Of a stretch of 64,000 nucleotides of DNA, positions 1-64,000 are shown piece after piece (positions within the stretch are counted from its first letter, which is position 1; every line of letters begins with the position of its first letter). Position numbers and translations under genes: made by a program. The notes under the pieces are model-generated. The model was not told the origin of the DNA, did not search any database, and saw nothing but the letters and a program-made list of their open reading frames with translations. Origin of the DNA: Crambe crambe (Eukaryota > Porifera > Demospongiae > Poecilosclerida > Crambeidae); assembly GCA_963924555.1 (NCBI GenBank), contig OZ004583.1, forward strand, positions 1,087,501 through 1,151,500, read 5' to 3'.

Positions 1-2275
1 AAACAAACAGCCAAATAGGCACAATTATGATACAAGGTATGTAGCATAGCTGCATGGTATAATTAAACAGAGCATGCATGCATGCAGCTTCTATGTTAGA
101 GCACATAATTATGTGGAGAGATGATAATTATAGGAAGTGATCTTTTCATAGGGCCATTAGCTGGTGTCAGTAATTTGACCACTGGTGATCTGATCCCTGG
201 TCGATCAACCCTCCTCTCATGGGTTTCCCCCTTCTCTCTGGATGTGACCAATGTTGAACCTGATATTACTTACTGTGTGGATGTTTATATGTACAATGAT
301 ACGATGAGACATCAGATTCGGTCAACATGTGGTGTCACTGCTACTGCATACAATGTAACATTCAATGAAGGAGAAGTCACTCCATGCGACATTGTTAACA
401 TAACTGTCATTCCTGTTAATGGACAGCCCAATAGTTTAATCAATGGAACTGAAAGATATGTGGACTCTGTCTACATGTTTGAAGGTAGCCGCCATGCAAC
501 AGCTATAGATATAGCCACAGTTAATAGTAATACTTTTGGTGCAGGCATTGGGAACTTTCCTGCAAATGATGTCATAAAACACTCCAGAGAAGTCACTGTG
601 GATACAATGGAAGTGAATTTACAACTCCCTGTGAGTTTTGGTAATAGCAGATACTGGCTACCAATTATTCAGTGTTTTTGATCAAAGTTTGTAAGGTTGG
701 TTTCTATCAGCTATGCTGAAAATTTTTTGAACACATGCATTCTAGTCTATCCATAACCATTTTGATTAATGAATCCAATCTGCATGCTTGGAAAGGCCCT
801 GGTGAAATCCAGGGGGAATTTGCTAGCAGATCAGACTAATATGTAACTATAGCTGCTCATGAATAGCTCTTTCCATACTTCCCATTATCTAGAATTATAG
901 TTCTGATTACACTGCGTTCAGCTCGCTCTAGAACTAGCTATACTTATAGCTATACTGCATTCCTATAACTCGTGATCATAATAATAATATTTGTTTTGTT
1001 TACTATACATGCAGGTGTCACACCATATTTGCAGAACTAGCTGTTGGATTTATGTGTCTTCCACTAGTGGGAAGTCCTACAACTTAAGTTCAGATAATGA
1101 GCTGACCTGTAGTGGAAATAACATCACTTTCACAGCATCCAATTCCAATGCCACTGATACAGCACTACCAATAAATGACATCTATTTTGCCAAGATCCAA
1201 ATTGGTAATGCCGCAGGAATTGGATATTCAGTGGGTGATATTCACATAAGTGAGTCCATGTACTATAGCTACATTAGAGGGAGTAGCTATAGCTACAGTA
1301 TCCATGGCAACAAATATCTCACATGATTCACATTCCATGCAGGCACACATCCCATACAAGAGGTGGAGTCACATGTAAATGAAGATGGATCTGTGCAAAT
1401 AAACATATCGTTTACAAAAGATAGTTCTGCCAGAGGTGCTCAGGTCATATTTAGCCCTCATAATCTGAACAAAACCACTTGTACTAATCTTGCTGTGCAC
1501 AATGTACGAAAATCTAGTGATCGAAACATGGCAACAGTTACTGCTAGAGACATACTCAAAGGCACTTACAATCTGAATGTCTACACACTAAATCATAATG
1601 GTGTTCCAGATTCACGTGCAAGGCCAGTAAATAGTCCAATGGAAATATCCATCAGCAGAGATCAAAGTAAAAGAGGTCAACTGTAACTATATAACAGTGA
1701 AAATAACAATATTAATTTTAATTTCTGCAGGCATTTCACGCAATACAGCAGCTGGTAATAACGGTGTCAGTGTGAAATATTTCAATAAAACAGCTGTAAC
1801 TATTATATACCCAAAAAATCCTGGTGGATACGTAGCAGTCATTTTATCAAATGGTAGTTCAGAGTATTCTCCATTGCAATTTCCTGGAAATAGTGTCCAT
1901 TCTACAGTAATGATACACAATGAGACTACCTCCTGCCTATCTCTGTTTTCACGAGACAGAGACAATGGAATTATATCTTCGAGTAAACCAATCCGTGTAT
2001 TTATTACTACCAAGGAAAGACAAGATAATTTTATAATAATTGCCATTGTTTTAACTGTTATCATCGCTGCTACTCTAATAATACTTCCTGTTATACTAAT
2101 AAAAAAGAGTAAGTTTAATTACTATCATAAATAATAGCTAATCATTATTTTCATACACCTAATAATAGCTATAGGACGAAGAAGAAGAGTATATCTTCGT
2201 GATGCTTCATGGAAAATAGTAAGACCCAAATCAAGGGAAGTGAATGATATGGAAATTGAAGAAATGAACAATTAA
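1..2275 (+). CDS. Receptor B1: Ig/FN3-type single-pass membrane receptor, 5' end outside window
   Basis: Partial gene; the window opens in the last bases of its Ig exon (1-36). Inferred exons: 152-484, 545-630, 1015-1249, 1343-1666, 1731-2108, 2175-2275. Exon 152-484 is FN3-like (LLSWVSPFSL, ITYCVDVY, VIPVNG). Later exons carry further beta-sandwich-like modules with many N-glycosylation sites (NIT, NAT, NKT). Exon 1731-2108 holds the last extracellular module and one transmembrane helix (about 2030-2100, FIIIAIVLTVIIAATLIIL). A short basic tail follows (KKRRRRRVYLRD...), ending MEIEEMNN at a stop at 2273-2275. Exon order and splice phases match B2 and B3. It is probably a cell-surface recognition or adhesion receptor; the ligand is unknown. 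Family placement rests on domain look and paralogue comparison, not a search. Confidence 0.75.
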
Positions 2276-3427
2276 TTTTAATATCAGCCTTTGTTTGATT
2301 ATTATAACTCGTCCATCTTTGATAATAATTATTATGTCTTATGCCATGGCTAAGCAATTCACTTGAATGATCCACAATTGTCAGTGTTTGAATGAATGAA
2401 CTAGCTAATAGCATAGATACTATAACCGTCCGGAGATTATAGTATCTATGCTAATAGCATGCAGAGATAGAAGTATTTTTGGTCCAATCCTATAATTTAA
2501 TAGGTTCAGTCTGAATACGTACGTAATTAGGTCGCACAAATAAATTTGCTGTTTATCATCAGGTTTCTAACGGAGGGAGGTTAATATTCTGAATGGCCAA
2601 ATTATAACTGCGGTTCTTTTGTCTGAAATGTCTCATTAATAATTTTTGATGGCAAATTTGGATGAGAGAGCTAAGTGATGATCTCAGTATTAGCTACATT
2701 TGCTTTGCTAGCATCCTTTTGTATGATTACTAATAATTATTCTCTGTCTTATAAAGATGATTGTCGTATGCATGTTAACTTGGTGAAGATAAGAATAAAG
2801 TTTCCAATATAGTCAAGCCAAATTTAGCAGCTTTCAAGTCACTATATGAGCCTCATTCTAAGGACTTGGTAGTCTTCTCTGATACTGAAGTAGTCAAAAA
2901 GGTATTGTGAGGTGTGTCTGAGTTAATGGCTACAGCTTGCTGGAACTATGCAAATTAATGCAAATAGCTAAGTAAAGAATATCATGTTAGTGAAGGCAAC
3001 CCATTCCTTTGGTATTCAGTTGACAAGCAATTATTATCTATCATCAACAGCAATTTTTAATATCAAATTGACTGCACGCACCATACCCTGGAGATTCTGA
3101 TTTGCTACAAGGCCTGGCTCCAAACTTCCCCTGCAAACTCACTGCTGCATGAGAACATCTACTTGTTTACTAAGTCCCTGGAGCTATATAGACTCGGCTG
3201 GAAGTGCTGGTGCATGGAGAGACTAATGTATCCATGCTAATTGAGCTTGATCTAGCTACCATGCAGTTTATCGATCAGCAAATTATGTCCAAATCACATG
3301 ATAGTGAGTGTATACAGAACTGTTATGATTACTGGCTATAATAACTAAGCATATTACACTAACATTCAGTTTGGGAATATAGCTAGAGTTGACTTACGTA
3401 GCTAGCTAAAACTAAAGGCCAAAGATA
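2276..3427. other. Intergenic spacer B1-A1
   Basis: No supportable coding exon. AT-rich, rich in AGCTAG/ATAATTAT words. It contains a perfect 17-base-stem hairpin at 2409-2453, listed separately. No convincing TATA box was seen upstream of A1. Confidence 0.5.
2409..2453. repeat. Perfect hairpin, 17-bp stem, 11-nt loop
   Basis: TAGCATAGATACTATAA at 2409-2425 is exactly complementary to 2437-2453, with loop CCGTCCGGAGA. It lies about 135 bases after the B1 stop. It may be a 3'-UTR structure or a mobile-element remnant. Confidence 0.8.
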
Positions 3428-6289
3428 ATGGATGACATCAAGTTTGATATATTCCTTGCAGTAGGATTCATAGTGGTCATTAGTCAATGTTCTGCAAATA
3501 GTAAGTTTTTAGCTAGCTAGCTATCTATAGGTTGAATTTCAAATCACCATATGCGATTACAGCTAATTATCTTTTCAGATTTCACCATTTCTCCTCAATC
3601 TGTGAACATCACAGAAAGATCAACAGTATCATTTCATTGTCGTGTTGAAGGAGCATTAGCTATTATATGGCATGTGAATGAAACTGTATCTCGGCAACTA
3701 CCAGGAGCACTAAGAACAGCAATAATGATGAGTGAAGGAAGTAGTGAGAAAGTCTTCTATCTCACTGTGACTGCACAGCCTGTCATCAATAATAGTAGGA
3801 TAGTGTGTGTAGGAATATTTGCTGACAGACGGATATACAGTGAACCTGCTTTACTTCTGATACAGGGTAAAGTTTAATAATGTACTTACTTATAGCTAGT
3901 TCTGATCTAGCCATACATTTTCCCTATTATTCAAGCTTGTATAGATATTGTGAAATAATGGTGCACTGCATGTGCATGGCTACTTTTTTTGGTGTCCCTG
4001 ACAAGTGTGCTTAATCTTGCATCACAAATATATTATATCAACAGGTCAACTACGACAAGTGGACAATTTAACTGTCGAGATTGCTACTGATCTTTCCCTA
4101 ATAATTCAGTGGATTGCTCCTTTTTCACTTGCCATTACATCACTTAATTCAAGCACTGAAGTTACATATTGTGTGGATGTGTACAACAGCACTGACCAAA
4201 CACTGGAAACATCTATTTGTGGACTTAATGAGACACAGTACAGATATGAGGCAATGTCAGATCCAAGTCCTTGTGATGGTGTGGATATCTATGTCATTCC
4301 TGTCAACAGTGCTGGAAATGGTTCAAGAAGTCGCATAATGGGAACATTCTATAACAGTATGTTTATTTGGCAATCATTGGTATACTTGCAAGTAATGCTA
4401 TTCTCATAACTTTCAGGACCAGATTCCCTTATGATATCTCATCTGGACCACACTGTTATACTTACTTTAGAAAATAACATGCTGATCCAAATCAGCAGTA
4501 TTAATATAGTAAGTATTAGGATAATGTGTCCACACAATAGCTATTTATTTTTAAGCTCTAGCTACATATGATAATTTCATGATGTGTTTATGTGTAATGG
4601 AACTTTAAATATCAATCAGCTCTTGACACTAGCTCAAGGGATTAGCTAATAACTGGTGTAGTTATGGTAAGCTACAAAATTTGTCATTACTGTTTATACA
4701 GGGTTCGAATACATGTTATTGCTCTGCTTGCATGAGGATTACGCTGAATGGATCCAGTACATGCTACAATGCAACATGTCATAATAATGAGATATCTGTT
4801 CTCATCAACAATGTAGAATGGAACCAAATGTATATGATGACGATAGTTTTGCATAACAGTGCAGGATCCATCATTTCCCATGACAGCTTGAAACTTAGTA
4901 AGCATAACATAATAATTATATAGCTAATTGGTTTGCCATGATAATTACTTGATCATTCAGGTACTCATGATGTGCAAAATATTACTGTCAATTCCACAGT
5001 AGTTTCAGGAACAGTTGAAGTGAATGTGCACTTTCTAAGGGACTCACTAGCTAGAGGATGTCTCCTCATTTTGTCCCAAGCACAATACACACGTTATTTT
5101 GCTATCAAAAAAGAGAGTAATAGAGAGATAAAGAGCAAGTACATTGAAAACTTACAACAAGGGGACTATGTTATCCGAGGATATGATATTGAAAGGAATG
5201 GTCTTCCTAGTCACCCAACACCAGCAATTACATACAGTTTTACTCTGAGCAGAGGTTCAGCATTTTGGAATCAAGGTTGGTAGCTAATATCAGTAAAACA
5301 ATGTAATTCAGTTCATTTACCACGAACATGCAGTCATTACATCAAATCGAATAACTATTGATTCTGATGATAGTGGCAGTATATGCATAAACTGTATGAT
5401 CATCACAGTATCAGATGCATTGGGGTGTGTGGTACTTCTGCATCCAGTGAATGACTTAAGTAACATCACTATCAGAGAGATCAGTAAATATATTAAGCAA
5501 CCTTACTGCATTCACGTTGGCAGAGATAATGCATTTTCTGTTGCTGTCTTTGAGTGGAAAAGTGATGGTTTCATTGGCTTTCAACCAGTAACTGTTGTTG
5601 AAGTATCAACTATTAACCAGCTAAGTAAGTAACTATAGCCATGCACAGTTGTAGTCAACAGACTAGCTATAATATTATTATTGTAAATAGATTAATGTTT
5701 GGATAACTGGATATTTGGGACTACACATATGTAGCTATAGAACATAGATAATTACCATAATAATCATATATTGTGATTTTGCAGAAACTCTACATGTTGC
5801 TCTAATAGGTAAGGAGTGCACTGTGATATACTGTAGCTAGCTGTAATAGTGTACTCATTCCAACCATATGCAGCTGCTTCTGGTGGGTTTCTTCTTCTAC
5901 TGATTTCCTGCCTTCTAACAATACTGCTACTTGCTTTTAAATTCAGCTGTGCTAGGTCTAAAAGAAAGAAAAAAGGTTGATAATCTATGAATTAATTTTG
6001 TAGAATTTTGGAATCTAATTTCAGTCCATTCTGGGCTTCTATTTATACCAATAACCATAAATCCGATTCATCGGAATAAAGCCTCTTTATTGCATGCACT
6101 ATCTGTGGATGTTCCAGTCATGTAGGCTATAAATTTTGTATTCATATGTAGCTATATAATTTCTATATCGTAGGAAATGTGCACAGTGGAGACATGAAAA
6201 TGAATGATAACATGGCCTATGCTGTACCTAAAGAGTGCTCACTGTCACATGACTCTACAGTTAACACTATTTATGAGTTTATTAATTAA
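3428..6289 (+). CDS. Receptor A1: Ig + FN3-like receptor with ITSM-like tail
   Basis: Exons: 3428-3500, 3579-3866, 4045-4356, 4417-4508, 4702-4897, 4961-5275, 5334-5624, 5785-5808, 5874-5975, 6174-6289. Exon 1 is a signal peptide (MDDIKFDIFLAVGFIVVISQ). Exon 2 is an Ig-like domain with the two cysteines (SFHCRV, RIVCVG) and a core Trp (IIWHVNE). Exon 3 is FN3-like (IIQWIAPFS, TYCVDVYNST, VIPVNSAGNGS). Later exons give three more extracellular modules (SARGC/LARGCLLILSQ; VVLLHPVNDL). A 24-base microexon precedes the transmembrane exon (GGFLLLLISCLLTILLLAF). The tail carries MAYAVPKE and ends TVNTIYEFIN: TIYEFI fits TxYxxI (ITSM), and YAVP fits a YxxP SH2 site. All junction phases agree. Probable surface recognition receptor; function unproven. 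Confidence 0.82.
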
Positions 6290-6587
6290 AGTCAAACTAC
6301 TGTTGTACACACATTACTTATGGTAGCTAGTTAATAACACGTACTATAACACTATTAGTTTCTAGTTACCTGCATGGGGTATTTTTGAAATTTGAATCAA
6401 GATTGATGAATATCATTATGGCTAATGATTATTATTTAGTAGCTACTGCACTCATACATAAAACTCCAAAGTGATAGTCACTATGGAAACCTCTATATGA
6501 CCGTAAAAAGAAACTCGACCAAAAACATGACCATCACATGACTCTGAATCACATTTTAAATTTCCTACATAGCTAGCTATATTCAAA
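6290..6587. other. Intergenic spacer A1-B2
   Basis: About 300 AT-rich bases between the A1 stop and the B2 start codon. Presumably it contains the B2 promoter; no clear TATA box or coding signal was seen. Confidence 0.4.
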
Positions 6588-9500
6588 ATGGCTGCTTCTT
6601 TTTTTCTTATCCTTAGTTTCCTTATTATCAACTGTTATGCCCAAGAAATGACACCAAATGATCCAAACTGTGAGTTCATGGCTGTAGCTAATAATACCAG
6701 TCGTGTCATTTTATTCCTAGCTAGCTATGTATGTGTTATAGTTTCTATTCAGCCTCCAAGTGAAACTTTAGTCTTCACATATGGATCAACTGCTGAGTTC
6801 CAGTGTCAACTTCAAAGTATCGTGTCCATGACTGTTGAGAGAGTTGACTGGGAGGTGACAGGTTTAATGAGATATCGAGGAGTAAACACAGTACCAGATA
6901 GATTTGGTGAGGGATATGATCACAATAGCTTGAGTAATGAAGCATGAACATTGACATAATTATTCTACAGGTGTCTATTGCACTATTGCCGACAATATTC
7001 ATCATATATTTTTACCAATCCAAGAAAATGGTGTTGGTAATAACACCAGAGTGCAGTGCATAGCTGTGTTTCTAACAACCTCCAGTGGTGTAACTCCAGG
7101 AGTGGGGAGTCGGCAGGGTACCATTCAAATACAAGGTATATATCTATTGATGAGTAGCTATGCATGTAGAGATTATTACATATATTATAGGGCCATTAGC
7201 TGGTGTCAGTAATTTGACCACTGGTGAGTTGATTCCTGGTCTATCAATCCTCCTCTCATGGGTTGCCCCCTTCACTCTGGATATAACCAATGTTGAACCT
7301 GACATCACTTACTGTGTGGATGCCCGTGTGATCAACTTGCGTGGTACAAGTCATACTATTCGGATAATATGTGGTATCACTGCTACTGCTTATAATATGA
7401 CATTCAACGAAGGAGAAGTTACACCATGTGACACTGTAGGAGTGACTGTCACTCCAGTTAATGGACAGCTTAATAATGGAACTAGAAGGGACATTGACTC
7501 CATCCATTTATTTGAAGGTATACATTACAACTATGATTATATTAATGCTATGTACATGTATATATGTGTGCAGGTCCTGGCAATTTTTCTGCAAATGATG
7601 TTGAAATTTCTTCCAGTGTAGTGAATCCAGGTAGAACTGAGTTCAATATACGACTACCAGTAAGTTCATTACATAACCAAAGGTGTGTCATCTGAGGCCA
7701 TCTGTCATTATTATTCATAGCTAGCTATTATAACTTCATGAATAGCTAATAATTCTGTTGCTATGTGCATGTCATGCAGACTTCAATTCAAATGTGTCAA
7801 ATTGACTGCAGTATCCATGCATCCTCTGCCAGTGACTCTTATCACCTAAATTCAACCAATGGCTTTCTCACATGTGATGAAAATGTGATCACCTTTAGAG
7901 TATCTAATGATACCACCCGTACAGCACTACCCATAAACAACATCTATTCTGCCAACATTCAAGTTGCTAATACTGCTGGAATTGGATATGGTAGTATAAA
8001 TATAAGTGAGTGATGATAGTTATAGTTCATAGTAGCTATTATTATAACTTGCATGATTTGGGGACTGCAGGTACATTTCCCATACAACAAGTCGAGTTCA
8101 ACAATACTGATTCGGAAGATAGTTCCGTACAGATAAAGATGACCTTCACACACAACAGTCCAACAAGAGGAGGTCAAGTCATAATAAAACCTGAGATCCT
8201 GGATGATTCAACTTGCTCAAATCTGATCATAAGAAATCTAGAAAAAATGGATGATTCAATCTCAACCACTATTAATAACATTTCCAGAGGAACTTACGAT
8301 ATTAACATCTACACTCTAAATCACAATGGTATTCCAAAGTCACATGCTGAGCCAGTAGCAGTTAAAGAAGAAACATTCCTCAGATATGGTATCAAATCCA
8401 CATAATATAGACTGGATGTACAAAATACTGGTAATGATTATTATTAGGTATACTGCAGGATTTAACTGGTGATGGACATGGCATCAGTGTAGAACGTGTC
8501 AATGATACAGCTATAAATCTCAGATTCCCTGCAAGAGAGGATGGCTATATAGCAATTGATTTATCAAGTGAACATTCAGCATATTCAGTGTATCAAATTC
8601 CTGGAGATACAACTGTTTACCAAGTGCCACTTAGTGGGAATGTTTCCTGTTTATCTTTATTTCCTCGACACAGAGACAATGGAATCTTATCATCCAACAC
8701 ACCAGTTAGCTTACTGATTACCAATGAGAGGAGTACAAGTAGTACTGCTACTAGTGCTGTTACTAGTATTACTACTGGTGCTACTAGTGCTACTATTATT
8801 GGTGCTGTAGTAGTGTCTGTCAGTTTGCTTTTGGTGATTATTGGAATAATCTCATTATTCTACTATAAATGTATGTACTGTACGTATACATAATATTTGG
8901 ACTAAATGATCATTATCATTAATTTTATAGTTTCTCATAAGAAAAAAGTAAGCCCCTTTGAAAAACAACCGTCAGGTATGTTATGTTAATGAAGCATGAT
9001 GTCATTATTATTCTTCAAAATTTCAAAAGTTGTAGAAAATATATATTTGGAGAGTATGGCAGATAATGTACAACTGCAATCAACTACATCACTAGAGCAT
9101 AGAAATGGTGATGAACAATCTGGTATGTTTTTATAGCATATCATATCTACAGCTGCATTACATAAGAGCTATTCTGATTCATTTCTCAGCAAAACAGATG
9201 CCACGAACATTGTCACAAAACAGTTACTTTTCAAATAAAAGTCAATCATCTGAGCCTGCAATTGACAACCAACACTTTTGTATGTATGAAGCAGCTGAAA
9301 ACGATTATGGTATTCATATTATGTTGACTATTATTCAGATGCTGAAGGAGAATCGAGACAGAATGGAATGACAGGAAAATCTGAAAAGCATAATATGGAT
9401 ATCCCTCTTGTAATATAGAATAGTTGCAAGCTAGCTTGCTATAATAATTATACTGCCAATTGCTTTAGGTTCTGGAGGAGTACAATGGTGAGGAGGATGC

Positions 9501-10521
9501 CAGTTCATCAGTACCAACACTGGCTAATAACTGTACTGAGAATGAACCACCTAAGGAATCTGATTCTGTACCAGTGTCACATGATCCAGCTGAAGCATTG
9601 CCTGTGAAGTCACAATGTTCACTATTGCAAGGATCACCAAGCCATGATACTTTACCTGAAACATCAATTAAACCTGATACAAATCCTGGTATATAATGTC
9701 ATTCATTAAAGCACATTCATGATGATTTTCTCATAATTTTTTTCAGGGGCTACAATAGAAGCTCCATCAGAAGAAATGGTAGATGGAATGAAGGTGAAAT
9801 GGTTTAGAAAATGTTTCTGAAACACATAACCTAAATAATCATCATTACAATTATAGGATTCCAGTCTGCCTGATTCTATTGAAGATGACAAAACTGATGA
9901 TAGTGAATATATCAGTGCTACTTCAAATTCAGAACCATCAATGAGTGGATCTTATGCATTTGATCAATCACAGTCTGGTATGTGTTACATGTAATATCCA
10001 CACAAGCAGTGACATAATTATGAATCCACCATGATGATGCAGATCATTCAGAATCTTGCTTACCTGTAAAGTCACAAGTTCAAGAAGACTCCAAATTGAA
10101 GCTGGAAATGACTGCAGAAAGATTGCTACCAAGACGTTTTCACGAACTTGATGGTCGCAGTATGTTTAAATAATCACTATCAGTAATGCAGAAATGCATT
10201 ATGATAATATTATTACAGTAATAGCAAGAATAGAAGAACTGACTGGTGGAGTTAAGAAGCACATCAAAATTTCACCTAACCTTATAGTATGCTTAATAAA
10301 TGGTTTATATAATTCCTTATCATTTCTGTCATAGCTTGAGGTTATGGAGAGATACAATATGGAGGAGCATCTAGGAAAGGTACCTGTACTGGCTGATAAA
10401 TGGAAGGAATTCACCAAAATCTTAAAGAACTATGCTAAGCATTATTATGATAAAGTCTTTGATGATTACTCAAAAAGAAAGACAAGGGAGCGACCTCTTA
10501 ATAAAGGTAGCTTTTACTAAA
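6588..10521 (+). CDS. Receptor B2: Ig/FN3 receptor with long multi-exon cytoplasmic tail
   Basis: The start at 6588 gives a good signal peptide (MAASFFLILSFLIINCYAQ). Inferred exons: 6588-6669, 6742-6906, 6971-7135 (Ig halves), 7191-7517 (FN3-like, ITYCVDAR), 7574-7659, 7780-8005, 8071-8388, 8448-8870 (last extracellular module, a Ser/Thr/Gly-Ala stretch, then helix GAVVVSVSLLLVIIGIISLF), 8931-8975, 9036-9122, 9190-9309, 9339-9410, 9469-9690, further small exons at 9747-9793 and 9857-9979, 10042-10160, and last coding exons to a stop near 10521. The acidic Ser-rich tail contains tyrosines (NIYLESM, CMYEAAENDYG, EEYNGEE, SEYISA, GSYAFDQ) that could be phosphorylation sites. The final ~110 residues are charged and helical-looking (RIEELTGGVKKHI, MERYNMEEHLGK) and were not recognised. 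A stop at 9416-9418 gives a shorter alternative product if the weak donor at 9411 is not used. Confidence 0.65.
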
Positions 10522-10721
10522 AGTTATGCTATGACCGTCAACTTGTTTGTTTATCAAACAGATATCAAAGTGATATTAATCCTAGACCTGATACGAAATA
10601 TGATGACCAAAATGAAATTGTTAGAGGATAAAAAGGCTAATCTTTTTTATTATGATAAAAGAGTAGGTTTATGAGAAATCTTCCTATTCAGTACTTAAAT
10701 ATTGCAATTTTTTTATTTGTA

Positions 10722-11019
10722 GTCACATTCTGACTCAGCCCTGCACCATGCTGAAGTTTCACAGTTGATATTTTCAGCAGATGAAGCAAAAAGGGGGGTT
10801 AAAGTCTCTGTCTTCTACAAAGGGAAGGAAATCCTGTCTGCATCAGCACTGGATGGGATTTTGGACTTGATAGCTCTGCACATGGTGCATGATGAGTTAC
10901 CACAAGACTCCATGTTTGCTCTACTGATGTACTACGTATTTGGAATACAGCGAAACTCTTTTCCACACAAAGACCCTGTATTCTCCAATGCCGCATCCTT
11001 CAATGCACTAATATTATGA
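10722..11019 (+). other. Unrecognised ORF, possible exon or transposon fragment
   Basis: Open frame of about 98 codons, preceded by a pyrimidine-rich tract and AG, ending SFNALIL-stop at 11019. It contains FSADEAKRGVKVSVFYKGKE and LDLIALHMVHDELPQDSM. It has no similarity to the receptor family and was not recognised. It could be a last exon of B2 spliced past 10506, or the C-terminus of a transposon protein. Confidence 0.3.
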
Positions 11020-12463
11020 CCATCATAAGCGTGCTGCTACACTACTATAACTCACTGAGTTTTGATTGACATTCACCTTGTGATTATCTATAGCTACATT
11101 ACTTTTCAAGATCGATGCACATCCTCTTCATACATGATTCACTACATACATGTATACCTAATATAGAGATTCTAGCTACAACTCATTTCCTAATGAATGG
11201 CTTTTTTTTTTCATTTTTGCCCTTGTCCCTTGTGAAGTTACATATTGTGTAGATGTGTACACATGATGAATTTATATGTATCATACTATGGCACTGCACA
11301 CAGACACTTGAAATGACATTCATACATGTGGAGCCTAATTCATGATCCTTAATTAAAATTATGACAAACGTTCAGCAGTTCTACAAGGCCTATTCGAAGG
11401 AAGTGACATTAATAGCCCATATTATGCCAGCATTGTGCTGGCATTAAGGTACTATGCCACCATAATTTGCATGTCCCTATACCTGTGTCTGTGGGCTTTA
11501 TATTACCATATCATTGGAGTAGCTATAGTTGAAGCCACTTGATAGTTAGCAACCCTAACAATAACACCATTGAAAATAGCCAATTATGCAATATAGTACA
11601 TGTGACACATGGTTAATTTATATGCTGCACACAGATACTTGAAATAATTATATTCATAGCGTGGTTTACATCACATGTACACTTGGTGAATTCATATGCA
11701 CTGCACACAGACACTTAAAACGACATTCATTCTGTGCACTTATTCATGCACTTACCAATTCATGATCACTTTATAATGATCTTTACCACCCATGTGTTTA
11801 TTAGAAAATCAGCTTAGATGTACCTTAATAGACTAGTGCTATATAGTTGCTGATGTCATTGTAAACATGCCACACTCTATAACTCATAGAATCATGCTAC
11901 GAATTTTACTGGTTGTGATTTACCTATATATAGCTATAGTGCTTTGTGTATATACATTCAGTAAACATCATCAGTTATGCACGTAAGTGTGATTTTCTTA
12001 AAGAGTTAATCATTGAAACAGATATCACATTCTTTTCTGGTTTTAATTCATTTTCTATGTAGCTAGCTATTACGAATCATCTTATCTCATATCTGTGCTT
12101 CATTTGACTGTAGTTGTACTGGTTAGTCACACCATCTACGTAGCTAACTTTATTAGCTTAGTCAAAATACTACATGTAGCTATTATATTGTATAGGGAAT
12201 TTACGTAAGTTAATTAGTCGATGTACTTCTGAAAGGTGATCATAATAATGGTCAATAAAAGTGGGAAAGTGAAGCCTCCAAATCGAGGGGCTCCACCCTG
12301 GCTGCTCTCTATTCTCTTGAGTTACTTGCTGAATGTGTGTAATAGCTATACAGGATATGATATTCCAGTTTCATAATTTTTAAAGGTGTGGCTAAGTGGT
12401 GTGGCATATAGTATAAAATGTTTGATTGGCAACTTTGGCAAACTACTGAAGAAACTTTCAAAG
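11020..12463. other. Intergenic region B2-A2 with interspersed repeats
   Basis: No supportable gene. It contains three copies of a diffuse repeat around the words CTGCACACAGACACTTGAAA and ACATTCAT (about 11290-11325, 11620-11655, 11695-11735). The same words recur near 41525 and 47305, so it is an interspersed element. A TATA box for A2 lies at 12412-12418. Confidence 0.5.
12412..12418 (+). promoter_or_regulatory. TATA box of receptor A2
   Basis: TATAAAA 46 bases before the A2 start codon. A4 and A5 also have TATAAAA upstream (26301 and 29641), though farther away, which supports a shared TATA-driven promoter. Confidence 0.5.
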
Positions 12464-15400
12464 ATGGATTTCATTTTACTTGTAGTAGGAGTTTTAGTGG
12501 CTGGCACCAGTCACTGCTCTGTCTCCAATAGTAAGTTTCTGTCTGTAGCTTATAGCTAGCTAACTGCTGCTACTTTAATTTGAATGTTTCGATTTTCTCA
12601 GATTTTACCATATCTCCTCAATCTGTGAACACCACAGAAGGATCAACAGTATCATTTCATTGTCGTGTTGAAGGAGCACTGGCCATTATATGGCATGTGA
12701 ATGAAACTGTAGCTCACCGGCTACCAAGAGCACTAAGGACAGCTATAAACTATAGCCAAGGAAATAGTAACAGAGTCTTCTATCTCAATGTGACTGCACA
12801 GCCTGTCATCAATAATAGTAGGATAGTGTGCATAGGAATATTTGCTGATGGACGGATAAACAGTGAACCAGCCGTACTTCTAATACAAGGTAAACTAGTT
12901 TCTGATCTATCCCCATTATCAGCAGTTATAGCCACTGTGAGATAATTAATAGCTAGTGCATGCACTGCGTGTAGCTACTTCTTTTTAGTTAAGTGTGCTA
13001 AGTTTGTTTGTGTTTTTTTCATCATAAAGACTATAGCTAGCTACTTCATATCAACAGGTCAATTACAGCAAGTGGGGAACTTAACTGTTGAGATTGCTGC
13101 TGATTTTTCCCAAATAATTCAATGGATGGCTCCTTTTTCACTTGCCATTGCATCATCTTATGAAGTAACATATTGTGTGGACGTGTACAACAGTACTGAC
13201 CAGACACTGGAAACATCCATTTGTGGACTTAATGAGACACAGTACAGATATGAGGCAATGTCAGATCCAAGTCCTTGTGATGGTGTGGATATCTATGTCA
13301 TTCCTGTCAACAGTGCTGGAAATGGTTCAAGAAGTCACATAATAGGAACATTCTATGACAGTATGTATAATACAGTGTCAGATCCAGGTTATTTGACCTG
13401 ATTTCAGGGGGTGCCCATAATTCTGATGATAAGGGAAGAAAACATTTCTGTGCAATGAAAAAATGTAGGGATGACCATTGTTCAAAAAAGTAAGGAAACA
13501 AGGATAGGTATGAAGGATGGTTCCGTATATCACACATACGTTGGGTAGCTTCAGATAACAGTGCGTATAATATGTAGAGATTGTTGGCTGAATATACAGA
13601 ACAAAGATTGATCCCATTTCCATCCTTTCATCCTTCATACCTACAGTTGTTTCCTTACTTTTTTGAGCAATGGTCATCCCTACATTTTTTCATTTCACAG
13701 AAATGTTCTTTAATTCTTTGAACAGTAGTTGAAGTAGGCAGATAAACCCTCGTTGAATCTAAGCTAGCTACACGCATGGCTAGCTACCTGAGCAAGATAA
13801 TTATGCGCATGCACATTATCACATTTTGTTATTAATGATATAATAATCTATAATTATATAGGTCTTTTTTATTCTGTTAGACATAATAATAATGACTCAA
13901 TCATGACTTGTAACTTACATTTATAAATAATGTTTATTTTGCTTCCATAGACTGTACATATGAAAATATGAAATATTAATGTATACATCGTCATTTGTAG
14001 GTGAATCCAAAAAGGATTCCTCCTTCCACCCCTTCTTCCTCTTCCTCTTCCTCCTCTTATTCCTCTTCCTCCTCTTATTCCTCTTCCTCCTCTTCCCCTT
14101 CCCGATCCTCCTCCTCTTCCTACCCCTCCTCCTTCAGTGTCACCTCTTCCCATTATGACTCTTAATCTCACACAGAACCTGCTCCTCTTATGACATCACA
14201 TCTGAAGCATGATATCACATTAATTTCAGAGGATGAAATACTACTACAAATCAACAATATTGATGTAAATATTATTATAGCTTATCAGTTATGGTTCAAA
14301 TAATTGTGTTTATTAAATGTAGCATCTGAATGCTTGTTATTGCTCTGTGTGTATAAGACTGCTGAATGGGCACATCACTACCAAAAGATGTTATAAAGCA
14401 TCATGTTACGATGATCAAGTATTCCTTCGTACAAACAGTTTGGAATGGAATCAAGTGTATGCTTTGATAATCAACTTGTACAATAGTGCTGGATCTTCTA
14501 CTTCTAATGGCAGTTTGAAATTAAGTAAGCACGATAACATGTAAATATGTTCTACGTAGTTATGATCTTTATAACCATGCAGGTACTCATGATGTACAAA
14601 ACATTACCTTCAACACCACAATGATGCCAAAAACTGTACAAGTAGATGTGCACTTTATAAGGAACTCTTCAGCTAGAGGATGTCTTCTCATCTTGTCCCA
14701 AGCAGAATGCACACGTTATTTTGCCATTGAGAAAGACAGTGGCAGGGAAATCGAAGACTTGCCACAGGGGGACTATGTTGCTCGTGGCTATGATATAGAA
14801 AGAAATGGTGTTCCTGATCATCCAATACCAGCAGTTATTTACAATGTTACTATAAGTGAAGGATTAGCTTCTTGGAATAAAACTGAGGAGAGATCGGGAT
14901 GTTCCAATAGAGGCTCAAAGTATTTCAATCAAAGTAAATTTATAGCGATGCAGTTTTTATTTTCCTACATTATTTTATCCATAACCTGTGATTACAATGC
15001 AGATATCAGTATTCAAATGGATGATGCTGGTAATATTTGCATACACTGTATCACTTCATCTACATCAGATGCATTGGGATGTGTGGTGCTTTTACATCCA
15101 GTGAATGACTTGAATAACATCACTGTCAGGGTAGTCAATAAAACTTTACAGCAAGTTTATTGCATTTATGTTGGAGGAAGAGATGTAATTTACTCTGTTG
15201 CTGTATTTGAGTGGGAAAGTGACTACTTTATTAGTTTCCAACCAGTGACTGTTATTGACACTTCTGATCAAATAAGTAAGCTATAGCTAGTTAGAGCGCA
15301 ATGATGCATGAGTGACTTAGCTATTAGGTGACGAAGAGTTATGATTGATGTTGTCATTGGGTTCAGCCATACTCATCCCTCGTTTGTAATTTTTTGATGC

Positions 15401-15899
15401 TTGACTTGTCAGTTGTCATCCCTACATTTGTATAGTAAATGTTTCTGTCATTGCCTTACTATATTAGTTGTAACTATAGCTAGCTAGTTACTACGTGACT
15501 TGAAGACAGTTTTATCTCCTTATAGCTGATTATGATACAGAAATTCCTCTAACTCTTCAAATTGCTTTAGGTAAGGTTTATTCATTTTATGCTTGTTTGT
15601 TTATCCATTCATAATCATGCAGGTGTTGCTGGTGGATTTGTTCTGGTTATAATGTCCTGTGTTGTACTAATCCTTTCTACAATTAGATATTTTGAACCAA
15701 AAATGAAGAGGGAAGGTATGATAACACATCTGTGAGTCTTTCAATATCCTTTGCATTAAATTTTATAGAAGATGTGGACTATGAAGATGTGGTAATGAAT
15801 GAAAAAGATGTGGTAATGAATGAAAACATGGCCTATGATTTACCTAAAGAATGTTCACGTGACTCCACAGGTTCTGTCATTTATGAGACCATTAATTAA
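12464..15899 (+). CDS. Receptor A2: Ig + FN3-like receptor with ITIM-like tail
   Basis: Exons: 12464-12530 (signal peptide MDFILLVVGVLVAGTSHCSV), 12602-12889 (Ig; SFHCRV, IIWHVNE, RIVCIG), 13058-13360 (FN3-like), 14176-14264, 14323-14524, 14583-14933, 15003-15274, 15526-15570, 15623-15715 (transmembrane helix GGFVLVIMSCVVLILST), 15769-15899. The tail has a duplicated DVVMNE segment, MAYDLPKECS, and ends GSVIYETIN: VIYETI fits the ITIM consensus (V/I/L/SxYxxI/L/V). Exon order and phases match A1. The intron at 13361-14175 is unusually long and holds an inverted repeat and a polypyrimidine tract. Known ITIMs recruit SH2 phosphatases; in a sponge this is inference. Confidence 0.82.
13441..13720. 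repeat. Inverted repeat (foldback element) in A2 intron
   Basis: Left arm about 13441-13520 (ATGTAGGGATGACCATTG, AAAAAAGTAAGGAAACAA, AGGTATGAAGGATGG) is the imperfect reverse complement of 13630-13720 (CATCCTTCATACCTAC, CAATGGTCATCCCTACAT). Arms are about 80 bases around a 110-base spacer. Likely a non-autonomous transposon. Confidence 0.75.
14011..14150. repeat. Polypyrimidine tract (C/T on + strand)
   Basis: About 130 bases built from CCTCTTCCTCCTCTTATTCC-like units on the plus strand, in the A2 intron just before the acceptor at 14175. The complementary Gly/Arg-rich reading frame looks like an artefact of low complexity. Such tracts can form triplex DNA. Confidence 0.75.
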
Positions 15900-16500
15900 G
15901 TTATTGCTGTTGTTATGTAGTTCTTTGCTTTCTTGACTCTTTATAGCATAACCTGACTGCTTTGCTAGCTATATACAAACATGGAAAGTTACTTTGCATG
16001 TCCATTGCAAATCAGGTATAATCTGTATGAGAATGCTTTGGTATAGGTGANNNNNNNNNNNNNNNNNNNNNNNNNNNNNNNNNNNNNNNNNNNNNNNNNN
16101 NNNNNNNNNNNNNNNNNNNNNNNNNNNNNNNNNNNNNNNNNNNNNNNNNNNNNNNNNNNNNNNNNNNNNNNNNNNNNNNNNNNNNNNNNNNNNNNNNNNN
16201 NNNNNNNNNNNNNNNNNNNNNNNNNNNNNNNNNNNNNNNNNNNNNNNNNNTCCGAAACGAAAATTCCGAACTGAAGAACTTTCCGTAGTAAAATTCCGAA
16301 CTGAAAAACCTCCGCAGTGAAGATTCCGAACTGAAAAACCTCCGAAACGAAAATTCCGAACTGAAGAACCTTCCGTAGTAAAATTCCGAACTGAAAAATC
16401 TCCGCAGTGAAAATTCCGAACTGAAGAAAACTCCGCAGTGAAATTCCGAACTAAAGAAGTAAAATTCCGAACTGACATTATTATGAATCTAACGACGTCA
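15900..16500. repeat. Assembly gap and TTCCGAACTGAA minisatellite (left, minus orientation)
   Basis: After the A2 stop there is about 150 bases of unique DNA, a 200-base run of N (16051-16250), then an array at 16251-16475. The array consists of units such as TTCCGAACTGAAGAACCTTC, TTCCGAACTGAAAAACCTCC and GCAGTGAAAATTCCGAACTG. The array probably extends into the gap. It is the reverse complement of the array at 23805-24280. Confidence 0.85.
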
Positions 16501-16626
16501 TCCTAACGTTCCTAGGCGCTAGGCTTGCTTGATGACCTTGAGTAAACTGAGCATGCGCGCGCTTGTCGTGGTATACTAGTCGTACCTATTACAAAGAACG
16601 AAGGTCCGTTCCCCTTGTCAGCTATG

Positions 16627-19600
16627 TCTTTGGCCAGTAAGCTAGCTAACTCTATGTTGCTCCATGTCGTATAACAGCTACATTAGCTAGTTTGTTGTTG
16701 TTTTTTCTCTGCTAGATCAGGAATGCGAGTTACTGGCCAAGGTCGACCAGTTAAATAAAGTTGTGTTAGATATTAAAGCCGAAAAGGTGATAGTTAGCCT
16801 ACTCAGGAAATTTATATTTATAACTTAGTTGTTTAATTTGTAGATTTACTCATGGAGGCACAGTGTCTTTAAAAATGGGCCACCTAAGAAAAGGGGTATG
16901 TACAAAGGGTATTAGGTTGTTGTAGCTACAGTAATCATCAAGTTTTCTCCCACCCATCATTTGTTTACACAGCTATAATTATATATTTAAATTCTCTCTA
17001 TAGCAGCACTAAAACTATGCTGCTCTAGACTCCACTTAACGGAACAGCAACATGAGCTGGTAGCTTCACAAATGTTGAAGACATTTTGTCCAAATGATAT
17101 GAAGGTAGAAAGTATAGCTATAGCTACCATAATCTATGATATTATACAAGGTTGTATACCTAGTTATTTGGGTATGTAATGGATGTTTTAGTCCCCGAGG
17201 TAGTCATAAGATTGTACATGGATGTGGCTAACGTGGAATACGATAAGGTAGGCTATGCATGATGTTGATGTTATAATAAAATATATGATATCTCAAGGCT
17301 GATGAAGCTGTTCAAGCAATGACTCCTCGAGCTCAGCAAGGTACATAGTGATGTCGACGTCATAATTATTATTACGAACAACGTACGCGTGTTTGCAGTT
17401 ACTGCAATGCGTGTCTGCAACAGCCGCGGTGGCGTGGACATGGATAAGCGCAAGGTATTGGACATTACTAAAAGGTTTGCTACAGAGATCGAGGCCGCCT
17501 TAGGTGGAGAAGCAGTATCTCCAGTTTGTAAGTATAGCTATAATAGAGCTATTAATGGTATTAAATTGATCCTCTTGCTTTTATAGCACCTTCTCTAGAT
17601 CCAGCTTCCCTTATAGCTAGAGGGAAAGCCCTACAGATAAAACAGAAAAATCGTCTTAAAAAAGGCAAAGGAAGATTGGATGATAATCACGTTACAGTAA
17701 TTTTTTAAAAAATTAATAGCTAAACCTAGCTAGAACCATATAAATTGTTGTGCTAGGTTAGTGTATGTATGATGAAGAAGGGGAGAAGAGGTGCATATGG
17801 ACGTGATGGGGCTTCAATTGAAGTGATGGCAGATTCTTCAGACAATTATAACCAACTATTAGAACGTTCCAGTAGTGCATTCCAATTGAGCTGCCAGCAT
17901 GGTGGTCAGGTGCTGTCACTTTTTAACCTTTCTGGTGCCATTATCTCAGACAGTCCTGATTGGAATCTTGGAAAATACTTGCGCAGGATTCATAAAACCG
18001 AAGTGCGGCTTGGGATTGGCTACATTGAGGTAGGTTAACTTCAGAAAGCCTATGGCTATGCCCTTGATACATAATTTATGTTTGTATAGGATAGATGTGA
18101 AAAGATGGGATGTAAGTCATTAAGAGGTACAAAAACACTTTATTCAGAAAATATACTTGCAGGTTCTAGTGGCTATTCCACATATCAAGATGCAAAAGAA
18201 GATGATTTGATTGCTTCTACTCTCCCTTTCGGTGGTCCTTATGAGGAACCACCATCCTCCCAGAAAGATTCCACCGAAGCCATCCCAAGTAATGTATCTG
18301 GTCAGTTCACTCATAATCCTGCAGTTCAATCCATGGGTAAAGGTGCCATTATCTCTGTGCCATCTGATGATGAGGATTTCATTCCTGCAAAAGTTGTAAT
18401 CAAGCAAAGTATGCACAGTTTATTAGAAACCGTGCAATAAGTGATAACTATTACGATAGGTAAGAGACAGAAACTATTAGTAGAGAATCAGCACCAACCA
18501 AGGAGTAGTCGAAAACCAGGGCCTAAGATTGAAGCTGGTATGTTTGTGCTTGTCATCTTTGGCCAAGTAACATTATTTATTGCTATTATTAGGTAACTGC
18601 ATGCAATTTGATGGTGCAGAGCTTGCAAAAGCTACAAATGATTATAGCAAGAGGAATCTTCTCGGTAGGGGTGGTTTTGGCAGTGTATATCGGGGATCAG
18701 TCAGAGGATGTATGGAGGTGGCAGTGAAAGTTTTGACATCAGTGTGTATAATAATTATCATCTTACTATGGCATGCATGACAAAGGTTATTAAAGGTTAT
18801 TCAATCTATGGCAGGTGGGGCAAAATGCTTTAATGAAGTGTCAGCCAGCTGCACAAATGCAGTCAGAAGTGACAGCATTAACAAGGTATAAAGTACTCAA
18901 CATTAAGAATTAACCTTGATTTCACTCAATCCTGTAGGTTTCGGCACCCTAATATATTGCAACTCTGTGGCTTTTGTCTGAAACCTCAAGCTTTAGTTTA
19001 TGAATTAATGATCAATGGCAGTTTATATGACAAGATACACAAATTTAAGGTATACAGCATGTCTGTATGAGATACTTTATATGGGAGTGCAAAGGTGATA
19101 GCAGCTGCCTGTTGGTCTAATAATTAGAATTCTGAAATTCAGCTTCCCTTGCAGGACGAGGCACCTCTCACATGGGAGCAGAGATATTCAATTTTGAAGG
19201 ATACTTGTAGAGGACTAGTGTACTTGCACAGTTCATCTCCACCAATGATTCATCAAGATATCAAATCGTGGGTTGAAATATGTTTCATTTACTCTCTCTC
19301 TCTCTCTCTCTCTCTGTGTCAGTACACTCCAACAAGCATTTCTGGTGTGTCAGGCTGGTCCTGAGTTGCCCATGTCAATAAGTACTACTTGCTAGCTTGT
19401 CTGTTTACTATTAGATTCTGGCTGCCAGTGAGGGGGAAATCCTGCAAAATGATAGTTTCCAAATATCTCAGTCCCTTCAAGTGGTGGAACTATCTAAACT
19501 CTTCCAGACATTTGTAGTAATTTGAGTACAGAGAATTGCTGGAGCAGGATTTTGCCAAAGATACCACTGGGTCAAGGTCATAGCTATAGTTCTTAAACAA

Positions 19601-21558
19601 GGTGACCTGTTTAAGCATACCCTATAATTGCACTCTGATGGTAGAGGGAAAGTAGTCAAGATGCTTTTCACTTCAGTTGTCCAACTGTTATTGGAAATGC
19701 TTGTATGAAAACTTATGAACAACTTTTCCAGTGAGTTTAAGAATTACTTCAACCTTGGAGCCTGGGAAAAATGAAAAGCTGATACTAGATCACTGTTGTG
19801 TATTCACAGCTACAGTGGATTTCAGCTGAGTTGTCCATAGATTTCAGATATAGGAGTGTCTTAGCAGTTTACATACTTAACCACAACTGACTGTTTGAGG
19901 GTCATTCAGACACAAACATACACCACTGCAACTGAGCATGCTTAGAATTCAAATTTCTGAACTTGGTAGCTATTTTTTAGGAGTTAGAGATGCCCAGAGC
20001 CTACTCTGAAGACCTTAGATGGAGGTCTGTGTGGATGGCGATAGTGAGAGAAGTAGTTAAAGTTAGCCATGGCTAAAAAGCTACTTGGAGCCAAAATTGT
20101 ACTTTGACCTGTAACCAAAACCACAATGGTGGTTTATCACAATAACATTATGTAAACAACTAAGACACTCCTATTTCTGAAGTCTATGGACAACTCAGCT
20201 GAAATCCACTGTAGCTGGATAAACACTCCGCCCTCGTGCCTTGTAGTCTCAGCCCTGTGGTCCAGCTGTATGGGTAGGGTGTTAACTTTGATCTTAGACA
20301 ATTTTTTGATGTAATGAGGCACTAGCTATATCATGTAGTAACCACTTGCTAGGCCTGCAAGTGGTCAGGTATCTATGTGTCATAGTTAGAGAGACCTGTG
20401 GTTGTCATAAGACTATACACAGTTTATACTATTGTCTAAGTCGGTTAGATCACTCCAGTGAGTGACTACTCTGTTTACAATAGACACCTCCACTCCGCCT
20501 CTGTATCTATGTACAGCACGACAGTGAGCGACTACAGGTTTACAATAGATACCGAGGCGGAGCCGAGGTGTCTATTGTAAACAGAGTAGTCACTCACTGG
20601 AGTGATCTAACTGACTTAGACAATAGTATAAACTGTGTATAGTCTTATGACAACCACAGGTCTCTATTTTTTTTTTTTTTTTTTGAAATTTATATATAGA
20701 TACCTGACCACTTGCAGGCCTAGGAAGTGGTTACTACATGATATAGTACCTCATTACATCAAAGGGATCGAATTATTCATAAAATTGTCTAATGTAAACC
20801 TAGTAGTCACTCACTGTCATGATCTAACCTATACTTAGAATTTCAAGTTAGTTGTCTGCAAATTATTTATTAAGGAAAGCCACATCTATTCAAGCACTTT
20901 ATAGATTTTGCATCAGACAGCCAACTTGCAAGTCAGTACTGCTATGTAAGCCTGGTTTTTATTTATTTTTACAGAGCCAACATTTTGCTAGATTGTTCAA
21001 TGCACGGGAAGTTAGCTGACTTTGGATTTGCTACTGAATTGCCACAATTATCACATGGCAAAACTATGTTTTCGTCTTTAGCTATTGCCCGTTCGGAAGG
21101 GTACTACCCATCTGAGGTCACATCTGGTCACTTCAGTGACCGTAGTGATGTTTACTGTTATGGAATGGTCTGTTCTATACTCAAGTCATTATGTCATTTA
21201 TATTATATCTTTTTGCACAGGTGATATTAGAAACCTTTACAGGCCAATATGTGTTTGATAAGCATAGGGATGACCAGAAACTGGTAATAGAACCACAGTT
21301 ATATCTTGGAATTATTCAGCATTGGTTTTGACAGGTGGACCACATTCAGGAAGATTTATTATCATATGATAAATTTAAGAAGCTTCATGACCCTCGACTT
21401 GCCCAGGCAGAATGTTTATCTCTTTTTGAAATCCAAAAAGAGTGCCTACGAGCACATAGCAAGAGGCCATCTGCTGCTGAGGTATGTGTTCACTGTATAG
21501 TGGCCACATGTATCAATATTATTGCTTCCACCAGGTAATGTCCCTATGGGAAAAGTGA
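16627..21558 (+). CDS. IRAK/Pelle-type Ser/Thr protein kinase
   Basis: Short upstream exons start at ATG 16627 (16627-16639, 16716-16787, exons near 16844, 17004, 17199, 17299, 17397-17527, 17587, 17760-18030, 18090-18407, 18460-18540). The kinase exons are 18593-18741, 18815-18885, 18938-19049, 19155-19267, 20975-21167, 21221-21283, 21335-21481, 21535-21558. Kinase motifs: glycine loop GRGGFGSVYRG, VAVKV lysine, hinge YELMINGSL, catalytic loop IHQDIKSANILLD, DFGFATE, activation segment SEGYYPSEV, SDVYCYGM. The order and KATNDYSKRN entry sequence match IRAK/Pelle kinases, which act downstream of Toll/IL-1-type receptors through MyD88. The usual HRD is HQD here. The 1.7 kb intron that splits DIKS from ANILLD holds foldback repeats. 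The N-terminal ~400 residues show no death domain recognisable by eye, and their exon edges are less certain. Confidence 0.75.
19808..20216. repeat. Inverted repeat in kinase intron
   Basis: 19808-19862 (CAGCTACAGTGGATTTCAGC, GAGTTGTCCATAGA, TAGGAGTGTCTTA) is the near-exact reverse complement of 20161-20216. Arms are about 55 bases with a ~300-base spacer. Probably a MITE; it abuts the larger foldback element. Confidence 0.8.
20290..20795. repeat. Large foldback element in kinase intron
   Basis: A left arm of roughly 200 bases (starting AGACAATTTTTTGATGTAAT and running through ACCACTTGC, GACCTGTGGTTGTCATAAG and GATCACTCCAGTGAGTGACTA to ACAATAGACACCTC) is mirrored as the reverse complement to about 20795. 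A GC-richer centre (GATACCGAGGCGGAGCC) and a short poly-T insertion near 20670 interrupt it. A one-armed copy occurs at 23226-23536. Confidence 0.85.
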
Positions 21559-21749
21559 TCTACACAACAAATCTATTGACATTTAATTACATGTAGTAAA
21601 ACTCAATCTCGTATGATAATGTCCATTCTGGCATTTTTTTTTTTAATTAATGAAAGTTCAATCTCATCTGACAAAAGTTAAATAATTATAGATACTCAAA
21701 AGTTACTGATACTACCTATTCAGTTAGAAATGAAGGTGGTTCCTAAAGA

Positions 21750-23760
21750 CTCAAGAAACAATAGAATGCACGGATATTGGAAGGATTTATGTTATCCCGT
21801 GTCTGAGAATTCATGCTCAGAAATGGGGATGAAGTTTCACTTTCATTTAACATGGCATGTACCCATATAGCCACATCAAAAGGCTTCACCTGATCACTAC
21901 TACCTGAAAGAGTAACAATAGCTACTATATTATAGCAATATCAACGGCTCACCATACAGTGCAGGCATCTCGTACATTTCATTAGGCACACCACTAGGTG
22001 TCTGTAATTGTTTATTCTTGCACATAAGATGCGAGTTCCAATACTTGACAATTTTCTAGCTCATATTCAAGAGAAAGGCTCACATAAGTCAAGCAATACC
22101 TTGATTAACAATAATGTGATGTTATTTACCTTTGAAAGTCATTGTCTTTCTCTAACAAACCATCTTCTAATGTCTTAAATAAGTCTTCCTTCGTCGTAAT
22201 TGTGACAACCACCCCTCTATTCTCTAAAACCAAACTCTGCATGTCATTGAGTTGATGTAGCTACAATAGCATACCACATTGTGCTTGGATGGTGCATATA
22301 TAAAACTTCTCTCTCCAGCTAACTCATTATCATGCTGGCTCCTAATTGCAAGCTGGACAGCTGCAAGATTGCAGTTTTCTGTACCATAATCAGATCTTAC
22401 CACAGAAGGACATCCTATAGTTATTACATAACTAATACTATTATAAGAGCAGAAACATACCAGATAACTCTTCTAGTTGTTCTAAGTAGTATCGACAGAT
22501 ATACTTAGGGTTATGATTAGAGGGAGAAAGTTTCAACTATAAGATTTTCCTAGAGAATCTAGATGGCACATTTCAAACTTAAGTTCACTTGGAATCAATT
22601 TTATTCAAAACTAACCCATCAATGCAACCATGAACTGTGAAACCATAGGGACTCAATTTGTCATAACCATCCACGTGCCATAATATGGTTTGGTCCCTAA
22701 GTAAACGAACCAATCTAATTAGCATGCTTCTTGGCACATTGCCATATGCTCAGCATACCTTGTTTTATAAAGTCTTCTAAGCCTGCACACAGGATCTTCA
22801 GCCTTTAAAATTCTCATTATAGTATCCCTAAAAAAGCTAGTAGTATGTATAATTTTTGAAATATGAACTTCTACCTTACCTCTGAGTCTCCACACCATAT
22901 TTATCATGCAGTAGCTTCCATAAAGCTCGATAACCAAGACTTAGTAGAGAGCTGGAAGTTCTCAGTTCAGCCTACGTAATTATTTAATAATTGATTTGCT
23001 TTAAGAAATAACACTAACCTTAATTAAGTAGCGGATGTATATTTCTGGAGGATCTGGCTTACGCCTTCTAAGTCCCAAATGCTGAAATTGCTGCTTCAGC
23101 CATCTCATACTATAAACATTGATTGATCGATATTAGAACTACACTTGATCATTACCTACTACACTCGCTTCAGTTTAATACTGACTCTTGTACCAACCTG
23201 GAAGTATTTTTCTTGGCTCTACAATACGGTACTAAGTATAGGTTAGATCACGACAGTGAGTGACTACGAGGTTTATAATATTATAATAGATACCGAGGCG
23301 GAGCCGAGGTGTCTATTGTAAAAAACAGAGTAGTCACTCACTGGAGTGATCTAACTGACTTAGACAATAGTATAAACTGTGTATAGTCTTATGACAACCA
23401 CAGGTCTCTAAGTTGAAACCACAGGTCTCTAACTGTGACACATAGATACCTGACCACTTGCAGGCCTAGCAAGTGGTTACTACGTGATATAGTGCCTCAT
23501 TACATCAAAGGGAATTATTCATAAAATTGTCTAAAAGCAGATAAATACTTACCTTCTTCTTATGCCATGCTTCTCCTTAAGAATAGCCAAAATGATCTTG
23601 TATGGCCTCCATGTAAAAAATAATTCACAGAGAATCACTGCCAAGAATGAACAGCTCACTTAGTATTTACTTTGGATTTACCTACCATCTAAAGTCTTGC
23701 CCATGTCCAAGTAGTACGCTTACTTCAAAGTTCGCACAGCGATAAACTGGTATTAATCGT
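21750..23760 (-). pseudogene. DDE integrase-core transposon gene, decayed, multi-exon
   Basis: Read on the minus strand, exons with GT-AG borders encode, in order: VSVLLGHGQDFRW (~23750-23690); PYKIILAILKEKHGIRR (~23615-23555); MRWLKQQFQHLGLRRRKPDP (~23110-23020); LGYRALWKLLHDKYGVETQR (~22975-22885); DTIMRILKAEDPV (~22830); WHVDGYDKLSPYGFTVHGCI (~22690-22625); SNHNPKYICRYYLEQLEE; SVVRSDYGTENCNLAAVQLA (~22415-22290); RIEGWLSQLRRR (~22220); QTPSGVPNEMYEMPALY (~21990). This is the order seen in the transposon-derived integrase-core family common in cnidarians and sponges; WHVDGYDKL, SDYGTEN and RIEGW carry the likely D, D, E. A frame change after RIEGWLSQLRRR (around 22190) and no clear start codon argue that it is dead. 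Confidence 0.7.
23226..23536. repeat. Solo arm of the 20290-20795 foldback element
   Basis: This matches the centre and right arm of the element in the kinase intron (GATACCGAGGCGGAGCCGAG, GTCACTCACTGGAGTGATCT, ACAACCACAGGTCTCT, CCTCATTACATCAAAGGG). It contains a short internal duplication of CCACAGGTCTCTAA. The left arm is missing beyond TAGGTTAGATCACGACAGTG. Confidence 0.8.
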
Positions 23761-23799
23761 TAGCTATTAGGTGACGTCATGTCAGCGCGCGATCCGCGC

Positions 23800-24285
23800 G
23801 AGTTTTCTTCAGTGCAGCTAGTTCGGAAGGAGTTTTCTTCAGTTCGGAATTTTCACTGCGAAGGTTTTCAGTTCGGAAGGTCTTCAGTTCGGAATTTCAC
23901 TGCGGAGTTTTCTTCAGTTCGGAATTTTCACTGCGGAGGTTCAGTTCGGAAGGTTCTTCAGTTCGGAATTTCACTGCGGAGTTTTCTTCAGTTCGGAATT
24001 AGTCTGGCGTCAGTTCGGAATTTCATTCTTCAGTTCGGAATTTTCGTTTCGGAGGTTTTTCAGTTCGGAATTTTCACTGCGGAGGGTTCTTCAGTTCGGA
24101 ATTTCACTGCGGAGTTTTCTTCAGTTCGGAATTAGTCTGGCGTCAGTTCGGAATTTCATTCTTCAGTTCGGAATTTTCGTTTCGGAGGTTTTTCAGTTCG
24201 GAATTTTCACTGCGGAGGGTTCTTCAGTTCGGAATTTTCACTGCGGAAGGTTCTTCAGTTCGGAATTTCGTTTCGGATCCCAAAA
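23800..24285. repeat. TTCAGTTCGGAATTTT minisatellite (right, plus orientation)
   Basis: About 480 bases of units around CTTCAGTTCGGAATTTTCAC, TGCGGAGGTT and TTCGTTTCGGA. They include a larger repeat that recurs in 24000-24190 around TTAGTCTGGCGTCAGTTCGG. It is the reverse complement of the array after the gap (16251-16475). Open frames read through it (SSVRNF... units) only because the unit lacks stops. Confidence 0.9.
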
Positions 24286-24316
24286 TCGCTAGAAATTGCC
24301 CTTCTCGGCTTCCATA

Positions 24317-25722
24317 CATAACAGTGCTGGGTCTACAGCTTCTAATGATAGCTTGATATTTAGTAAATAGCTAAAGACATTATTATTGCATATTATTTTC
24401 ACAATCTTGCAACCCATTCAGGCACTTATGATGTACAAAACATTACTCTTCACTCCACGATGGTACCGGGAAGAGTGAGAGTCGATGTGCACTTTATAAG
24501 GAACTCACTAGCTAGAGGATGTCTTCTTATTTTGTCCCAAGCACAATATACAGGCTATTTTGCCATCAAGAAAGAGAGTGGAAGGGAAATACAAAGTACA
24601 CACATTGAAAACTTGTCTGAGGGAGAGTACACTGTCCGAGGTTATGACATGGAAAGTGATGGTCTTCCTTACCATCCAACACCAGCAGTCGTCCATTACT
24701 TCACCATACACAGAGGATCAACGTTACAGAATCAAAGTGAATGCATGATTGCTAATCCTCATATTTTTGCTGCATGGAGGTGCCAGTAATATTTGCATAA
24801 ATTATACACTGGCCATGGAATATGCACATGTACATGTGGTGTTGCATCCAGTGAATGACTTGAGTAGCATCACTGTCAAGAATATCAACTTTACTTCACA
24901 GCAAGAATACTGCATTCATGTTGGTGGTGAAGACATTTTCTCTGTTGTGGTATTTGAGTGGACAAGTAATAGTTTTCAGCCTACAACTGTCGTCAATGTT
25001 TCTACCTTTTATCAACCAATTGCAACATCAACTAGAGTTGAGGTTCCCACCAGAAATGAACCAGGTGAGTTAGCTATCACTGCATCCACTGATAATTCTA
25101 TAAATAGTTATAGCAACTCTTCAAATTGAAATCAAAACATGCATCATAGTTATCAAAACATTCAGTGACCTGAGATATGCAGGGCAAGCTTAAAATGAGC
25201 AGCTAATTATGTTTGTGTATATGTGTGATGTATGTGTGTATGCACACACATGTCACATGGCTCCCTCCTTTCATCCTCTTATACATGTGTACAAGTGATA
25301 CTAGTTTAGGTATGCATTGATAACTGACTTTTTCATTGTTTAGAAATTTCTCTAATTCCTCACATTACTCTAGGTTAATTTTTTCCATTAATTTGCTTCT
25401 TTGCTTATCCATTCTTTACATGCATGCAGGTGTCAGTGGTGGATTTATTCTGCTAGTAATCTCCAGCTGTGCTGTACTGATCCTCCTTGCAATCAAAGTC
25501 AAATATTTTGCACCTAAAATGAAGAGGGAAGGTATATGGTGCCACCTCTATTTGAGCTAATAGTTTTCAATTATCTGTACATTTATAGAATCCAATGTGG
25601 ATCATGAAGATGTGGTAATGAATGAAGAAGATGTGGTAATGAATGAAAATATGGCTTATGATGTACCTAAAGAATGTTCACATGACTCCACAGGTTCTGT
25701 CATTTATGAGTATATTGACTAA
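24317..25722 (+). pseudogene. Receptor A3: 5'-truncated, frameshifted copy of A4
   Basis: Homology to A4 begins inside an exon at about 24317, directly after the minisatellite. Signal peptide, Ig and first FN3 exons are absent. Remaining exons: 24317-24362, 24422-25064, 25344-25373, 25430-25531, 25589-25722. Relative to A4 and A5 there is an extra GCAT at about 24772-24775, which shifts the frame and leads to a stop at 24787. The donor after the 30-base microexon is GTTAAT where A4 has GTAAGT. The tail is intact (MAYDVPKECS, SVIYEYID). The truncation and frameshift make it a pseudogene. Confidence 0.85.
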
Positions 25723-26376
25723 AATTAATACCAGTAAAACTCATTTTTGTTATTGTCGTTGTGTTGCTACTTTTATTAGTTTAATTCTTATATCTGAATC
25801 AAGTTTAGATGCTTTCTTAATAGCATAAGTGTGTCCAACTGCTTGCAAACAGACATAAAGACTCAAAATTGCATGTCGTTGCAAGCAGTCAGTGCATGCC
25901 TTATATGTTTTAATTAACTATCATTGAAACTAAAACAATTCCCAAATGCCTGAAGATGGACACATGTATGAAGATGATGTAAACATTATATTCATGATCC
26001 ATAATCTCTAATGGAAACAGTTCATATTTAGGTTATAGCTTAGAAATACACTCTCTTGATATTTTCCTATGATATACCCATGCATGATGTAATTCAGAAC
26101 CCAAAGAATGATTGTTGGCAGAATGGAGTACACAAGTCACTATAACTTATCAAGCATTAATCTTGGTGGAAACTCCATTAAATAAGGGTGGTTTATTCTT
26201 TCTGTTGCATGCTTCGTGCAATCATGCATAACCCATACGTATGTGTATCTCACAAATAATAATATAATGATGATGTGATCACGTGAGAGATACCAAATCA
26301 TATAAAACCACACCCTATTCAATTTCTATTCACAAAAGCCTGTGCATGCATCTATATAGTGAGCATGATAACAGTT
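25723..26376. other. Duplicated spacer upstream of A4, with promoter
   Basis: About 650 bases nearly identical to 29063-29716, differing by only a few bases. No gene was seen. TATAAAA at 26301-26307 is a likely TATA box, 76 bases before the A4 start codon. Confidence 0.7.
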
Positions 26377-29062
26377 ATGGATAGCATCCAGTTTTATCTA
26401 TTACTTGCAGTAGTGGTTGGTATCTGTCACTCTTCTACATCTAATGGTAAGTTTTAATAATGCATGATTTTTAACTGCTATAATTCCATGGAGCGTTGGC
26501 CATCCATCCATGCTATAGCTTTAATACTAACAGGAACCACTGTTAGTTACTAGCAAAGGTAAAAGGTATCTTAATCAACACTTTCTAATGCAGAGTTCAC
26601 TGTTTCTCCTCAATCAGTGAACGTCACAGAAGGATCAAAGGCATCATTTTATTGTCGCTTTGAAGGAGCAGTGGCTATCATCTGGCATCTCAATGGAACT
26701 CCAATCAATAACCTACCTGAAACATTAAGAAATCTGTCTAACATAACTAGAGGAGAAGAATTCTACTCTGATGGCAAGTTAGTTGGCTACCTCCGTATGA
26801 TTGCAGAGCCAATTATGAATAATAGTAGAATTCAGTGCATAGGAATACTAGCCAGTAATAATCGCACACACAGTGAACCTGCTCTACTCTTAATACAAGG
26901 TAATAGCACAAGCTCGCTAGCTATATTTATTATGAAGTTGTCTTTCTTTTTCTGAAGGCGAATTAATAGTAAATGATTTAACTGTTGAGATTGCTACAAT
27001 TAATTCACTACTAATTCAGTGGAGAGCTCCTTTTTCTCTTATCATCACATCACCTAATTCAAATATTGAAGTAACATATTGTGTGGACGTGTACAACAGC
27101 ACTGACCAGACATTGAAAATATCCATTTGTGGACTTAATGAGACACAGTACAGATATGAGGCAATGTCAGATCCAAGTCCCTGTGATGGTGTGGATATCA
27201 ATGTCATTCCTGTCAACAGTGCTGGAAATGGTTCCAGTAATCATATTATAGGAACCTTTTTTGACGGTATGATATTAAAACATGTTATAGTACATGCCAC
27301 TATCAACTAGCTATATCATACAGAACCTGATCCTCTCATGTTATCAGAGTTTGGTCACAATGTTACACGTACTTCAGAAAATGGGATTTCAATTGGAGTT
27401 GGTGTAAGAAGCATGCAGTATATAGTGTAGCTAGTGTTAGCTAGCTAATAGTGTAGTCTATATAGTGTACCTATACATGATGATTATGTTTGTGATATCA
27501 TAGGGTTTGATCATGGATGTTTGTTATTGCTCTGCCTGTGTAAGACTGCTGAATGGAGAACTCAGTACCAAAATGTGTTTCAATGCTTCATGTGATGATA
27601 ATCAGATATCCCTTTTCATAAACAGTTTGGAGTGGAATCAGATGTACTCTATGACTATAACATTGCATAACAGTGCTGGGTCTACAGCTTCTAATGATAG
27701 CTTGACATTTAGTAAGTAGCTAAAGACATTATTATTGCATATTATTTTCACAATCTTGCAACCCATTCAGGCACTTATGATGTACAAAACATTACTCTTC
27801 ACTCCACGATGGTACCGGGAAGAGTGAGAGTCGATGTGCACTTTCTAAGGAGTTCACTAGCTAGAGGATGTCTTCTTATTTTGTCCCAAGCACAATATAC
27901 AGGCTATTTTGCCATCAAGAAAGAGAGTGGAAAGGAAGTGCAAAGTACACACATTGAAAACTTGCCTGAGGGAGAGTACACTGTCCGAGGTTATGACATG
28001 GAAAGTGGTGGTCTTTCTTACCATTCAACACCAGCAGTAATCCACTATTTCAGCATACACAGAGGATCAACATTACAGAATCAAAGTGAATGCATGATTG
28101 CTAATCCTCATATTTTTGCTGGAGGTGCCAGTAATATTTGCATAAATTATACACTGGCCATGGGATATGTATATGTGGTGCTACATCCAGTGAATGACTT
28201 GAATAACATCACTGTCAAGAATATCAACTTTACTTCACAGCAAGACTACTGCATTCATGTTGGTGGTGAAGACATTTTCTCTGTTGTGGTGTTTGAGTGG
28301 ACAAGTAATAGTTTTCAGCTCACAACTGTCGTCAATGTTTCTACCTTTTATCAACCAATTGCATCATCAACTAGAGTTGAGGTTCCCACCAGAAATGAAC
28401 CAGGTGAGTCAGCTATCACTGCATCCACTGATAATTCTATAAATAGCTATAGCAACTCTTCAAATTGAAATCAAAACATGCATCATAGTTATCAAAACAT
28501 TCAGTGACCTGAGATATGCAGGGCAAGCTAAAAATGAGCAGCTAATTATGTTTGTGTATGTGTGTGATGTATGTGTGTATGCACACACATGTCACATGGC
28601 TCCCTCCTTTCATCCTCTTATACATGTGTACAAGTGATACTAGGTTTAGGTATGCATTGATAACTGACTTTTTCATTGTTTAGAAATTTCTCTAATTCCT
28701 CGCATTACTCTAGGTAAGTTTTTTCCATTAATTTGCTTCTTTGCTTATCCATTCTTTACATGCATGCAGGTGTCAGTGGTGGATCTATTCTGCTAGTAAT
28801 CTCCAGCTGTGCTGTACTGATCCTCCTTGCAATCAAAGTCAAATATTTTGCACCTAAAATGAAGAGGGAAGGTATATGGTGCCACCTCTATTTGAGCTAA
28901 TAGTTTTCAATTATCTGTACATTTATAGAATCCAATGTGGATTATGAAGATGTGGTAATGAATGAAGAAGATGTGGTAATGAATGAAAATATGGCTTATG
29001 ATGTACCTAAAGAATGTTCACATGACTCCACAGGTTCTGTCATTTATGAGTATATTGACTAA
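26377..29062 (+). CDS. Receptor A4: Ig + FN3-like receptor with ITIM-like tail
   Basis: Exons: 26377-26446 (signal peptide MDSIQFYLLLAVVVGICHSS), 26594-26899 (Ig; SFYCRF, IIWHLNG, IQCIG), 26958-27266 (FN3-like; TYCVDVYNST, VIPVNSAGNGS; preceded by a 58-base intron), 27324-27403, 27504-27711, 27771-28403, 28684-28713 (30-base microexon), 28770-28871 (helix GGSILLVISSCAVLILLAI), 28929-29062. Exon 27771-28403 fuses two modules that are separate exons in A1 and A2. The tail has duplicated DVVMNE, MAYDVPKECS and terminal SVIYEYID; VIYEYI matches the ITIM consensus, and YDVP is a YxxP site. This is the only complete member of the A3-A4-A5 duplication with the standard tail. Confidence 0.85.
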
Positions 29063-29716
29063 AATTAATACCAGTAAAACTCATTTTTGTTATTGTCGTT
29101 GTGTTGCTACTTTTATTAGTTTAATTCTTATATCTGAATCAAGTTTAGATGCTTTCTTAATAGCATAAGTGTGTCCAACTGCTTGCAAACAGACATAAAG
29201 ACTCAAAATTGCATGTCGTTGCAAGCAGTCAGTGCATGCCTTATATGTTTTAATTAACTATCATTGAAACTAAAATAATTCCCAAATGCCTGAAGATGGA
29301 CACATGTATGAAGATGATGTAAACATTATATTCATGATCCATAATCTCTAATGGAAACAGTTCATATTTAGGTTATAGCTTAGAAATACACTCTCTTGAT
29401 ATTTTCCTATGATATACCCATGCATGATGTAATTCAGAACCCAAAGAATGATTGTTGGCAGAATGGAGTACACAAGTCACTATAACTTATCAAGCATTAA
29501 TCTTGGTGGAAACTCCATTAAATAAGGGTGGTTTATTATTTCTGTTGCATGCTTCGTGCAATCATGCATAACCCATACGTATGTGTATCTCACAAATAAT
29601 AATATAATGATGATGTGATCACGTGAGAGATACCAAATCATATAAAACCACACCCTATTCAATTTCTATTCACAAAAGCCTGTGCATGCATCTATATAGT
29701 GAGCATGATAACAGTT
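29063..29716. other. Duplicated spacer upstream of A5, with promoter
   Basis: Near-identical second copy of 25723-26376. TATAAAA at 29641-29647. No gene was seen. Confidence 0.7.
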
Positions 29717-32700
29717 ATGGATAGCATCCAGTTTTATTTATTACTTGCAGTAGTGGTTGGTATCTGTCACTCTTCTACATCTAATGGTAATTTTTAATAA
29801 TGCATGATTTTTAACTGCTATAATTCCATGGAGCGTTGGCCATCCATCCATGCTATAGCTTTAATACTAACAGGAACCACTGTTAGTTACTAGCAAAGGT
29901 AAAAGGTATCTTAATCAACACTTTCTAATGCAGAGTTCACTGTTTCTCCTCAATCAGTGAACGTCACAGAAGGATCAAAGGCATCATTTTATTGTCGCTT
30001 TGAAGGAGCAGTGGCTATCATCTGGCATCTCAATGGAACTCCAATCAATAACCTACCTGAAACATTAAGAAATCTGTCTAACATAACTAGAGGAGAAGAA
30101 TTCTACTCTGATGGCAAGTTAGTTGGCTACCTCCGTATGATTGCAGAGCCAATTATGAATAATAGTAGAATTCAGTGCATAGGAATACTAGCCAGTAATA
30201 ATCGCACACACAGTGAACCTGCTCTACTCTTAATACAAGGTAATAGCACAAGCTCGCTAGCTATAATTATTATGAAGTTGTCTTTCTTTTTCTGAAGGTG
30301 AATTAATAGTAAATGATTTAACTGTTGAGATTGCTACAATTAATTCACTACTAATTCAGTGGAGAGCTCCTTTTTCTCTTATCATTACATCACCTAATTC
30401 AAATATTGAAGTAACATATTGTGTGGATGTGTACAACAGCGCTGACCAGACATTGAAAATATCCATTTGTGGACTTAATGAGACACAGTACAGATATGAG
30501 GCAATGTCGGATCCAAGTCCCTGTGATGGTGTGGATATCTATGTCATTCCTGTCAACAGTGCTGGAAATGGTTCCAGTAATCATATTATAGGAACCTTTT
30601 TTGACGGTATGATATTAAAACATGTTACAGTACATGCCACTATCAACTAGCTATATCATACAGAACCTGATCCTCTCATGTTATCAGAGTTTGGTCACAA
30701 TGTTACACGTACTTCAGAAAATGGGATTTCAATTGGAGTTGGTGTAAGAAGCATGCAGTATATAGTGTAGCTAGTGTTAGCTAGCTAATAGTGTAGTCTA
30801 TATAGTGTACTTATACATGATGATTATGTTTGTGATGTCATAGGGTTTGATCATGGATGTTTGTTATTGCTCTGCCTGTGTAAGACTGCTGAATGGAGAA
30901 CTCAGTACCAAAATATGTTTCAATGCTTCATGTGATGATAATCAGATATCCCTTTTCATAAACAGTTTAGAGTGGGATCAGATGTACTCTATGACTATAA
31001 CATTGCATAACAGTGCTGGGTCTACAGCTTCTAATGATAGCTTGATATTTAGTAAATAGCTAAAGACATTATTATTGCATATTATTTTCACAATCTTGCA
31101 ACCCATTCAGGCACTTATGATGTACAAAACATTACTCTTCACTCCACGATGGTACCGGGAAGAGTGAGAGTCAATGTGCACTTTATAAGGAGTTCACTAG
31201 CTAGAGGATGTCTTCTTATTTTGTCCCAAGCACAATATACAGGTTATTTTGCCATCAAGAAAGAGAGTGGAAAGGAAGTGCAAAGTATACACATTGAAAA
31301 CTTGTCTGAGGGAGAGTACATTGTCCGAGGTTATGACATGGAAAGTGATGGTCTTCCTTACCATCCAACACCAGCAGTCGTCCACTACTTCACCATACAC
31401 AGAGGATCAACGTTACAGAATCAAAGTGAATGCATGATTGCTAATCCTCATATTTTTGCTGGAGGTGCCAGTAATATTTGCATAAATTATACACTGGCCA
31501 CGGGATATGCATATGTAGTGCTGCATCCAGTGAATGATTTGAGTAACATCACTGTCAAGAATATCAACTTTACTTCACAGCAAGAATACTGCATTCATGT
31601 TGGTGGTGAAGACATTTTCTCTGTTGTGGTATTTGAGTGGACAAGTAATAGTTTTCAGCCTACAACTGTCGTCAATGTTTCTACCTTTTATCAACCAATT
31701 GCAACATCAACTATAATAGTTGAGGTTCCCACCAGAAATGAACCAGGTGAATTAGCCATCCACAGGGCCGGTGTCAAAGTCACGGATGACTCCCCCCGGA
31801 AAATGACTCCCCCAGTCATTCCTGCCTAAGGCATAAATGACTCCCCCCTGGTGAAAATGACTCCCCACACGGTCATTCCTGCCTTGGCGCCTGATCACAA
31901 TAAATCATGTAGCTAGCTAATTTATCTCAGGAAGAAGTTGATGCTGAAGATGATGATGAACCTGTGGGACAATTTTTATGTATAGCTATATAGCTGGCTA
32001 GCAACAAAAATGATGTCATGGATTTACTGCTCCTGTCAGATTCTGCATATTGTGACTGCCTGCATGATGCCAGAGATATGGTGGAATGTGAAGATTGCTT
32101 GAACTGGTTTCACCAAAACTGTGCATATTTTATTATAACTGTCCTTTGTGTAAGCACTATATATGATGCATCTTCCTTTGAACTTTAATGCATGCATATT
32201 CTGGTAGTCATTCATGCCTAGGATGGAATGATTCTCTTCCATGGCTATAGATTTTCAGGGAGTCATTCATGCCTAGTATGAAATGACTCCCCTTCAATCA
32301 TGCCGAGGATGAAATGATTCCCTTCCATGGCTATTAATTTTTCAGGGAGTCATTCATGCCTAGGATGAAATGATTCTCTTCCATGGCTATAGATTTTTCA
32401 GGGAGTCATTCATGCCTAGGATGAAATGACTCCCCTGGAGTCATTCATGCCGAGGATGAAATGATTCCCTTCCATGGCTATAGATTTTTCAGGGTGTCAT
32501 TCATGCCTAGGATGAAATGATTCTCTTCCATGGCTATAGATCTTTCAGGGAGTCATATATGCCTAGGATGAAATGACTTCCTTCCATGGCTTTTTCAGGC
32601 AGCCATTCATGCCTAGGATGAAATGACTCCCCTTCCATTTAGGGAGTCATTCATGCTGAGGATGAAATGATTCTCTTCCATGTCTATTGATAATTCATGC

Positions 32701-35700
32701 CTGGCAATTCGCCTCGTCAATCTCCCCTCAAAACTGGTTCCCAAAAGGTCAGGATATTGTAATGGACCATTGTGCTACATACTAAGATTGTGCAGAATAA
32801 GGAGGTACCTAGTAATTATCCTCGTCAACTTCCCCTCAAAACAGATTATCTGCTACAGTTCGCTTCAAAATCAATAGTCAACTATAATAGCTACCAATCC
32901 AATATATATTATTGTAGAGAAAGATCCAAAGAAGATGAAAAATATAGTGCTGGGTGGGAAATGGATCTGTGATGAACATATCATCCTTGCTCAGCATATC
33001 TTGAAGATCCAATTTCCGAATATTGGTGGATTTCAGTCACCATTGCTCTGCCAAAACGATGCCTTGATTCCAGTTCAGAATGGTGAAACAATACGTATGT
33101 GTAGGTACATACATGCATAGGTAGCTATTATAGCTATAATTTGTTTTTCTCATGCTCAGGAAGAAGTGGATGCTGAAAATGATGAAACAATGGAATACAG
33201 GAATATGCTATACATACATGTTCCTCCTGTGCAGCAACAAAGTGGTATCGTGGATTGTGGAGTATTTGCGATAGCTTTTGCTATCCATGCAGCACTAGGA
33301 GAAAATGTGGGAGAGATTGAATTCCAGCAGGAAGAAATGAGGAGCCATCTTTCTAAATGTTTATGGAAAAAAAACGTTTTCTCCTTTTCCAAAGTTGGGG
33401 GAAAGGGGGCATAGGGATAATTACTTCCCCTGTCGGATTCTGGAGTTATACTGTGACTGCCTTATGCCAGAGACATATGGCAACATGGTTGAATGTGAAC
33501 ATTGTTTTAATTGGTTTCACCAAGACTGTGTAGATTATGACAATATATAGTGAAAAAATTTTGTGCCGTTCATGCAATCATAGCTAGCTTATCTTCTTAT
33601 CGTTATTATTGTTATTGTATCAGCTGTGTGAGAATGAACGTTAATGCATTCACAGGGAGTTATTTGCCCCTTTATAAGCAAGCATCATTTCTTCCCCCAA
33701 TCTATGCATGGATGGAATGGGAGCTATTTCACGAATGACTCCCTGAAAAATTTATATCCATGGAATACATCCTAGGTACAAATGACTCCCTGAACTGAGA
33801 TAAATGGACTCCACATACATGCCAAACTAGCTATAGGAGAGTCATCCTAGGCACGAATGACTCACAATGAAGTGAACTTGTACATGGAGTGGCACGAATT
33901 ATAGCTACAGCTACACCGGAGTCATAGCCATGGAAAGGGAATTATTTCATCCTAGGCACCAATGACTCCCTGAATTGAGATAGTTGGACTACATGATTGG
34001 AGTCATAATAGCCATGGAAGGGGAGTCATTTCATCCTCGGCACCAATGACTCCATGAATTAAGATGACTGGACAGTCATGATAGCCATGGAAGGGGAGTC
34101 GACACATCCTACAGGCATGAATGACTCCCTATCCAATAACTCCCTGAAAATCTTGCCTAATGCCTGGCTATAGGATGAAATGACTCCCCTTCCATGGCTG
34201 TCATGACTCCAACTATGCATGCATGGGGGGAGTCCATCTATCTTGATTCAGGGAGTAATTTCTTCCTAGGCACAAAAGATTCCATTCACTCAATTTCATA
34301 AGCAACTATGGTATAAATCCTTGACCTATTATGATTTTGCATGCAGCAATGCAATGAATTGGGACTGGTGAGTCTTTTTTCAGGGGCAGACAAGTCAGAA
34401 ATGACTGGGGAGTCACTCAGACCTAGGCGTGAGTGACCGGGAGTCATCCACGCCTAGTCAAGAGTGCTCGGAACTGGGGAGTCATTTTTTCCAGGGGGGA
34501 GTCATTATAGACTAGTCAGAAATGACCGGGGAGTCACTCAGACCTAGGCGTGAGTGACCGGGAGTCATCCACGCCCAGGCATGAGTGACCGGGAGTCATC
34601 CACGCCTAGTCAGGAGTGACCGGGGAGTCATCGCCGAGGGGAGTCACCGCTGACTATGACACCGGATCCAGGATTTTTAGATAGGTGGGGTTGCAGGACT
34701 AGGAGCACACACACTGGGCCATGGGGAAGGATGCAAGTTATTTGGAGGATCCATGTTGACTTCACTTGTGGGCTGCCACTTTTTGAGCATTCGCTTCATA
34801 ATGCACAAATTAGATCCAAGAAATCCACCAAATCTCCCTCCAAACCTGTATACATAGACTGTTTCTTTCTTGACCATAACCTTAGATGATGATGGCTGTA
34901 GTAACCAGTTAGCTCATATATGTTCCTCTAATTATACTACTTTAGAGCAGAAACACAAGAAAAATAGATAGATACGGCTAGGCATGGTCAAATTGCACTA
35001 GCTATAGAGCTATAGTGTATCATTTTATCTACAGGCTTAGCTTGGGAACAAAAGGGGGGGGCCTCAACCCACCCCTGGATCCAGCCCTGCATCCATGCAG
35101 CTATGTAACTATACACATATCTACATATCACAACATAGAGACAAATAGGGTGTTATTTAGACCTCTATTATTGTAATGAACCCTCATCTCTTAATCATTC
35201 TTTCACTGTATATATAGGTACTGACCCAACAATAATAACTGCAGTTGGAGTTGTATCTGGAGCTGCAGTGATGATAATGGCAATAATACTGGTAACAATA
35301 AAGTGTAAATATCTCCCCAAAATTCACACTTCATCTTCCAAAAAGACTCAATTGAGATCAACTCTTACAGCAGTAGAATACCCCTTTCATTCAACACTTG
35401 ATATAACAGACCCTCAGTACGAAAGTATAGATGTAATTATGATTAATCCTGTACAGCAAAATGAGCAGCCCCAAGAATCTGATTACATTAGTACTGTTGA
35501 GTCACATGCTACACTATATGCCTCAGTGCAGGAGAACACTCATACACGATCATATAAAGATAATTTCCATAATACTATGTATTCAGCAGTACAGAAGCAG
35601 TCCATAAGTGCCAGAATGAAATCTCACAAAACTGAAACCCCAGAATGTGCTTCAGTGCAGAAGAAACAGTGCTCTTCTGATGCCTCCCACACTTACTCAG

Positions 35701-35885
35701 TGGTGACTAAGAAGTTTACAAAACCTAAAGTAAGATGTGAATTGGAAATGGATGACCATGTGTATGCTCAAGTGAACAAAACAAAGTCAAAAACTTCTCC
35801 TATCAACCTAGAAATGACCGACCACTGCAGCAATGGAGTTGATGAAAAGGAAGAAGAATCAAACCAGGTGCATCTCCTGCAATAA
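29717..35885 (+). CDS. Receptor A5: A4-like ectodomain with a different, multi-ITSM tail
   Basis: Exons 29717-29786, 29934-30239, 30298-30606, 30664-30743, 30844-31051, 31111-31745 copy A4 almost base for base, with no frameshift seen. The next acceptor in phase is at 35217, after a 3.5 kb transposon-filled intron. Exon 35218-35885 encodes a new transmembrane helix (TAVGVVSGAAVMIMAIILVT) and a ~200-residue tail. The phase across the junction is correct (CCA G|GT). Tail tyrosine motifs: PQYESI, DYISTV, TLYASV, TMYSAV, HTYSVV, HVYAQV. TLYASV and TMYSAV fit TxYxxV (ITSM). Two donors are weaker than in A4 (GTAATT after exon 1, GTAAAT after 31051). The joining of ectodomain to this tail is inferred from phase and order; a cDNA would settle it. 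Confidence 0.65.
31772..34661. mobile_element. Inner TIR transposon with GACTCC subterminal repeats and Ulp1/PHD remnants
   Basis: The left terminus TGTCAAAGTCACGGATGACT matches the right terminus, whose reverse complement is TGTCATAGTCAGCGGTGACT. Both are flanked by CCGG, a likely 4-base target duplication inside the outer element. Large arrays of GGAGTCATTCATGCCTAGGA / TGAAATGACTCCCC units lie inside both ends (about 31785-32690 and 33720-34655). The middle carries protease and PHD-finger fragments. About 2.9 kb. Confidence 0.75.
31920..33550 (+). pseudogene. Ulp1-like cysteine protease and PHD-finger fragments of the inner transposon
   Basis: PHD-like pieces lie at 32035-32120 (YCDCLHDARDMVECEDC, then WFHQNC) and 33447-33548 (YCDCLMPE..NMVECEHC, WFHQDC). 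A Ulp1/SENP-type (C48) protease lies between: 32930-33118 (GGKWICDEHIILAQHILKIQ) and 33160-33411 (PPVQQQSGIVDCGVFAIAFA). QQSGIVDCG carries the catalytic Gln and Cys region; the HW segment with the catalytic His is missing. The order protease-PHD is typical of transposon proteins in sponges and cnidarians. The frames are split by gaps and stops, so it is probably inactive. The duplicated PHD end suggests internal duplication. Confidence 0.6.
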
Positions 35886-36786
35886 TATGCTCTCAAGGAA
35901 ATTCTGACTTTGAGATACAATTGTGTGAATTTGGAAAAGAAGTAGAAGATCAAGATGCCAATACTCCAGATTTTGAGCAAGATGAGGATGCACCAGAAAT
36001 TCCACCCTTCAATTTGTCAATCATTCACACATTATAAAGACTATTTAGCAAGCTTTGTAGGTTTTGGGGTTTTATTTTTATTTTTTTATTTTTTATTTTT
36101 TTTAAAAACTTGAATTCACTTTAAGTTAGTGCTCTGCAGTTATTCAATTTTCATATGCAATTCTTCAAAGCAGGGCCTGGGGGCCCTACTTTACTAGGCC
36201 CAGGGGGCCCATTTTAAGGGGGGGGGCCTATTGTTAATACATGATATTGGACAAAATCTGAATCACAGTGCATGGGGATGGCTATAATTCTTGATCTCTT
36301 ATTATGCCTGACTGCTTGCAAGTATAGACATGGCAAAGTTACTTTGCATATCTATGCAGTCATGCTGGTATTGCGATATAAGATCAGTAATAGTCACCTA
36401 ACAAGTTCCACGAGATATGATATAGCTATACTAATGAGTGTAATCACATGGTCTTATGTTTTGTATGCACAATGGCTCAAAAGTCATAATAATAATTATC
36501 ATCAGTATAGCTAGCTAACGAAGTGTAATGCAGAGCTGCTGAGTAGCTATACCCATGGTCACCCAGCTACTGGTTTTGTAGTTAAAATTATGAAAAGCAG
36601 CAGCTTTCTTAGAATAAACTGGGGCTATCATGCAGTGCATAGCTATACATGCAGCTATATTATTCACCATCTCATAATGATCATGTCATAATGTCATGTG
36701 ATTATAATAATTATGATATTCATGATCATCACAGTAGCTAGCTATAAGTGTTGACTATAGCTAGCTAACTAAAGCTAACTAAAGCT
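35886..36786. other. 3' region of A5 and spacer to B3
   Basis: 35886-36038 is open in another frame (QLCEFGKEVEDQDANTPDFE, ending SIIHTL-stop) and may be a lost A5 C-terminus. It is followed by A/T homopolymers, a GC-rich patch at 36173-36225 (GGGCCTGGGGGCCCT-like, possibly a transposon end) and AT-rich DNA with TATAGCTAGCTA words. No further gene was seen. Confidence 0.5.
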
Positions 36787-39484
36787 ATGGCATGGCAGCT
36801 AATTGTGGTGTTGCTCGTGGTTTTGCCATTACAGCTTTATTCCCAAGTAATTAATACATGTGAGTTAAACGGTATATATATATATAGGTCCAGGACTAGC
36901 TCAAGGGGAAAAGGGGGAGTGATAGCTATTATAGTGTGATTTTAATAGTTTCTGTTCAGCCTCCAAGTGAGCCATTAGTCCTCACTTATGGGTCAGCTGC
37001 TGAGTTCCACTGTGCAGTTCAAGATCTTGCAGCTATTGAGAGAATAGACTGGCAACTATTTGTAAATGAATCCATTCAGTACAGAGGAGTCTTCTCAATA
37101 CCACCTAATTATGGTATATTATATAGGCACCACATAGCCAGTAGTTATTATACACATACCTAATTTAATTTATATACATGCAGGCATTCAAAGCACTGTT
37201 TCTGGGAATGTCTATACTATTACTATACCCATCAGAGAGGATGGGATCACTAACAACACAAATGTTCGATGTGTGGTAGTGCTGCAAGGAAACAATGGTG
37301 AAATAAACAGCCAAAATGGAACCATTATAATACAAGGTATCAGCTATTTAATATGCATTATAATTGCAGTTGCTTAGCTATAATTATTGCAGGGGGGGCT
37401 GAGGGGCCAATTGCCCTAAATATATAGCTATAACTAAGATTATCCCCTCCTTATACAATACAGCCCTGATGGGACTCATACGTAGGTAGCATTGTACCCA
37501 TTTTTCACTGTAAGTGCAAAAAATGGGCCTGGGGACAAGGTGGTTATGAATACATTTAAGTGACACACCCACTAATCTGATAAGGATAAAATACATGAAT
37601 TAAGAAGAGGAATTCATAGCTATCATTTTCATAGGACCATTAGCTGCTGTCAGTAATTTGACCACTGGTGATCTGATCCCTGGTCGATCAATCCTCCTCT
37701 CATGGGTTGCCCCCTTCACTCTCAATGTGACTAATACTGAACCTGACATCACTTACTGTGTGGATGTTTATATCAATGTGGTCTTACATCATATAAGATC
37801 AACATGTGGTATCACTGCTACTGCTTATAATGTGACATTTAATGAAGGAGAAGTTACACCATGTGACACTGTTAATGTGACTGTCATTCCTGTCAATGGA
37901 CTGCCCAATAATTTGATGAATGGAACCAGTAGAAACATGAATCCTGTTTATCTATTCAAAGGTATAACTACATGATATTAGCTTCTATCCCAGTGCATGT
38001 GTATAGGTCATATAAAATAATAAGGCTGCCATATTAGGCTATTGTTCAGCTGGTTAAGTAGTCAGCATGCAAGCAGCTTGTATGGCAATGATGCTTGCAG
38101 CTATAGTCAAGTGTAGTATTTGCCCATCAGAACTAGTTCCTATTATTATATCCACCATACATGCAGGCCTTAGAAACTTCTCTTCAAGTGATATTGAAGT
38201 ATCTTCTAGGCAACTGCCTCAACGTTTCATTGAGTTCAATATACTTTTACCAGTAAGCAATCATTAATGTATTCTTACTATCTAAACCAATTCTACACAA
38301 ATTCCAGGACACATTTCAGATGTGTAGAAGTAACTGCACTGTCCGTGCATCCTCTGCCAGTGGATCCTATGACTTGGGTTCAGAAAATAGCCTCATATGT
38401 GAAAGAAATGTGATCACTTTTAGGGTGTTTTTTTTTACTATCACTAATACAGAACTACCTATAAATGACATATATTTTACCAACATTCAAGTTGCAAATA
38501 GTGCAGGAACAGGATATTCAGTGGGTGATATTCAATTGAGTAAGTGATATCATAATTATGAATAATTATTAATGCCTCATTTTGGATGCAGGCACACATG
38601 TCATACAGCAGGTGGAGGCACGTGTGAATGCAGATGATTCTGTCAGCATGAACTTGTCATTCATAAGTGGCACTAGTTTAGCAAGAGGTGCCCAAGTCAT
38701 ATTCAGACCTGAAGAACTGAATGAAGCAACCTGCAAAAATATGATCATAAGGAATATTCCAAAATCTGATGATTCTCTTTCAAGTACCATTAGAAACATT
38801 CCCAGAGGTAGTTACACTATCAACGTCTATACACTGAATAAAGATGGTATTCCAGATTCACTTGCCGAGCCTGTTACCACAGGAATGAATATATCTATCA
38901 GCAGCAATACAGGTTACTATAAAGCATGCTAAGTTAGCAACTTGTGAAATATACAACTTCAATGATTCATACTTCGATCTTAATTTCTATAAAATCACAA
39001 TAGCTACAATAGCTAATGGCTACAAAATCTCCCCTAGCTATGTTTACCACACATTCAATTAAATGTTCATAAATTGATTAATAGAAAGTTTCACAATGAT
39101 TGTGCCCATCCCTCAGATACTTCACAAGACTCGGTTACTGGTTTCAGTGTGGAATATATATACGGGATATTCGTAACTATCAAGTACCCTGCAAGACCTG
39201 GAGGATATGTAGCAGTTTTTTTATATGAGGACTATTCAGAATATTCTCTCTTGCATTTTCCTGGAAATGGAACTGAATCTACAGTGTTGATATACAAGGA
39301 ATTTTGTTTATCTTTGTTCCCTCTACAAGGAAACAATGGAATCTTATATTCAAACACTCCAGCCAATTTCTTCATCCAGTATACTCCAGACCATACAGCA
39401 GTAATTATTGTAGGAATACTTATTACTGGAATGCTTTTTTTAACATGTGTCTTTGGAGTACTTTGCCTCCTTAAATTGCGATAG
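36787..39484 (+). CDS. Receptor B3: Ig/FN3-type receptor with very short tail
   Basis: Exons: 36787-36859 (signal peptide MAWQLIVVLLVVLPLQLYSQ), 36949-37113 and 37184-37336 (two Ig half-exons; EFHCAV, VRCVVV), 37635-37961 (FN3-like; ILLSWVAPFT, ITYCVDVYIN, VIPVNG), 38167-38252, 38308-38539, 38592-38912, 39117-39484. The last exon has an extracellular module (PGGYVAVFL, CLSLFPL) and one helix (AVIIVGILITGMLFLTCVFG), then only LCLLKLR before a stop at 39482-39484. B1 continues past the equivalent point into a basic tail. A matching AAAAGAAGAAGAAG stretch lies at 39544 but is out of reach of the frame, so the tail may have been lost. Such a receptor would need a partner to signal (inference). 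Confidence 0.8.
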
Positions 39485-39587
39485 TTGACTGTAAGTTCAT
39501 GTAATCATGATTAATTAGTCATGACTCTATAATATCACACAGGCAAAAGAAGAAGAAGAAGGAGACAAAGCTTTTACATGAATTAGC

Positions 39588-39617
39588 TGTCCCCCCCCCT
39601 CCCCCCCCCCCCACACA

Positions 39618-39666
<49 letters not shown>
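39588..39666. repeat. Poly-C and (AC)n microsatellite
   Basis: A run of about 24 C with one T, then an (AC)n tract of roughly 50 bases. Directly downstream of B3. Confidence 0.9.
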
Positions 39667-39668
<2 letters not shown>

Positions 39669-39989
39669 TTAATCCATTAGATATGAGATATGAACAGACT
39701 CCTATAATGAATGTATGTAGCTACCTTATCATTATACTGTCATGTGTGGAGCTGCTTAAGACATTAGTGAATTGGTTGGATGAGGTGTCTACCAGATCAG
39801 TCAGTGGACACAGAGACAGTGCAGTGAGCATGTCTTGATCAAGTTTATTGACCACAACCAAAATACAGTGAACCTTTTAAAAGATACTGTAAAGAACACA
39901 CTGGAGATTTATGCAACATCACAATACCAGTTGCATTAAACATTTTAAAGTAGCTAGCTATGTCAACTCCAGCTAGGTAGCTTAGTAGC

Positions 39990-41600
39990 TAGTTATTTTT
40001 CGTTTGTATGGATGCACCTACTTCATGAGAGCATGCAGCTACACTCCTCAAACAATACTAGAGGTCCATTTCCACTGACAGCACTATGGGAGCTCTATCT
40101 CACAACCTACAGTTGTAAACAGTCATAATAATAAACATAACTACAGCACAGCTGCACTGAACAAGTTAATTCACAGTAAATTCCTACAGATCTGAACCCA
40201 AATTCATTTGCATGATAAGCATTGAGCAAGAACATAATTAACTGCTGTAATGCAGATAGATGCACACCTCTTACTCACTTGTGGCTAACACAACCCCCCA
40301 CACTGTATCATAGTGGCGTAGCGGCGACTAACTGTATCACTCATTACACTACTAGAAAAAATGGAAAGTATTCATGCTCAGTGCAATGAATGCTTAAGCC
40401 ACACACACCTGGACTTGGATCCTGTGACATGTAGGCAGTGTCTTTTCCTTCAGAGGAGGGAGGATCCAGCAGACATTGAGGAGCACACATGATCCTCCCT
40501 GTCGGCAGCATGTCCACCATGACCTCTGACCTACCAAGAAAATGAGCAGACGGAGCACAGGGGATGACCATCTCCATCTGTCTGTCATGTTGCCCAAATC
40601 AACTGTCCATGTCTACATTTATAGGTGGTCTATGCAGGGTTTCATCTAGCATTATATTAGAGGGGAAGCTTCCCCCACCCCACCCCCAAACCAGAGGGGA
40701 AATACACTGCAACCTCCTTCTCATTCCACCAAAATTAATAAGATAGCTAATATTGAATTCCAATAATAATATTATTTTTGTTGAGAGATAGCTATAGTCT
40801 TTGAGGGCCTTCAATACTGATGTGCATAGCCTGATCTAGGGCAAGTCTGCTTTTGTGGTTACAGGATTAGGGAGAACCAAAAAGGTATTCTTCCACCCCT
40901 GATCAAAATTCCTAGATGAATTTCCAACTTAGAAAAGGCCAAAGGTCTACAATAATTAATGTCATTTTTATGTCTGTTGCAGTTATTGCTAGTAAAGTTA
41001 GAAGAGGAGAGTTAGTCCATTCTCCTCAAGTGGTGAGTCTTCAGAGTCCTCACAGTAACTCAACAACTCATTCACCATCACCACTGTACAACAACAACAA
41101 CAACAACAATAACAACAGCAACAACAACAACAACAACAACAACAACACGCTTACACTTTAGCCATAAATCACAATAGCTATCCCATACCTTCTTGAAATG
41201 GCTGACTTGATGACTTGAATAGAAGGCCCAACCTGTTGAAGACGAAGGTGTAAGTGTGTTCACACTGATCTCTGTGTGTGTCAAAGTAGTGGTCGCTGAT
41301 GCTGATCCGGTACACCAGTGCTACCACCTGACACACAAGACTCAACCTACAGTCATGGGATCAAGATGTGATGCACAATGTCACAGTCACATCTTCTTGC
41401 ATGATGCACATGTACTTCATGAGAGCAGCTGCACTTCTCAAACAAGGCCAGTGGTCCATTTCCACTGACAACAATCTGGGAGATCAACCTCATAACCTGC
41501 AATTGAGTACATGTACATAGTGAATTCATGCACTGCACACAGACACTTGAAATAGCATTCACAGTTGACAGTTCAGCGTTCAGCACATGAATACAAAGAT
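39990..41600 (-). pseudogene. Third, most degraded copy of the ATRIP 3' exons
   Basis: On the minus strand, 40390-40550 resembles the ATRIP exon at 47595-47823 (LLDPPSSEG, MVDML), but it is shortened and followed by unrelated DNA. 41025-41090 is the last ATRIP exon (YELLSYCEDSEDSP). 41185-41345 is the exon encoding CEHTYTFVFNRLG-like sequence. The flanking words match 42545-43620 and 46020-47370. An (AAC)n tract lies at 41088-41145. Confidence 0.7.
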
Positions 41601-41649
41601 GACATTAGGATCCAGTAGCAGGTGAGGAGCATTTTCCTCATAATTATTC

Positions 41650-42535
41650 ACATGTAAACATGAGCGCAAAAAATTTCTTCTAAATAAAAAGTGAAGTAGG
41701 GATAGTACGTTGCTGGGTGCAGGGCGCTTGGGACTTTTTTCCCAACTTCAAGGCTTCCTTTGTGCTTTCTGATCTTCCAAATACCGCACGCTCTCAACTG
41801 CACATGCGCAATATGACTGCCGGAACTATTTGATGCAATGCTACAGGGGTTTTCAGGTTGGTTGACACAAAATTTGCCGACTGTGCAGAATTAAATTCGT
41901 GCTCGCAAAATTTAAGATCACTGCATTTATATGACAGTATATTATGCTCGCTTGAATTTATCTTGCACATGTGCAAATTCTACTGGTCAACCAACCTGAA
42001 AACCCCTGTACTGAAGTTTTCAGGTTAGTTGACCAGTAGAATTTGCGCATGTGCGAGATAAATTCAAGCGAGCAAAAATATTGTCATACAAGTGCAATGC
42101 TCTTAAATTTTGCGAGCACGAATTTAATTCTGCACTGTTGGCAAATTTTGTGTCAACCAACCTGAAAACCTCAGTATTGGTCCTGTTGCAGCCACTTCGA
42201 AAAAATTAAGTATAATAGGGATAGCCTAAACAATCCCTAGCTATGGGCCATTGTTGCCATGACAGGCAAAGGGAGTGAAGTAGGAATAGTATCTCGTACT
42301 TGGTGATGGGTAAGGGATTACTTCACTAAGTTCACTCTCTTGCATGCAGTTATAGTACATATTCCAGCTAGATTTTGGGGCCATAGCTACTGCTTTGGTA
42401 TTGCAGTGCAGCTAGATTTTTGGGGCATATAACTTGGTTTCATAATGAAGCTGCAGTTGTAATAGCTATGTGCTAAATTTGGGGCCATCCCTACTTCACA
42501 TTTTTATTTCTAAGAAATTTTTTGCATTCACTTGT
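41650..42535. mobile_element. Nested palindromic MITE cluster
   Basis: Outer inverted repeat: 41655-41705 (CGCAAAAAATTTCTTCTAAA, AAAAGTGAAGTAGGGATAG) against 42485-42530. Inside lie two head-to-head copies of a ~155-base TIR element: 41848-42005 (GGGGTTTTCAGGTTGGTTGA ... GTCAACCAACCTGAAAACCC) and its reverse complement at 42016-42168. Together they form a ~310-base near-palindrome. Confidence 0.8.
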
Positions 42536-42544
42536 AATAATTAT

Positions 42545-43222
42545 AGCACTGAATAAGTTGATTCACAGTAAATTCCTACTGATCTGAACCTAATTCATTT
42601 GCATGATAATAATATTCATATGCATTGAACAAGAACATAATTGGGCATAATGTATGATACAGTGTGTGGGAGGGGGGGTTGTGTATCCATAAGTAGGAGG
42701 TGTGTATCTATCTGCTCATTACACTACTAGAAAAAATGCAAAGCATTGTGTGCATGCATGTTCAGTACAATGAATGCTAAGCCACACACACATGGACTTG
42801 GATGCTGTGGCCTGTGGGCAGTGTCTTTTCCTTCAGAGCAGACATTGAGGAGCACACGATCCTCACAGCATGTCCACCATGACTTCTGACCTATGACCTC
42901 ACCAGGAAAATGAGCAGACTGAGCACTAGTCTCACATAGCGATGCAGACCCTTGGTAAAAGGGAGGGACCCAGGCAGATGGAAACGGTCTGTCATGCTAA
43001 TCAAAATTCCTAGATGAAACCCAATTTCCAACTTAGAAAAGGCCAAAGGTCTACAAAATTAGTATTATTTTTATGTCTGTTGCAGTTATTGTTATGACAT
43101 AGTAAAGTTTGAAGAGGAGAGTTAGTGGGTTACTCTATTAGTTGCAGTCTCCATTCTCCTCAAGTGGTGAGTCTTCAGAGTCCTCACAGTAACTCAACAA
43201 CTCATTCACCATCACCACTACA

Positions 43223-43262
<40 letters not shown>

Positions 43263-44715
43263 AACACGCTTACACTTTAGCCATAAATCACAATAGCTAT
43301 CCCATACCTTCTTGAAATGGCTGACTTGATGACTTGAATAGAAGGCCCAGCCTATTGAAGACAAAAGTGTAAGTGTGTTCACACTGATCTCTGTGTGTGT
43401 AGTGGTCGCTGATGCTGATCTGGTACACCAGTGCTATCACCTGACACACAAGACTCAACCAGATCAAGATGTGCTGCACAATGTCACATCCTCTTCCTAT
43501 GCAACTCACTGTCTCTGTGTCCACTGACTGATCTGGTAGACACCATCCATTATCCAACAAATTGACCAATGATCTAAGCAGCTGCAAATGAACACAGTTT
43601 GACACTCATCAAGTAATGTCCATCTGTACAAGCCACGCTAATAATGTATCATATACATACCAAAAGAAATTGTTCATACTTCCACTTTTTAAATCATGAA
43701 CCATGAAGATTATAGTACAGTTTAAAGTCAGGTCATTAATTTATTACCCAAAGTCATGATGCAGTGTTGCTCTTTATGTTTGAATGTCTCCTTTCGGACC
43801 ATCAGATTTGATCAGCTACTTCAGAAGGAGACAGTTGGCATCTCTCTGGATAAGGAGGACCCTTCCCTCATCTCCTCTGTGCTTAGTCTGCTCATTTTCC
43901 TGGTGAGGTCAGAGGTCATGGTGGACATGTTGTGTCGACAGGGAGAGTCCTGTGTGCTCCTCACCTGCTACCAATGTCTGCTGGATCCTCCGTCCTCTGA
44001 AGGAAAAGACACTGCCCACAAGATCCAAGTCCAAGTATGTATATATTTGACAGCTGCAAATTTAACGGGGTGTTCAGGGAGGTGTGAGCTCCACACTATA
44101 GGAAGTTGGCTCCATATCCAAGTACGTAAATATGGTTTATTCTGGTGATGACCATTGGGTAAACTGTACTGAACAAGGCGTAGTGCACAGTTATTTTGTC
44201 AGCAGTGATAAATACCATAATGACCTGTAGAGTATTATGATGTCATAATTTTAACCTTGCACAAATTAGACACTTTAGCTAGTCTACCTGCATAGTGACT
44301 CTGAAGGACAGTCTTCCGCTAAAGTGGTGAGGATCCTGAAGCAAGCGAGAACACTTTCACGTGACTCTTTCTGCAAAAGACGACAATGAGAATTACAGCA
44401 TCACATATACTGTAGTGTATGGGTCATGTGTCACACATGCCCCATTTCCAAAATAAGGGAGGGGATCCCCCCCCCCCCCCCCCCCCAAAAAAAAAAAAAC
44501 AACAAAACAAAAAAACCTTCAACATAGGCACAGGTCACTGTCAGTGCTGATGGCGGAAGATGCCGGGTGTGTTGTATTTGGACTTCTCGCTCTGATCTCC
44601 CTTATTTGGTATCCAGAATTTAGAGTGACAGAGGTGGTCTCCTCATGTGGGAAAGTTGAATGCCCTTCCATGTAGCTATGTCTTTATCCACAGTGTGTCA
44701 CAAATAATAACAGAT
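42545..44715 (-). pseudogene. Second copy of the ATRIP 3' exons, with an internal inversion
   Basis: On the minus strand: 44570-44700 (copy of exon 48290-48488), 44280-44380 (copy of 48010-48090; ESLCR end), 43297-43580 (copy of 46789-47093; EHTYTFVFNRLGLLFKSSSQ), 43130-43200 (last exon). The exon matching 47595-47823 is on the plus strand here (43795-44031: RFDQLLQKE, LLIFLVRSEVMVDMLCRQGE), so 43690-44260 is inverted. The copies differ by small indels. The inversion breaks any reading through this copy, hence pseudogene. Confidence 0.75.
44469..44500. repeat. Poly-C/poly-A homopolymer
   Basis: About 18 C followed by about 12 A. Assembly length is unreliable here. Confidence 0.9.
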
Positions 44716-46646
44716 GCTAATGATTCTGGCAGCGGCTTTGCAGTTTATTGGTGACATCAATTGAGGTAATCAGAGATGCCAGTGTCATAGACACAGGAAC
44801 AATAAAGCAGTATAATTTGAGCATACAAAGGAGTAAGTGGTTGTAACAACATATTTACATATAGTTAGCCTAGCTCTTTGAATCCATCAGTTTTCTGCAC
44901 TTCAATTGATCTTTGCATAACTCTTGAAAGACTGCATATTTCTTCTTGTGGAACCTACAAAATGGAGCAAGAAGTATAATATCTTAGCAACAGTTGCTAC
45001 ATTTTTACTGTGGTTACGTATCTAGCCTATGCATACATAATAGCAATTAGCAAATAATTATGCTTGCATTCAGTGCATGCACACATGGTATAAAAAAAAT
45101 CACTCCAACAGTTTCGAGTCACCTTTTAAGTGTAACAGATGAGCATCAGTGTTGTCCAGTGGTGCCGTGGACATTCTATAGTAATCCATGTACATGTCAG
45201 AGATATATAGTCATCCCAGAACAATCCTGGGATACTGAATATATATCCTGGTAGTACACACCACACCACTCTTACCAGGATACTCCTGGTACATATGAAT
45301 ATCCCCATATACCGAATACTGGATACTCTTGGCTATATATACCACAGCATATCCCCATACACCCCGATACTTTGCCCACCCCAGGATACTCCTGGGATAC
45401 TACACTACAGCATATCCCACTGGCAGAGTATCTATGGATACCTGGAATACTCTGTACATCCAAGGATACTCCTGGGATGTTAGCTATATACACCACAGCA
45501 TAGTCCTTTGGCAAAGTATCTAGGGATACCTTGGATACTCTGCCCATCCCAGGATACTACTGGGATACTACACTACAGCATATCCCATGTATGATGAGCA
45601 TGGAAGGATTAACACTCCAGGTTTTGTGGATACTCGTATCAATGTAAGCATGACTGTGTGTACTTTCTGCCTAATCTCCACTATGTAGTTAAGTGCCATA
45701 ATATGCATCATAATCAATGTGCCATGAATTCCTCCTGATACATGCTTGATGATGCTGTATTATAACTCCTGCATGGACTGTACCATGTCCTATATAGTAC
45801 GTACAGGTCATGTACATCATACATGTACACTTCCTACAGTGAACCCCCGTCCTTTGTGGCAAAGGAAGTTTCCCACACCTAATCAATGCTAACATCCTGG
45901 CCACACAATATAAGAAGCTGTAATATTTGAGTTCTCTATCCTTGCAAACATTTGACTTTTTGTTGGCTAGAAGATTCTGCTATCAAAGTATAGCCACTGT
46001 GGGAGTCCAGTTCTGTACATAAGAGTTGCCATAGCATTCATTGACCAGGCATTTCATACCTGGTACTCTCCTCATGTTTGGCTCTCTCACATAGCTATGT
46101 AGACCCTTGGTAAAGGGGAGGGACCCAGGCAGATGGCAACTGTCTCCATTTGTGTGTCATGTTATTGGTAGTTCCCCACATCAACTGTCCATGTCTACAT
46201 TTATAGGTGGTCTATGCCATGGAACCAGAGTTTCATGGTAGTATAAATAGCCAGAGGCCCCCCCCCAAACTCCAATTTCCCCCAAGCTGGAGGGGAAATA
46301 CACTGCCTCCTTCTCATTCCACCGAAATTATTAATAAGATAGCTAATATTGAACTCCAATAATAATTATTTTTGTTGAGATATAGTCTTTGAGGGCCTTC
46401 AATACTAATGCACATAGCCTGATCTAGGGAGTCTTCACCAAGTCTGCTTTTGTGGTTACAGGGCTAGGGAGAACCAAAAAGGGTATTCTTCCACCCCTAA
46501 TCAAAATTCCTAGATGAAACCCTGAATGCAACAATTTCCAACTTAGAAAAGGGCCAAAGGTCTACAAACATTTTTATGTCTGTTGCAGTTATTGTCATGA
46601 CATAGCTAGTAAAGTTTGAAGAGGAGAGAGTTAGTGGGTTACTCTA
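44716..46646. other. Spacer between ATRIP copies with GGATACTCCTGGGATAC repeats
   Basis: No gene supported. 45200-45600 is a degenerate tandem repeat built on GGATACTCCTGGGATACTAC and ACAGCATATCCC, with a unit of roughly 60-75 bases. Open frames on both strands there (SVPGVSW, YSWD) are repeat-derived. 46080-46240 repeats words also seen at 40560-40640 and 42900-42990, belonging to the ATRIP duplication unit. Confidence 0.6.
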
Positions 46647-49600
46647 TTAGTTGCAGTCTCCATTCTCCTCAAGTGGTGAGTCTTCAGAATCCTCACAGTA
46701 ACTCAACAACTCATACACCATCACCACTGCAAAATAACAACGACGACGACGACAACATGCTTACACTTTAGCCATAATTATCCCATACCTTCTTGAAATG
46801 GCTGACTTGATGACTTGAATAGAAGGCCCAGCCTGTTGAAGACAAAGGTGTAAGTGTGTTCACACTGATCTCTGTGTGTGTCAAAGTAGTGGTCACTGAT
46901 GCTGATCCGGTACACCAGTGCTACCACCTGACACACAAGACCCAACCTACAGTCATGGGATCAAGACGTGCTGCACAATGTCACATCATCTTTCTATGCA
47001 ACTCACTGTCTCTGTGTCCACTGACTGATCTGGTAGACACCATCCACCAACTTATCCAACAAATTCACCAATGTTTTAAGCAGCTGCACACAAACACAGT
47101 TTGATAATGAGATAGACTCATCAAGTAATGGATCCAATTTTTCTATGAAGAGGAAGGGGGATGGGTTGTATGATGCACACATACTTCATGAGAGCAGCTG
47201 CACTTCTCAAACAAGGCCAGTGGTCCATTTCCACTGACAACAATCTGGGAGATCAACCTCACAACCTGCATGCATGCAAGTACATGTACATAGTGAATTC
47301 ATATGCACTGCACACAGACACTTGAAATAGCATTCACAGTTGACTAAGTTCAGCACATGAATACAAAGATGACATTCACAGTCAACGATTTAGTCATATG
47401 ACATTGTGATATCATAATACTCTAAGTATATTCATAGGTCATTGTATTATGATATTCGTCACTGCTGACCACTACACCTTGTTCAGTACAGTTTACCCAA
47501 TGGTCATCACCAGAATAAATCATATTTACGCCAACTTCCTATAGTGTGGAGCTCACACCTCCCTAAACACCCCGTTAATTCACAGCTAACATACTTGGAC
47601 TTGGATCCTGTGGGCGGTGTCTCTTCCTTCAGAGGACGGAGGATCCAGCAGACATTGGTAGCAGGTGAGGAGCACACAGGACTCTCCCTGTCGACACAAC
47701 ATGTCCACCATGACCTCTGACCTCACCAGGAAAATGAGCAGACTAAGCACAGAGGAGGTGAGGGAAGGGTCCTCTCTATCCAGAGAGATGCCAACTATCT
47801 CCTTCTGAAGTAGCTGATCAAATCTGATGGTCCAAAAGGAGACATTGAAACAGTCACATGATAAAGAGCAACACTGCATCTAATAAATTAATGACCCGAC
47901 TTTAAACTGTAATGGATAAATCTTCATGCATGATTTAAGTATGAACCATATAAATTCCTTTGTTTTGGTGTGCATTAATTATATTAATTGTAGCATGGCT
48001 CATACTCTACCTGCATAGTGACTCTAAAGGACAATCTTCTACTAAAGTGGCGAGGATCCTGAAGCAAGCGAGAACACTTTCACGTGACTCCTTCTGAAAA
48101 AGATGACAATGAGAAGCCATTAATTACAGTATCACATCACACATACTGTAGTGTATGGGTTATGTGTACATACATAGCCCCCGGGGGATGCCCTCCATGC
48201 CCCCCTAAAAAATCTTCAACATAGGTCTTTCAAGTAATCACACATTGCTGATTGTTAAACAAATCAATGAATGCTCCATCATACCCAAGGTGGTGATGAG
48301 AGTTCCATCAAGGTTGAGAATAGTTGACCACACCCACTTCCTCTGATGGTGGAAGGTGCCGAGTGTTTTGTATCTGGACTTCTCGCTTGACCTCCCTTAT
48401 TTGGCATCCAGACTTTGTCCAAGAGTGACAAAGGTGGTCTCCTCATGTGGGTGAGTTGAATGCCCTTCCACGTAGCTATGTCTTTGTCCTACGGAGGAAA
48501 AATAATCTATATAAAGATTCCCTAGGGGCATATTATTGAAGCTGCTTGCTTGCTACAGAGAAAAACGAAGAAAAGTATCCTGTATGAAAAATGGTTCCTT
48601 AGATTCCTTATCACAATTATAATTATTCTTATAGAAAACACTATTTCAACTGATACTATTGTTCTCTCACGTAGCTTCGACTCACTGATCTTGACTCATG
48701 TGACAAGTTAAGGGCTGCTTCAGCATCCAGTTTCTGTAAAGACGTCAGTTTGTGTGACACCTCCACCAAAGTAGACATCGGGTTCTTCTCCTTCTTATTT
48801 GCTATTTTCTCCACCTCGGAACCAGAATCATCCTCTAGACTTGAATTCAAAGATGCCGGATTTTGATGGACATCAAGAGATGATGATGGACGACTATCGA
48901 TCACAAACTCTGGGGGTTTGAGGAGAATTTGCTCCCTCACTCTCTTGCTGTAGGTCGTAAGAGTGTCGAGTATCTCGAGAGCTTGTGTCACCAGTTGCTG
49001 GTCACCAGCCAAAGGAGAAGCTAAATCAGTGGAACCTTTCGAGATGGTGCTCGATGATTTGGGAGACAAGAAAAGCGAGATGTCTGTACTTTCACTGCTT
49101 TCAGAGGATGAGAGTAGAGAGCTGTTAAGCGACATTCTTGCTTTGTTCATCTGTTCTCTGTAATACTTGATAACGATATCTCCCACTTGCTTCAGAATGG
49201 CAATCAAAGAGTCATGGCTGTCATGAACTTGATTCTTTGGAACTAAACTCGATACGAACCTTCTTTTGGGGTCAGGGAAAGACATCATTCTGGAAATCTC
49301 AGAGGAAGCAAGTAAGTCTCCGATGCTTCTGTGGAGGTTGCTGGCATTGATACTACTCAGTAGAGAACTGGAGGAGGCAACCTCTGCTCCTTGAGGGACC
49401 CTCAAGGGGGTGTTGGCTGCTGAGAGAGACTTCTTGTTGGCAGTGACTAGGCCAGAATGCGGTCTGACTCGAGACTGCGCTAAGTTAGTCCTGGCTAAGG
49501 TGTGCGGTTTCTGAGGGAGTAGACGAGGTTGCCTGGAGGGCGTGGACATGCCAGGGGACTCTCCCTCAGAGGATGACTGACGTTGGAATCCACTCGAATC

Positions 49601-51311
49601 GCTGTTCCATTCCATACTAGAATTGGAGTGACTGGAGATAGATGAGAGAAGAGATGATGGGTTTTTAGATTCAAGACAGAGAAGAGAGAGTAAGCCAGTT
49701 ATCTTACTACTCATTTGGTGACCGAGAGAGAACTGGTTGTCTGTACTGGACTGTGTGGAAACTGTACAACTGTTTGTCACTGGCTGCTGCAAAGCGGAGG
49801 GGGGCTTGAGCAAGTTCTGCTTGACGAGAAGCAGAAGAATTTGGGCTCCATCCAATTGCCTTCCTGGAACTTTAAGCTTCAAAGGAGAGTATTCTCTCAT
49901 CGGAGAATTCCCTTTGACTGTAGCACCTGGAACTGAATTTGATGATCCAGAAACAGAGTCCAATGTTGGTTCCAATTTTCCTATTATATCAGTGCTTTCA
50001 TCTTTATCACTTTTACTTCTTTTCTTCATCTTCTTCATGTCTGAAGGACTAGGACTAATGGACCTTGACCTCTTCATCTTCTTGCCTCTACCACTTCTCT
50101 CACCAGTACCACTTCCCACCTGTCGTTCTGCAGGAGTAGACGACCGTGGTCTTGCTGTCACGGGGACGGTCCCACTACCCCCTCCCACCTGTTGGTCTCC
50201 AGGAGTAGATGACCGTGGTCTTGTCATCCCGATGTGGATGGGAGTGACCCCACTAGTACCAACTCCAGTGCTGAGCTGAGATAAAGGCATGAAGTTTTCA
50301 GTGGATAGGAACTCCGTTGGCTTGTCTTGAGACTGAGCTGGTGTGCGGTGATGCTTCCCTCTGGTGGGGAGAGGAGTGATGGAGGACTGGACCTGCTGGC
50401 TCCTACTACTCTGTTGTTCACACTTTTGCTGCAGTTCCAACAATTCTTGTTCTTTGAATTGAAGTTTACTGACCAAAGAGTCTCTCTCCTTCACAAGCAC
50501 TTGTTCCTTCATTTGCTTTTCGGCAAGAAGAGCCGTCTGCATCTGATGCATTTGCTCCTCCTTCTTCCGCAGTTCTCCCAACAAACGCTCTTTCTCCCCA
50601 CGTAGAACTTTCACTTCACCATCCTTTGAGTAATTTTCCTCCAGGAGTTGCTGTATCTTTTCATTTAATTCATTTCTGGTATTGCAAGCAGCTGCTCCAG
50701 TAGGTTCTGTGTGGTGTACTCTGCTCTTATCATAAATTGAGCTGCTGTTTCCTTCTTTCTGAAAGGAGTGAACAGTTTTCGTCCTTCCTTCAAAGAGTGG
50801 TGTCTCTACCACCTTCAGAAGGGAATTCTTCTCTGTCTTGATGGAATGCAATATTGGGATTGGAGCTTTCGGAATGATATCTTCAGGTATGGGAATGGAA
50901 CTAGGTGACGTACTGCCCTCCCTCTGTGTGAGTTCATACTGTTCCAATGCTGCCGTTCCAATCAGATCTAACTCATCAACTTCGTCATCAAAGTCATCAG
51001 TGCGACCAATTCTCCTCACCTTCATATCAGCACCGCCACCACTACCAGACTGAGGTGACATTCGACGTTTGCTTGGATAACTTTGAGGCTGTGATTTTTC
51101 AACATCATGGCTTCTCATTGGCTGATCCAGTCCTTCAGGGAACTGTTTAGCATAAATTAGTATAGTGGTGTGGGATCATGCCAGGAATCAGTGGTAATAT
51201 TAGAGCTTTACTTACCTTATTTCTTGGGATATCACGCATTGGTAGTGCTGGAGCCGAGTAAGATAATTTCTTCCCTGCTGCAGAATACACAAACTTCTGT
51301 CCACGTTTCAT
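46647..51311 (-). CDS. ATRIP: ATR-interacting protein (ATRIP) homologue
   Basis: Start codon at 51311-51309 (MKRGQKFVYSAAGKKLSYSA). Exons: 51311-51216; 51142-48663 (large exon, ~825 codons); 48488-~48290; ~48095-48010; 47823-47595; 47093-47007; 46927-46789; 46726-46647. ATRIP recruits ATR kinase to RPA-coated single-stranded DNA. Residues ~55-80 give the acidic N-terminal motif (TDDFDDEVDELDLIGTAALE), as expected for the RPA-binding end. A long coiled coil follows (NEKIQQLLEENYSKDGEVKV through KLQFKEQELLELQQKCE), matching ATRIP's dimerisation region. The middle is Ser-rich with SQ sites (QSSITPLPTRGK, KKMKRSRSISPSPSD). C-terminal helical repeats include LLQKEIVGISLD and LLIFLVRSEV; the protein ends EDSEDSPLEENGDCN. 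Splice sites around 46927 and 47007 are uncertain in phase. Identification is by the N-terminal motif plus coiled coil. Confidence 0.72.
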
Positions 51312-51543
51312 CTCTGAAACAGTATTGTATTTTATTTATTTCTTCGACCCTTTACCTATGCTTCATTAAGGAACAGGGTCGCTATTCGTCCGGACATCGA
51401 CATATCCCTTTACCTAGTCGGGCGGGGCATGTAACCATAACTACAACAAATACAAGCCGACTACTGAAGCAGTGAGATTAAAGTGAATTCGTGTGCTGCG
51501 AACTGTTGAAATTGTATATAACGGCTAACTGATACTTTGTAAA
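51312..51543. promoter_or_regulatory. Divergent promoter of ATRIP and CEP41
   Basis: Only 232 bases separate the two start codons, which point away from each other. No TATA box near either start. A bidirectional promoter is the simplest reading. Confidence 0.6.
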
Positions 51544-53712
51544 ATGTCTTTCGGTAAAAGAGGTACTTATGGCAACAAGAAAGTTGATGTAAGTGCTCAA
51601 AGGATTTTCCTATTAAAGCACACCTTTATATATTACTGACGTGCAATAGCTCTTGAACAAGAAGATACCAGAGAATCCACGTTATGCACACATCAAACCA
51701 ACTGTGGATACAGGTTAGTCACGTTACTATTGAATTTCAAATGTAGTACCTTGTGGAATTGATATCAGGTGCAAGCGTAAGTAGTTATATTCGACACTTG
51801 GATGAGATCAAACAAAGTATGTTCAGATTGATGTACTTATGAATGCATATAACAGCACATCTATCTCACAGATTATCGTTACCGAAAAGATGAGATCTTT
51901 AAAAGGCTCAAAGTGACCACATTTGTTCAACTGGTATGTATAAAAATAGTATTGCTTCATGACTCAATTAAAATCAATGTCCCTGGACTTTGTATTCAGG
52001 TGCTGCAAATTGAGATGTACAGTGATGCAGAAGAAAAAGAGAACGGTGTGATCCCTCAACCGCCCAGAGAAGAATCCTTCAGTGCAGAGCCAGATTCCCC
52101 TCCTGATACTGCCCGTTCCACTCTCTCTAGGTAACACGTAGTTACACCGTAGTATAGCATAATAGACACACTTGGGACCCAGCCTTTTGTCCCTTGTAGA
52201 GAGGTCGTCCTTTTTATTTTTATTTTTTTTTGTATAGTGTGTATGCATGGGTACTTTTTTAGATCGTCCTTTGTTTAGAGGTTTGTCCTCTTTCTGAGTG
52301 TCCTTTAGATTTTCCAAGTGTAGTAGACTCGTGTCTAGTCCACATCTCATTGGCTCTCCCTCCCCTTTAGTGTTATTTCTGGAATTGGAGAAATGGACGT
52401 GAAGCAACAGACTTCACCCATTCACATAGCTCCTGTTGAGCAAGCCACACCCCTTCCTCCACTCCCATACCTACTTCTGGATGTCCGAGACAGGGATGAA
52501 TATGACTGTGGACACATAGTCACTGGTATGCTAAATCATGTCATTACTTAACCATGTACCCTGCCTGACAGGAGATTTTTTTCCCCCTCTTTAGCCAAGT
52601 CGTACCCAGCAACAATGCTCTCCAGATCATGCAACTATTTCACCAAGGATATCCTGGACTATGTATCCTTTATAACTATACCAAATACAGCAAAGCTTTA
52701 TAGTTCAACATGCTAAGGAATCCATTGTCCTTGACAGTGTTATTCACTTTTAGAAAAACAAACCAGGAGTAATTATCATAGTGTACGATGAGGACGAGAG
52801 AACAGCTCCCCAAGTGGCCACCACTTTCATCCAGAGAGGAGTGGATAACATCTTTATGCTCTCTGGAGGTAAGTATAGCACAGTGTCATAGTGCCACAAT
52901 GGATGTCCTCCTTAATGCATCAAAACTCCAAAGATTATCTCTAAACAGGTCACACTTTGAGTCATCCCTTAACTTATAGGCATTTAGCTCTCTTGGACAT
53001 CAACTTCAAAGATGGATATCATCTCTAAATAGAGCACACTTGAAGTATAATGTCTCCATGCCGTTTTGCTCTAGGTATGAAAGTGTTGCACAAGTCATTT
53101 CCTGACTGCATGATCACAGGACGACTTCCTTCTTCCTGTCTACAATCTCCCCCCAATTCTGCTCGCAGCAGCTCAGGAGCAAGGAGGCAGCCCCTGTCAT
53201 CATCATTATCTTCCAGAGGTCCACAAAGGACCACCCCTAGACCGCTTGCTAATAATACCACATTGCCAGAAACAAAACACAGAGAAAGATTCACAGAAGA
53301 AGGTGAGATGCTCCCGTCTATAAGTAATTGAGATGTGGAATTTTGTTATTGATAGATTTGGATAAGATGCAAGTTTTTCTGGACGATGCGTTAATGTCGG
53401 GTGAGTCAAAATTCTTTACTGGGCAAACACTTGAAATCGGGTCATAAGAATCATTATAACTACCCATGCCCAGTGGCTCTCCACTTCTACTCTCATGAGT
53501 TTAACCACTATGAATCTTTCTTTACAGGCAGTGGAAGTTCAAGGGCAAGCAGTCGCAGTAGCAGCAGTACACACCTATCAAAACAAAACTCAGCTGGGTC
53601 TGTTGCTCTGTCGAAACAAAACTCCAGTGGATCTATAGCGTCCACTAGCAGTAGAGCGTCATCCACCACAGCAACTAACAGTAGAGCATCATCCGCAATA
53701 TGGAAGTACTAA
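51544..53712 (+). CDS. CEP41: Centrosomal protein 41 (CEP41), rhodanese-domain ciliary protein
   Basis: Exons: 51544-51588, 51650-51713, 51769-51816, 51872-51933, 52000-52130, 52371-52525, 52595-52662, 52754-52868, 53075-53302, 53356-53400, 53528-53712. The translation follows CEP41: [63 protein letters not shown], then [14 protein letters not shown]. The rhodanese-like domain is [71 protein letters not shown]. The usual catalytic-Cys position reads YDEDER, so no sulfurtransferase activity is expected, as in vertebrate CEP41, which supports tubulin glutamylation in cilia. The C-terminus is Ser-rich with repeats ([25 protein letters not shown]). Confidence 0.93.
52160..52330. repeat. MITE copy in CEP41 intron
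   Basis: ACACTTGGGACCCAGCCTTT, TGTCCCTTGTAGAGAGGTCG and TTCTGAGTGTCCTTTAGA match the family seen at 54266-54402, 54877-55030, 60215-60374 and 60830-60955. Confidence 0.65.
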
Positions 53713-53977
53713 ACATTGTCCTTCAGAACGTACTGCAATTAGGAACTAATGTGCACAATATTTTAAGTCCTACTACACTAGTAAATCACATTACATATCG
53801 GTATATCACTCTTTCTTCACTCCTTTTTTTTACCACTTTATAAAAAAAATAGAATTATTTGCACTGATAATGAAGTACAGTGGTCAACATTTAAATTCCA
53901 CTTTATAAGTCGTACAATAATAATAACGTGGCATGAAAGTGGATGAAAGTGTGTACCTTGCATGTCACCATAGAGTC

Positions 53978-56900
53978 TTAGTTCAGTCTCTTTGTGCATC
54001 GGAAACAGCTTTCATCCAAGTTGACTGGCTTCTTCCTGATGGGGGACCACTTGGAATGGGGTGTGGCAGGTTGGTTCTCCTTGTCCAGTGGGGAGTGGAC
54101 CACCTTCGTCCGTGGGACAAGAGGAACCTGCAGAATATTTAACACCAGAGAACTTTGACGCATGATAAATCTTTGTTTTTTGACTTACATCAACATTTTC
54201 TTTATCGTAGGCTGGATAGCTGCTATAAACAACCTGAACAAAAAGGAGCAGCAAAATATTAACAACACAATGAGTGGAACCTCTCCATTTGATAAAGGAC
54301 ACTTCGAAAGAGGACAAACCTCAACAAAAGAGGACAACCTCTCTACAAAGGACAAGAGGTTGGGTCCCAAGTGTGTCTATTATTCGGAGGTTCCATTGTG
54401 CTCACCTTTGGTCCGTCATCTTTCACCAGTCTTGGCAATCCATTAACAGGACGGAAGGGTCCCCTTGTAACCTTCACAGCTCCTTTAACTCTACCCCCTC
54501 CTACTGCTACACCCCTTCCTGGTATATTTGACGATGGTCGCTGCAGACCACTCCCTCTAATCTTTGATCTCGTCAATCCTTTACCCTTTGGCTGAAGTCT
54601 CGACACAGTTGATTTCGATTTAACTCCAACTTGTGTCAGTGATGATGATGACGATGATGAAGACGATGGCTTATCTCCCAGTGTGATCTGGGAAGAAGTG
54701 TTTTCTAATTGTGGGGACATCCCCACTGTATCCTCCTGTGTGGTAACAGTTGCCATGACATTGACAAACGACTTTCTCCTGTTTATTGTAACCGTCTCGA
54801 ACTCAATTGGACTCATTTGATTCTCACCATTTCGATTTTCTTTCTTCTAAAAAAGAAATGAATAAACAGATTTACGGTGTAACCTCCAATAAAGGAACTC
54901 TAAACATCTCTACTAAAAGTATACCAAAAGAGTAAAATAAAATAACCTCCAAAAGAGGACAACCTCTCTACAAAGGACAAAAGGCTGGGTCCCAAGTGTG
55001 TTCATTATTTGGAGGTTCCCACTGTACTCTGAGTCCCTCTCCTTACCTGACCACAGGGCGTAGGGATCAGGGAACGACGCCCCATTCTGCTCTTTGGTGT
55101 CACCATGGCAGTATCAGCAGGCTTTGTCGAGTGATCGGTAGAAGGGCTGGGGTCGTTGGCAGTCTCTTCTGCAACGGCGTCTTCATTATTGGAGCTGCAG
55201 AGGAGCACCCAATGAAAGAATAAAGACATGAGTTCACTAAGAGAGGTTCCAACTGTATGTTTTCAAATATTTTGGAACACCACAAAAATTTTACCACACA
55301 AAATTTCATGCTTTATGGTATGGTAATCTCTGGTAGATTTAGATATGTGGCAAGAATTTGCTACAGTTCACACCGATGCTGTCTACCCAGCAAGCACCCT
55401 CGCTCTCCATTCTCAAACATTGGACAGACAAAACACAATTACGATGACTAACTCACTCTCTCTTGATGTGAGTCTTGGCTGCAGCAGCACATGTCACTCT
55501 GTTAGGTGTCACCAGTCCAGAAGACAGTGATTGAGAGTCAGTCTTCTTCTTTTCTTTGGTAATAGTTCTCCCTAATACTTCCTCACTGCTCCTCTTGTTT
55601 GGTGTGGGTTGAACTGAGCGTGACTCCGAATGAACCTCCTTTTTTTCCATCTCCTTTCTACCAGCAGCAACTTTTGGGATAATCCCCTTGCAATTATTCA
55701 GCTTCAGAGCTTTGGGCTTTGAAATTTTGTGCTTGGCCCTGGAGGAAGAGGACGAGCTCTCGGCAGAGTGGGTGGTGGATGACATGACGTTGTTCTCCTT
55801 TGGAGGGTGTGGTCTGCCTGCTAGCGATCGTGGGAGCAAATTGGATTTGATGGCGGGCTTCTTGACAAGAGGTTTGGCTGCAATGTGCTTGGTTGCAGGT
55901 GCAATTTTGGTGGCCGGTTTAGGGAGCTTTGACCTGCTACACACAAGTTAGGAGAGTGGTAATTGAATTCTTATAGGAGAAGTGCAATTCTGCTTGGTAT
56001 TATAAGCTAATAATTATAATCTAAAGCCTATTTGTGTTCACTTGATCCCACTATATCTGTTCTCAATTCTTTCAAATTTCAAAAACCAGCTGATAGAGTG
56101 GGTGATCAGCTCTCTGCTGGTGTTTTAAATGTGAAATTTAGTCAAAAATTGAGAAAGTTAGAGCAGATATAGTGAATGATCAAAGGGATCACAAATAGCT
56201 AGACTTTAGCTCCACTAACTTACTTAGCAATTGGCTTGGGAAGTGCACACTTAGTGATCTTGGGAGCTGGCTCTCTCGCAACGATATCCATCACTTCGTC
56301 ATTTTCAAGCAGGGATCTTGCTGAACTGATACTGGATGCTTGAGACGACACCGATAGATTGAATCGATCTTCCTTATTAATTCCCACCTCATCTGCATGC
56401 TTATTGGCATCTACCTCACCCCCACCTCTGACTGTGATCCTTTCCCTTCTAGCACCACATATACTGGAGTTGGAAGATATGGAGGAAACCCCTCTCATTA
56501 GGGGATCAGGTGATGAAGAGGAAACCCCTCTCATTAAGGGATCAGGTGATGAAGAGGAAATCTCTCTCATTCTAGAGTCATGTGACGAAGGGGAGATTCC
56601 TCTCGCAAAAGGGTCTGGTGATGATGAGGAAGTCCACATCATCATAGAGTTAGATGATGAAGTCCCTCTGATTGATGGGTAGGGTAAAGAGGTAGTCCCT
56701 TTCATTAAGGAATCAGGAAGGGAAGTCGTGCTATTCAACTCCTTGAGGCCTTTCTCCATAATCTTTGACTTGCCCACACACCTGGTAACTGTTTTGAACT
56801 CGGCAGTTTCCTCTGCCATATCTTTTGAAGTGATGTTTTTGATGGGTGTGGTTGTGGGCGGAGACTTAGTAGTAGTGAATTGACTAGGCTTGGGGAAAAT

Positions 56901-57614
56901 CCACTCGTCAAGACTGTTACTTGAATTATCCAGGGGACTGCCTTGTTCCATATTCTCAGCACGATACTCCAAGCTACATGAACGCATGATAATAAGAGGT
57001 CTACCCATTCTTAAAGAATTTAAATTACTCACCTGATATCAAGGAATTCGTCGGGAATAACAAAGTCAAATTTCTCATCCTCAATCAGTGTAAAGCCTAA
57101 GATTAAAATTCCACATTGATTAACAGGGCTGGGTATGCATCTCTCCAGAACAATTCAAAGTATTGTGTGTTACCAGACCCTACCCTGTGTGTCTACAGTA
57201 CCTACCTTTCATCTTGGCCACTTCTGAATCCATTGACCATAATTCTTCAAAGTCACTTTGTTTTTTCTCTGATACTACAGCCTGCTGATCTGGAATTCCT
57301 TGATGATGAGATTGATCTACAAGTGACAGAAAAATGTGCTAGTTCTTTATTCTCATAAGAAACTTGGCCAGATTTATGTAGGTACAAGATAATTCAACTG
57401 CAGTAACACTAACCCTATGCTGAAGACACACACACACACACATACTATTAAGGGAGGGAGGAAGCAGAGAAGTGGTATTCTCACCATCTGAAATGACTCT
57501 TTTTCTCTCTCCACTGTTATCTGACTCTGTCACAGCAACAGAGAAGTCTACTAGTCCACTAGAAACACCATCATCACCACAGGTGACATCCTCAAAATCA
57601 CCAGATCCTTCCAT
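53978..57614 (-). CDS. KEN-box, Ser-rich basic protein, GTSE1-like
   Basis: Minus-strand exons: 57614-57485 (MEGSGDFEDVTCGDDG...), 57316-57206, 57096-57034 (IEDEKFDFVIPDEFLDI), 56973-56224, 55936-55457, 55194-55047, 54846-54406, 54232-54190, then from about 54126 to a stop at 53978. All junctions keep frame. The protein is disordered-looking, Ser/Lys/Pro-rich, with conserved-looking patches: DEKFDF near the N-terminus, SRMGRRSLIPTPCGQ, and two C-terminal KEN boxes (AYDKENVD, LDKENQP), usual APC/C degrons. DEKFDF, RRSLIPTP and a terminal DKENVD recall vertebrate GTSE1, a microtubule-binding cell-cycle protein; this is similarity by eye to a low-complexity protein. Exon 56973-56224 has about seven copies of a SSSPDPLMRGVSS-like unit (56490-56720). 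Confidence 0.55.
54266..54402. repeat. MITE copy in intron of the GTSE1-like gene
   Basis: Starts GAGTGGAACCTCTCC and ends GGAGGTTCCATTGTGC, inverted termini of the CAGTGGAACCTCC family. Internal words: AGGACAACCTCTCTACAAAG, GGGTCCCAAGTGTG. It stops a few bases from the splice donor at 54405. Confidence 0.7.
54877..55030. repeat. MITE copy in intron of the GTSE1-like gene
   Basis: Starts near GGTGTAACCTCCAATAAAGG and ends TTTGGAGGTTCCCACTGTAC, with internal AGGACAACCTCTCTACAAAG and GGGTCCCAAGTGTG. Same family as 54266-54402. Ends about 16 bases before the splice donor at 55046. Confidence 0.7.
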
Positions 57615-57765
57615 TCCTAGCTAATTCACGTGCTAAAGATTACCAACTCAATGTTAAAGACTGAACTAAAGGAAGATATATAAACGCTTACCGACTAAAT
57701 TTGCCTCCAAAAGTTTGAAATTAAGCTAGTGACGTAATCGCATAATCGTTTGACCTTTGCACTAG

Positions 57766-58141
57766 CACTATAAGTAGTCTGGCATAGCACCGCCCACCGA
57801 CTTGAGTAGGTAGTCTGGTGACATACAACGAGTTGTGCCGGTGGATTCTACTGCGCACGCGTGTTACTAACAGGAAGTGTCGTAGGAAGCGGTATTATAA
57901 TTAGCCAGTGACATCATAGTTGTCATAGTTATTCTTAATTTAATTGGCAGGTGCAATTTTAGCGCGCGAACTTACAAGAAAAGGCGCCAAGTGTTTGCGT
58001 AATTTTACGTCATTAAAGGTCATTTAATGATATTCATTGATTTAGCAGTTTTCCTGCTAAACGGCACAACTCGTTGTATTATAATGTCACCAGACCACTA
58101 CTCAACTCGGTGGGCGGTGCTATGCCAGACTACACTATAAG
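57766..58141. mobile_element. 358-bp MITE with 9-bp target duplication
   Basis: Element 57775-58132. It begins TAGTCTGGCATAGCACCGCC and ends with its inverted counterpart GGCGGTGCTATGCCAGACTA; inverted arms are about 75 bases (to ACAACGAGTTGTGCCG). It is flanked by perfect CACTATAAG at 57766-57774 and 58133-58141. The 9-base duplication suggests a Mutator-like mobiliser. It sits between two divergent genes. Confidence 0.9.
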
Positions 58142-58164
58142 TGGGTGTGTTTAGTCCAACACTT

Positions 58165-58170
58165 TATATA
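58165..58170 (+). promoter_or_regulatory. Possible TATA box of membrane protein gene M1
   Basis: TATATA in CTTTATATAGGCG, 54 bases before the M1 start codon and just outside the MITE. Confidence 0.4.
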
Positions 58171-58223
58171 GGCGAACTAGTCAGCTGGCGAACTTCCATT
58201 GTATTACTCAGTGAGGTACTAGC

Positions 58224-61207
58224 ATGGAGAAGACTCCCCTCAACCGTAGTGTCGATGATTCCCCCATAGACTACGATGCTTTATTCAACAGCGACGGAAA
58301 GCAAAAACAGTTTGCACAAAGGACAGTCATAGGAGAGGTAAGTAGACTAAAGCTCTAGCTATATCACATCTAATCTAGAAATATGTATACGCAGAAACTG
58401 TATTTCGGATAGAATATCTGTAATAGAGTAGATTATCACCTGTGCATAATAAAAGCAAGCTTTAAAAATTTAATAGCTATAAATATTAATGATGTGCTTC
58501 TTTTTAATATTGCATTGCAGGTACGAAATCCCAAACGATTTACTGTTGTAGAGTGGATTTTTCTGGTGGTTTCCACCTTATCCCTTCTGGGCGTGCTAGG
58601 CTTGAACATTGAGCGATTCGTCTTCTTCAAGAATACCATCCAGAATCTCACCTACAATGGGTCAGTGGTTCACTGCACCAAGTGGTATTGCACGTCAGAC
58701 TTCATCTTAACAGTTTTTCTCCTGGTTAATCTCAGTAAGTCTTATTAATAGGGGCAAGTACAATGACCCCCCCCCCCCCTCCCCATATGTGGCAATATAA
58801 AGGATTCCAAGAAAGTATCCCACTGTTCCTTGATACACAGAAAATCTTATCCCAGACATCTATTTCCTGTTCAATTCATCCTACTTCCTATCAATTGATG
58901 TATTATAAGCAATGATGCAAGGATCAGTCACTGGCTCCAATGGTTATCCTGTCTATTTTTATCTCACTACTTTATATTAAACTCAATGACTGACCACCAC
59001 TTGCTGGGCCTATTCTGCAGTGTTTTGCTTCTTCTACCTCTACGATGGTCTCTTTCGAGAACGTCAGTTTGAGTTGATTGCCTTCATTGGTGGTGTTATC
59101 ATCATTACTTTCTACCTCATTATTAACTACATCTACAATGATGTTAATGATCGTGAAATATCAACCCTTAAGAAGGTAAGAGAGACTTCTATCAGATTAC
59201 AGCAGTAAAACCTGTTTGGTGACTTCACTATCCAGCCATCAAGTATAGCTACCTGAACCTATAACATGCCACTTTTAACCCGGCACTTACCACAGAAATA
59301 AGCTCAGGCTGACATTTCCAAAGGATGGCCAATAACCACCTTTAGCTCTGATAGAACCCTGATAATGAGCAGTGGTGGGAACTATTAAAACTTCTGTCTT
59401 ATTGCAGGTGCGACTTGGATTGGTATGCGTTCTGGGGCCTCTCAACGTCATCCTAGCCATCATATGCATATGGAGGATGGGTTACTTGGTCTTCAATGTC
59501 ATTGGCTCCAACAAGAAACTCACAAGTAAGAAAAAAAAAACACCCACTTTGCAGTGGTTATGATTTCTCTTTATATTTGCAGCTGCTTACCACATCCGTT
59601 CCTTTATCATCACATTACAATATTTCCATTTGGAAATCATGGTAGGGAAAAAATAATTCATATTTAGACTTTAAACTCAACTTACTTTGTAATCCCTCCC
59701 GTCTCCCAAGGCTAATATTGTGGTGCTGACCTTTGTGAGCAATGGCACACTCATCTCAACGGCGGAGAAAGTCATCCTTTTCCTCCTCCTGGTCTACATG
59801 GTCATTGTCATCTCCTTGGGAAATATGTTTGTAAGTAATTCCATAAACTGTTAATATTGTTTTTTTATTAATTCTGTAAAGTCTGAAAAGGATTAATGAT
59901 AACATTGTATGCAAACAGATATTATGGGAAGTAAGAATTGGAATCATCGTCTGGTACATCATGAAACTCCCCTTCTTAGCATTTTACATCTACAAGCTCA
60001 TCCATGTGAGTGTAATTACAGAGTTTAGAGTTCATAGTCTTGTGGTCGTCATGTGACTTCATCCTATAACCACAGTACCTTTTATGGTTTGCTTAGGATC
60101 AGGAAGGGTCATGCTTTCATAGTAATAGCTAGACAATTATCCCATAATGGTACTGTGTATATGTGTGTTACTCCCCTCATGCGGGTGAGTCAGGGATAAT
60201 ATACACAGCAGTACAGTGGATCCAACCTCCAAATAATGGACACACTTGGGACCCATCCTTTTGTCCTTCTTTTGGAAGTTATTTTGTGTAAAGTGTATAA
60301 AAGGTACTTTTAGATTGTCCTTTGTTGAGAAGTTTGTCCTCTTTCGGAGTGTCCTTCGTCGGAGGGTTCCACTGCACTCTCCTTATATAGCATGAGCTCT
60401 ATGGCCCCTCACTATTGCAAAAACCTTAATGTGTATTAATTCACCTCTGAATTAAGAACGCAACATTCCTCATCTACATCAAGACATTTTAGCCTCATAC
60501 TCAGGCTTGCTTTTCTACCACCCCGCGAAAAAGCGGGCCTGGGTACAAGGCTAGACATTTTTCATGCATGATTCACTGTCCTTCTTTTGCAGGTGGCGAT
60601 TAACTGGTCCAACTATTCAATGGAGTTTGAGCAGTATAATTATGATGGATCTTCTGTGTGGTCAAGTCTTGAGCTTGTTGGGATAGTCTTGTTGCTCGCA
60701 GGTTTGTAATTAATCTTCAAACTGGAAACAATTTGATTGGTCATGAGCAAAACTTGTTTGGATCGTACCAATGACCAGTAGTTACCCCCCAAAACCTCAG
60801 GCTCTGAGTAAAGAGATCAGCCACTTTGTCCTTTGTAGAGAGGTTATCCTTTTCTCAGAGGCTAAAAATGTACTAATGCTATGGGAAAGGGGCCCAAAAG
60901 AGCGTCCGGTTATCCTTTTCTTGGAGGGTCCTTTATCATAGGTTCCACTGTGGCTGTTATTTGCTCCCCCTCGTTATCTTTCACAGTTTGTCTTGGACTT
61001 GTGACCGTTATTTTGCTGATGACGTTTATGGGATTTGTGATGCGAAATTTCAATTTGAAACTCAAAGAAAAAGGTATGCCAAGAGACCCTGCTTAATACT
61101 TCTACATGTATACGTAATGATGTCTTTGATTTTTTTTTTTAGTTGATCCTCCCTTCAAACAATGCATTGATTGGTGCACTCGTCGCTTCCTCTCCAAATC
61201 CAAATAA
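58224..61207 (+). CDS. M1: multipass membrane protein, first of a tandem pair
   Basis: Exons: 58224-58337, 58521-58734, 59021-59175, 59408-59525, 59583-59641, 59711-59830, 59919-60005, 60593-60701, 60987-61073, 61143-61207. About 355 residues. The hydrophilic N-terminus is MEKTPLNRSVDDSP. Then about eight or nine hydrophobic segments follow, e.g. VEWIFLVVSTLSLLGVLGLN, FILTVFLLVNL, LIAFIGGVIIITFYLIINY, LGLVCVLGPLNVILAIICI, VILFLLLVYMVIVISLG, LELVGIVLLLA, VILLMTFMGFVM. The loop between segments 1 and 2 has two cysteines (VHCTKWYC). A conserved-looking segment is FNVIGSNKKLTTAYHIRSF. Short basic C-terminus (RRFLSKSK). No named family could be assigned by sight; it resembles uncharacterised metazoan multipass proteins. 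Introns fall at the same places as in M2. Confidence 0.8.
60215..60374. repeat. MITE copy in M1 intron
   Basis: Most complete copy: starts CAGTGGATCCAACCTCC and ends GGAGGGTTCCACTGC, its inverted complement. About 160 bases. A further partial copy lies at about 60830-60955. Confidence 0.75.
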
Positions 61208-61384
61208 AAGGATAAGATGCTGACATGACTTTTTTTCCCCCATCGATTGTTTAATAATTAATAATGTGCGTGCGCATGTGCACGTGACGTTCTAGTGACG
61301 TCACAATTCGTACCCTGCATGCAACAATAGTGGTTATTTCATGTGAAACCATCTTTGTTTGTTGAGGGGAAAGGACGTACCCGC

Positions 61385-63863
61385 ATGACTGACGCAATAA
61401 TAGACGCATCTGAGCTGGAGTCCAGTGGCAAGTCTCTGAACCAACACTCCTGGCTCACAGATGAGGAGAGAGCGCGTGACACCACTCCACTGCTAGCCAA
61501 GGACAAGACCAACAGCATACAGTGGCGCAGGAAGAAGAACGAAAGCAGCAAGGAAGGCAGTGCTGGAGATAGCTCAAACAGTGGCGGAGCAGCGCCATCA
61601 TATAGCGCACTCTTGGACTCTGGTGATGATGCGAGAGCGAGAGCTTACGTGACCAAGACTTTATTTGGCGAGGTACCTACCTACCTACTGTGTGCATGTG
61701 CATGGAGAGCTTTGATACAGCAGCTACCTTACATGGAGAGTTTTGATAGCGCAGCCATACTTTATAGTTTCAAGAGGGGTGGGGCTAATCATCTGCAGCA
61801 GCTTCCATGTCACATGAAATTTTCCACCATGCGGCTAAAGTTTGTTGTTGCTAGGATCAATAGCTAATCCTTTCAAAATAATTATCAGTTTTGTGTACAC
61901 TCCATTGCTAAGTGGTTTTTGGAAGAATAAAGATAACAGTATTTATGGAATTGGTGCAGTATCATAGAACACTCTTGAAGTTGAACCACTTTCCCACCTA
62001 TTATACCTAGCTAAAATAGATTCTAAGAAAGTATTCCATTGTTCCATCTGTCCCCTAATGTACACTCGTATGCTATATTCTCATATAGGTGCGAAACTGT
62101 CAACGTTTTGGTTGGGTGGAATGGTTCTTTATCATTGTGGCTATAGTGAGCATGATAGGAATTGTCGGTATATCAGTCGAGCGTTTCATTTTCATTCATA
62201 AAACATTTCGAAACATGACTCCCGACTTCTCCTCAGGAAGTGGAGACAGCAATCAGTTGTACTGCAATCACTGGAGCTGCCTCAATGACTTCATTTTTGC
62301 AGTAGTGGTCTTGGCCAACCTGTGTGAGTGAATGAACGATCACACGATGCAATAACCCCACCCTTTAAGAAATGAATTCCTAAGCTAGCTATAAAAATGA
62401 TTGCAAGGTCCTCAGATAAGTGCAGGGGACATAGTCAACACCCACCCTTTTAATAACTTTATGGCTAGTTGAATAGCAATAATAATTTATGTATATGAAG
62501 TAATGTGTTCACCATTATGTCTACAGCTCACTGGATGCTAATCTTTAACAACAAATTACTCTTTTTCCTCTAGTTTTCTGCATCTACTACTGTTTTAATG
62601 GACTGCTGAGAGAACGACCCTTCGAAATGATAGGGTATGCAGTGACAATGCTACTTCTCTGTGTCTATATCATCATCAACTACTTTGTGGAAGGAGAACA
62701 AGACGATGTTTTCAGACTTGTAAGAAAGGGATAGAAATGTACTGTATAAAAATTAAGAAAGGGGTGGGGCTATTGACCATTGTAGTTGTTGTTGATTACT
62801 TCTCTGGCAGGTGAGACTCTTGCTGGTTTGTATCTTCGGTCCTCAGAATATTCTGCTAGCACTTGTAGTCCAATATCGCATGGGATTTCTAGTCCTCAAC
62901 GCCATCGGCAGTAACAAGCAACTCACACGTGAGTCAAAGAAGTAATCATAAACCATGTTTCAATATTATCAACTAAATACGACAATCAAGCATCAGTGTT
63001 ATCTTTTTATTTTCTATATAATCTGCAGGAGCATATCACATCCGATCACTCCATCTCACTGTTCAGATGTTCAATATTCAAATCCTAGTAAAATCTCCTC
63101 AGTTCTCATCTTGTGTGACTGTAATCTTTCTCCCCTTCAGGTTAATGTCCTAATCCTATCATGGGTGAAGGCGGGCCACTTCACTGGAACGGGGGAGAAG
63201 GTCCTCCTCCCGGTTCTGATCGTATACATGATAGTCATATCGTACCTGGGATGGGTGGCGGTGAGTGGCCATAGTAACCCAGTCATATGACTAATCATGT
63301 GATTATCATTTCATATCCCCTCTAGGCCGTGTGGGAGAAACGGGTGCTAGCTCTTGCATGGAATTTCCTAGTGTTGGTCTCTCTCGGCTACTATGTCTTC
63401 AAGATCATCAATGTTAGTCACTGGCTACTGTAGCTCTAGCTAAAAAGCAATGAGTGATGCTGTTTAGAAAAGTCCAGTCCCCAAAAAGTACTCTAGGTTA
63501 CCATAGTTTCCACAGATAAAAATGGCAATTAGCCACTGAAGAAATAATAATAAAATTAATGAGTGTCTGACAACTGAACAATACACAAAGAGGCCACCCT
63601 TAATTGGTCCCAAAGATCCATGGTGGGCACTGACTATAAAATGAGGTGATCCCTTCAATTAGTGCCTACAATAGTGGTGATTTGGTGAACAGTTAGCCAT
63701 GAAGAAACCAAAGATTTGCATAGCTACTGTTTTTGTTTTCCTGCTTTGTTGCAGATTGGAGTGCACTGGTCCTACTATGAGGAAGTCTTTACTGACTACT
63801 ACACTTACGGACAGACAGCCCACACTCACTTCTTATATATTGCCATCGTCATGCTCATTGCAT
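61385..63863 (+). CDS. M2: multipass membrane protein, paralogue of M1, 3' end outside window
   Basis: The start at ATG 61385 (MTDAIIDASELESS) is preferred over the upstream in-frame GTG. Exons: 61385-61672, 62089-62323, 62574-62719, 62811-62928, 63029-63087, 63141-63260, 63326-63412, 63755-63863. The N-terminal region is longer than in M1 (~95 residues, charged, with TPLLAKDK, a dileucine-like signal). Segments align one to one with M1: VEWFFIIVAIVSMIGIVGIS, two cysteines in LYCNHWSC, VVVLANLFFCIYYCF, LLVCIFGPQNILLALVV, LNAIGSNKQLTRAYHIRS. Exon phases also match. The donor at 63864 implies at least one more exon outside the window. Function unknown. Confidence 0.8.
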
Positions 63864-64000
63864 GTAAGTAGAATCAACTAAAAAGCATTGAATTCACTTG
63901 ATTCCTTGATCATTCATTATATCTGCTCTGACCAAATTTAATATTTAAAACACCAGCAGAGACCTAATCACCCCATTCATTCTATGACGGAGCTGGTTTT

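What the first reader, a model, noticed from the sequence alone, without database searches (positions are those of the whole stretch)
1..39484. Tandem array of Ig/FN3 receptors with immune-type tyrosine motifs in a sponge
Eight same-strand receptor copies (seven intact or partial, one pseudogene) share a signal peptide, one Ig domain, serial FN3-like modules and one helix, but differ in their tails. A1 ends TIYEFI (TxYxxI), A2 VIYETI and A4 VIYEYI (ITIM consensus), A5 has several YxxV/I motifs, and B3 has almost no tail. Rapid duplication, heavy N-glycosylation and mixed activating/inhibitory/tail-less forms resemble vertebrate paired immune receptors. A role in immunity or self-recognition is inference.
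Basis: partly seen in the sequence, partly recalled or inferred. Interest (0 to 1): 0.9.

Follow-up and report, generated by a model that had tools for sequence, protein, structure and literature searches.

The report
Sponge immune-type receptor gene cluster
A marine sponge carries a row of look-alike cell-surface receptor genes, part of a larger family in its genome, many of them ending in a short tyrosine signal like the off-switch of vertebrate immune receptors; they are good candidates for how a sponge tells self from non-self, but no function has been tested.

Summary
Eight same-strand receptor copies lie at 152-39,484: five intact (A1, A2, A4, B2, B3), one with a replaced tail (A5), one cut by the window edge (B1), one truncated pseudogene (A3). 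The seven non-pseudogene models splice cleanly. The host is a demosponge whose scaffold lengths match Crambe crambe. Module 1 is an Ig domain, module 2 a divergent FN3 domain; the two membrane-proximal modules are not recognisable as FN3 by sequence. The array belongs to a superfamily on at least eight contigs. An xIYExI tail motif is kept in 7 of 7 A-type tails; of 13 tails read from other clusters, 8 have a strict ITIM, 3 a near-match, 2 have lost it. The genome encodes a SHP2-like SH2-SH2-phosphatase. Best reading: clustered receptors whose phosphorylated tails dock SH2 proteins, probably inhibitory, used in cell or self/non-self recognition. Against or unsupported: no ITAM in 16 tails, no charged membrane residue, no positive selection in window pairs (dN/dS 0.34-0.53). 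Expression, binding and polymorphism were not testable.

The parts
152..2274 (+). B1, 3' part: FN3-1, later modules, TM, short basic tail without ITIM
   Evidence: model, 6 exons, GT-AG, open; 5' part lies upstream in an assembly gap
3428..6289 (+). A1, complete receptor, 10 exons, 602 aa
   Evidence: tail motif TIYEFI
6266..6283 (+). A1 tail motif TIYEFI (TxYxxI)
6588..11019 (+). B2, complete receptor, 20 exons, 1087 aa, cytoplasmic tail of about 490 aa with an unmatched C-terminal region
   Evidence: no family or PDB match for the tail end, no second copy in the genome
12464..15899 (+). A2, complete receptor, 10 exons, 608 aa
   Evidence: tail motifs VDYEDV and VIYETI
15876..15893 (+). A2 tail motif VIYETI (ITIM consensus)
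24317..25722 (+). A3, 5'-truncated pseudogene that still carries a VIYEYI tail
26365..29062 (+). A4, complete receptor, 9 exons, 627 aa
   Evidence: tail motifs VDYEDV and VIYEYI
29039..29056 (+). A4 tail motif VIYEYI (ITIM consensus)
29705..31746 (+). A5 ectodomain, 6 exons; similarity to A4 stops within 14 bp of the last donor
35218..35885 (+). TM and tail exon assigned to A5 (phase-compatible): five YxxPhi, two of them TxYxxV
   Evidence: junction with 31746 is inferred
36787..39484 (+). B3, complete receptor, 8 exons, 574 aa, almost no tail

Best explanation
This is one cluster of a larger, clustered family of single-pass surface receptors in a demosponge, most likely Crambe crambe. Outside the cell each has a signal peptide, one Ig domain, one FN3 domain and further beta-rich modules. 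The A-type tails, and most tails read from sister clusters, hold a conserved ITIM-like tyrosine motif. Proposed mechanism: the outer domains bind a ligand on another sponge cell or on a microbe; a Src-type kinase phosphorylates the tail tyrosine; the SHP2-like SH2-SH2-phosphatase, or SHP2-like tandem-SH2 proteins, dock there and dampen a response such as rejection or uptake. Tail-poor B members beside ITIM-bearing A members may be ligand-binding partners, adhesive forms or decoys. Shown here: gene structures, Ig and first FN3 domain, family size and clustering, motif conservation, presence of the effector gene. Inferred: phosphorylation, SHP2 docking, inhibitory sign, ligand, and the role in self/non-self recognition.
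For: Splice models. Ig profile match E 3.7e-8 and FN3 match E 1.8e-4 for module 2. 7 of 7 A-type tails in the genome keep xIYExI with T, V or I at -2, and MAY[AD][VL]P. Of 13 tails read from C6, C8, C9, C14 and C18, 8 are strict ITIM, 3 near, 2 lost, while ectodomain identity to the A family is about 30-45% at these clusters. Family: 57 of 77 hits of the B2 ectodomain lie outside C5; 63 and 68 overlapping hits of two tail types. SH2-SH2-phosphatase on C18 with PTPN11 as best PDB match of its second SH2 (E 6.8e-52). 32 SH2 hits on the window's own contig at 1.42-1.66 Mb; the unit read has SHP-2 as best match. Ig exon of C6 paralogues dN/dS 0.92 against 0.41 for FN3-1, P 0.045.
Against: No transcript, phosphorylation, binding or polymorphism data. 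Single-tail shuffles: p 0.085 (A1), 0.008 (A2), 0.165 (A3), 0.013 (A4), 0.086 (A5), so the motif is not striking tail by tail. Three window genes (B1, B2, B3) have no ITIM. Window gene pairs are under overall purifying selection (0.34-0.53). YEEI also fits a Src-family SH2 site and YxxPhi also fits an endocytic signal (recalled). Two of 13 sister tails have lost the motif.
Confidence: 0.5

Rival explanations
1. Adhesion or uptake receptors: the tail motif is a YxxPhi sorting signal (YETI, YEYI, YEEI) read by the AP-2 clathrin adaptor, not a phosphotyrosine switch, and the family grew for cell adhesion or particle capture.
For: All strict motifs are also YxxPhi; excess N-glycosylation sequons in the A genes fit adhesion proteins as well.
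Against: A hydrophobic residue or T at -2 and E at +1 (D in one of the tails read) recur across distant clusters, which sorting signals do not need (recalled). A second tyrosine motif (MAY[AD][VL]P) is kept in 7 of 7 A-type tails and does not end in Phi.
Confidence: 0.2
2. Tyrosine signalling that is not inhibitory: YEEI and YETI sites dock Src-family or adaptor SH2 domains and the receptors serve development or adhesion signalling.
For: YEEI is the favoured Src SH2 site (recalled) and occurs in sister tails; 135 SH2 hits in the genome give many possible readers.
Against: The residue at -2 fits the ITIM consensus in 5 of 7 A-type and 8 of 13 other tails. Lineage-specific tandem expansion and a weakly constrained Ig exon in C6 are unusual for developmental receptors.
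Confidence: 0.25
3. The A5 tail is not A5's: 35218-35885 is the remnant of another receptor gene and A5 is a gene that has lost its membrane part.
For: 3.5 kb of repeats and a Ulp1-like fragment (Peptidase_C48, E 0.0019, below the cut-off) lie between. Similarity to A4 stops within 14 bp of the donor.
Against: The exon has an acceptor in the right phase, carries its own TM and a long open frame, and I saw no other ectodomain exon in between. Related tails sit behind other ectodomains elsewhere, so tail exchange is plausible.
Confidence: 0.4

Closest known systems
Hydractinia Alr family in the allorecognition complex (cnidarian; PMC11067881 and PMC11999971, passages)
   Same: Clustered, duplicated single-pass IgSF genes with pseudogenes among them; ITIM and ITAM motifs reported on candidate genes (PMC12065747, passages).
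   Different: [quoted passage not shown] here one Ig, one FN3 and other modules, and no ITAM in the tails scanned. Polymorphism and a role in fusion are unknown here.
Botryllus fester and fester co-receptors (FcoR) in the fuhc locus (PMC12065747, passages)
   Same: Neighbouring genes in which one partner carries ITIM, hemITAM or YxxPhi motifs and the other no known signalling domain, as with the A and B genes here.
   Different: FcoR ectodomain is V-type Ig, sushi and two C2 Ig; no sushi domain was found here (Pfam). Pairing of A and B is a guess.
Vertebrate paired receptors (KIR, LILR, SIRP; recalled)
   Same: Tandem IgSF genes with ITIM-bearing and tail-less members.
   Different: No activating members with a charged membrane residue or ITAM found; FN3 and further modules follow the Ig domain; no homology beyond the Ig fold shown.
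Sponge aggregation factor and the Ig-bearing receptor tyrosine kinase of Geodia cydonium (PMC11999971 and PMC12018476, passages)
   Same: Sponge cell-surface or cell-contact molecules; the Geodia kinase has Ig-like domains.
   Different: The aggregation factor is an extracellular proteoglycan complex; the present proteins have short tails with docking motifs and no kinase domain.

Membership tests
Immunoglobulin superfamily | N-terminal Ig fold with the conserved Cys and Trp pattern | tested here: met
   I-set above cut-off in A5; 6 of 10 members match Ig_3 at E 0.1 or better; profile E 3.7e-8 to Ig domains of the same genome and none to FN3
FN3-containing receptors | FN3 domain after the Ig domain | tested here: met
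   Module 2: profile E 1.8e-4 (probability 49%) over 86 columns to FN3 and none to Ig; Pfam fn3 only weakly in 2 of 10 members
FN3-containing receptors | Serial FN3 domains | tested here: inconclusive
ITIM-bearing receptors | [SIVL]xYxx[ILV] or TxYxx[VI] in the cytoplasmic tail (consensus recalled), kept among relatives | tested here: met
   7 of 7 A-type tails, 8 of 13 other tails strict, 3 near, 2 lost; not met by B1, B2, B3
ITIM-bearing receptors | Phosphorylation and recruitment of SHP-type phosphatase | not testable with these tools
   Only the presence of a SHP2-like gene was shown
Vertebrate-type paired receptors | Activating partners with ITAM or a charged membrane residue | tested here: not met
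   No ITAM in 16 tails; none of the seven window membrane helices holds a charged residue away from its inner end (read)
[quoted passage not shown]
   One Ig domain followed by a FN3 domain
Botryllus FcoR | V-type Ig, sushi, two C2 Ig | tested here: not met
   No sushi and no second Ig found by Pfam
Allorecognition receptors | High allelic polymorphism that predicts fusion or rejection | not testable with these tools
   Only one assembly of one individual was held

The most novel reading that the evidence does not exclude
Sponges run an ITIM/SHP2-type recognition system: tens of clustered Ig/FN3 receptors with conserved xIYExI tails, expanded together with SHP2-like tandem-SH2 reader proteins on the same chromosome and with receptor phosphatases elsewhere. 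It would be either the oldest known branch of animal tyrosine-switch immunity or a further independent invention beside Hydractinia Alr and Botryllus FcoR.
Probability: 0.33. Interest if true: 0.92.

Novelty: new variant of a known kind. Interest (0 to 1): 0.75.

Why it matters
Sponges show tissue self/non-self recognition (PMC12018476, passages), yet my literature searches found no sponge receptor family with immune-type tails. ITIM-type allorecognition is described from cnidarians to mammals (PMC12065747, passages). A conserved ITIM-like motif in a clustered sponge family, with a SHP2-like partner in the same genome, turns the question of sponge self-recognition into genes and peptides that can be tested.

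Tried and rejected
Pfam on four whole proteins gave a single hit above its cut-off (I-set in A5), so I built profiles of paralogous modules and compared them with Ig and FN3 domains of the same genome.

Single-tail shuffles were mostly not significant, so conservation carries the argument.

B2's long tail as a separate gene: rejected as less likely, because 12 further exons follow the TM exon in phase. Its end matched nothing.

The kinase between A2 and A3 as part of a receptor: rejected, because A2 ends with its own stop; the kinase resembles plant receptor-like and IRAK kinases.

The PDB profile search with the FN3-1 module gave only weak hits, titin first at E 0.29. Searches on Crambe crambe allorecognition and immunity gave nothing usable.

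Dropped rows: for the C6 dN/dS sets I used 8, 7, 6, 6 and 5 rows for Ig, FN3-1, M3, M4 and M5 and left out the C5, C9, C13, C14, C15 and C18 rows, and cut-off copies. Alignment A9 places two short rows partly wrongly and was used for the model all the same.
Full report
What is there. The window is bases 1,087,501-1,151,500 of contig C5 in a 143.1-Mb, 119-contig genome. Between 152 and 39,484 eight related genes lie on the + strand in the order B1, A1, B2, A2, A3 (pseudogene), A4, A5, B3. I built splice models for each. The seven non-pseudogene models have only GT-AG junctions and no internal stop, and most ectodomain introns are in phase 1. One more A copy, A0, lies about 3-6 kb upstream of the window. 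The A3-A4 stretch and the A4-A5 stretch are 97.6% identical over 4.1 kb. Assembly gaps interrupt the array: 200 N at 16051-16250 and about 2.5 kb of N between A0 and B1.

Host. Of 17 matches to a cathepsin/silicatein active-site pattern, seven at C15:865-885 kb read CG[SA]SYAF, the serine form typical of silicatein (recalled), which points to a demosponge. Eight contig lengths (9.49, 9.08, 9.17, 8.84, 7.57, 7.33, 7.24, 6.57 Mb) agree with chromosomes 3, 4, 5, 6, 10, 11, 12 and 15 of Crambe crambe (9.49, 9.08, 9.18, 8.84, 7.57, 7.33, 7.24, 6.57 Mb; PMC12166358, passages). The published assembly has 124 scaffolds and 143.20 Mb, so the identity is very likely but not proven.

Ectodomain. Module 1 is an Ig domain: profile E 3.7e-8 to Ig domains of this genome, no match to its FN3 domains. 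Module 2 is a divergent FN3 domain: E 1.8e-4 (probability 49%) to FN3, no match to Ig. Modules 4 and 5 give no FN3 match (E 0.77 and 0.29); module 3 was not compared. AlphaFold2 makes module 4 a seven-strand beta domain (block pLDDT 72-87 over its first 90 residues) and gives module 5 low confidence; the module 2 model has eight strands at mean pLDDT 67.5. A fold search was not possible. N-glycosylation sequons exceed shuffles in A1, A2, A4 and A5 (14, 19, 18, 18 against means 6.1-7.8) and weakly in B1, B2 and B3 (13 each; p 0.03, 0.08, 0.04).

Tails. A1 has TIYEFI; A2 VDYEDV and VIYETI; A4 VDYEDV and VIYEYI; A5 five YxxPhi, among them TLYASV and TMYSAV. B1, B2 and B3 have no ITIM; B2 has one YxxPhi where shuffles give 3.5. 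No ITAM occurs in the 16 tails scanned. Tail by tail the motif is not striking (p 0.085, 0.008, 0.165, 0.013 and 0.086 for A1, A2, A3, A4, A5; 0.005 for A5 YxxPhi). Its conservation is: all seven A-type tails found in the genome keep xIYExI with T, V or I at -2 and MAY[AD][VL]P. Of 13 tails read from other clusters, 8 are strict ITIM (VVYEEI twice, IMYEEI, VMYEDI, VIYEEI three times, VIYDEI), 3 are near (QVYEEI twice, VIYEEM) and 2 have lost it (four of the 13 judged by eye). Two of the 8 are near-identical copies. The A5 tail exon has distant relatives on C8, C16 and C20; at the C8 locus an Ig-like exon lies upstream, at C16 the tail follows a different, Thr-rich ectodomain.

Family. The B2 ectodomain gives 77 hits, 57 of them outside C5, on C6, C9, C13, C14, C15, C18 and C66; C66 may hold allelic copies of C6, as scores coincide. 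Two tail types give 63 and 68 largely overlapping hits, mostly on C6 and C8. C6 genes repeat the order Ig, FN3-1, M3, M4, M5, TM, tail. Among C6 paralogues the Ig exon has dN/dS 0.92 (bootstrap 0.62-1.40) and FN3-1 0.41 (0.18-0.96); the bootstrap chance that Ig is not the higher is 0.045. In the window, seven gene pairs give 0.34-0.53; FN3-1 has the lowest or second-lowest dS among exons in the three A1/A2/A4 pairs (0.19-0.40), which suggests gene conversion. Positive selection is therefore not shown.

Mechanism. C18 holds an SH2-SH2-phosphatase gene whose second SH2 best matches PTPN11 (E 6.8e-52). On the window's contig, 32 of the 135 SH2 hits lie at 1.42-1.66 Mb, about 290-530 kb beyond the array, many in pairs. 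In the 4 kb read there, two tandem-SH2 units occur without another recognised long frame on that strand, and the first SH2 of one best matches SHP-2 (E 3.9e-18). My best reading is a receptor family whose phosphorylated tails dock SHP2-like proteins and probably dampen a contact or immune response. AP-2 sorting and Src-type docking remain open. The alternation of ITIM-bearing A and ITIM-less B genes recalls the Botryllus fester/FcoR pairs (PMC12065747, passages); pairing is a guess.

Comparison. Alr, FcoR and vertebrate paired receptors work alike in outline, but the domain make-up differs and activating features were not found, so I file the genes under none of them. Papers seen as passages: PMC11999971, PMC12065747, PMC11067881, PMC13087572, PMC12166358, PMC12018476; all others only as search listings. 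Huene 2022 and Grice 2017 were not held.

Noticed in passing
C5:1,417,826-1,656,255 of the same genome (L060 = C5:1,471,501-1,475,500): 32 SH2 hits, many in pairs about 400 bp apart; in the 4 kb read, two tandem-SH2 units without a recognised catalytic domain, the first SH2 closest to SHP-2. A possible co-expanded set of readers or decoys for tyrosine tails.
   Followed up: partly
C9:2.3-3.5 Mb, and stretches of C12 and C13 of the same genome: Large arrays of FN3 hits and protein tyrosine phosphatase hits interleaved, which look like expanded receptor-type tyrosine phosphatases (both lists capped).
   Followed up: no
window 18594-21480: A kinase gene between A2 and A3, closest to plant receptor-like kinases and to IRAK1/IRAK4, with about 1.6 kb of repeats inserted between two of its kinase exons.
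   Followed up: partly
window 16251-16476 and 23800-24280: A short-period satellite (TTCGGAATTTTC-type units) on both sides of the kinase region; one array abuts the truncated end of A3, the other an assembly gap.
   Followed up: no
window 31761-35140: Repeat-rich DNA with a Ulp1-like protease fragment (Peptidase_C48, E 0.0019, below cut-off) where A5 lost its original TM and tail exons.
   Followed up: partly
window 8931-11019: The B2 cytoplasmic tail ends in a region of about 250 residues with no family or PDB match and no second copy in the genome.
   Followed up: partly
window 48659-51175 (- strand): An open frame of 839 residues with no convincing Pfam match.
   Followed up: no
C16:4.77-4.82 Mb (L047, L049, L050): Receptor-like frames with a Thr-rich stalk and repeated SHVYSVVKK tail motifs, distantly similar to the A5 tail.
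   Followed up: no
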